The notes below the pieces were generated by a model. It was not told where the DNA came from and did no database searches. It saw only the letters and a list, made by a program, of their open reading frames with translations. From a virus, in the IMG/VR virus record IMGVR_UViG_3300032284_000524, positions 1 through 35,385 of that record: 35,385 nucleotides of DNA, one strand, 5' to 3'. Shown here in pieces: positions 1 through 35,385 of this stretch (positions within the stretch are counted from its first letter, which is position 1; each line of letters begins with the position of its first letter). The translations under genes and the position numbers were made by a program.

Positions 1-846
1 AGCTTGTGCAAACTCTTCACCAGCTTCTTTTTTTACTTTATCAATATTTGCATCTTCTATACCGTAAGCAACATTGTCTGAATGTTCATTAAGTCGGCGT
101 CCATAATGTTCTTGCCATTCTAGTTGAAGTCTATTATTTTCATTTCGATCATTACCAAAATGCTTATTTAATCTACTTTCAAATACACCCATAGGATTTG
201 TAATTTCAGATTCAGAAAAATACTTACCCATTTCACTTTGCTCTTTTAAGGGCAATGTGCTACCAAGGTTCATCGGATTATTACCGCCCTTTGGTTTGAC
301 GGCGTATAAAGCTCCAGGAGTGTTGAACTGTTGTGGTAATCCAGGTATTGGAATACCATTTTCCATGTAGTGGTTGTAAGCCATCTCTGCAAGTGACTTA
401 GATAAATCCGATTTGGCTAACTTAGATAAATTTGTTGTGGCTAAATTGGCAATTGGTTTTGCAAACGGCAACACATTTAACTCACCAACTAAAGCATGAC
501 CCATTGCTGGTAAGTAATTACCTTTTTTAGACTCATCCATAAAACCAACGGCAGAATCAGCAATAGTACCCGGTATACGGGTTAGTCCAGTAATTGGGTT
601 TAGTGAATCTATAAGTTCATCTGGTGAGCCACCAAAAAATTTACGTGCTTGTTCATAGCCAATATATTTTGCTGCTTCATCACGAATTTTTTCTGTATAA
701 CTTGGCTCATATGCTTGTATTTTACTAGCTAATGCAGCTCGTGCTTGAGCAAGATCAAACTTACCTAAAGGTAAAAAAGCATTTTGTTCCGCAGGTGTTT
801 CTGGAACAATATCACCAACTTCAACAGATTCTGGATTAAACGGCAT
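1..846 (-). CDS. Large virion protein, N-terminal part (runs off left edge)
   Basis: An open frame of exactly 282 codons runs from an ATG at 846-844 to base 1 without a stop, so this is the N-terminal part of a longer protein. It begins MPFNPESVEVGDIVPETPAEQN and is rich in charged and polar residues, with no signal peptide or catalytic motif that I recognise. It starts two bases after the stop of the upstream gene and is the last visible member of a run of tightly packed large genes. Its place, downstream of the nozzle and tape-measure-like genes, matches that of internal virion or DNA-ejection proteins in short-tailed phages. That role is inferred from position only. A lytic transglycosylase or other enzyme domain could lie in the unseen C-terminal part. 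Confidence 0.8.
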   Translation of the reverse strand, partial: MPFNPESVEVGDIVPETPAEQNAFLPLGKFDLAQARAALASKIQAYEPSYTEKIRDEAAKYIGYEQARKFFGGSPDELIDSLNPITGLTRIPGTIADSAVGFMDESKKGNYLPAMGHALVGELNVLPFAKPIANLATTNLSKLAKSDLSKSLAEMAYNHYMENGIPIPGLPQQFNTPGALYAVKPKGGNNPMNLGSTLPLKEQSEMGKYFSESEITNPMGVFESRLNKHFGNDRNENNRLQLEWQEHYGRRLNEHSDNVAYGIEDANIDKVKKEAGEEFAQA

Positions 847-848
847 AC

Positions 849-1856
849 TTATTTACCTAAATAAACTAAACCGCCAGTTGCGTAATTCCGTCCATATTTT
901 TCATCTAGTTTTTTACTAATATAAGGCGCTGCTAAACCTACACCAAGACCAGCGAGCCTTACACCAGGATGGACTCCATACATAGCTGCTAAATCGCCAA
1001 CACCACCTAATGCATCAAGTGCAGCACGTCCATAATTACCATGCATACCATGTTTTATAGCTTCTGAACCTTGATTAGCAGTTCCGTATATTCCTAAATA
1101 TTTTAAAGCATTATTTGCGCCAGGTACTTTATTTATTTGAGTATTTAAATAATCAATACCTTTATAGGCGGGTTCGACAAATTTACCAATTCCTTTAGCG
1201 ACTTGCATAGCACGTTGCGCTGGAGTCAAAGGAGTTACTTTTGGTGGTTCTACTGGTTGTCCAGCCATATATTTGTCTAATGCTTCAAAATATTCTGGAC
1301 TACCTTGTGGCAAATGAGCCAATTCAGGGATAAATCTTCCTTCTGGCATTGCAGATACTGCGGGTGCTGTAGGTGTTGTAGGCTTTGGGGCTTCTTCAAA
1401 CAACATATTGATTCTGTCTAAAGCTGCTTTACGTTCCGCAGCTTCTTTAGCAGTCATTTGAAGTTTATGTTCTTCCGCATAGTGTCCACCACCTTGATAA
1501 GGAATTGATTTTCCTGTTGCGGGATCTATATGTTGAGTTTTACCCCAATTTTCTACTGCATTAGCAGATTTACCAACCGAATCAACTTTAGGTATTTCAA
1601 CGCCATCTTCTGTAGTAATTGGACCAACAGTAACCTCTGGAATTGCAGCGCGATTTTTAGCCATTTCTGAAATAATTTGTGGTATATATTTTGCTGCTGA
1701 AGGAATAGTTTTACCAACATCATAAAGACCTTTAACGGCTACTGCCGTAGCTCCAACTTCAGAAGATGGAATAGATTTTGCTGCGTTAATAACATACAAT
1801 TGATCATCTCTAAGATCATCTTGTGGTACTTCTTCGTATTGAATTTCATTAGTCAT
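849..1856 (-). CDS. Hypothetical virion protein, 335 aa
   Basis: I do not recognise the family. The ATG overlaps the stop of the upstream 600-aa gene by four bases (ATGA), which indicates translational coupling. Residues 74-90 (EVTVGPITTEDGVEIPK) closely match residues 283-299 of the upstream protein, so the two share a module. The middle is Pro-rich (around 155-215). The C-terminal third is Gly/Ala-rich with apolar stretches that could be amphipathic or membrane-interacting helices (around 250-320). The protein ends in YATGGLVYLGK, one of several GG motifs found in neighbouring virion proteins. Position and composition suggest an internal or ejected virion protein. No enzymatic residues are evident. 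Confidence 0.8.
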   Translation of the reverse strand: MTNEIQYEEVPQDDLRDDQLYVINAAKSIPSSEVGATAVAVKGLYDVGKTIPSAAKYIPQIISEMAKNRAAIPEVTVGPITTEDGVEIPKVDSVGKSANAVENWGKTQHIDPATGKSIPYQGGGHYAEEHKLQMTAKEAAERKAALDRINMLFEEAPKPTTPTAPAVSAMPEGRFIPELAHLPQGSPEYFEALDKYMAGQPVEPPKVTPLTPAQRAMQVAKGIGKFVEPAYKGIDYLNTQINKVPGANNALKYLGIYGTANQGSEAIKHGMHGNYGRAALDALGGVGDLAAMYGVHPGVRLAGLGVGLAAPYISKKLDEKYGRNYATGGLVYLGK

Positions 1857-3655
1857 TGTTTAACCCTCATTGGTTTTCCATTTTTCCAAATAATTGGATT
1901 GCCGTTTTTATCAACATCTTCAGTTCCATCTTTTGGCATACCTTTTTCTAAAGCACCTAATTTTTGATCTAAATATGTACTCCATTTATTTTCAACTGCT
2001 TTAAATTCTGGGGATGTTTGAAAAGTAAATGGATTTGGATTTTTTGGGTTTGCTTTTTTATAGTCTTGCCAAGCTTGCGCCCAATCTTTATATTTACCAG
2101 CGGTTGCTTGAATCATATAGGCATTAATTAAATTAGTATTTGCTGGCTTATCAATACCAATATTTTTAGCGTCTTGAGCAATCTTTGTTAATCCTTGACC
2201 AATTCTAGCACCAGTTCCCGCAAACTTTTCTTGTGTGTATTCAATACCTAGTGAGTCGGCATTACCTTGTGTTTCTTTACGACGATTAATTGTATCCTGA
2301 CCACTTGCTTTTTCTTTAAACGCCTCTAAACTATTTGCCAATTCTGCACCATTTATGAATGGTGCAGCTTTTACACCTGATAGTAAATAAGAATATGGTC
2401 CAGATTGTTGTCTATAAGCAAATTCCTCTGGATGCTTAGATGCATGATTAATAATAGCATTAGAACGACGTTGAATGTCATCAAAAGTAGATGATAAAGA
2501 ACCAATTTTACCTACAAACATACCCGCTTCTTTACGCTCTTCTTTTTCTGATTCTAACTCAGCTTTATTTTTTTCTTGTGCCATTGCCTCGCCACTTTTT
2601 TGCTCACTTAGTTCAGATGATTGTTTAGCTTCTTGTTGTGATTGACTAAGTTTTGGATCAAATTGTGTTCTCCAATCACCAGCTTGTGCTTCACCACTTC
2701 CTGATAAAGCAGTAAGAGCGTTTTCTAACATACCAGGTTGTCTAACAGCGGGTGCCATTTTAGGAATTTCAACTCCAGCGTCGGTATAGAGCGGACCAAC
2801 CTCAACTTCTGCTCCCATAGGTTGCATAGGTTGTCCACCACCAGCCAAGTGATTTTGTAAAACAACACCACCAGAAGCGTTTTTCTGTTTTTGTTTTATT
2901 GTTGCAGGAGTTAAACCAGAATTGCGTAATCTACTTGGAAATATACCCTGCTTTAAATCTCGTATTTCAGCTTTAGTTAACTCAACTGATATTGTATCTA
3001 CTACACCATCTGGACCCCTAACAGTAATTGGTACAGCCTGAGAGTCATACGCCTCTGGGCCTTGCCATTTAGCATTTTCTTTACTATAGTTATTAGTCAT
3101 TTTGTCTAAAGCTGGAAAAAATAAACTTGGATCATGTTTAATTAAATTTAAATTTAAATTTTCTAAATTAGTTAACGGTATATTACCATTTAACATAGGG
3201 CCGCCAGTACCTCCAGTCCCACCAATACCAGCCCCTCCAAATCCTCCAGAAACTCCTGTACTTTCGGCGCCCCCACTACCAGTTGGTTTAAATAAGTTAT
3301 TTATACTTGCCTGTTGGTTTTGCAAAAATTTAAGTTGGGCAAGTGTAGTACCAATGTTTTGTAGTTCCGTAGTATTTCTGCCTTGTTGTTCGTTAACTGA
3401 AGCCATAGCAGCCTCTGGACGAAAATGTGTACGAGCAACTATTTCATCCATCTGACCTTGAAATCTTTTCCAAGGATTTTGTAAATCCTCCATACGTTGC
3501 ATCATACCCGACAAAACATTAACTTTTTTTGGGTCTTTATTAGACTGTTCTGCAGCTAAAGATAATAGTTTAGGATCTGTAGGCGTAAATGGTGTTGACA
3601 CATCGGTTGTATCTGCCGAAAGGGCAACTAATCCAGGGTTTATTTTTGTGGCCAT
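1853..3655 (-). CDS. Putative internal virion protein, 600 aa
   Basis: This large, mostly helical-looking protein has no domain I can name. Residues 126-153 form a Gly-rich linker. A GG motif (ASGGVV, then AGGG) lies at 260-274, followed by EVEVGPLYTDAGVEIPK at 283-299, which recurs in the next protein. A charged Glu/Lys/Gln stretch around 335-380 is likely coiled coil. The ATG start follows the upstream gene by about a dozen bases, and the stop overlaps the next gene. Length, low complexity and position after the tape-measure-like gene resemble the internal core or ejection proteins of T7- and P22-type phages. This is inference from context, not from recognised homology. Confidence 0.82.
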   Translation of the reverse strand: MATKINPGLVALSADTTDVSTPFTPTDPKLLSLAAEQSNKDPKKVNVLSGMMQRMEDLQNPWKRFQGQMDEIVARTHFRPEAAMASVNEQQGRNTTELQNIGTTLAQLKFLQNQQASINNLFKPTGSGGAESTGVSGGFGGAGIGGTGGTGGPMLNGNIPLTNLENLNLNLIKHDPSLFFPALDKMTNNYSKENAKWQGPEAYDSQAVPITVRGPDGVVDTISVELTKAEIRDLKQGIFPSRLRNSGLTPATIKQKQKNASGGVVLQNHLAGGGQPMQPMGAEVEVGPLYTDAGVEIPKMAPAVRQPGMLENALTALSGSGEAQAGDWRTQFDPKLSQSQQEAKQSSELSEQKSGEAMAQEKNKAELESEKEERKEAGMFVGKIGSLSSTFDDIQRRSNAIINHASKHPEEFAYRQQSGPYSYLLSGVKAAPFINGAELANSLEAFKEKASGQDTINRRKETQGNADSLGIEYTQEKFAGTGARIGQGLTKIAQDAKNIGIDKPANTNLINAYMIQATAGKYKDWAQAWQDYKKANPKNPNPFTFQTSPEFKAVENKWSTYLDQKLGALEKGMPKDGTEDVDKNGNPIIWKNGKPMRVKQ

Positions 3656-3666
3656 TGTTTTATTCC

Positions 3667-4707
3667 TTAAATTGTCATATTGGGGTCTGTATTATCTAAT
3701 GAAGTTCCAGAGCTACTAAGACCAGTGCCATAAGTTGGGTCAGCATAAACGTTACCGTTTGTTCCTTGTATTTGTCCAGCACCCGCTTGACCACCAGTAC
3801 CAGTACCAGTAATTGCTGGACCTAAATTCATACCTGAAGTGTCAATAGGTATTGCTGCTCCAGCACTCCCTGGTGTTGGTGTTCCACCCAACATATTACT
3901 CAACCCACTAGATATTTGTGAACCTAAATTGCCTAAAACACTACCAGGACCTGTGCCAATTCCTAAATTATTCAATAAAGTACCTCCCGCTGTTGGGACA
4001 GTAGATAAAGATTGAATCATTTGTAACGGCGACATTTGGGTTTGATTAGAAACTGTTGTTGGTGCTTTAATTGAGTTAACTAAATTTGAATAATTAACGG
4101 CGTTTTGGAACGGCGCATTCATTTGTGCCGCACCCGTGGTTAAACCAGCAGTAATTCCTTGAGCACCAACGTTTCCTAATGCTGTACTTGCTTGTGTTCC
4201 AGTTTGTTGATTTTGTAATGCTGCAGTCATTTGTTGTGATTGTAAGTTGGCTAATGCATTTGCTTTGGCAGTATCTACCGCAGTCTGACCTTGTTGGCTA
4301 CCAAAGTTACCAGAACCAATTGCATTCGCTTGAGTACCAGCGGTTAATGTCGGTAATACTTGATTTAATTGATTAGTTTGAGCCGCAAACAACCCGCCTA
4401 AAGCGGTATTAGTATTTGGTGTAACTGCTCCCGTGTTTGGGTCAACATTCCAAGGGTTTGCTGCCCCAGATGAAATTTGTTGCAAATTATTTGAAGCAAA
4501 TGTAAATGGGTTATTTGGACTTTGTAAAGTATTTATAGCACCTTGTGCTGTGGTTTGTCCAAAAGACGGAGCACCACCAAGTGCTGAACCAGCTTGGTTA
4601 ACAACATTTTGTTGCGCGGTATCATACCACGTTGGTAGCGTTGTTTGAGTTTGATCTGTACTGGCTAAAAGATTATTTAAACCAGAAGAGTTTGTTGTTC
4701 CTGCCAT
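3667..4707 (-). CDS. Gln/Asn/Thr-rich putative internal virion protein, 346 aa
   Basis: The protein is dominated by Gln, Asn, Thr, Ala and Gly with almost no charged residues. It has many short repeats such as AALQNQQTGTQAS and ends in a Gly/Thr/Pro-rich tail from about residue 270. Such composition is common in virion proteins of short-tailed phages that are packed inside the head and ejected. The central region (about 85-200) looks like a long amphipathic helix broken by Gly. Its ATG shares a base with the preceding stop (stop at 4709-4707), so it is probably coupled to the 803-aa gene. No catalytic motif, signal peptide or clear membrane segment is visible. Function is inferred from context only. 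Confidence 0.82.
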   Translation of the reverse strand: MAGTTNSSGLNNLLASTDQTQTTLPTWYDTAQQNVVNQAGSALGGAPSFGQTTAQGAINTLQSPNNPFTFASNNLQQISSGAANPWNVDPNTGAVTPNTNTALGGLFAAQTNQLNQVLPTLTAGTQANAIGSGNFGSQQGQTAVDTAKANALANLQSQQMTAALQNQQTGTQASTALGNVGAQGITAGLTTGAAQMNAPFQNAVNYSNLVNSIKAPTTVSNQTQMSPLQMIQSLSTVPTAGGTLLNNLGIGTGPGSVLGNLGSQISSGLSNMLGGTPTPGSAGAAIPIDTSGMNLGPAITGTGTGGQAGAGQIQGTNGNVYADPTYGTGLSSSGTSLDNTDPNMTI

Positions 4708-7118
4708 TATGTTCTCACTTTATGTTTTGATTCTAACAAATAACCCAACGCACCCTTACTATCGGGAGGAAGTTTTTTAGCACCATGTTTTTGTTTATGT
4801 TTTCTAATAGTTTCCAAAAACTCATCTAGTACTTTAGCACCACTATCATTACTACCATTCCCTAAAGATGATACTACATCTGCAGGTATAACAAACTCAC
4901 CATTTGCTAACATCGCTGGGATACTATCACTTGTGCCGTCACCATCGCCAGTAACGTAACGATGTTGAATTGAATTTAAACCACCCTCACTAAAAAACTG
5001 TGGGTTATGCCCTTCCGGCATACCAGGTACTTCTGGCATTTCCATAGGAACGCCAGCGGGTTTACTACCAATTGAACCACCATTAGCACGAGTTGTTGCC
5101 CCAGTACCAACTAACGGAATATTATATTGCGAAAAAGGTAAAGCTATTTGACTGCCTTGTATCAGTCCAGCCTCAAGTGTTGGTGGGTTTGTAGGAGGAT
5201 TAGATGTTTGAGTATCTGTTGTTGTTGTTGTTGTCGGAGTAACTGTTGATAACGGCGATGTTACAGGTAATGTAGTATTGGAATTATAAGTAACTGGAAC
5301 TGTCGGTATATTTAACGATGTATTAACTAACGGGGGATTTACAATATTTTCACTAACAACAACTGGGTTAGTAGGTAATCCACCACCACTACTACCACTA
5401 CCATCAACATTGCCACCACCTAATCCACCAGTACCACCAGTACCACCAGCACCACCAGCACCACCACTACCATCAACATTGCCACCACCTAATCCACCAC
5501 TACCACCAGTACCACCAGTACCACCAGCATTGTCACCCCCCAATCCGCTACTACCGCCACCACTACCAGCGTTAGAAGTTGTACTTGGAGTTATAATATT
5601 TTCAAGTGTGGGTGTGCCTGGTTCATTTGGTGTTGGTATTGGTGCTTCTATAATTGATCCAATATAACCACCATTTGGTGCAATAATATTATTACTTGCA
5701 TCAATATAAGAACCTATGGGAGCATCATATTCAAGTAGTTCTGCTGGAGTTAACGGTGTTTTAGTTACAGGATTTGGAACAAGTGGTGTTTCGTTGTCAA
5801 CAGATGCTAATGGGGCAAAAGTATTTTGCGGATTTGATGTTCCAGAAATAGCAGCATTAAACATATTTGATTCGGCAATGTTTATTGTACCATTAGCATT
5901 ATAAACTGCATTATTTGATCCTAAAAATCCAGTTGTACCATCTGCTAAAGTAACAGGAATCATATTGCTTGTATCAACTTGTGTGGTGCTTGGTGTTGAA
6001 TCGTTTGCTAAACCAGCTTTTACTTGACTACCAGCATTAGTTAAAGCACCACTAACAGCACCAGCTTCTAATCCACTAGCAATATCACCACCAGTTATTG
6101 CTGCTTTTGTACCACCTAATCCAGCACCTAATAAAGTGCTATTTACAAATTGAGAGTCTGTCGGAGATACCTTGCTTATAAGAGAAGGATCACCAGCACC
6201 AGTCACACCAGGTTGTGTTAACCCAGAGGTAACACCCCCCATTGTTCCACCAACTAAACCACCTAATAGCGGATTACCACCAGTAGCGGCAGCCCCTGTA
6301 ACACCCACAATAGCGCCTGTTGCAGCACCTGGAATTATGGGGTTTGTGCCATAAGGTAAGTAACTATTAACCACTGGTGACACAGCACCACCAAGACCAC
6401 CTAAAGCAGCACCAGTTAATAATCCCTGCGGTGTAATTTGGTTACCTTGAATTGTATTTACAATAGCGTTTGTTGCAGCACCTTTTAAAGCACCTTGACC
6501 AGCACCAGATAGTACTTGTGATGCACTTAATGGTGGTGTTAAACCACTTTGTAATGCACTATCAACCGACCCAGATGTAAGTCCAGTACCAGTACCATTT
6601 ACACCCGAATTAATATAATTTAAACCAACATCTTGAGGAGTAAACGGTAAATTAATCGCTTCACCTGTTGCTAAATTTGTAGCATCATTAAGGCCAAGAG
6701 TAGACAATGGTACTTGACCATCAACCATTGCAGCACTAGCATCTGCGTAACCCATACCTTGAGCTACTTCATTTGCAGTTTGTATTGACTGCTCTACAGC
6801 ACCAATACTATCCGCTGTAGCGGACGCCGGTAAACCAAATGCATCGGCAGCTACACCATTTGAAAGGGCATCAGCAACACTTTGGTAACCCATAGTTTGT
6901 GCGGCAGTTTCTGCATCCATAACAGTTACAGTACTTACTGCATCTGCTGATTCAACTGCCGCAGCTAATTCGGGTTGCATAGTAACTGCCGCAGCAGCTA
7001 ACATGGCTAAACTACCCCATCCACCAGGTATTTTATCCCTTACACCCTTATCTAAGCCAGCGAAAACATCACCAACAGTCTGCGTAGCATTACTAAAAAA
7101 ATTACTAACTCCGCTCAT
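4707..7118 (-). CDS. Tape-measure-like or internal virion protein, 803 aa
   Basis: This is the largest protein of the internal-virion block. The N-terminal part (1-130) is Ala-rich and helical, with repeated GYxxAxA units. Residues 200-380 contain apolar Gly/Ala stretches that could insert into membranes. A very Gly-rich linker near 515-580 contains two copies of GGLGGGNVDGSG encoded by a 69-bp direct repeat. The C-terminus carries TSDSIPAMLANGEFVIP (about 729-745), a motif I know from the C-terminal ends of many phage tape-measure and related virion proteins. A Lys-rich helix and LPPDSKGALGYL follow. The start overlaps the stop of the 121-aa gene (TAATG). Best guess: a protein ejected with DNA or lining the tail channel. 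Confidence 0.85.
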   Translation of the reverse strand: MSGVSNFFSNATQTVGDVFAGLDKGVRDKIPGGWGSLAMLAAAAVTMQPELAAAVESADAVSTVTVMDAETAAQTMGYQSVADALSNGVAADAFGLPASATADSIGAVEQSIQTANEVAQGMGYADASAAMVDGQVPLSTLGLNDATNLATGEAINLPFTPQDVGLNYINSGVNGTGTGLTSGSVDSALQSGLTPPLSASQVLSGAGQGALKGAATNAIVNTIQGNQITPQGLLTGAALGGLGGAVSPVVNSYLPYGTNPIIPGAATGAIVGVTGAAATGGNPLLGGLVGGTMGGVTSGLTQPGVTGAGDPSLISKVSPTDSQFVNSTLLGAGLGGTKAAITGGDIASGLEAGAVSGALTNAGSQVKAGLANDSTPSTTQVDTSNMIPVTLADGTTGFLGSNNAVYNANGTINIAESNMFNAAISGTSNPQNTFAPLASVDNETPLVPNPVTKTPLTPAELLEYDAPIGSYIDASNNIIAPNGGYIGSIIEAPIPTPNEPGTPTLENIITPSTTSNAGSGGGSSGLGGDNAGGTGGTGGSGGLGGGNVDGSGGAGGAGGTGGTGGLGGGNVDGSGSSGGGLPTNPVVVSENIVNPPLVNTSLNIPTVPVTYNSNTTLPVTSPLSTVTPTTTTTTDTQTSNPPTNPPTLEAGLIQGSQIALPFSQYNIPLVGTGATTRANGGSIGSKPAGVPMEMPEVPGMPEGHNPQFFSEGGLNSIQHRYVTGDGDGTSDSIPAMLANGEFVIPADVVSSLGNGSNDSGAKVLDEFLETIRKHKQKHGAKKLPPDSKGALGYLLESKHKVRT
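5401..5538. repeat. 69-bp direct repeat in Gly-rich linker
   Basis: Two tandem copies (from 5401 and from 5470) of a 69-bp unit, 23 codons long, encode GGLGGGNVDGSGG-type sequence in the 803-aa virion protein. The copies diverge in their second halves. The array stays in frame, so copy number could change by slippage or recombination without breaking the gene. Confidence 0.7.
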
Positions 7119-7483
7119 TATTCGTCCGCCATATATTGAAACTGCGGTAAATCGGATTTTACAAAGTTAACACCAATTGATTTAGCAAAAGGAATAATTT
7201 TATCGTTATCGACTTTTACATAAATTCTATCAATGTGCTTTTCATTTTTTAATTCTTGCATAAATTCTTTTAATGATTTTGCTAATGCCAAACCTTTTTC
7301 AACCGTAAATAAATGTACTTCTGCCATTTTTGGTTTAAACATAGTTACTACCATCAAAGAATCATTTTTCTGTAATAGCAAAGTATTCTTTTGTTTTAAA
7401 GCATTACTAAGACCCGAAGCAAGTCCCGTCGGGTCAACGCCGTGCTGTTGTGCAACTTGTGTAATTATTTCCGATGGTTTCAT
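7118..7483 (-). CDS. GNAT-like small virion-associated protein, 121 aa
   Basis: This is the first gene after promoter copy 5. Residues 1-35 (MKPSEIITQVAQQHGVDP...) look like a short helical domain. The rest, with VHLFTVEKGLALAKSLKEFMQEL and DRIYVKVDNDKIIPFAKSIGVNFV, resembles the reduced acetyltransferase (GNAT) fold that many podoviruses encode just before the internal virion proteins, in the place of T7 gene 13. I see no clear acetyl-CoA pyrophosphate loop (Q/RxxGxG/A), so catalytic activity is doubtful and a structural or assembly role is more likely. The family assignment rests on pattern and position. The ATG at 7483 lies about 18 bases after the promoter element, with only a weak ribosome binding site. 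Confidence 0.8.
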   Translation of the reverse strand: MKPSEIITQVAQQHGVDPTGLASGLSNALKQKNTLLLQKNDSLMVVTMFKPKMAEVHLFTVEKGLALAKSLKEFMQELKNEKHIDRIYVKVDNDKIIPFAKSIGVNFVKSDLPQFQYMADE

Positions 7484-7500
7484 AGTAATTTAATTTGTTC

Positions 7501-7541
7501 TATATCTACATATGCAAATAAAAGGACATTTTCGCCCTTTT
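7501..7541 (-). promoter_or_regulatory. Phage late promoter element, copy 5
   Basis: Read on the minus strand it is AAAAGGGCG, 15 bp, then TTGCATATGTAGATATA, the most diverged of five copies but with identical spacing. It begins inside the TAA of the upstream Trp-rich gene and ends 17 bases before the GNAT-like gene. It should drive the internal-virion block. Confidence 0.7.
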
Positions 7542-7806
7542 AATGACTAGGACCGTTAATACTTAATGTAACGGCTTCAGCCCAATCTTGCCAATTTTCA
7601 AAACTATCTGGATTTGGTATTGGGTACGCTAAAAAAGTTGAAATAGATGCTATGTGTCTAGCTGCGGATTGCCAATTATCTTCTGGTTCTAACGGTATGT
7701 TTTCTTGACCGTACCAGATAGCAAAGTTACCATTCCAATCTTCCCAAGTCGAGTAATTGGAAGAAAATGGAAAAAATGCTTGTACACTACGGGCGTTCGT
7801 CGCCAT
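7540..7806 (-). CDS. Small Trp-rich virion-associated protein, 88 aa
   Basis: I place the start at the ATG at 7806 (MATNARSVQAFFPF). A longer frame upstream lacks an ATG and would only lengthen the overlap with the nozzle gene. With this start the overlap is 20 bases. The protein carries several spaced Trp/Tyr residues (YSTWEDWNGNFAIWYG, DNWQSAARH, ENWQDWAEAV) and is predicted soluble and mostly helical. Short proteins of this kind occur beside nozzle genes in related environmental podoviruses, but I know no assigned function. The stop codon runs into promoter copy 5, so it is the last gene of its block. A role as a tail-accessory or assembly protein is a guess. Confidence 0.75.
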   Translation of the reverse strand: MATNARSVQAFFPFSSNYSTWEDWNGNFAIWYGQENIPLEPEDNWQSAARHIASISTFLAYPIPNPDSFENWQDWAEAVTLSINGPSH

Positions 7807-9925
7807 ACTCTGCCGTAATAATGTTACGACCCATTTCAAAGTTACCGCCTAAGTCATTAGACTCAAACTTAATACGAAGCAAACGATACTCAACACGTAA
7901 ATCAATTTTACCAGTCATATCATCAAAATAATAAGGACCAGATATTTGTGAATCAACATCATCATCGGCAAATTTACGACCTAAAATAGTCATTGACATT
8001 TTTCCAGATTGTAAGAAATTAGGTTCAAAACGTCTAATATGCATACGACGATTAATACCTTGTAGGCTATCACCACTTGGGCTACCACCAACCCAACTTA
8101 AATCACTAGTAGTAATACTAGAGTAAATAGCAAATTCACCCATATTATTAACCATGTTATATCCACTTTCATGTTGCCATAATGTATAACCGCCACTAGC
8201 AACATATGTTGGCTGACCAACGCCTACAGAAATTAAAAATACGGATGAACAGGTTACTAATGTAACACCAGGTGTACCAATTGTAGTATTAAAAATATTA
8301 ACACTGCTAGTAATTAAATAAACAGTATCACTAGGTGTGGTAGAGAATGATATATAATCGCCAGGACTAAATTTACCCGTTTGGTCGCCAGTTAAATAAA
8401 ATTGATTGTTGGTTGGCGGGTTTAATCCAGTGGGTGTAGCAATTGTTAAATTAGGGGGTGTATATTGAACGTTTAAATTCCAATCCGCCCAAATAGGGCT
8501 TGGGAACAATTCTGTCGTATAGCCACAAGAACGCTGTGAACCAACCGCTTGACCTGCGTCATACCAAATTTGGTCTTTGGTATTATAAATAATAGCATCG
8601 TTACACTCTGTTGAAGTGCCACGGGGATAGAAAAACCAAATCTCGTTATATCTTGGAATCTTAGTGGCCCATACTTTTTGACGTTGTTCATAATTAATGT
8701 TGTCAAATAAGTAGTTTACATTTTTATCGTTATCTAATACTTTTACACCACCGTTGTAAAGATAGAACCTATCAATACCCATCCAATAATAAGTCCCATC
8801 CATTTCAACAACTGCGTTGGATGATATGATAGAGATTTGGCTTGAAACAATATCGTATGACCAATAAGGTGCAGTAGTATTGCCAGATAAGAAAGACACA
8901 CGAACTAAGGAATCTGTTGCCCAAAATAATCCAGATGGTGAGTTGGTACCACCACGCATTGTCATACCTTTTACAATTTTGGATGCTGATACGTTAACTT
9001 GGTTAGCTAATGGCCCATTCCAATCATATAATGTTTGTTCTGTATAAATACTGCTAACATTGTTATTGGCTAAGAAACCAGTAGTACCATACACAAATAT
9101 AAATGGATACAAAACACAAACACCACCAGAAACTGAAATAGGCTTGTACGTTGGTTGCTGACCGGCCGTATCCGCAAGTCCCGTAAAAGTCCAGCTATTA
9201 CCGGTAGAAGGCGCCACATTACCAACCAATACTTGAGACGGTACACCGTTATCAATATTAGTTAAGTTTTTACCAGGATGAGCTAATAAACTAAGTTGTG
9301 TTGTAGTTGGGTTGAACAGCGCATCAAACTGCCAATCATTTACAAACGGACCACTTGCGGGATCCGGCGAAAATGTTGGTACATTATTTAACCAAACCGT
9401 TGTTGGTGTTCCTGAGTATGGCTGTGTTAAAGTAATTGTTGTATCTGGTGAAGAGTATACTGATGTTTGTATTGTATAATTAGACGGGCTAGTTTGACTA
9501 AAAATAACCATAGAGCCGGGTGTAAAAACCGATGTTACGTCTCCAGAAACTGTAAACGAACTACTTGAGGTAAGCATTTTAATTTTTGCAAATGTTGTGC
9601 CAGGTAATATTTCCACTGGAAACGGTCCAATACCTGTACCGAAAGATAAACCAGTTGTAAACACATCTAACTCAAATGCATTACCAGCAAAAATATAGTT
9701 AATACCTTCATATGGTACTGCAATTAATCCACGATAAATTCCACTGAAACTAGAAAACAATTGACGATAGCCACCCATTTTACGGGCGCGTTCACGCTGA
9801 AAACGACACCAAACACCATCTGTAAATTCTTCTGTTTCAAACACAGTACCATCACGTTTTATACCGGGTTTAACCGCAACGGTATAAATATAATCGTATT
9901 GTGATAAATTAGAATCACTTGCCAT
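7787..9925 (-). CDS. Tail nozzle/hub protein (P22 gp10 / T7 gp12-like), 712 aa
   Basis: Likely the nozzle or stabilisation hub that closes the portal-connector channel and carries the fibres. The N-terminus (KPGIKRDGTVFETEEFTDGVWCRFQ) and the series of beta-propeller-like blades resemble phage DNA-stabilisation and tail-tubular B proteins. Especially telling is the stretch near residues 365-460 with MDGTYYWMGIDRFYLYNGG, VWATKIPRYNEIWFFYPRG and NDAIIYNTKDQIWYDAG. Its length lies between P22 gp10 (about 470 aa) and T7 gp12 (about 790 aa). Residues 480-590 appear to be an inserted beta-rich Thr/Ser/Pro domain. It directly follows a fibre gene, sharing one base with its stop. The assignment is by remembered family pattern. 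Confidence 0.85.
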   Translation of the reverse strand: MASDSNLSQYDYIYTVAVKPGIKRDGTVFETEEFTDGVWCRFQRERARKMGGYRQLFSSFSGIYRGLIAVPYEGINYIFAGNAFELDVFTTGLSFGTGIGPFPVEILPGTTFAKIKMLTSSSSFTVSGDVTSVFTPGSMVIFSQTSPSNYTIQTSVYSSPDTTITLTQPYSGTPTTVWLNNVPTFSPDPASGPFVNDWQFDALFNPTTTQLSLLAHPGKNLTNIDNGVPSQVLVGNVAPSTGNSWTFTGLADTAGQQPTYKPISVSGGVCVLYPFIFVYGTTGFLANNNVSSIYTEQTLYDWNGPLANQVNVSASKIVKGMTMRGGTNSPSGLFWATDSLVRVSFLSGNTTAPYWSYDIVSSQISIISSNAVVEMDGTYYWMGIDRFYLYNGGVKVLDNDKNVNYLFDNINYEQRQKVWATKIPRYNEIWFFYPRGTSTECNDAIIYNTKDQIWYDAGQAVGSQRSCGYTTELFPSPIWADWNLNVQYTPPNLTIATPTGLNPPTNNQFYLTGDQTGKFSPGDYISFSTTPSDTVYLITSSVNIFNTTIGTPGVTLVTCSSVFLISVGVGQPTYVASGGYTLWQHESGYNMVNNMGEFAIYSSITTSDLSWVGGSPSGDSLQGINRRMHIRRFEPNFLQSGKMSMTILGRKFADDDVDSQISGPYYFDDMTGKIDLRVEYRLLRIKFESNDLGGNFEMGRNIITAEYGDERP

Positions 9926-11184
9926 TAAAATGTTCCGCCAGCAATCGATCCAGCAACAATTCTAGCTGGAGTTGTTAACAGAGGTTGTAGTGTATTAGTA
10001 TTATCTAGAGTTAACATTGCGATTGAGTTTGCACTAAAACCTAAGATATTTAAACCTGATAAATACATACCAGTGTGTAAATCGTTGGTAAAAGAGTATG
10101 CTGGAGCACCAGCGTTTCCGTTGTTAGCACGGAATGTATTCGTTGTTGATTGTGTTAAAGTATATAGGTTTGTACCATCGCTCAATACCGTAACAATATT
10201 ACCAGTGGATATAGACAAAGGTGTTTGTGAACTGCCTTGAACTTTAAATGTAATGTTATAACCAGCTTGGTTTGTATTGTTTACTAAAACATAAATCTGT
10301 GTAATCGGAGGTAATGTAACAGCCAAGTCAACGGTTCTTGTACCAGACTGTGCCACATAAGTTTGAATAATTGGAGCGTAAGCAACTAAGTTGAGTGTAT
10401 TTAAAACAATCGCATCAACATCATAAGTTGCTGAAGTAAATGTTACATTTGATGCAGCCACCCACCCAACTGTAACAAAGTTATTAGTAGATGAATCAAA
10501 AATAATAAATCCAGAGTCACCTGGGTTTGTAGTAATTGTACTAGTACCATTAATTAATGCGGGGCTTGTTGGTGTAATTGCCAACGCACCAGTTCCATTA
10601 TTTCTAAAGCCAATAAACCACCCAGTAGACAGTGTTCCTATTGCTGGTAATGTAAATGTGCCAGCACCATTATTCCAAACAAACGTGGAAGCACGACTTG
10701 AATTATTAATAACAGGCGATGTAGTTACATTAACAAGGTTTTGTGTTGTAGCTAATTGACCATTTACTGTGGTTAATCCTGCGCCAGCCAATGTGGCAGC
10801 GTCTGCAAAAGATGTGCCAACACCAAACGCAACGTTGCCCCAAGTACCAGCGGTTGTTGTATTATCTGTTAAATAAAAATAAACTGCTTTACCAATGTCA
10901 ATAGTTACAGAGGCGCCACCAATTGCATCAGTAATAACAAAAGGATTAGCACCAAGGTTACGAAACAAAATATCAGTTCCGAGTGATCCTTGAGTAGCAT
11001 CTGGTAACGCAATTTGAAGATTAGTAGTTGTAGCAATACAATCTGTAATGCGTGATGCTGGGACTTGAGTTGGGTTAACAACTTGAGGCCAGTAAAGTGT
11101 TTGATTAGTGCCAAAGGATAGGAAATAATATGATACATCCGTTGGTTGGACAACCGTCCCAGTAAATGGCGATGTAAAAGTCAT
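9925..11184 (-). CDS. Tail fibre protein, 419 aa
   Basis: A beta-rich, Thr/Asn/Gly-rich protein with few charged residues, typical of phage fibres. Residues 1-110 are likely a globular virion-attachment or beta-sandwich domain, and 110-330 contains repeated short beta strands. Near residues 355-400 it has APAYSFTNDLHTGMY followed by LGFSANSIAMLTLDN. This matches the widespread fibre signature PxYSFxxDxxTGMYxxxxxxLGFS found just before C-terminal chaperone or knob domains. No S74-type autoproteolytic chaperone follows, because the protein ends about 20 residues later. It sits between the connector and nozzle genes, so it may attach at the nozzle. Receptor specificity cannot be read from the sequence. 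Confidence 0.82.
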   Translation of the reverse strand: MTFTSPFTGTVVQPTDVSYYFLSFGTNQTLYWPQVVNPTQVPASRITDCIATTTNLQIALPDATQGSLGTDILFRNLGANPFVITDAIGGASVTIDIGKAVYFYLTDNTTTAGTWGNVAFGVGTSFADAATLAGAGLTTVNGQLATTQNLVNVTTSPVINNSSRASTFVWNNGAGTFTLPAIGTLSTGWFIGFRNNGTGALAITPTSPALINGTSTITTNPGDSGFIIFDSSTNNFVTVGWVAASNVTFTSATYDVDAIVLNTLNLVAYAPIIQTYVAQSGTRTVDLAVTLPPITQIYVLVNNTNQAGYNITFKVQGSSQTPLSISTGNIVTVLSDGTNLYTLTQSTTNTFRANNGNAGAPAYSFTNDLHTGMYLSGLNILGFSANSIAMLTLDNTNTLQPLLTTPARIVAGSIAGGTF

Positions 11185-11187
11185 GTA

Positions 11188-11808
11188 TTAAGGTTCCTGA
11201 ATTGTAGTATTGCGGTCGATACGACGTGAATTGTCTTCTTTTTTAAGCGCCGCTAATGAATCTGTGTAGTATTGTTTCCAAATAGGTAGTTTATCCAAGG
11301 CTTTTAGGTATCCTTGTGCTTGCAATAATGCACCAAATAACATGGCTTGCGGGCATTCACGGGTAAATAAGTTTTGTTGGTTCTGTGAATCCAATGGTTG
11401 AATCTCACTATAATAAATGATTTCTACGGGATATGTTGCATCTGGTAAAGGGGCGAAATTCCAGTTATTATAGTCATACTCAGCATAATACGTGGGTATT
11501 CCAGGACTTGATTGAGATTGATATTGTGATACATAATCTTGACTTCTGATTAGCATTGGAATGCCATTGGTCTTCATAGAAACAGTTTTACGCCAACGAG
11601 CAGGTTTAGCCAATACAGATTGATTAGCTGCAATGTTTGTTTCCACTACCGTTAATTGTAATAGTGTCTTTAATTCCGCGGCAATTGCTGACTCAGCCAA
11701 CCCAATAAGGTTTGGAATTTGAGCTATAAATTGAGCATCATCACGTTCCATATAGTTGATAATATCAGTTACAAGGTTATCGTAGGTCATTACATAGGCA
11801 CTAGTCAT
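11188..11808 (-). CDS. Head-tail adaptor / tail-tubular A-like protein, 206 aa
   Basis: Probably a ring protein that attaches under the portal. The N-terminus (YDNLVTDIINYMERDDAQFIAQIPNLI, then LAESAIAAELKTL) is the helical start common to adaptor proteins of the P22 gp4 and T7 gp11 type. An aromatic, beta-rich middle follows (AEYDYNNWNFAPLPDATYPVEIIYY), then a helix ending LPIWKQYYTDSLAALKKEDNSRR. The length matches T7 gp11 (196 aa). The ATG overlaps the stop of the 354-aa gene by four bases, so the two are coupled. The pairing with a 712-aa nozzle gene fits the gp11/gp12 pair of T7-like phages. The family is assigned by pattern and context. Confidence 0.82.
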   Translation of the reverse strand: MTSAYVMTYDNLVTDIINYMERDDAQFIAQIPNLIGLAESAIAAELKTLLQLTVVETNIAANQSVLAKPARWRKTVSMKTNGIPMLIRSQDYVSQYQSQSSPGIPTYYAEYDYNNWNFAPLPDATYPVEIIYYSEIQPLDSQNQQNLFTRECPQAMLFGALLQAQGYLKALDKLPIWKQYYTDSLAALKKEDNSRRIDRNTTIQEP

Positions 11809-12869
11809 CGTGTGTAGTAACTTATATTAGGTTGGAAATAAATAGGAGACTTATCACGGTCTTCTTCACTGGCTTGCATAAACGCTCTTTGTGCTTGTGC
11901 TTCTAAGTATTGAATACGTGTCATATCAACATCAGGTAGTTGCATCGAAACACTATGAGACAATTGTTTTTGAATACAATTAACCCAACGATCTGGTATA
12001 TAGATTTCATTTGTCAAAGAACCAACGTCTTGCATTTGAACTTCTACAAGCAATTGGAACATCTGGAAATCATTGTTAGGTACTGGCCACAAATACATTG
12101 ATGGTTCAATTTGACGGTCAAACCAGTACTGCAAAGAGCGTTGGCTTGGGAATTGTTTGTTTGGAAGATTCCAATAGTCATCACGATTTAATCGTGCAAG
12201 TGGAATAACTTGTTGGCTTGTTGAAAATACAATTTGACGAACTGAAAATGTTGAAGCAACAGTTTCGCGCAAACGATAATACTGATAAGGTGGCGTAGTA
12301 GAAATATTATAATATTGCCATTGCTTATCTGACATAGTAATAGTTGGAAATGTTTGAACAGTAGTCCAAGCAATTCCATCATTACTTACTTCAAATGCAA
12401 GATTGTATGTTACTGAACCAGCGGGTGCGTACGCATTCCAACCAACGTAATACACTGGTAGTGCTGGATTATATTGTAGCCCAAGATAATTTTCACCAAT
12501 AGTAGACGTAGCATGGGTTTGTAAATTTAAATCAAAAGCTGCAGGTGAACTAGGATTATCAACTGGCAAGTACAAAGATGCTTGGTTATTAATAACGTAA
12601 ACCCAATTTGCCTCACGAACGTCAATCGTAGTTTTAGGAAGAACCAATTGTTGTTGTGCATTTAAAGCACCGTATAATTGGTTTTCTAAAAGCCATAAAT
12701 TAACACCGAGATTAGACAAATTTTGCAGATTATAAAATAAAGCCTGCTTACTAGCATTAACCAGTTCGGGTGTCATTTCTTCTGCTGTTTTACCAGCATC
12801 ACGAAATGCGTATGAAATTAACTGGTCAACGTTTACTGTTGTCTGACCCGTGGTGTTACTATAAGCCAT
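11805..12869 (-). CDS. Connector (gp4-like) protein with discoidin-like insert, 354 aa
   Basis: The N-terminal helices (VDQLISYAFRDAGKTAEEMTPE, then ASKQALFYNLQNLSN) and the C-terminal part (NEIYIPDRWVNCIQKQLSHSVSMQLPDV, ending SEEDRDKSPIYFQP) look like a podovirus head-tail connector of the gp4-like group. Between them, roughly residues 105-220, lies a separate beta-sandwich segment. Its pattern (YNLAFEVSNDGIAWTTVQTF, KQWQYYNIS, PYQYYRLRE) resembles F5/8-type discoidin or galactose-binding-like domains. The insert could bind glycans or decorate the connector. The protein is much longer than P22 gp4 (166 aa), which the insert explains. The start is an ATG directly following the stop of the small basic gene. 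Confidence 0.8.
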   Translation of the reverse strand: MAYSNTTGQTTVNVDQLISYAFRDAGKTAEEMTPELVNASKQALFYNLQNLSNLGVNLWLLENQLYGALNAQQQLVLPKTTIDVREANWVYVINNQASLYLPVDNPSSPAAFDLNLQTHATSTIGENYLGLQYNPALPVYYVGWNAYAPAGSVTYNLAFEVSNDGIAWTTVQTFPTITMSDKQWQYYNISTTPPYQYYRLRETVASTFSVRQIVFSTSQQVIPLARLNRDDYWNLPNKQFPSQRSLQYWFDRQIEPSMYLWPVPNNDFQMFQLLVEVQMQDVGSLTNEIYIPDRWVNCIQKQLSHSVSMQLPDVDMTRIQYLEAQAQRAFMQASEEDRDKSPIYFQPNISYYTR

Positions 12870-13037
12870 TTATCGTCCTCTACCAGAAGCTCTTTTATTT
12901 ACTTTATTAGGTAATTTATTTGATGCTGGACCAGCCTTTACAAACTCTTTACCAACCTTTTTAGGTATGCCGAGCGTAGATTTACCTTCCGCTGCGGCAT
13001 ACATTGCACCTTGTTGAGCTTTAGATTTGTATGGCAT
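12870..13037 (-). CDS. Small basic protein, 55 aa
   Basis: The real start is the ATG at 13037, one base after the stop of the 255-aa gene. A longer in-frame extension upstream is only a shadow of that gene. The sequence begins [20 protein letters not shown] and is very Lys/Gly/Ala-rich, ending KRASGRGR. Short proteins starting with PYKSKAQxxxMxAA are common next to structural genes in phages of aquatic bacteria. I know no experimentally established function. The strong positive charge suggests nucleic-acid or capsid-interior contact, for example as a minor internal component. It stays in the connector operon, ending exactly at the next ATG. Confidence 0.8.
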
Positions 13038-13038
13038 A

Positions 13039-13806
13039 TTAGCAAGCCTTTTTAACTTTACCACCACGTTTTTGAGCTGGCATATTAGTTGCATTACCCA
13101 TTGTATCAACGGGAGGCATAGGTTGACCAGTGGGAGCTGCTGGAGCTGATGGAGCACCAGCGTTTAAACCCGCCAATCCCATTGCCATACTTTCTCCAGG
13201 ACCCATTGATTTGCCTGCTGCTTGTTCTAATTGTTTAGCTTTTAAGTATTTAGCCATTGATAATTTAGCAGCTTCATTTTGCTCAGGAGTTCCCATTACT
13301 CTATTTTTTATTCGAGTTCCTAAATCACCAGCCGCTTGACCTATGCTACTTAGGACACCACCACCTTCATCATACTTTTTTATTTTGCCACCTTTTTTAT
13401 ATTTATTAGGCATTTCTTCAACACCAGATTTAGCATCTGCTTTTCCTGGTTTAATATCTTTAGTTTTTTTAATTCTGTCTAAATCGCCAGATGCTTTTTT
13501 AGCTCCATAAACATTTTCAACGTTACCGCCAGATTTATATTTACGAACGATAGCATTTTCTTTTTTAGAACGACCACCTTTTTTCAGTTTAATTTCTGTA
13601 GGCTCTTTGTCATGCTCAGATTCGTCATGTTGTTTAAAAGCTTTTTTAATAAGCTTTTTGTCTTGAGCCAAATCTTCACCCATTTCTTCTGATTCAGCGT
13701 GACCGCCTGCTTTCATGGCTTTTCCGCCACCGCAGTAGTCTTCTGATTTAGCGTGTCCACCTGTTTTAAAGTGTGCCATTTTTGGTAGTGTCTTAAATCC
13801 GTCCAT
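13039..13806 (-). CDS. Lys/Gly-rich virion-associated protein with GG motifs, 255 aa
   Basis: First gene after promoter copy 4, with a good ribosome binding site (GAGGAAA) eight bases before the ATG. The protein is highly charged and probably largely disordered. It contains a series of short motifs of the form aromatic/Lys-x-x-GG: FKTGG, MKAGG, LKKGG, YKSGG, YKKGG, YDEGGG and KRGG, spread from residue 13 to the end. A helical Ala/Met-rich part covers 145-215, and a Pro-rich stretch lies around 220-240. I recognise no enzyme domain. Similar GG motifs occur in the large virion proteins downstream, which suggests a shared assembly or processing feature. The role is unknown; it is likely structural because of its operon. 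Confidence 0.8.
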
Positions 13807-13850
13807 TTTATTTCCTCGAGGTTAAATTAGTTAAGAGAGTGATCAGCTCC

Positions 13851-13891
13851 TAATACTACTTATGCAACAAATACGTTAAAAATGCCCTAAA
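13851..13891 (-). promoter_or_regulatory. Phage late promoter element, copy 4
   Basis: On the minus strand it is TTTAGGGCA, 15 bp, then TTGCATAAGTAGTATTA. The TAG of the endolysin gene is inside the upstream box. The downstream box ends 44 bases before the 255-aa gene. It should start the connector/nozzle block. Confidence 0.8.
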
Positions 13892-14402
13892 TATCAGTCA
13901 AAAACAGTTCTTTTTCTTTTCTTCGGCGATTTGTAAGTTCTGGCGGGTGTACCCAATCCATAAAATATTGACCCGCTAATTTGTACTGCCCTGCATTAAG
14001 TGCTTTTACCAACCTAGACGTTTTAAACCCATTGGGTCCAATATTGAAGCAAAGGCTGTACAAAGCATCGTATTGGTTCTGGGTAAGGGGTACACTCACA
14101 GAACTCGTAACGGCCTCGTCACACCAGCTTAAATCGTGTCTAAGGAGCTCGTGTACCTCTTTGTCTGTCAGTTCGGTAGTGATTAGGTGTGGCTCATCTG
14201 GTTTTATAAGATGGCCAACGCCAATTGTCCACAAGCCACGCGAATCTTTGTAGGCCTTGTTGCGCTTACCTTCTAAATTAACAATAAGGTTTAGGGTTGA
14301 TTCTGCAATAGCCATAATTTTATTCTCTATAATAATGGGAGTTTTGGGAAATAAAAATACAAATAGGCACAACCACGCCACTAAAAATGCTTTTCTATTC
14401 AT
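13887..14402 (-). CDS. Endolysin, T4-type lysozyme (GH24) with N-terminal hydrophobic segment
   Basis: Cleaves the peptidoglycan glycan backbone for host lysis. The catalytic triad of the T4 lysozyme family is intact with exact family spacing: Glu44 in NLEGKRNKAY, Asp53 in YKDSRG and Thr59 in WTIGVGH. Residues 5-19 (AFLVAWLCLFVFLFP) form a hydrophobic N-terminal segment, either a signal-anchor-release (SAR) segment or a cleaved signal peptide. A second in-frame ATG at residue 30 would give a 142-aa soluble enzyme that relies on a holin, so two forms are possible. The long start overlaps the Rz stop as ATGA, which favours coupled translation from it. The TAG stop lies inside promoter copy 4. 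It is the last gene of a 12-kb block. Confidence 0.93.
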   Translation of the reverse strand: MNRKAFLVAWLCLFVFLFPKTPIIIENKIMAIAESTLNLIVNLEGKRNKAYKDSRGLWTIGVGHLIKPDEPHLITTELTDKEVHELLRHDLSWCDEAVTSSVSVPLTQNQYDALYSLCFNIGPNGFKTSRLVKALNAGQYKLAGQYFMDWVHPPELTNRRRKEKELFLTDI

Positions 14403-14809
14403 TTACTCAGTGCGTCGTACTGTTCGTAGCAGGCTTGGAGGTTTGATCTGAGCACGTCTGCTCTGGCAGCTTCCCGTTCAAGAAACTCTGCATCCTCGGC
14501 AGAAAGGGACAACCCAGTTCCACTTTGTCCATTTGCGGAGTCCTCGGCACGACTGGGGCGCTTGCGCAACTGGCTAACAGCATCAAGCAACTGATTGTTG
14601 ATATCATTAATTTGAGCATCTTTTTCTTTCCTTATTTGGTCTGCGGCGGCTTGGTGTTCGTTTTCAAGTTCTTGAATCTTTGCTTGTTGTATTTCCTTAT
14701 ATCTCTCAAAACGAGCAGACTCAAAACTGTATCCAGCGTAACAACAAACAAGTAACAATAGAATAATAAGTCCAATTTTAACATAGGTAAGGATGGGTAA
14801 AGGAAACAT
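14399..14809 (-). CDS. Rz: Inner-membrane spanin (Rz-like), 136 aa
   Basis: The protein has an N-terminal membrane anchor (residues about 9-27, VKIGLIILLLLVCCYAGYSF). A long charged, periplasmic coiled coil follows (about 32-80, RYKEIQQAKIQELENEHQAA and onward), as in lambda-type Rz. With the outer-membrane lipoprotein encoded inside it, it would bridge and fuse the two membranes in the last step of lysis. The ATG overlaps the stop of the 73-aa gene (TAATG), and the stop overlaps the endolysin start (ATGA). The gene order puts the spanin before the lysozyme, the reverse of lambda. No sequence identity to lambda Rz is claimed; the call rests on topology, coiled coil and the nested partner. Confidence 0.88.
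   Translation of the reverse strand: MFPLPILTYVKIGLIILLLLVCCYAGYSFESARFERYKEIQQAKIQELENEHQAAADQIRKEKDAQINDINNQLLDAVSQLRKRPSRAEDSANGQSGTGLSLSAEDAEFLEREAARADVLRSNLQACYEQYDALSK
14407..14619 (-). CDS. Rz1: Outer-membrane spanin lipoprotein (Rz1-like), nested in Rz
   Basis: A 70-aa frame lies wholly inside the Rz-like gene in another reading frame. It has a lipoprotein signal peptide with hydrophobic core and lipobox LLAS-Cys (Cys18 of MLKLMISTISCLMLLASC). Processing would leave a 53-residue lipoprotein starting CASAPVVPRTPQ, rich in Pro, Ser and Thr, as in Rz1 proteins. It should sit in the outer membrane and bind the C-terminus of the Rz-like protein across the periplasm. Fully nested Rz1 genes are known from lambda and relatives. 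The combination of lipobox, length and location makes this more than a chance frame. It implies a host with an outer membrane. Confidence 0.85.
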   Translation of the reverse strand: MLKLMISTISCLMLLASCASAPVVPRTPQMDKVELGCPFLPRMQSFLNGKLPEQTCSDQTSKPATNSTTH

Positions 14810-15030
14810 TATTGTGGCTCCGTATCCTTTTTCATCATAGTAGCCGCACCGCCCGAGCCAGAAATAATCCCGAGTGCTTCAGCAAGTTCTCGAAGACTAA
14901 TTTGTGCTACAGACACTTCGTATGCGGCCAAAACTAGAACCGCAATGGTACTAATAAACCAAGTAAACCTAGCAATATCATAAGTTTGGTTATCTTTTCC
15001 AGTTAGTAATTGTTTTAAAAATTCTTTCAT
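14809..15030 (-). CDS. Putative holin, 73 aa
   Basis: A small membrane protein of the lysis cassette. Residues about 20-40 (IARFTWFISTIAVLVLAAYEV) form a clear transmembrane segment. A second, weaker apolar segment (about 46-65, LRELAEALGIISGSGGAATMM) ends in the charged tail KKDTEPQ. The pattern of an amphipathic start, TM helix, Gly/Ala-rich weak helix and charged end is seen in phage proteins annotated as holins. It overlaps both neighbours (ATGA with the 76-aa gene, TAATG with Rz), so the lysis proteins are made together. The holin role is inferred from size, topology and position. The adjacent 76-aa membrane protein could be the holin or an antiholin instead. Confidence 0.75.
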   Translation of the reverse strand: MKEFLKQLLTGKDNQTYDIARFTWFISTIAVLVLAAYEVSVAQISLRELAEALGIISGSGGAATMMKKDTEPQ

Positions 15031-15257
15031 TTTCGTATTTGATCCAGTTTATCTTCTACACGATGAATAGCTTTTAAAACTTCCTCCCAACGATCTGAAA
15101 AGTCATCTTTGTGTACATAATTTTCAGCCAAATGTGTTCTAAGGTCGTGAAGGTCAATTTTAAGTGTCTGAACTGCTGTCCATAATTCTTTTAAAAACCA
15201 ACCGATTGCTACAAAAACAAGCGGTAATGCCATGTTAAAAAACGACTGAAGATCCAT
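15027..15257 (-). CDS. Small membrane protein with coiled coil, 76 aa (lysis-associated)
   Basis: I choose the ATG at 15257 (MDLQSFFNMALPL), preceded by a GAGAA ribosome site, over an upstream TTG that would overlap the fibre stop. Residues about 8-26 form one transmembrane helix (NMALPLVFVAIGWFLKELW). A charged coiled coil runs to the end (LKIDLHDLRTHLAENYVHKDDF and RWEEVLKAIHRVEDKLDQIRK). This layout recalls phage XhlA-type or accessory lysis membrane proteins, though with reversed order of helix and coil. It overlaps the putative holin gene by four bases. A role in lysis timing, or as a second holin component, is an inference from position. Confidence 0.75.
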   Translation of the reverse strand: MDLQSFFNMALPLVFVAIGWFLKELWTAVQTLKIDLHDLRTHLAENYVHKDDFSDRWEEVLKAIHRVEDKLDQIRK

Positions 15258-15265
15258 AAGTGTTC

Positions 15266-16546
15266 TCAAAAGATTAAATAATAGTTGCCAGTGCTAGTGG
15301 GATTAGCAAATGACCAGCCTGTGTTGTTGCCTGCGTCAACGTTACTAGACGCTGTCGGTGCATTCCATGTTGCGCCACCTGTTGCATTTGAATCTTTAAT
15401 AGATAAATAGGTTGCGTTTACGGTATTACTTGCCTGTGATATGGTTGCCTGTGTGCCGCTTGAACTGCTAGTTAAATACTTTAATGTTGAACCACTTGTA
15501 ACAAAATAGCCTACAGTATTTGTGGTTGAAGCGGTAAATTGAAGCGTACCAATGTCAAATGTAAACATCCTAGTAGAGCCTTGAGTAAATGCGCCCGAAA
15601 AAGCAAATGTTGGTGTGCCTGATCCAGTACCTAAAACTAAAGGGAAGTCCCATGTTTTGCCGTTGGGTGTAATAGTTTGTGTAGCAGAAGTTGAAACAAA
15701 AGTAGTAGGATTCGTACCAGCGGTTAGTGTGCAAGACGATCCAGTATTAAAATTACCAAAAATTTGTCTAACAGCATTGGCTAGTGTTCCAGAATTAACT
15801 GTTAAATTGTTGTAAGTATTTGCAGAACCTTCTGTATAACTTGCACTAGAACTAAGTGCAAAATTTAATGCTTGGGAAGATGTGTTTGCCGCTGTTACTA
15901 TAGTTATTGAAGAAGCTATACCCCCAACGCTTATTAAAGAAGTTCCTGTATAAGAAAATCCCGTAGCACTATTAATAGAAAATGAGCCGAGGACACTTGG
16001 GTTAATAACTATTGAGCCAGATGTACCAAACTGTATTGCCCTAGTGTTTGAATTGTTTGATGCAAAACTTGTACAAGTTAATGAATAACTATTTAAATTT
16101 AATGTACCATTTGTTAACGTAACAATATTAGATGAACCTTGACCAAATATAGAATTGCCTGCTAATGTAGCAGTAAAGCCTGCCGCGTTAATAATTAAAT
16201 CACAATTAACAGTTTTACCATTTGTGGTTATAGTAGAAGCACCAGTTATTGTTAAACTGCCAGCCCATGATGTAGCAGTCGTGGTAGTAGAAAGCGTAAA
16301 ACTTCCCGCACAACCTAAAGTTCCACTACCTTGAATTGTGCATGTTGAACCCGTTGTATCTAAACTAGCACAATTTAATGCACCAGTAAGTGTAATCGTT
16401 GGGGAACCAGAACTGCCATTAATAAAAACTGCATCAGCACTTGTAGGAACAGAGGCACCACTACTTCCACCAGAAGTTGTTGACCAGTTGGTAGTTGAAG
16501 AGGTATTCCAAGTTCCAGAACCCCCAACCCAGTATCTATTAGCCAT
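15266..16546 (-). CDS. Beta-helical fibre/spike-like protein, 426 aa
   Basis: The start MANRYWVGGSGTWNTSSTTNWS is a signature I know from many phage and bacterial surface proteins of beta-helix type. The rest is a regular series of short beta strands rich in Thr, Ser, Asn and Gly (for example LTITGASTITTNGKTVNCDLIINAAGFTATL), as expected of a parallel beta-helix that forms a trimeric fibre or spike. Lys and Arg are rare throughout. No depolymerase active-site cluster is obvious, so it may be purely adhesive. It follows the small Gly-X-Ser fibre and precedes the lysis cassette. The role as a host-contact fibre is inferred from fold pattern and position. Confidence 0.8.
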   Translation of the reverse strand: MANRYWVGGSGTWNTSSTTNWSTTSGGSSGASVPTSADAVFINGSSGSPTITLTGALNCASLDTTGSTCTIQGSGTLGCAGSFTLSTTTTATSWAGSLTITGASTITTNGKTVNCDLIINAAGFTATLAGNSIFGQGSSNIVTLTNGTLNLNSYSLTCTSFASNNSNTRAIQFGTSGSIVINPSVLGSFSINSATGFSYTGTSLISVGGIASSITIVTAANTSSQALNFALSSSASYTEGSANTYNNLTVNSGTLANAVRQIFGNFNTGSSCTLTAGTNPTTFVSTSATQTITPNGKTWDFPLVLGTGSGTPTFAFSGAFTQGSTRMFTFDIGTLQFTASTTNTVGYFVTSGSTLKYLTSSSSGTQATISQASNTVNATYLSIKDSNATGGATWNAPTASSNVDAGNNTGWSFANPTSTGNYYLIF

Positions 16547-16559
16547 TTAATTATTCCTA

Positions 16560-17363
16560 TTAAGCTTGTATTGCAACAGCCGGAACATCCCAGTATGAGT
16601 CTGCCGCATTCCACACACAACCAACGTAGACTGTTTTACTGGCGGCAATAGCCGTGGGCAATGTTGTCCCAATTACACGATATCCACCAGTCGTGGTTGT
16701 CCAAGATATTGACTGACCAGAGCCACTGTCTTTAATACGAATAGAAAGTTTTTGACCATCCGTTGGGGTACCGCTAGGCGCCGCAAAAGTTGCTGTCGTG
16801 GAAAGTGCCGTGACATTATATTGGTCAGCATTATCAGACGACGGTGTTATAGTTGTTGCTGAAGAAAGCGAGACAATACGCTGGGTAATTCTTTTGTTTG
16901 TCAGCGTCTGTGTATCGGTAGTACCAACGATAGCGCCCGCTGGCGCAGTTAATGATGTACTCCAAGCTGAACCTGTGGAGACTGCAATGCCAGCTCCTGG
17001 GTATGCTGTTGGACCCGTTGCACCACTGTAGCCAGAGATACCACTAAAGCCAGAGATACCACTATAGCCAGAAATGCCACTATAGCCAGAAATGCCACTA
17101 TAACCACTATAGCCAGAAATGCCACTATAGCCAGAAATGCCACTGTAACCAGAAATACCGCTGTAACCACTGTAGCCAGAAATACCACTGTAGCCAGAAA
17201 GTCCAGCTAAGTTTTTAACTACGCCAGAGGTGTTTTTATAAAATAGGTATCCATCAGCAATATTAAGTGCCAATTCACCTAATGCTAAATTGCCAGATGA
17301 GGGTTGATTTCCTGGTGTAATACTATAATATAGTTCTATGGGTGTGTAGCCAGATTGTGCCAT
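16560..17363 (-). CDS. Short collagen-like Gly-X-Ser repeat fibre, 267 aa
   Basis: Three parts are visible. Residues 1-52 (YTPIELYYSITPGNQPSSG, NLALGELALNIADGYLFYKN) match the N-terminal particle-binding segment of many phage fibres. Residues 54-118 are 9-nt-periodic Gly-Tyr/Ile/Phe-Ser triplets (GYSGISGYSG type). The rest, especially residues about 200-267, is a small beta domain (DGQKLSIRIKDSGSGQSISWTT, then GGYRVIGTTLPT, KTVYVGCVWNAADSYWD). That last domain is a paralogue of the C-terminal end of the 1065-aa fibre at 20991-24188. The glycosyltransferase cassette lies between these two related fibre genes. Triplets without proline would form at best an unusual triple helix; a polyglycine-type fold is an alternative. 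Confidence 0.85.
   Translation of the reverse strand: MAQSGYTPIELYYSITPGNQPSSGNLALGELALNIADGYLFYKNTSGVVKNLAGLSGYSGISGYSGYSGISGYSGISGYSGISGYSGYSGISGYSGISGYSGISGFSGISGYSGATGPTAYPGAGIAVSTGSAWSTSLTAPAGAIVGTTDTQTLTNKRITQRIVSLSSATTITPSSDNADQYNVTALSTTATFAAPSGTPTDGQKLSIRIKDSGSGQSISWTTTTGGYRVIGTTLPTAIAASKTVYVGCVWNAADSYWDVPAVAIQA
17022..17200. repeat. Short GYSG-coding array
   Basis: About 180 bp of imperfect 9- to 15-bp units (plus strand: variations of ccactatagccagaaat) encode Gly-X-Ser triplets in the 267-aa fibre. It matches in type the two large arrays of the giant fibre gene. It is coding and in frame. Confidence 0.85.
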
Positions 17364-17365
17364 TT

Positions 17366-17806
17366 TTATTCCTTTAGGTGCTCTAATATTTCTTTTGGTT
17401 TTACAAAACGATCATTGCTATGTTCAGTGGCTTCCCACCATATAAACTGATTGTCTACTAAACATGATCGGTCTTTTAGTAGATTAATGTTTTCTGGGTG
17501 TCCAAATATTAACGGATCAGATGGCCCCCATAATACAATTCCTTTTTTACCTTCATCCCAGCCTAAGTGCTGGAAAAAACTATCTACTCCAATCCATATT
17601 TGACATTCGTGAATTAGCTTGCGTAGTTCAACAATGGGTAAATTTTTTCTAAAGTCTGGTGCTAATTGTTTTTCGCCCTCAACGCCAACTTGAACAACGT
17701 GCATATTTTTTTGCAATTCGTATACAAGTTCTTCCCAATATGGATAGTTTTTTGGGTTTTCTTTACCTGTTCTTAACTTCTGCGCATACGGGGCTATGAT
17801 AATCAT
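17366..17806 (-). CDS. C-terminal half of GT-B (heptosyltransferase-like, GT9) as separate protein, 146 aa
   Basis: The sequence corresponds to the nucleotide-sugar-binding C-terminal domain of ADP-heptose-type GT9 glycosyltransferases. It has MIIIAPYAQKL at the start of the Rossmann fold, LPIVELRKLIHECQIWIGVDSFFQHLGW (57-83) and GIVLWGPSDPLIFGHPENINL (89-109). The family pattern is ELxxLIxxxxxxVGxDSxxxHLAxxxxxPxVxLFGPTDP. The N-terminal half of such an enzyme is absent here but visible at the C-terminus of the preceding gene, overlapped by ATGA. The two products probably associate to rebuild a complete GT-B fold. The donor sugar is unknown. It is the last gene of the glycosyltransferase cassette, followed closely by a Gly-X-Ser fibre gene. 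Confidence 0.85.
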   Translation of the reverse strand: MIIIAPYAQKLRTGKENPKNYPYWEELVYELQKNMHVVQVGVEGEKQLAPDFRKNLPIVELRKLIHECQIWIGVDSFFQHLGWDEGKKGIVLWGPSDPLIFGHPENINLLKDRSCLVDNQFIWWEATEHSNDRFVKPKEILEHLKE

Positions 17807-18771
17807 AAGTACATCTTCCTATACGCATTTTCTAAACTGTCTTTCCACCTCCACTGATCCATCTTTTTATAGATATTCCAAGGCTCAATGTCGCCAAATA
17901 AGTGATGTGCTTCGGCTATCGATTTGCCGGGAACCACTTCAGGGTAGCAGCTAAAAACTTCAGCGCTAGGGATTAAAGGAAGAATGCGACTAAATACAAT
18001 GTGGTCGCCAAGCCCGCAATTAAGAACCACAATGGTCTTAGAACGATAATCGAGAATATTTCTAAAAATTTGTTCATCATGTCCATATAAATCTTTGTTC
18101 TTTTCCATCCGTATACCACCGTTTGGTTCCTTCATATGCCACGTTATGGCACCTGGCACTGCTAAAATTTTATACCCTTTTTGGTATAAACCATACGTAA
18201 ACAACGTTTCTTCTCTGTGCGCTACCCGTGACAGACCAAGATTATAATCATGCACCATAGCACGGTAAAGAAAAGAGCAGTGTAAATGTTCAACTTCTGT
18301 CTCCTTATGAATCATACCCCATTGAATGTTTGGTTCTTTATCAATGTTGTCAATTTTGCCAGTAACTTTACTAGTGTCTGGCATATACGGCGGTGTCAGT
18401 ATTGAACCACCCACCGCACCAATGTCATCGTCAGTATAATAAAATAATTGCTCCAATACGTCGGGTTCTGGTATAGCGTCATCATCAACGCGCCAAACCC
18501 AATCAAATCCTTCGGTATTGGCAGACTGGTGGATAAAATGCTGACCACGTCTGGTGGCATAACGCCACTCCCATTCAATACCTTTAATGTCTAACATCTG
18601 AAAAAAGTATGAGTAAATCAGCTCTTTTCGCATGTCTTGTGGTTCATCATTGTCATCAAAGATAACCAATTTATCTGGTCGTTTTGTTTGATTAATAATG
18701 GCGTTTAATACTAACGGCAAAGTTGTAAAGTACCTACCACGAGTTGCTACAGAACAAAGAACCTTACTCAT
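17803..18771 (-). CDS. GT2-type glycosyltransferase fused to N-terminal GT-B half, 322 aa
   Basis: Residues 1-235 form a GT-A glycosyltransferase of family-2 type: CSVATRGRYFTTLPLVLNAI at the nucleotide-binding start, DDD at 96-98 (WVWRVDDDAIP) as the metal-binding DxD, and a C-terminal acceptor-side region with HREETLFTYGLYQKGYKI. After residue 245 a new domain begins (KTIVVLNCGLGDHIVFSRILPLIPSAEVFSCYPEVV). It fits the N-terminal Rossmann domain of a GT9-like GT-B enzyme, with its GxGD motif at 253-256. The matching C-terminal half is the next gene. The start overlaps the GT2-methyltransferase gene by eight bases. Acceptor and sugar are not deducible; fibre repeats or host surface glycans are both possible. 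Confidence 0.87.
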   Translation of the reverse strand: MSKVLCSVATRGRYFTTLPLVLNAIINQTKRPDKLVIFDDNDEPQDMRKELIYSYFFQMLDIKGIEWEWRYATRRGQHFIHQSANTEGFDWVWRVDDDAIPEPDVLEQLFYYTDDDIGAVGGSILTPPYMPDTSKVTGKIDNIDKEPNIQWGMIHKETEVEHLHCSFLYRAMVHDYNLGLSRVAHREETLFTYGLYQKGYKILAVPGAITWHMKEPNGGIRMEKNKDLYGHDEQIFRNILDYRSKTIVVLNCGLGDHIVFSRILPLIPSAEVFSCYPEVVPGKSIAEAHHLFGDIEPWNIYKKMDQWRWKDSLENAYRKMYL

Positions 18772-19990
18772 TGTCCCACCTACAAATCATTAAGTTGCTT
18801 GGGTTAAAGTTGTCTACTGGAACCATTGTGTCTGAAATACCACCGTGATGGTTGATATAAGCAAACTTAAAGCCAGGAAAATCTTTTTCTGTTAATCCAT
18901 GCAACTTGTGATGCTCGCCCCAAAAGCCCTTTGGCTCGTTATGAGGTACCGTAATTAAAAGGCGTTTACAGTGCTTTTTAAGCCTCTCTACGACCTCTAA
19001 ACCGTTGTCAAGGTGCTCCACTACCTCGAAGGCTATAATCGTGTCATAGTCGCCTAAAATGAACTTGTTAATATCACCACTAACAAACAGATTATTTGGC
19101 CCGTCCCAGTTTTGTTCTTTTGCTACATCAACAATAATTGGGTCGTAGTCTAATCCAATATAATTGATGTAGTCATCAAAAAACTGTCTTCCATACCCAG
19201 TAGAACACCCAATTTCAAATATACTATTGCCTGTGATGTTTTTATTAGCCCATTCGTAGCGTTGTATCTCGCGCGGGAATACTTCATCGCCTTTAAGAAA
19301 TACGGCTCGTTCGTAGTTATTAGACAGTAAGTATTTGTAATAATCTTGGTTGTACTTCTTGGCTAACTTCAGTTCGTTACTATAAAAAATGTCTTTCCAA
19401 TTTTGCACTAAAGTTTCGTCATGCACCGTACCTTCTGCTACATGATAAATTGGAAAATCACCTCTAAAACCAACGTCTACAATCTTAAACCCATATAATT
19501 CAGCAAGGTAGCAAAAGTCAATATCCTCACAACCACCAACGCCGTACTGCTCATCTAATAGACCGATTGTGTCAAACACACGCTTTTGAATCATTACACA
19601 AAAGAACACACCAAAATAACTATTTGTAATTGGTGATTTTTGTGTTAAGACAGCACTAATATCTGCACCAACATCTAAACGACTTAACCAACTTTTGTCT
19701 AATATAACGGTATCATTATTTAATAACACAACCTTGTCGGCTCTTGCTTCTTTAATACCCTCGTTAGTTGCCTTTGCAAATCCTAAAGCATCATCATTAA
19801 ACACAGACACCAAGTATGGTATTTTTGTATGTAACTCTTGCAAATAGTCCCAAGTGTTATCTTTACACCCATTTGCAGATATAATTAACTGCACATCATT
19901 CATATTAGTGTGCTTGATAATAGAATCCACACACGGTTTCAAATACTTTTCGCAATTGTTATACGTAGGTATAACGATACTATATTTCAT
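18764..19990 (-). CDS. Bifunctional GT2 glycosyltransferase / SAM methyltransferase, 408 aa
   Basis: Residues 1-205 are a GT2 (GT-A) domain: SIVIPTYNN at 4-12, LLNNDTVI at 89-96 holding the DxD-equivalent Asp93, and GGCEDIDFC at 152-160 containing the ED motif of the catalytic base. Residues 250-350 are a class I methyltransferase: motif I FEIGCSTGYG (258-267), GLDYD (279-283) for ribose binding, FEVVEHL (321-327) and LLITVPHNEP. The enzyme could add a sugar and methylate it or a neighbouring sugar. It is first in the cassette, with GAGG as ribosome site. A cluster of three inverted repeats lies around the end of the preceding gene. Start and domain limits are clear; the substrate is not. Confidence 0.92.
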   Translation of the reverse strand: MKYSIVIPTYNNCEKYLKPCVDSIIKHTNMNDVQLIISANGCKDNTWDYLQELHTKIPYLVSVFNDDALGFAKATNEGIKEARADKVVLLNNDTVILDKSWLSRLDVGADISAVLTQKSPITNSYFGVFFCVMIQKRVFDTIGLLDEQYGVGGCEDIDFCYLAELYGFKIVDVGFRGDFPIYHVAEGTVHDETLVQNWKDIFYSNELKLAKKYNQDYYKYLLSNNYERAVFLKGDEVFPREIQRYEWANKNITGNSIFEIGCSTGYGRQFFDDYINYIGLDYDPIIVDVAKEQNWDGPNNLFVSGDINKFILGDYDTIIAFEVVEHLDNGLEVVERLKKHCKRLLITVPHNEPKGFWGEHHKLHGLTEKDFPGFKFAYINHHGGISDTMVPVDNFNPSNLMICRWDNE

Positions 19991-20003
19991 ATTAGTCCTC
20001 TGA

Positions 20004-20059
20004 GTTCGTACGAACCCTAATTGTACTACAATTTAAAACAATTCAAAAAACTTTGAATT
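20004..20059. promoter_or_regulatory. Cluster of three inverted repeats before the glycosyltransferase cassette
   Basis: Three perfect inverted repeats lie within 56 bp. They are GTTCGTACGAAC (20004-20015), AATTGTA-C-TACAATT (20019-20033), and AATTCAAA-AAAC-TTTGAATT (20040-20059, inside the end of the Gly-rich gene). They flank the stop codon of the Gly-rich gene and precede the GT2-methyltransferase start. They could be protein-binding operators, a weak attenuator or RNA hairpins. None has the GC-rich stem plus T-run of a standard terminator. Confidence 0.5.
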
Positions 20060-20983
20060 TGTTGTTGAGGCAGTATTATATGTAAAAATAATCCCTCCAG
20101 ATCCACCATTGCCACCAGTGGATGCTGTTGATCCTGAACCACCCGCACCACCACCCAGTACTATGCCACCACCACCAGTTGCAGCAGTACTTCCAGTAGA
20201 TGCTCCACCACCACCACCACCTGGTCCAATTGTACCCGCTGGAAAAAGTGAATATATTGTCGATGTAGAGCCAGTAGCACCGTTAAAGTTAGTTGAACCA
20301 TAACCGCCGCCAGCGCCACCGCCGTTTGAACCAGAAGATGCACTAACACTATTTGTCGCGCCCGCACCAGCGGTTTGTCCTGTTGCTGCACCACCAGCAC
20401 CGCCTTGAGTTGTTGTTGGAGAACCACCAGCACCACCAACAGTAGTTAATGTAGCCGCGGAGCCACCGCCACCACCACCAAATCCTGTAGATGTGCCACC
20501 AGTTCCTCCGTTACCCCCGACACCCCCAGGACCGCCAGCGCCACCACCACCACCTTTACCACCACTAGCATTACCACCACCACCACTACCACCAGAATTT
20601 CTTACTGTACCAACAGAACTTCCCCCTAACCCACCATTACCTGGTATGGTTGAAGTTGCCGCAGAGCCACCTTTTGCTAAAGCTCCTTGACTTGTTAGTG
20701 TAGGCGCAGAGTTAGCTGTGGCATTAAACCAAGTATCGCCACCATTAACTCCAAAAGTACCGCCGTTTCCGATGTTTACATAAACTGTTTGGCTTGCCGA
20801 TAGTCCAGTTACCGCTGTAGATTTTACGTACGCACCACCACCAGAACCGGCACCGCCTGATGTGGTTGTTGACCTATAACTACCACCGCCACCTCCCCAA
20901 CATTCTACAGATACAAAACTGCTAAAATCGCTGGGAATAGTGTAGGTTGCGCCTGCTGAAATATAAATTGATTTAGTTGCCAT
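20033..20983 (-). CDS. Gly-rich adhesin/fibre-tip-like protein, 316 aa
   Basis: The N-terminus (SIYISAGATYTIPSDFSSFVSVECWGGGGGS) is the typical start of phage glycine-rich domain proteins. From about residue 35 to 300 the chain is a succession of poly-Gly and GGxGG segments separated by short Thr/Ser/Ala stretches, such as GGGGGAGGPGGVGGNGGTGG. Such segments could stack as polyglycine-II helices, as known for the gp38 adhesin of phage S16; that comparison is structural inference. The protein ends in SKFFELF. It lies between the giant Gly-X-Ser fibre and the glycosyltransferases, so it probably belongs to the same receptor-binding apparatus. Lys/Arg residues are almost absent. Confidence 0.85.
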   Translation of the reverse strand: MATKSIYISAGATYTIPSDFSSFVSVECWGGGGGSYRSTTTSGGAGSGGGAYVKSTAVTGLSASQTVYVNIGNGGTFGVNGGDTWFNATANSAPTLTSQGALAKGGSAATSTIPGNGGLGGSSVGTVRNSGGSGGGGNASGGKGGGGGAGGPGGVGGNGGTGGTSTGFGGGGGGSAATLTTVGGAGGSPTTTQGGAGGAATGQTAGAGATNSVSASSGSNGGGAGGGYGSTNFNGATGSTSTIYSLFPAGTIGPGGGGGGASTGSTAATGGGGIVLGGGAGGSGSTASTGGNGGSGGIIFTYNTASTTNSKFFELF

Positions 20984-20990
20984 ATTTACT

Positions 20991-23900
20991 TTATTGCGTA
21001 AATGCTACAGCGTCCCAATACACATCTTGCGAATTATAAATACACCCCACATAAAGTACTGTGCTGGCTGTAGTTGAAGTTGGTAATGTGATTCCTTTGG
21101 CTCGATAGCCACCAGAGGTTGTTGTCCATGTCAGTGTTTGTGTAGTTCCATTATCTTTAATACGAATAATTAGTTTTTGCCCATCTACTGGTGTTCCACT
21201 AGGAGCTAAAATTGTCGCTGATACTGCAAGTGCTGTTACCTCATACTGAGTAACAGTTGTCGTTGGTGTAATGCTTGAGGCTGAGGTAGTTGATGTTGTT
21301 GAGACATAGACACCACTGTAGCCAGAGTATCCCGATGTTCCAGAATAACCAGAAATACCACTATAACCAGATACACCAGAACCACTATATCCAGAGTATC
21401 CAGAAGTGCCCGTTGAACCAGTAGCACCACTATAACCAGATATACCAGAACCACTATATCCAGAGTATCCAGAAGTGCCCGTTGAACCAGTAGCACCACT
21501 ATAACCAGATACACCAGAACCACTATATCCAGAGTATCCAGAAGTACCTGATGAACCAGTAGCGCCACTATATCCGCTATAACCAGAAATACCAGAACCG
21601 CTGTATCCCGATATACCAGAGCCACTATAGCCAGAATAACCCGATACGCCAGAGCCACTATAGCCAGAATATCCAGATATACCAGAGCCACTGTAGCCTG
21701 ATATACCAGAGCCACTGTAACCAGAAAACCCACTATAACCAGAAATACCAGAACTTCCCGTAGCACCAGAGATACCACTAAATCCAGAATAACCAGAATA
21801 TCCAGATGTTCCAGTTGAACCGTTTAGTCCACTATACCCAGATGTTCCGCTGAATCCACTATAGCCAGATGTACCTACTTGACCGCTATAGCCAGAAAAA
21901 CCACTATAGCCAGATGTTCCCGTGCTACCCGTATCACCAGAGATACCACTAAATCCAGAAAATCCACTATAACCAGAATAGCCAGATGTTCCCGTATTGC
22001 CCATTGGACCACTGTACCCCGATATTCCACTAAATCCAGATATACCACTATATCCCGATGTTCCGCTATATCCTGAGTAACCAGAAATGCCAGAACTACC
22101 AGTAGCACCAGAAATACCGCTAAATCCGCTATAACCTGAATAGCCAGATGTTCCTGTTGCACCAACAGGCCCACTGTAACCAGAAATTCCACTAAACCCA
22201 GACATACCACTATAGCCAGAAAAACCACTATATCCAGAATAACCAGAAATACCAGAGCTACCAGTAGCGCCAGAGATACCACTAAATCCAGAGTAACCAG
22301 AGTAGCCAGATGTTCCCGTTGTTCCTATTTGACCGCTGTAGCCAGAATAACCAGAAATACCAGAGTAGCCAGATACACCAGAGCCACTGTAACCAGATAT
22401 GCCAGAACCAGAATAACCAGATATACCACTGTAACCAGATAAACCCGATGTTCCACTATAGCCAGATATTCCACTATATCCAGATTTACCACTGTAACCA
22501 GATATTCCGCTATAACCAGATAAACCTAATCCGCTATAACCAGAGTAACCAGAGTAGCCAGAAAATCCGCTAATGCCGTTAGTAACAGCAAAAATAACAT
22601 CTAAATTATTTGCAAAGTTAGTTGTGCCAGTACCCGATGAATTAATTAAAGTTACTGGATATGTCCAATAACTATTGAAAGAACCTGGGTTTGTATTAGT
22701 TGGGGTACCAGTTACTTGCCATACTTGATAATTTGAACTATTAGTTCTGTCTTGAATTGTAAAATCTTCGGTTTGAACTATTAACGCTAAGAAAATATCA
22801 ACGTCAGTACCAGTAAATGTTAAGTGTGAAACTGAAATTTGTGTTGCGTTAATTTGTGTTGCGTTATTCCAAGTAATTAATCCATTACCCGGGTAGCCCG
22901 AAGTAATTGTTGTATTAGCTTCGTATTGAAATGATGTGGAAGAACTTCCTGGTGTTCCACTATATCCACTGTAACCAGATACACCACTATAGCCTGATAT
23001 ACCACTATAACCAGAAGCTCCACTATAGCCAGATTTTCCACTGTAACCAGATATTCCACTGTAGCCAGATACACCAGAACCGCTGTATCCCGAGTAACCT
23101 GATACACCAGAGCCACTATAACCAGACACTCCACTAAATCCAGAGTAGCCAGATACACCAGAGCCACTATAACCAGATTGTCCAGAAGTACCACTGAAAC
23201 CACTATATCCAGAGTAGCCAGATACACCAGAGCCACTGTAGCCTGATATACCACTAAATCCAGAGTAGCCAGATACACCAGAGCCACTATAGCCAGAGTA
23301 ACCAGACACTCCAGAACCACTATAGCCAGATTGACCAGAAGTACCACTAAAGCCACTATAACCAGAATAGCCAGATACACCAGAGCCACTGTAGCCAGAT
23401 ATACCACTAAATCCAGAATAACCAGATACGCCAGAGCCACTATAACCAGACGGGCCACTAAATCCAGAGTAGCCGGATGTTCCAATACCACTGTAGCCAG
23501 AGATACCACTAAAACCAGAGTACCCACTATACCCAGATACACCCGAACCACTGTACCCAGATTCACCACTAAAGCCAGATACCCCAGACATGCCACTATA
23601 ACCAGAGGCACCACTTAGTCCAGAATAGCCAGAAAGCCCAGATACCCCACTATAACCCGATACACCTGAGAAGCCACTATAGCCACTGTAACCGCTTATT
23701 CCTGATCCAGAATACCCTGATATACCAGAGAAGCCAGAAAGCCCAGAAACACCGCTATAGCCAGAATAGCCACTAATACCAGAATAGCCAGAAAAACCAG
23801 CTCCACTAGCACCACTAGCTCCAGAGTAACCAGATGCACCAGAATAACCAGACACCCCAGAATAACCAGATGTACCAGAATAACCAGAACCACCAACACC

Positions 23901-24188
23901 ACTATAACCAGAAAATCCAGAAAAACCACTAAAGCCACTGTAGCCAGAAAAACCGCTAAATCCAGAGACGGGACCAACAACTTGTGTTGAGCCGTCGCTG
24001 TAATAGATTATTAAATCGCCGTTTGTTGGGTTGTAAATAATGTTGGTAATCAATTTACCAGGCGACGCAGCATTAGCAATCTGTGATACAGACGCTTGCT
24101 TTGTTACACCGTTTTGTACGACTGGTACTTGCTCATTACCCGTTAAGGTAGTTGCGACCGGTAGTTGGGTTATACTTTGATCAGCCAT
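20991..24188 (-). CDS. Giant collagen-like Gly-X-Ser repeat tail fibre, 1065 aa
   Basis: I place the start at ATG 24188 (MADQSITQLPVATTLTG), directly after the stop of the upstream gene. An ATG eight codons earlier lacks a ribosome site. Residues 1-75 resemble N-terminal fibre segments (TGNEQVPVVQNGVTKQASVSQI, NPTNGDLIIYYSDGSTQVVG). Two long blocks of Gly-Tyr/Phe/Ile/Val-Ser triplets follow, roughly residues 76-415 and 537-960, separated by a non-repetitive beta domain (QYEANTTITSGYPGNGLITW to LDVIFAVTNG). Residues about 980-1065 form a beta domain shared with the 267-aa fibre. Triplet register is often shifted by SGSGVSG or GATGSTG. Probable role: long trimeric fibre for host recognition. 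Proline is nearly absent, unlike animal collagen. Confidence 0.88.
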   Translation of the reverse strand: MADQSITQLPVATTLTGNEQVPVVQNGVTKQASVSQIANAASPGKLITNIIYNPTNGDLIIYYSDGSTQVVGPVSGFSGFSGYSGFSGFSGFSGYSGVGGSGYSGTSGYSGVSGYSGASGYSGASGASGAGFSGYSGISGYSGYSGVSGLSGFSGISGYSGSGISGYSGYSGFSGVSGYSGVSGLSGYSGLSGASGYSGMSGVSGFSGESGYSGSGVSGYSGYSGFSGISGYSGIGTSGYSGFSGPSGYSGSGVSGYSGFSGISGYSGSGVSGYSGYSGFSGTSGQSGYSGSGVSGYSGYSGSGVSGYSGFSGISGYSGSGVSGYSGYSGFSGTSGQSGYSGSGVSGYSGFSGVSGYSGSGVSGYSGYSGSGVSGYSGISGYSGKSGYSGASGYSGISGYSGVSGYSGYSGTPGSSSTSFQYEANTTITSGYPGNGLITWNNATQINATQISVSHLTFTGTDVDIFLALIVQTEDFTIQDRTNSSNYQVWQVTGTPTNTNPGSFNSYWTYPVTLINSSGTGTTNFANNLDVIFAVTNGISGFSGYSGYSGYSGLGLSGYSGISGYSGKSGYSGISGYSGTSGLSGYSGISGYSGSGISGYSGSGVSGYSGISGYSGYSGQIGTTGTSGYSGYSGFSGISGATGSSGISGYSGYSGFSGYSGMSGFSGISGYSGPVGATGTSGYSGYSGFSGISGATGSSGISGYSGYSGTSGYSGISGFSGISGYSGPMGNTGTSGYSGYSGFSGFSGISGDTGSTGTSGYSGFSGYSGQVGTSGYSGFSGTSGYSGLNGSTGTSGYSGYSGFSGISGATGSSGISGYSGFSGYSGSGISGYSGSGISGYSGYSGSGVSGYSGYSGSGISGYSGSGISGYSGYSGATGSSGTSGYSGYSGSGVSGYSGATGSTGTSGYSGYSGSGISGYSGATGSTGTSGYSGYSGSGVSGYSGISGYSGTSGYSGYSGVYVSTTSTTSASSITPTTTVTQYEVTALAVSATILAPSGTPVDGQKLIIRIKDNGTTQTLTWTTTSGGYRAKGITLPTSTTASTVLYVGCIYNSQDVYWDAVAFTQ
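21306..22576. repeat. GYSG-coding array 2
   Basis: About 1.27 kb of degenerate coding repeats with 9-bp basic periodicity (Gly-X-Ser codons), grouped in larger units that include GATGSTG or GPVGATG spacers. It encodes the distal repeat block of the giant fibre. The array is nearly free of the complex sequence that marks the domains on either side. Confidence 0.9.
21361..21567. repeat. Three near-identical 69-bp tandem units
   Basis: Within GYSG array 2, units starting at 21361, 21430 and 21499 repeat with a 69-bp period (23 codons, containing SGYSGYSGSG, a Val or Ile, SGYSG and GATGSTG). Copies 1 and 2 are almost identical. Copy 3 differs at its end. This indicates recent in-frame duplication. 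Confidence 0.8.
22948..23965. repeat. GYSG-coding array 1
   Basis: About 1.0 kb of degenerate Gly-X-Ser coding repeats encoding the proximal block of the giant fibre. Larger units of the type GYSGSGVSGYSGYSGFSGTSGQ recur at least twice. It is separated from array 2 by about 370 bp of ordinary coding sequence. Confidence 0.9.
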
Positions 24189-24189
24189 C

Positions 24190-24810
24190 TTATGTGTATG
24201 TAAATCCACCATGGAAGGTGGTTGAACCGAATGGAGAAATTGCTGTTATATCGGCAACGCCAGTAACCGCTGATACTGGGGCAACCGCAGTAATTGTTGT
24301 TGAATTAACAATATTAAATGAAGCTGGCAATCCTTCAAATTTAACTGTTGTCACATCGGTAAAGTTAGCGCCAGTAATAGTAACTGGTGTCATTGCTGTA
24401 CGACCACCGCTTGACGGTGACACAGAGTAAATGTAAGGATTTAATGTTTGAGGTGTTGGTTGAACATTACTCATTGTATTTAAATCGCCTTGAGTATTGT
24501 AACTTGGAACACCATCAATAAAGATTGAATTAACATCAAGACCAAATTCGCCTTGAGTTTGAATTTGATTGCCACCAATTGGACCTGTTGCCACAGAAAC
24601 ATCTGGGCGTGGGAATCGTAGTGCAATGTTTTCAGTTTGACGCGCGGGTAGGCGCCACGGGTCAAAATTATCTAAATCTTCTTTACAGACTCGCATGCCT
24701 GGAAAGTTAGGGTCCGGCATGAGCTCGACATAAGGAAACTTTCTGTTGCAGCGATCACACACCGCAACAGAAAGTACCGAATTACCTCGAGTGTCAAGAT
24801 AGACTGGCAT
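24190..24810 (-). CDS. Zinc-ribbon plus IPT/TIG-domain virion protein, 206 aa
   Basis: Two modules are visible. The N-terminus holds Cys18-x2-Cys21 (VCDRCNRKF) and Cys42 (RVCKEDLDNFDPW), a short zinc-knuckle-like element common in small phage structural proteins; the fourth ligand is not certain. Residues about 125-206 are an immunoglobulin-like IPT/TIG domain (NPYIYSVSPSSGGRTAMTPV, ITGANFTDVTTVKFEGLPAS, GVADITAISPFGSTTF). Ig-like domains of this kind decorate capsids and fibres and may bind carbohydrates weakly. The gene sits between head-type proteins and the giant fibre, whose start follows its stop by one base. Probable role: capsid decoration or fibre attachment. The zinc binding is inference. 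Confidence 0.85.
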   Translation of the reverse strand: MPVYLDTRGNSVLSVAVCDRCNRKFPYVELMPDPNFPGMRVCKEDLDNFDPWRLPARQTENIALRFPRPDVSVATGPIGGNQIQTQGEFGLDVNSIFIDGVPSYNTQGDLNTMSNVQPTPQTLNPYIYSVSPSSGGRTAMTPVTITGANFTDVTTVKFEGLPASFNIVNSTTITAVAPVSAVTGVADITAISPFGSTTFHGGFTYT

Positions 24811-24819
24811 TTAATTGCC

Positions 24820-25632
24820 TTACGCTGACTGACCGTCTAGCTTAATTAAAACACCACCAATATTAATACTTACAACAGCTGCCGTTGCCGCGCTACTTGC
24901 TACTTGAAACCTTAGGTCTGTTCCCGCCGCATATGGAAATGGAAAATGCCGTTGTACTTCATAACTAGTATTGTAAGGAGTTTGTACAATCACTCGTTGT
25001 ACGCCAGAAGAAGCGTTTGTTAGTGCTCTGTATGTTGTATAGTTGGCTGTATTTCCATTAAACGAAGAGTATGCACCGTATCTATAACCATAAAACGTAT
25101 AGCCATTAGGAACGGTATAAACAGCCATTTGTGACGTACCAATACTTGTAGTTGCGCCGTTTACAACTTGGGTATTAATTTGAGCATAAACAGTACCACC
25201 TACAGATAATGTAATTACGCCTGTGGGGTTAGTTGCAGAGCCTACAGATACAGATATGTTATTAATTCTAAAATATGAATTAACTGTTGTTACTCCAGTT
25301 GTTCCATTTAAAACTAAATTTTCTGTAAGAATGTTGTAATTAGTATCTAATCCAGAAATTGTAATTGTAGCAGTATCTGTATTAACCGTACTCACTAAAG
25401 TCATTGTAGAAGCAGAAGATGGAAATACATAGTCAGTTGTAGACATGTTTTCCCAAACAGTTCTAAATACTCCTGCGGTAGCGGGCGTAGTTCCGTAAGC
25501 AAAAATATTTGCAGTACTGTGACCTGCAATTTGATTACGAGATACTTGAAGCTCAAATGGTTCGTATGCTCCCTGTACGGATACAGAGGGCATTACTGAT
25601 GGGCGTTGTTGTAGATTTGTTACGAGTGCCAT
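24820..25632 (-). CDS. Virion structural protein, 270 aa
   Basis: The sequence is beta-rich and polar (Thr, Ser, Asn, Val) with few charges. Segments such as FAYGTTPATAGVFRTVWENM, YVFPSSASTMTLVST and ATITISGLDTNYNILTENLVL resemble a structural protein found close to the capsid genes in marine and freshwater podoviruses. Family members are thought to be head or tail-associated, but I know no defined function. The C-terminal part has FPFPYAAGTDLRFQV and a beta-strand end (AAVVSINIGGVLIKL). It starts 25 bases after a GC-rich hairpin and ends just before the zinc/IPT gene. Most likely a virion protein of the head exterior. Confidence 0.8.
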   Translation of the reverse strand: MALVTNLQQRPSVMPSVSVQGAYEPFELQVSRNQIAGHSTANIFAYGTTPATAGVFRTVWENMSTTDYVFPSSASTMTLVSTVNTDTATITISGLDTNYNILTENLVLNGTTGVTTVNSYFRINNISVSVGSATNPTGVITLSVGGTVYAQINTQVVNGATTSIGTSQMAVYTVPNGYTFYGYRYGAYSSFNGNTANYTTYRALTNASSGVQRVIVQTPYNTSYEVQRHFPFPYAAGTDLRFQVASSAATAAVVSINIGGVLIKLDGQSA

Positions 25633-25657
25633 AATTAATTTCCTTTAAAAGTTAAGA

Positions 25658-25675
25658 AGAGGGCTGAAGCCCTCT
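25658..25675 (-). terminator. Hairpin with short T-rich tail (attenuator-type)
   Basis: A perfect GC-rich inverted repeat AGAGGGCT-GA-AGCCCTCT lies between the 190-aa and 270-aa genes. On the minus strand it is followed by TTCTTAACTTTT, not a pure T-run. It may cause partial termination or protect the 3' end of the upstream mRNA, giving more of the 190-aa protein than of the fibre genes. Confidence 0.5.
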
Positions 25676-25682
25676 AGGCAAA

Positions 25683-26255
25683 TTAATTATTGGTGTAACC
25701 TTGACCAACGTTGATGATAGAACCTGTGTAATTACGTGCTGTGTAATCTACAGAAATAGTACCACCCAAAGAACCGCTTGACAATGTTGTTACAGCAGCC
25801 GCAGAAAATGTTAATGTTGCGTCTAGTGTGCCAATGTTTTCAAGGATAGCAGCAGTTGCAGCAGTCGCTGTAAATACACCAGTAATAAGACCACCAGCGG
25901 CAGTCGGGGTAATTGTTCCGATTGCTGTAGTTGTAACTGCACCAGTTGTTGGGTTAGTTTGAGCGATTGAAACTGTGATTACACCACCAACTAAACCACC
26001 TGCAGCTACGTCTTGGTATAGTTTAAAACCTTCAATAATTGCGCCAGCTGGTAATACGAAAGGAGTTGCTGTTGTTTGACCAATATCTGCCGTTGTTAGA
26101 GTAGTAGCACCAACCGTAGTTGTTGTAATTGGGTTGGTAATGTAACTTTGTTGTGAGCAACGAGCTGCACCAGTATTATCTGGGGCGATTACGCCGTTGT
26201 TTGTTGGGTTGTTATATTTATAGATTCGGACTGGGCCGGTATAAGAGACTGACAT
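25683..26255 (-). CDS. Probable capsid decoration or head structural protein, 190 aa
   Basis: First gene after promoter copy 3 and the structured leader, with ribosome site AGGAAA. After a polar start (SVSYTGPVRIYKYNNPTNNGVI) it is an Ala/Thr/Gly/Val beta-rich protein with alternating strands (AIIEGFKLYQDVAAGGLVGG, VITVSIAQTNPTTGAVTTT, TLDATLTFSAAAVTTLSSGS). It ends SIINVGQGYTNN. There are few Lys/Arg/Glu residues, as in virion surface proteins. Its own promoter, long leader and downstream hairpin suggest high, separately controlled expression, as for an abundant virion protein. I do not recognise a named family. Capsid decoration is inferred from position directly after the major capsid gene. 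Confidence 0.8.
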   Translation of the reverse strand: MSVSYTGPVRIYKYNNPTNNGVIAPDNTGAARCSQQSYITNPITTTTVGATTLTTADIGQTTATPFVLPAGAIIEGFKLYQDVAAGGLVGGVITVSIAQTNPTTGAVTTTAIGTITPTAAGGLITGVFTATAATAAILENIGTLDATLTFSAAAVTTLSSGSLGGTISVDYTARNYTGSIINVGQGYTNN

Positions 26256-26277
26256 TTTTATTTCCTATCAAGAGGGA

Positions 26278-26343
26278 ATCCACAATAGATACTTGACTAT
26301 CTCACCGGGTAGATTACGGGAGCTATATGTGGATGATTCTACC
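26278..26343 (-). ncRNA. Structured 5' leader with predicted pseudoknot
   Basis: In the leader between promoter copy 3 and the 190-aa gene, two perfect helices interleave. GGUAGA (26343-26338) pairs with UCUACC (26313-26308), and AUCCACA (26334-26328) pairs with UGUGGAU (26284-26278). This is the order of an H-type pseudoknot. A third hairpin, AGATA/TATCT with a 6-base loop (26287-26302), sits in the last loop. It could regulate translation, act as a protein-binding site or stabilise the mRNA. The pairing was found by eye and not folded by computer. Confidence 0.5.
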
Positions 26344-26384
26344 TATAACTACTTATGCAATATTTTTAATAATAACGCCCTAAA
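26344..26384 (-). promoter_or_regulatory. Phage late promoter element, copy 3
   Basis: On the minus strand it is TTTAGGGCG, 15 bp, then TTGCATAAGTAGTTATA. It starts just downstream of the T-run of the capsid terminator and precedes the 190-aa gene with an 88-base leader. It should drive the long fibre, glycosyltransferase and lysis block. Confidence 0.82.
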
Positions 26385-26387
26385 ATG

Positions 26388-26412
26388 CAAAAAAGCCACC
26401 TTGTGGGTGGCC
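26388..26412 (-). terminator. Rho-independent terminator after the major capsid gene
   Basis: The minus-strand transcript would form GGCCACC-CACAA-GGUGGC followed by six U, a standard intrinsic terminator 24 bases after the capsid stop codon. The stem GCCACC/GGTGGC is at 26395-26400 and 26406-26411. A shorter T-run on the other side gives it some bidirectional character. Promoter copy 3 begins directly after it. Confidence 0.9.
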
Positions 26413-26435
26413 TTTTTGCTCTGCGGAGGTTTGGA

Positions 26436-27353
26436 TTACAAACCAGGTGTTCCGTAGATGTTACGTGCGTCGTGCCAACCAGTAGCGTAACGCTCTGTGG
26501 CCTTATAACGCATAGAATCAGTCTCGAAGTCACCTTCCATGGATTTCTCCATTGGACGACGCATAACGAGCATGAGGCCATTTTCTGCATCAGTTTGAAT
26601 CCACCATGCTTTGGAAGATGACAAACGGGTTACAACGTGTGTACCCTTCGGCAACATACCAGTAGACTTGATTGGGTTCAAATCGTTATCAGCTGTACCA
26701 GAACGGAGAACAGACTTCAGAATTACTTCTGACTGGAACTCGAGTGCTGGTGGAACAACTAATTGCTCTGCCTTCAAGCGGATACGCTTACCGTTGTTGT
26801 CAACAGCAGAACGAATCTGAATGAGTAACTGCTCAACAGAAGTTTGTGATAATGAAGCGGCTGTGCTTAACTGGTTAGAGTAAGACGCACCGTTAGCGAT
26901 TGGGTGAGCAGTGTTAATCAAAGTCACGCCGTCGCCACCAGTGTAACCAGCTGTGAACGCAAAGTTCAACAAGTTAGCACATAATGTTTCCTTAGTTTCA
27001 ATCATAGACTGAGCTAAGTGTTTAGCGAAGGTGCTACCGATACGAATGTGGTCACCGTCTTCCATCAATACTTTGGTTAAAGCGTATGCTAAACCATAGA
27101 TTTGATAGATAAATCGTGTGATGTACAATGTACCACCTTGGTCATAGCTGACAGGAGTTCCGTCAGGCATCGCAGGTGCAGCATTCATACCGAAGAGCAT
27201 TACTTCTTCGTGATAGTTACGTGGAATACCCTGGATCTGTTCTACAAATCCCTTCCACTCGTCAGAGCGTTGTTCATAAACGCCATCAAAGACTTCGTTG
27301 ATAATCGGTTCGACTACCGCACGAAAGTCGGTACTACGCATTGGGGTTGCCAT
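26436..27353 (-). CDS. Major capsid protein, 305 aa
   Basis: Forms the icosahedral head shell. Supporting features are its length of about 300 residues, a helical start (MRSTDFRAVVEPIINEVFDGVYEQR) and a conserved-type middle (LAQSMIETKETLCANLLNFAF, GYTGGDGVTLINTAHPIANG). The C-terminal region has GMLPKGTHVVTRLSSSKAWWIQTDAENGL and ends ATGWHDARNIYGTPGL. These patterns are those of HK97-fold capsid proteins of environmental phages (gpT-like group). A strong ribosome site (AAAGGA) precedes the ATG and an intrinsic terminator follows the stop. The genes upstream are a decoration candidate, a scaffold candidate and a GroES-like co-chaperonin, the expected assembly partners. Codon use looks cleaner and more GC-rich than in the fibre genes, in line with high expression. 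Confidence 0.9.
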   Translation of the reverse strand: MATPMRSTDFRAVVEPIINEVFDGVYEQRSDEWKGFVEQIQGIPRNYHEEVMLFGMNAAPAMPDGTPVSYDQGGTLYITRFIYQIYGLAYALTKVLMEDGDHIRIGSTFAKHLAQSMIETKETLCANLLNFAFTAGYTGGDGVTLINTAHPIANGASYSNQLSTAASLSQTSVEQLLIQIRSAVDNNGKRIRLKAEQLVVPPALEFQSEVILKSVLRSGTADNDLNPIKSTGMLPKGTHVVTRLSSSKAWWIQTDAENGLMLVMRRPMEKSMEGDFETDSMRYKATERYATGWHDARNIYGTPGL

Positions 27354-27374
27354 TGCTTATCCTTTCGTTGTTAA

Positions 27375-28037
27375 TTAGACCGAGATCGACGGAGCGACGA
27401 TTTGGCTGTTTGCAATCTGAACTTGTACGATTGTGTAAGCATCGCCCCAAGCATTTGTATTACCTGCTGGGTATGCTACTTCACGTCCGAGTCCAACCAC
27501 TTTAACTTGGCCTTGAGCGCCGAGAGCTACAGAAGTAGCTGCCAATGCTGTCTGGCTGAAACCAGCACCACCATTACCAATAGAGTAGCCTACTGTTGGG
27601 TTGTTGGTTGCGTCAAAGTTATACTCTTGGCCGATTGCTGTTGTAAGAACAGAACCGTTTACTTGAGCTTCAAAAACCAATGCTGGGTCAGTAAATACCC
27701 AGAAAATGATTTGTGTGTAAGAGTCTAATTGAGTCTTAGAAGCCCACTTAGCTACAGAACGGCGACCTTGTGAGTCTGTAAATTCGACACCGTCGAATAC
27801 ACCGAACATGCGGCTAGTAGCAGCTGCGGTAGCAGCAGGAACTAATTGACCAGAGGAATTAATTCCCACTGGCTGATACTGGTAGAAAGCCTGACCAGAA
27901 GTTAGACCGTACGGTGCGTTGTATGAGTTATCCGTAGCAGCTTGAAAGCTGTTGGTACCCACAAACTGCGTAGAACGATCTAAACCACTTGGGTGGTAAG
28001 CCGGCTTCATACCAAAGGGTTGAAATGTTGCTGACAT
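27375..28037 (-). CDS. Capsid-associated (decoration-type) protein, 220 aa
   Basis: The start MSATFQPFGMKPAYHPSGLDRS and the segments MFGVFDGVEFTDSQGRRSVAKW, FVFTDPALVFEAQVNGS-like strands and AWGDAYTIVQVQIANSQ belong to a protein that I know as a regular partner of the capsid gene in many environmental phages. Its biochemical role is not established. The beta-rich composition and location just upstream of the major capsid gene suggest a head decoration or cement protein. It has no signal peptide or membrane segment. The gap to the capsid gene is 21 bases. Confidence in the gene is high, in the precise role moderate. Confidence 0.85.
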   Translation of the reverse strand: MSATFQPFGMKPAYHPSGLDRSTQFVGTNSFQAATDNSYNAPYGLTSGQAFYQYQPVGINSSGQLVPAATAAATSRMFGVFDGVEFTDSQGRRSVAKWASKTQLDSYTQIIFWVFTDPALVFEAQVNGSVLTTAIGQEYNFDATNNPTVGYSIGNGGAGFSQTALAATSVALGAQGQVKVVGLGREVAYPAGNTNAWGDAYTIVQVQIANSQIVAPSISV

Positions 28038-28067
28038 ATTGTCATTTTCCTTTGTTTTTGAAGAATG

Positions 28068-28625
28068 TTAAGAGAAACGAATGTTTTTATTATTCGCCTT
28101 AGCGGTTTCCTTTTCCATTTCCAATAAACCACCTTCCAATACTGAGCGGCCGCCTTTGTTTCCTTGAGCTGTATCACGCACTTGTGCAGTAATATTTTTT
28201 TGATGCTCGAGAGGATCTTCAAGGTGAAGCATACGCATCACTTCTTGGTAGATATCTTCTGGTAATTTGAAGAGAACCATTTCGTTACAACTAACACAGC
28301 CTTCAAACTTGCCTGAACTCATTTTGCCTAGCGATTCAAAGCCCATACCTAATTCCGAGGCTTTCACTGGCTCATAACCCAATGCGATACGTTTGTCGAT
28401 ACTGTCGTAAGTATTGGTCGTTGATAACCAACACAAGTGGAAGCCAGGAATAATCCCATTTTCCAAATCGGGCAACGCACTGTTTGCCCACTTGTCTCTA
28501 AACGCATCAAGGCGTTCACGACGTGCTTTTTCATCTTCACCGACGATTGAACGTTCGGTTACTACTTCTTGGACTCTATCCGCAATGCGGTCTTCTAAGT
28601 CACGTTTTATTCTTGTATTTGCCAT
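28068..28625 (-). CDS. Hypothetical head-region protein, 185 aa
   Basis: The N-terminal 60 residues are strongly charged and helical (IKRDLEDRIADRVQEVVTER, EDEKARRERLDAFRDKW), likely a coiled coil. A compact middle follows: GIIPGFHLCWLSTTNTYDSI, KRIALGYEPVKASELGMGFE and FEGCVSCNEMVLFKLPEDIY. The CxxC in that part might bind a metal, but only these two Cys are close together. The C-terminus (EGGLLEMEKETAKANNKNIRF) is again helical and charged. It sits between scaffold-type and decoration-type genes, so it may be a small assembly factor or minor head protein. The family is known to me only as a hypothetical phage protein next to capsid genes. Confidence 0.82.
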   Translation of the reverse strand: MANTRIKRDLEDRIADRVQEVVTERSIVGEDEKARRERLDAFRDKWANSALPDLENGIIPGFHLCWLSTTNTYDSIDKRIALGYEPVKASELGMGFESLGKMSSGKFEGCVSCNEMVLFKLPEDIYQEVMRMLHLEDPLEHQKNITAQVRDTAQGNKGGRSVLEGGLLEMEKETAKANNKNIRFS

Positions 28626-28630
28626 TTTAA

Positions 28631-29617
28631 TTAACCTTTATTTTGACGATCATACGACGCATAAGCGCGAATCATTTTGTTTCGTTTATCTACATCATCC
28701 CATGCACCAGCATCTTTAATTGCTTGCACTCTGTCACGACTTAATGTGATGGTGCCTGCTTTAGGACTGGTTGTATTTGCAACTCTGCTTGAAGCAGTTG
28801 GGTTTGACCGTTTGTTACTTCCACCTTTACTTGTATATCGGTGTGGTAAACGGCTTGATAAACGACTGTCTAACTCTTCCCAATACTCAGGATCTGCTGG
28901 ATCCCAACCATCGGCTGCGAGGTCTTGGTCAATTACTTTGGCAATTCTACTATCTGTATCTCTAGCTTGCGGGTCATACCAAGAGTTCTTTTTTAACCAC
29001 TTTGTAGCGTTCTGTTGTACTTCTGTTGACGCTGGGTTAGGAACGTTTTGCTTGGGAGCCTTTGCTGCTTCGAGTTGTTGTTTCTTATACTGTTGGACTT
29101 GTTGCAAACGCCCTTTAGCGTCTGTTAACTCTTCCAAATGCTCCATTTGAGCGTTAATGTCACCATTTTGTGCTGCTTGCATCATTTTCATTTTTGCATA
29201 CTCAACACGGGTGGCTTCATCTTCCACTGCCTTGTCAATCTGTGCAAATTGAAACGATGATGCTGTATTTTCTACAGCTGCTAAACGTCTAGCTAGGTCT
29301 TCATTTCTTCGCTCAAGTGCGCTAATCTTGTTTTTTGATGTGATTTCACGTTGCTTACTTAATTCTTTTTTAAGTCTACGTTCTTCACGTCTAGCTTCAC
29401 GAATTGCTTCACGATCTTCTTCTGTTTCACCTTCTTCCGCTGCTTCATCATCTGCATCGGCGTGAACTTCTTCTTCATCGTGGTCTTCGTCGGAACTTTC
29501 TACTTTTCCGCTTTCTTTTTTGTCTTCATCGTCAAAACCTTCTGGTTCTTCGATTCTGGCTAAGACTGAGCCATCTTCACGTTCCTTAATGGGAACATCT
29601 TTTTCATTTTCTGCCAT
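28631..29617 (-). CDS. Probable scaffolding protein, 328 aa
   Basis: Composition and position are those of a phage scaffold. Residues 1-70 are extremely acidic (FDDEDKKESGKVESSDEDHD and following Asp/Glu runs). Residues 66-120 and about 125-190 form long charged helices with coiled-coil pattern (EAIREARREERRLKKELSKQ, ISALERRNEDLARRLAAVEN). The C-terminal third is basic, with RYTSKGGSNKRSNPTASSRV and AIKDAGAWDDVDKRNKMIRAY, the kind of basic helical end that binds capsid protein. It lies upstream of the major capsid gene in the same operon and directly after the co-chaperonin. I see no protease motif. The scaffold role is inferred, not shown by a named domain. Confidence 0.82.
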   Translation of the reverse strand: MAENEKDVPIKEREDGSVLARIEEPEGFDDEDKKESGKVESSDEDHDEEEVHADADDEAAEEGETEEDREAIREARREERRLKKELSKQREITSKNKISALERRNEDLARRLAAVENTASSFQFAQIDKAVEDEATRVEYAKMKMMQAAQNGDINAQMEHLEELTDAKGRLQQVQQYKKQQLEAAKAPKQNVPNPASTEVQQNATKWLKKNSWYDPQARDTDSRIAKVIDQDLAADGWDPADPEYWEELDSRLSSRLPHRYTSKGGSNKRSNPTASSRVANTTSPKAGTITLSRDRVQAIKDAGAWDDVDKRNKMIRAYASYDRQNKG

Positions 29618-29638
29618 TTTCTACTTTCTACAAAGTTA

Positions 29639-30082
29639 TTAATCTACAAACGCTTTCATTTTCTGTGCATACTCAAAACTCTTGATGCGAGAAATGATTT
29701 CACGGGCCTGAAGAGTAATGAATACCACGGGGGCACCTTCATCATCAGGGTTAACAACAAAACGATCTCCACCATACTTGATAGTGCGAACCAAATCACC
29801 AACTTGGCACCAAGGACCTTCAATCCACGGCGTTAAGTCTTCTGGCGATTTGTATGCTAAGGGCCCAATTTGGACGACTTTTGCAACAGTCTCATTGAAT
29901 CGTAACGTTTGTCTGGTCTCATCAACTAAGATGATTCCGCCTTTGCTGGTTACTTTTTCTCTGCGCAATTGCACAAGTACTCTGTCCCCAGCTACGTCAA
30001 CACCAGTATCAATCACAGGAAAACATTCTTCTTCCGTTCGTGTATCTGGCTCGTCTCTACTATTTAAATCATATGCTGCCAT
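29639..30082 (-). CDS. GroES-like co-chaperonin (Cpn10 fold), 147 aa
   Basis: Caps the host GroEL chamber to fold phage proteins, most likely the major capsid protein. The Cpn10 pattern is clear: AGDRVLVQLRREKVTSKGGIIL (31-52) with the GGIIL mobile-loop core that contacts GroEL, VAKVVQIGPLAY (67-78), VGDLVRTIKYGGDRFVV (94-110) and FITLQAREIISRI (121-133). It is longer than bacterial GroES (about 97 aa), with an extra 28-residue acidic N-terminus, an insert around 76-90 and a short C-terminal tail. Phage equivalents include T4 gp31. Ribosome site AAGGAG is strong. It is the second gene of the capsid block, before scaffold and capsid, which fits the proposed client. Confidence 0.9.
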   Translation of the reverse strand: MAAYDLNSRDEPDTRTEEECFPVIDTGVDVAGDRVLVQLRREKVTSKGGIILVDETRQTLRFNETVAKVVQIGPLAYKSPEDLTPWIEGPWCQVGDLVRTIKYGGDRFVVNPDDEGAPVVFITLQAREIISRIKSFEYAQKMKAFVD

Positions 30083-30112
30083 ACGGCAATACTCCTTGCA
30101 CCCTACGGCGCT

Positions 30113-30301
30113 TTAGTTGTTATCATCCTCATTTAAGAGGGCTTCTAGAATCGAGGTGGCTTGTTTTAAACCGTCTCGAGTACCCAGTACTCTTTGATAT
30201 GTATCAAAGCTGTGGATATTGGAACCTGAAGCTAGGACTTCGGTTGTTTCTTTGTCCGCTTCTTTCAAGCGGCTAATAAATTCGGAAATTAAGTCCTTCA
30301 T
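30113..30301 (-). CDS. Small helical protein, 62 aa, possible leaderless start
   Basis: I place the start at ATG 30301 (MKDLISEFISRLKEADKETT). The A of this ATG is the last base of promoter copy 2, so transcription would begin at or near the start codon and no ribosome site can be transcribed. A TTG at 30340 would give a longer frame, but this reads through the promoter element and also lacks a ribosome site. The protein is acidic and helical (TRDGLKQATSILEALLNEDD) without recognisable domain. It is the first gene of the capsid block, before the co-chaperonin. Function unknown; an assembly or regulatory factor is possible. Confidence 0.75.
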   Translation of the reverse strand: MKDLISEFISRLKEADKETTEVLASGSNIHSFDTYQRVLGTRDGLKQATSILEALLNEDDNN

Positions 30302-30341
30302 ATTACTACTTATGCAAAGGAGCGGAATATTCCGCCCCAAA
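30301..30341 (-). promoter_or_regulatory. Phage late promoter element, copy 2
   Basis: On the minus strand it is TTTGGGGCG, 15 bp, then TTGCATAAGTAGTAATA. It lies directly after the stop codon of the 77-aa gene and ends on the A of the next ATG. Its spacer contains the perfect palindrome GCGGAATATTCCGC (30321-30334), unique to this copy. It should drive the capsid block. Confidence 0.82.
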
Positions 30342-30343
30342 GC

Positions 30344-30577
30344 TTAATAAAAGTTACCGCCACCAATGTCTTTAAGGTTTTTATCTGGTCCAACTTTAGA
30401 AGGCTTGGTGTTTTTTGCTTGTGCAGCACCAATTTTCCAGTTGTTATCACGATGTGAGCCAGATGGGCCGTTATCAATTGTTGTTTCGCCTGGACCACCA
30501 CCAAAACCAGGTGTGCCAGTCATTTGATATGTTTTACGGAAGCCTAATTCGCCACCGTCTTGTTTTTTAGTTGCCAT
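30344..30577 (-). CDS. Small Gly/Lys-rich hypothetical protein, 77 aa
   Basis: The ATG shares its last base with the portal stop region, so translation is coupled. The protein is polar and probably disordered (GFRKTYQMTGTPGFGGGPGE, then AAQAKNTKPSKVGPDKNLKD), ending GGGNFY. It has no hydrophobic segment, Cys or recognisable motif. Small proteins of this kind often accompany portal genes in podoviruses, but I know no function. It closes the portal block, and its TAA is followed within a few bases by promoter copy 2. Confidence 0.75.
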   Translation of the reverse strand: MATKKQDGGELGFRKTYQMTGTPGFGGGPGETTIDNGPSGSHRDNNWKIGAAQAKNTKPSKVGPDKNLKDIGGGNFY

Positions 30578-33495
30578 TATTGTCCTTCAATAGGTTGTTG
30601 TGGTTGCATTTGTGGTTGTTGCTCCATCTGTTGCTGATTTTGCATCATTTGTTGCTGATGCTGTTGGTCATTTTGTTGGAAGGTTTGCACATGCTGTTGG
30701 TCAGCCTGTTGTATCTGCTGTTGATGCTGTTGTGCCGCTTGTTCTATCTGTTGCTGATGTTGTTGCTGTGCTTGTGCTGCTTCCATTTGCTGTTGTACTG
30801 CTTGTGCTTGTTGTTGGAATGCTTGTTGCTGAACTTGTAGTCCATGCTGACGTATATCTTGCTCTGAAGCATTGATAGCCTCCATAGCAGATTGATTTTG
30901 TGTTGCGTCAAGGGCAAGTTGTTGCTGACTCATTTGAGCTTGTGCAGTAATCATTGCTACACGCTCTTTAGCAGCATTGTTAATATTTGCTTTTGCAATA
31001 TCTGTAGCGTTACGTTGGTTATCAATGTTAGTTTGTGTTGAATACTTTGCTTGTAACTCTTGAACTTTTTGTTGTAACTCAGCAACTTTAAGTTGAAACT
31101 CTTGTTGTGCTTGCTGTAAATCTGCTTGCATCTTCGCTTGTGACTCTTGAGCTTTACGTTGTGTCTCAGCCATCTGAGTTTTCATAATTACGTTAGCCGT
31201 TGGGTCAGCCAATGCAGTTTGTTCAACTTGTGCTTGTTGCGCTTGTTGTGCTTTTTGTGCTAATTGCTGAATTGCTGGCATAAATGACGCAAATTCTTGT
31301 TGTGTCTGTTGTGATACCAATTGTCCAGCGATTGCCAACGCTTGTTGGTCTTCTCTACTTAATGCACGTTCTTCGTGTAGTTTTAAAATGTCACTGCCGT
31401 CAGTTGCTGCAGCCACATGACCCTTCATGGACTGTAAATAATGCAATGTAACGTGCTGTTCAATGTGTTTTAACACTTGTGGTAAGAATGTTGGAGCCAT
31501 AATTGGGCTTCCACCATAATTTGGATCCATCGCAAACATTAAATGCACTTTGATATGTGCTAAATGGTCTTGGTCTGGGAAAGCCGCTGCCATACGACCC
31601 ATTGACATTGAAACATTCTCAAGTGCTGGGTTAGATTCGTTAATTCCTTGCGGATTTGGCAAAATTTCTTGTATATTTGGTATTTTCATCTGACGCAAAA
31701 TGCGTAAATGGGCTTCACGTAAGTCATAAAGCTGTGGTGCACTGTTTGCTAACTGTAAAATTGCTTGTGCTTGGGCTAAACGCTGTGTTTCAGAGAAAAT
31801 ATTAGGGTCGGATACAGGACGAATGTCGTTATTAACTGCAAAATCACGAATTTCAATCTTTTCTCCGGAATCATTGGTCATTTCCTCCAAGTACCAATGA
31901 TTGATACGAGATAAAATCTGTAAAGACTTGGCTTGTGAACGGTGTAAACGTGCATGAATGCTTGAGAATACCTTGGCACCTTGCTCAATCAACGCTTGTG
32001 TAGTACCAACTGGAGCATTGGCATTAATATCGCCAATCTTTTCTTCGGAAGTAGTAACAACACCCTTGGCTGCGTCAGTTAACCAACCTAAAAGACTCAT
32101 TAAAACGCTAGATGGCTGGTTAAATGGTAATGGCATTGCCAATTTACGTACATCATCGACACCAGGAGCACCCTCAATTTCAATTACTTGAGTGGGTTCA
32201 ATTCTATCAGACTGTCCACCAATGCGTCCACCTTTGAGTTTAAGCATGGTTTGAGAATTATTAATATGGGCAGCGTCCATAAGAGCGCGAAGAGCACCAG
32301 TAAGAGCAGCGGCAAGCCCACCAATAAGATGAGGCAATCCGATAGCATAAGCTCCACGCCAAGGAATGAATTTAAACTCGACATACCAGTCCAGTTTTTC
32401 CAGTTTGTCGTCGCCATATGCCCAGTTCCTATAAAGTGATAGTACTTTGTCTGTGGATTCGTCAATGGTTAAAATGTAAGGAGCACGTCTTCCTTCTGTT
32501 TCTGGGTCTTCATCCAAACGTAAGAAACAAGTAATTTCATAAACACGACGTACACCGTCCACGTTTTCAGAAGGCTTTGAAATACCTTCAATCTTATCAT
32601 TTGCTTCTTTTGACCTAGACTGCTCAACGCCATCAATGTTGGCAATATATGTGCTATCGATATCACGATAGATACCTTGCTCAATACGTTGCTTGTAAAT
32701 ATCTTCTGTAATATCTTGAACTTCTGTTACACGAGCTGAAGTGTAAAAGTTGGTTGATGCATAAGGTAACAAAATGCTATCAATTGGAATCCATTCACAC
32801 GTTGGGCGACACATTTCATAATCATAACGCCACTTCATATACTGTGAACCACCGAGCGGTAACTGCGTGAGCATCTGTTCCATCTCATCTCGGTATTCTT
32901 GAATTTGTTCTGTTAACTGCCAGTTAAGGAAGTTTGCTTTTCTTTCAGCAATTTCACTGCGGTTTTTTGTTTCTTCGCCACGAATATGAGATTTAACAAT
33001 CCCCTCTGGCGGTAACAGTTCGCGCGTGGTTGATGCAGCAAAGTCAACACACGACTCTGCCATAACAGGGTGAACGACTTTAGAAGCACCATCAAAGGTT
33101 GCGCCTCCAGGTGCGTCCTTACCTAAACCAGTACGGCGTAATCCATCTTCATACTGCTTGTCTCGTTCTTTACGAGCTTCTCTATCAATCTCAATTAAAT
33201 CTAAAAAATCAATTGCCAATGCATTTAAATCACCTTCATCAAACTCTTCAGCCAAGTTTGCATAAAACTCTGGGTCTTTGAGCGGACCTTCAGTCGGCAT
33301 AAAATTAATTACAACAGAACCGTCTTCCTGCTCGATAACATCCTCTTGAAGATCCATGTTATCATCAAGTCCGAGTGCATCTGCATAATCTTCAATGTCC
33401 TGTTCATTTAAGACATCGTCTTCAATAGTCGTATCCTGTCCAAGCGATGCCAAGTTGGCTCCAGCTTGTAGGGGAATTTGTGGTCCGAGTGCCAT
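30577..33495 (-). CDS. Portal protein with long Gln-rich C-terminal extension, 972 aa
   Basis: Forms the dodecameric DNA entry vertex. Residues about 80-640 match podovirus portal proteins in pattern: GGATFDGASKVVHPVMAESC, FAASTTRELLPPEGIVKSHI, IPWRGAYAIGLPHLIGGLAA, TGALRALMDAAHINNSQTML and EEKIGDINANAPVGTTQAL. The first 70 residues are acidic. From about 740 to the end the chain is one long, very Gln-rich helical region (AQKAQQAQQAQVEQ, QQQHQQQIEQAAQQHQQQIQ), which would form an extended barrel or coiled coil. At 972 aa it is clearly longer than P22 portal (725 aa), whose C-terminal barrel extends into the head. It directly follows the terminase in gene order, as is usual, and starts 27 bases after promoter copy 1. 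Confidence 0.88.
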   Translation of the reverse strand: MALGPQIPLQAGANLASLGQDTTIEDDVLNEQDIEDYADALGLDDNMDLQEDVIEQEDGSVVINFMPTEGPLKDPEFYANLAEEFDEGDLNALAIDFLDLIEIDREARKERDKQYEDGLRRTGLGKDAPGGATFDGASKVVHPVMAESCVDFAASTTRELLPPEGIVKSHIRGEETKNRSEIAERKANFLNWQLTEQIQEYRDEMEQMLTQLPLGGSQYMKWRYDYEMCRPTCEWIPIDSILLPYASTNFYTSARVTEVQDITEDIYKQRIEQGIYRDIDSTYIANIDGVEQSRSKEANDKIEGISKPSENVDGVRRVYEITCFLRLDEDPETEGRRAPYILTIDESTDKVLSLYRNWAYGDDKLEKLDWYVEFKFIPWRGAYAIGLPHLIGGLAAALTGALRALMDAAHINNSQTMLKLKGGRIGGQSDRIEPTQVIEIEGAPGVDDVRKLAMPLPFNQPSSVLMSLLGWLTDAAKGVVTTSEEKIGDINANAPVGTTQALIEQGAKVFSSIHARLHRSQAKSLQILSRINHWYLEEMTNDSGEKIEIRDFAVNNDIRPVSDPNIFSETQRLAQAQAILQLANSAPQLYDLREAHLRILRQMKIPNIQEILPNPQGINESNPALENVSMSMGRMAAAFPDQDHLAHIKVHLMFAMDPNYGGSPIMAPTFLPQVLKHIEQHVTLHYLQSMKGHVAAATDGSDILKLHEERALSREDQQALAIAGQLVSQQTQQEFASFMPAIQQLAQKAQQAQQAQVEQTALADPTANVIMKTQMAETQRKAQESQAKMQADLQQAQQEFQLKVAELQQKVQELQAKYSTQTNIDNQRNATDIAKANINNAAKERVAMITAQAQMSQQQLALDATQNQSAMEAINASEQDIRQHGLQVQQQAFQQQAQAVQQQMEAAQAQQQHQQQIEQAAQQHQQQIQQADQQHVQTFQQNDQQHQQQMMQNQQQMEQQPQMQPQQPIEGQ

Positions 33496-33521
33496 TAATT
33501 ATTTTCCATTGTTGTAATATC

Positions 33522-33562
33522 TATTACTACTTATGCAAATATGTTTAAGTTGTCGCCCTAAA
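33522..33562 (-). promoter_or_regulatory. Phage late promoter element, copy 1
   Basis: On the minus strand it is TTTAGGGCG, 15 bp, then TTGCATAAGTAGTAATA, the exact consensus. The TAG stop of the terminase gene is part of the upstream box. The portal ATG follows after 27 bases with GGAAAA as ribosome site. It should drive portal and the 77-aa gene. Confidence 0.82.
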
Positions 33563-35003
33563 CTGCGTACGGATTGTATCTTTTCTTTGCAATCTCATCG
33601 TCAATGTAACTATACCCACGGTCTGGCAACAAATCTAACTGAATCCAACCCGAGTCTCTCAGCACCCGTAGGGCTTGAGACAATGTATCTACGTAGTCAT
33701 CATGCCCACCCGCCTCTGGAAACGAACAGACTTGCCGAATGAACCGTTTTGCCCATGACGCAACCTCACCAGGTTTGTCAGCATCTTCTGGAATGTAAAC
33801 TTTTCCTTTTGCAATCAACGGTGCCACGATGTTTAAACGCTGCACTTTATCAGCGCGCCCAGGGTTGTAACCGCGCACTGGAACGCCAGCACCTTGCAGT
33901 TCTTGTATGAGGGATATACCAGCGGACTTATCTTCCATCAAGATAAGGTCTGCCTTACGTCCCTTACCAAACGTATTGTCTGCACCGTACACTACCTCTT
34001 TAAAATCATTAATCACCTTACGACGTAACTCTGGATATCCAAGGTGGGCATCCCACGCATCAAGGAGGATGATTGCCGTACCGATGTCTGTAGCCTCAAA
34101 CACACCCCAGACGGTGCAAGCCGTTGGGTCGTTCGCTGTCTTCTCACTAGTTGCTGGGTCATACGAGGCAATAAGGTACTCAAGCACTGGTGACGGCTTA
34201 CTTGCTGGCCATGTCTTAAACCACCGACGCTTGATAATACCCGCATCCTCTGGGTCTAGAATGGCACCATAAATCTCTTGCTTACCAAGGTCGGTGCCTT
34301 CATACGTCTCTAGTGCTTTGAAGAACGATGATGATAAGTTGGCGCGGTTCTCATAAGAACTGGCATTTACTACATACACGTCGCCACCAACCTTACCCTC
34401 GTTTAAATCTACGATTAGTTCACGAGGCTTTGGTGTTGTCGTAATAATCTGTTGGACTCGTGCAATCCGTGGGTCATTCAAACGCATCGTAAACTGTGCT
34501 TGGTCCCATGCATCGTCCAAGTAGTCAAACGCGGCTAACTCGTCATACCACCCACCATGGAACTGTTTACCACGATACCGTTCTGGTTCTGAGGCTGGTA
34601 TGCCCTGTATGATGGAGCCGTTCTTGAGCGTAATCTCAAACAAAGACTTGTTGTATGTTTCAATCAGTTCATTGGGTATAATGTTCAGTAACCCCGAGTC
34701 ACCCTCGAAGCACGTTGCTCGAATGTCGTTTGATGTTGGGGCCGTTACTAACCATCGGGTGCCTGAGAACAATGCGGCTCTCATGCCTATCCAGTTGGAC
34801 GCTGTGTAAGTCTTACCAGCACCACGACCCGCCAACATGAGCATGATATCATACTCACCATCCTCGGGTTCACGTTGGTGCGGCAGTGCTTGTATCTCCC
34901 AACGAATCTGCCACATCGCCAGAGCCAGTTGGTCTTTAGGCCAGTGTTGTCGTTTTGATGCAAAGTCGGCAAGCAACTTTTCTTGTGTTTTATTTAACGC
35001 CAT
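33558..35003 (-). CDS. terL: Terminase large subunit, 481 aa
   Basis: ATP-driven DNA-packaging motor and nuclease. ATPase domain: Walker A GRGAGKT (59-65), Walker B with Asp154-Glu155 in GGWYDELAAF, and coupling motif TTTPKP (188-193). Nuclease domain of RNase H type: Asp282 in ASYDPA, Glu357-Asp358 in LILMEDKSAG, and Asp435, Asp436 and Asp439 in GGHDDYVDT. All expected acidic residues are present, so it should be active. Length is normal for the family. The ATG overlaps the last ten bases of an intein-like gene in another frame; no ribosome site stronger than that overlap is evident. The TAG stop lies inside promoter copy 1. The small subunit is not in the window. Confidence 0.95.
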   Translation of the reverse strand: MALNKTQEKLLADFASKRQHWPKDQLALAMWQIRWEIQALPHQREPEDGEYDIMLMLAGRGAGKTYTASNWIGMRAALFSGTRWLVTAPTSNDIRATCFEGDSGLLNIIPNELIETYNKSLFEITLKNGSIIQGIPASEPERYRGKQFHGGWYDELAAFDYLDDAWDQAQFTMRLNDPRIARVQQIITTTPKPRELIVDLNEGKVGGDVYVVNASSYENRANLSSSFFKALETYEGTDLGKQEIYGAILDPEDAGIIKRRWFKTWPASKPSPVLEYLIASYDPATSEKTANDPTACTVWGVFEATDIGTAIILLDAWDAHLGYPELRRKVINDFKEVVYGADNTFGKGRKADLILMEDKSAGISLIQELQGAGVPVRGYNPGRADKVQRLNIVAPLIAKGKVYIPEDADKPGEVASWAKRFIRQVCSFPEAGGHDDYVDTLSQALRVLRDSGWIQLDLLPDRGYSYIDDEIAKKRYNPYAV

Positions 35004-35385
35004 ATAGGTAAGAACCCAGCCCCAACTACAAACGGCACGTCTGTTTCGATGTGCACCGCTGGAACGGATTGTATTTTCTCCACTTTCATTATCATACGTC
35101 GCAGACTGCCTTTGATGTGCGACTTGGTTTCCTGCTTTAAATGTATCTTGATGTTTGTTCTAAACGTAAGCCTGTGCGTCGGTACTCGTCTCTTGTTCTC
35201 AAACAACTGTGTCTTCATCCCCAACGATTCACACACCCCTTGCAACACAGTTAAGAATTTTATGCTACGGGAATACAAATGAAACCTATCTTGCTCCGCA
35301 TCGTAGCACCCTGGTTTCATCGCAACTATTCCACGTAAGAAGTCAATCCGTTGACTTACCGAACCGAAGGTGTACTCAACTGGTA
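34994..35385 (-). CDS. Intein/LAGLIDADG homing endonuclease-like protein, C-terminal part, degenerate
   Basis: The frame is open from the right edge to a TAA at 34994, so only the last 130 codons are visible. Two parts are seen. The segment RIDFLRGIVAMKPGCYDAEQ followed by VLQGVCESLGMKTQLFENKR aligns in pattern with the second LAGLIDADG half of intein endonucleases, but the acidic residues of the helix are replaced (LRGIVAMKPG). The end, IMKVEKIQSVPAVHIETDVP then FVVGAGFLPIWR, matches intein blocks F and G of phage terminase-type inteins (IVxVExVxSxPVxxIxVDxPxxxFLxGxGFIPTHN), but the terminal His-Asn is Trp-Arg and a stop follows at once. It overlaps the terminase start by ten bases. It is therefore a free-standing or decayed intein-derived protein; cleavage and splicing are unlikely. 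Confidence 0.7.
   Translation of the reverse strand, partial: PVEYTFGSVSQRIDFLRGIVAMKPGCYDAEQDRFHLYSRSIKFLTVLQGVCESLGMKTQLFENKRRVPTHRLTFRTNIKIHLKQETKSHIKGSLRRMIMKVEKIQSVPAVHIETDVPFVVGAGFLPIWR

What the first reader, a model, noticed from the sequence alone, without database searches (positions are those of the whole stretch)
7501..33562. Five copies of a 41-bp bipartite element define the late transcription units
Minus-strand copies at 33522-33562, 30301-30341, 26344-26384, 13851-13891 and 7501-7541 share TTTAGGGCG, exactly 15 variable bases, and TTGCATAAGTAGTAATA. All have one orientation, sit in gene junctions after a stop codon or terminator, and precede the first gene of a functional block. 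In three of them (33558-33560, 13887-13889, and partly 7540-7542) the previous stop codon lies in the upstream box. It does not resemble a standard sigma-70 promoter: the -10-like CATAAG is poor and no -35 fits. This suggests a phage-specific late promoter, read either by host polymerase with a phage factor or by a phage polymerase encoded outside the window.
Basis: partly seen in the sequence, partly recalled or inferred. Interest (0 to 1): 0.75.

Follow-up and report, generated by a model that had tools for sequence, protein, structure and literature searches.

The report
Phage late promoters and split sigma
The five repeats are very probably the start signals for this uncultured phage's middle and late genes, and related phages carry a two-piece specificity factor (one gene for each half of the signal) that would redirect the host's own RNA polymerase to them; no experiment was done.

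Summary
A position-weight scan finds five sites, all minus strand, scoring 33-42 bits against 13 for the next. The quoted words are a consensus; only one copy matches them exactly.

It is a promoter of sigma-70 geometry: -35 GGGCG, 18-bp spacer, -10 [CT]AT[AT]A[GT], inferred start at an A 36 nt after the first G. Across 239 unique sites in related uncultured phages, T then A stand there in 97-98%, and an ATG begins exactly there in 61.

The window (35 kb, structural genes) lacks the reader protein. Twelve of 13 relatives read at length encode a sigma factor that stops after region 3; eleven of them also show, usually 5-11 kb downstream, a separate ~100-residue protein that folds like sigma region 4, the -35 reader. 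GGGCG is constant across clades, while the -10 changes with the sigma (9 changes on its tree, 24 by chance). No T7-type polymerase was found.

Best reading: host core RNA polymerase with a phage-encoded split sigma. This resembles T4 gp55/gp33 and Bacillus RsoA-SigO, but is a new combination. All evidence is computational; host and transcript ends are unknown.

The parts
33522..33562 (-). Promoter copy 1: -35 box GGGCG 33554-33558, -10 hexamer CATAAG 33530-33535, predicted start A at 33522; drives portal gene 30577-33495 (27-nt leader). Stop codon of the terminase gene lies in the upstream box.
30301..30341 (-). Promoter copy 2: -35 GGGCG 30333-30337, -10 CATAAG 30309-30314, predicted start A at 30301, which is also the A of an ATG (leaderless 62-aa gene MKDLISEF..., within ORF 30113-30340); GroES and capsid genes follow. 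Spacer contains a GGAATATTCC hairpin followed by TTT.
26344..26384 (-). Promoter copy 3: -35 GGGCG 26376-26380, -10 CATAAG 26352-26357, predicted start A at 26344; preceded by a terminator-like hairpin after the capsid gene, followed by an 89-nt conserved leader and gene 25683-26255.
13851..13891 (-). Promoter copy 4: -35 GGGCA 13883-13887, -10 CATAAG 13859-13864, predicted start A at 13851; drives 13039-13806 and the tail/structural genes after it. Endolysin stop codon lies in the box.
7501..7541 (-). Promoter copy 5 (most divergent): -35 GGGCG 7533-7537, -10 CATATG 7509-7514, predicted start A at 7501; drives 7118-7483. The same junction in relative G001 carries a different -10 (TATTAG).
26256..26344 (-). 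Predicted structured 5' leader RNA of copy 3, conserved at the same junction in 13 genomes
   Evidence: no Rfam match
33558..35003 (-). Terminase large subunit (ends inside promoter copy 1)
30577..33495 (-). Portal (head-to-tail connector), first gene of unit 1
26436..27353 (-). Major capsid protein, end of unit 2
   Evidence: annotated relative

Best explanation
The element is a promoter for the phage's middle and late genes, used by the host's multisubunit RNA polymerase after the phage has supplied its own specificity factor. That factor comes in two pieces made by separate, probably early, genes (outside this window, seen in relatives): a 180-229-residue sigma-70-family protein with regions 1.2, 2 and 3, which reads and opens the -10 box (GCATAAG in this phage's clade), and a ~100-residue protein with a sigma-region-4 fold, which reads the GGGCG -35 box. 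Transcription starts at the conserved A, 36 nt after the first G of GGGCG; some genes begin with ATG at that very base and would be translated leaderless. Shown by sequence: the motif, its placement, the truncated sigma, the separate protein and its predicted region-4 fold, their linkage, and the correspondence of -10 type with sigma clade. Inferred: that the two proteins form one holoenzyme with host core, which box each reads, the start site, the timing, and that the window's own phage carries both genes.
For: Five minus-strand sites at unit starts, next-best score far below. At least 118 stretches of viral contigs carry the strict pattern. Each of 12 long genomes with the sigma has 5-8 sites against at most 1.0 expected; a word count that assumed no motif recovered GGGCG with a clade-specific -10 at fixed spacing in four genomes. 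Sigma: Pfam regions 1.2, 2 and 3 above cut-off, none for 4; SigA match E 1e-30 over regions 1.2 to 3; 65 unique homologues all 180-229 aa. Partner: two AlphaFold models; Foldseek's best matches are sigma -35-binding domains (probability up to 1.00), and the 50 VIA-align rows of the second model are all sigma region 4; Pfam Sigma70_r4_2 is the family most members match (6 of 23, best E 0.0037). Linkage: partner downstream on the same strand in 59 of 60 loci; sigma upstream in 25 of 26 partner loci. -10 type tracks the sigma tree, 9 changes against 24.4 shuffled; residue aligned with RpoD T440 is N/Q/R/K in 37 of 37 sigmas with C at the first -10 base, E in 6 of 9 with T. ATG exactly at the start A in 61 of 239 sites. 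No PF00940 polymerase, T7 control rings. Isolated relatives without the sigma lack the motif.
Against: No transcript ends or biochemistry exist. The window holds neither protein gene; the link is by relatives. The partner's similarity to region 4 is not significant in direct sequence comparison with RpoD/RpoS, and Foldseek E-values are 0.1 to 1 because the domain is small; fold does not prove function. The E/T correspondence at the T440 position is one clade, so not independent; two R-bearing sigmas have T sites. Some rows of the sigma-promoter table rest on a single site. G005 ends before the partner would appear, and 6 of 53 sigma loci have no partner within about 10 kb.
Confidence: 0.8

Rival explanations
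1. Host RNA polymerase with the phage sigma alone reads the -10, while GGGCG is bound by something else, or the small partner acts like T4 gp33: a flap-bound coactivator that does not read DNA.
For: T4 gp33 occupies the region-4 site without sigma sequence similarity (PMC2988020); the partner's similarity to region 4 is structural rather than clear in sequence.
Against: Unlike phiEco32 promoters there is a nearly invariant -35 box at fixed spacing in every clade; the partner's recognition-helix segment (TEKYWRYH) is almost invariant, matching the invariance of GGGCG.
Confidence: 0.12
2. Promoter of a phage single-subunit (T7-like) RNA polymerase: 17 conserved bases before a TATA|GGA start look like a -17 to -1 promoter.
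For: The downstream box is 17 nt and ends in TATA/TAATA before purines.
Against: No PF00940 match in seven long genomes with T7 as positive control; a second box at about -36 is foreign to that class; a sigma factor is present instead.
Confidence: 0.02
3. Host RNA polymerase with a host alternative sigma factor; the phage sigma serves other promoters.
For: Host unknown, host sigmas untested; the geometry is generic sigma-70.
Against: The -10 differs between phage clades in step with the phage sigma.
Confidence: 0.04
4. Intrinsic terminator or RNA processing element rather than a promoter: GGGC plus a GCCC-containing spacer and a T-run form a hairpin.
For: Spacer carries GCCC/CGCC/GCCT in 31 of 239 sites against 5.8 expected, and box plus spacer fold more stably than with shuffled spacers.
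Against: Most sites have no such hairpin, the most conserved part is downstream of it, and ATGs or conserved leaders begin at a fixed base after the element. A terminator fused to the promoter in a subset fits better.
Confidence: 0.02

Closest known systems
Bacteriophage T4 late transcription: gp55 plus gp33, described as a 'split sigma' (PMC2988020)
   Same: Host core RNA polymerase; specificity split over two small phage proteins, one at the region-2 site, one at the region-4 site; drives late genes.
   Different: gp33 has no discernible sequence similarity to sigma; from general knowledge T4 late promoters have only a -10 element and need the sliding clamp. Here regions 1.2-3 are kept in one protein and there is a strong -35 box.
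[quoted passage not shown]
   Same: Sigma-4 and sigma-2 functions on two polypeptides that must cooperate.
   Different: Cellular, not phage; RsoA constitutes only domain 2, whereas this sigma keeps regions 1.2-3; here the two genes lie about 5-11 kb apart on one strand.
phiEco32 gp36 and Salmonella phage 7-11 gp47 sigma factors (PMC8948821)
   Same: Phage sigma directs host core to middle/late promoters; 7-11 promoters are bipartite.
   Different: 7-11 gp47 has region 4 in the same protein; phiEco32 gp36 lacks region 4 and its promoters lack a -35. Here region 4 is missing from the sigma but the -35 is present and a second gene has the region-4 fold.
SPO1 gp33/gp34 late factors (general knowledge, not tested)
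   Same: Two phage proteins needed for bipartite late promoters.
   Different: No sequence comparison made here; different phage type and promoter sequence.

Membership tests
Sigma-70-family promoter read by bacterial RNA polymerase | -35 and -10 boxes with about 17 bp between them and a start 5-8 nt after the -10 | tested here: met
   GGGCG / [CT]AT[AT]A[GT], spacer 18, 7 nt to the inferred start A; the start itself is inferred, not mapped
Sigma-70-family promoter read by bacterial RNA polymerase | Use by host core RNA polymerase with the cognate sigma | not testable with these tools
   needs in vitro transcription or RNA 5'-end mapping
Sigma-70 family (phage protein of 180-229 aa) | Conserved regions 1.2, 2 and 3 | tested here: met
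   Pfam PF00140, PF04542, PF04539 above cut-offs; SigA E 1e-30; PHROG 351
Sigma-70 family (phage protein of 180-229 aa) | Region 4 in the same protein (usual for the family) | tested here: not met
   65 unique homologues end after region 3; no region-4 match. It is filed as a truncated sigma
Two-subunit (split) sigma factor | Separate polypeptide with a region-4 fold encoded by the same genome | tested here: met
   AlphaFold models matched to sigma region 4; linked genes. Predicted fold and linkage only
Two-subunit (split) sigma factor | Both polypeptides needed together at the promoter | not testable with these tools
   needs biochemistry
T7-like single-subunit RNA polymerase system | Single-subunit RNA polymerase gene in the genome | tested here: not met
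   PF00940 silent in seven long genomes, rings in T7
T4 late type | -10-only promoters | tested here: not met
   -35 box GGGCG in all clades

The most novel reading that the evidence does not exclude
A widespread group of uncultured phages runs its middle and late genes with a split sigma factor in which each protein reads its own half of the promoter: a regions-1.2-to-3 sigma for a clade-specific -10, and a free-standing region 4 for an invariant GGGCG -35, so that both genes must be on before replication and late genes start.
Probability: 0.7. Interest if true: 0.8.

Novelty: new variant of a known kind. Interest (0 to 1): 0.7.

Why it matters
It gives a complete, testable gene-control circuit for an abundant group of uncultured phages (hundreds of contigs; no isolate with both parts was found here). 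A sigma cut between regions 3 and 4, with both halves and their DNA boxes conserved, would let one ask with natural variants how -10 and -35 recognition are coupled and why such a split evolves. The natural -10 types paired with sigma variants are a ready specificity series. The motif also marks transcription units in metagenomic phages and points to leaderless late genes.

Tried and rejected
Single-subunit polymerase: PF00940 absent with positive control (the first search had no ringing control and was repeated). Sigma-54-type promoter: the GG and GC pairs are about 21 bp apart instead of about 12; rejected by geometry (own knowledge). Motif in isolated relatives (Manatee Spring phage MW202545, Caulobacter phage RW, Roseobacter phage CRP-901, Pelagibacter phage HTVC027P): none up to 2 mismatches, no sigma. 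Partner in annotated phages: no tblastn match. Partner by sequence against PDB, single Pfam scans of near relatives, RpoD/RpoS: not significant; only the wider family and the fold comparison gave sigma region 4. Host: a motif scan of prokaryote genomes found nothing and a sigma scan found matches of 33-38% identity, mostly in Marinimicrobia MAGs, that look like cellular sigma factors, so the host is unknown. Rfam: no match. Literature for a phage sigma with a separate region-4 protein reading a -35: none found in the searches made, weak evidence of absence because many journals are not held.

Full report
OBSERVATION. A weight matrix built from the five copies ranks them 1-5 over both strands of the window (42.4 to 33.0 bits) with the next window at 13.0. 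The exact consensus occurs once, none expected. The record is a 35,385-base viral contig and is all that is held of this phage. It contains structural genes: terminase, portal, GroES-like, capsid, tail proteins, endolysin. Each site sits at a gene junction and is followed by the first gene of a block. The stop-codon overlaps claimed for three copies are right. The quoted boxes are a consensus, not shared letter for letter.

HOW WIDESPREAD. The aligned sites show conservation from about TT[AG]GGGCG through TTGCATAAGTAG to a TA[GT][GA] end. Long relatives were then read: G001 (67,829 bases with a 47-bp end repeat, so probably complete), G003, G005, G006, G008, G009. The window's terminase, capsid and portal are 92, 94 and 81% identical to those of G001. 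Isolated phages with a related portal lack the motif.

THE START SITE. Before one small gene (MKDL...) in every clade, and before a second, unrelated gene (MKRL...) in several genomes, an ATG begins exactly 36 bases after the first G of GGGCG. Over 239 unique sites, position 35 is T in 97%, position 36 is A in 98%, and ATG begins at 36 in 61 sites; the next most frequent positions hold 22, most others 0 to 4. The simplest reading is a start at that A, with leaderless genes. Other sites have leaders whose conserved sequence begins right there. With that start, [CT]AT[AT]A[GT] lies 7 nt upstream and GGGCG 18 bp further, which is sigma-70 geometry. This is inference until 5' ends are mapped.

G001 encodes a 201-aa protein with sigma regions 1.2, 2 and 3 above Pfam cut-offs and no region 4, matching SigA over regions 1.2 to 3 at 1e-30. 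Sixty-five unique homologues are all 180-229 aa. The same genomes encode a ~100-aa protein first noticed by eye. Its sequence does not reach significance against RpoD, RpoS or PDB, and Pfam scans of near relatives give nothing relevant. In a wider set Sigma70_r4_2 is the family most members match (6 of 23, best E 0.0037). Two AlphaFold models have a confident C-terminal helical domain. The conserved VTEKYWRYH segment aligns by eye with the RpoD recognition helix beginning VTRERIRQI at residue 582.

LINKAGE AND CIRCUIT. The partner lies downstream of the sigma on the same strand in 59 of 60 loci holding both; 25 of 26 partner loci with enough upstream DNA have the sigma there. In the genomes with both, the first same-strand promoter after the partner lies 0.4 to 3.8 kb further on, and the remaining sites are almost all on the other, structural strand. 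One genome (G016) also has a site before the partner. This suggests, but does not show, that host sigma-70 makes both halves early and that they then switch on replication and structural genes. Neither gene is in the window.

CO-VARIATION. Genomes with more distant sigmas (about 50% identity) keep GGGCG and the spacing but use other -10 boxes: CATAAG (window clade), CATTAG, TATTAG, CATTAT/TATTAT. In G010, G011, G012 and G016 these were recovered by a gapped-word count that assumed no motif (the other top words there are coding repeats or low complexity). On the sigma tree the -10 type needs 9 changes against 24.4 for shuffled labels, 0 of 200 as low. At the position aligned with RpoD T440 (a known contact of the first -10 base, own knowledge), 37 of 37 sigmas with C there have N, Q, R or K; 6 of 9 with T have E. 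The E group is one clade, so this is suggestive only. Residue and promoter were compared in the same data in which the pattern was seen; an independent set would be needed as a test.

PLACEMENT. In 14 genomes 71 of 80 sites are not deep inside an ORF although about 91% of the DNA is called coding; the exceptions include cases where the simple gene caller extended a leaderless gene upstream.

ALTERNATIVES. A T7-like polymerase is disfavoured. A terminator-only role does not explain the start position, although a subset of sites has a hairpin between box and spacer more often than chance. A gp33-like, non-reading role for the partner stays open.

KNOWN SYSTEMS. T4 gp55/gp33 has been called a split sigma (PMC2988020); SigO-RsoA is a cellular two-subunit sigma (PMC10028694); phage 7-11 has an unsplit sigma with bipartite promoters and phiEco32 a sigma without region 4 and promoters without a -35 (PMC8948821). 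The present case fills the remaining combination: a sigma without region 4, promoters with a -35, and a separate region-4-like protein. Hence 'new variant of a known kind'.

LIMITS. All evidence is computational. The sites, the sigma and the partner were followed adaptively, so the counts describe related phages and are not independent trials; many contigs are close relatives. The -10 type of some sigmas rests on one site. G008, a 35.6-kb fragment, has the sites but no sigma in the part held. The host is unknown.

Noticed in passing
window 26256-26344 (minus) and the same junction in 12 other genomes (e.g. L133 around 3420-3509): An ~89-nt leader after promoter copy 3 is conserved in all clades, with 6 of 13 predicted pairs changed on both sides in at least one sequence; further pairings (GGAAG with CTTCC, CTTAG with CTAAG) would form a pseudoknot. 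No Rfam match. Possible structured regulatory RNA.
   Followed up: partly
window 13807-13851 (minus); replication-strand sites of G010, G011, G013, G017: Other predicted leaders start with short hairpins (GGG-CTGATCA-CCC; CGTC-GGGA-GACG) within a few bases of the predicted start, as would stabilise mRNA 5' ends.
   Followed up: no
window 30301-30341 and many related sites: The GGGC box and spacer form a terminator-like hairpin with a T-run in a subset of sites (31 of 239 spacers carry a matching GCCC/CGCC/GCCT, 5.8 expected): terminator and promoter may be fused.
   Followed up: partly
G001 51496 (minus), counterpart of window copy 5: A TATTAG-type -10, typical of another clade, in a genome whose other exact sites are CATAAG; the window's own copy at this junction is also its most divergent.
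   Followed up: no
window 20991-24212 and 16560-17363: Long GYSG/SGFSG collagen-like repeat proteins in the tail region.
   Followed up: no
window 34994-35320; G001 13009-13986: ORF just upstream of the terminase looks by eye like an intein or Hint/homing fragment (ends ...VPAVHIETDVPFVVGAGFLPIWR).
   Followed up: no
partner protein N-terminus (e.g. L177, first ~25 residues): Near-invariant acidic motif RLSDEExDPxEQDD before the region-4-like fold, in nearly all homologues; role unknown, perhaps a contact with the sigma or polymerase.
   Followed up: no
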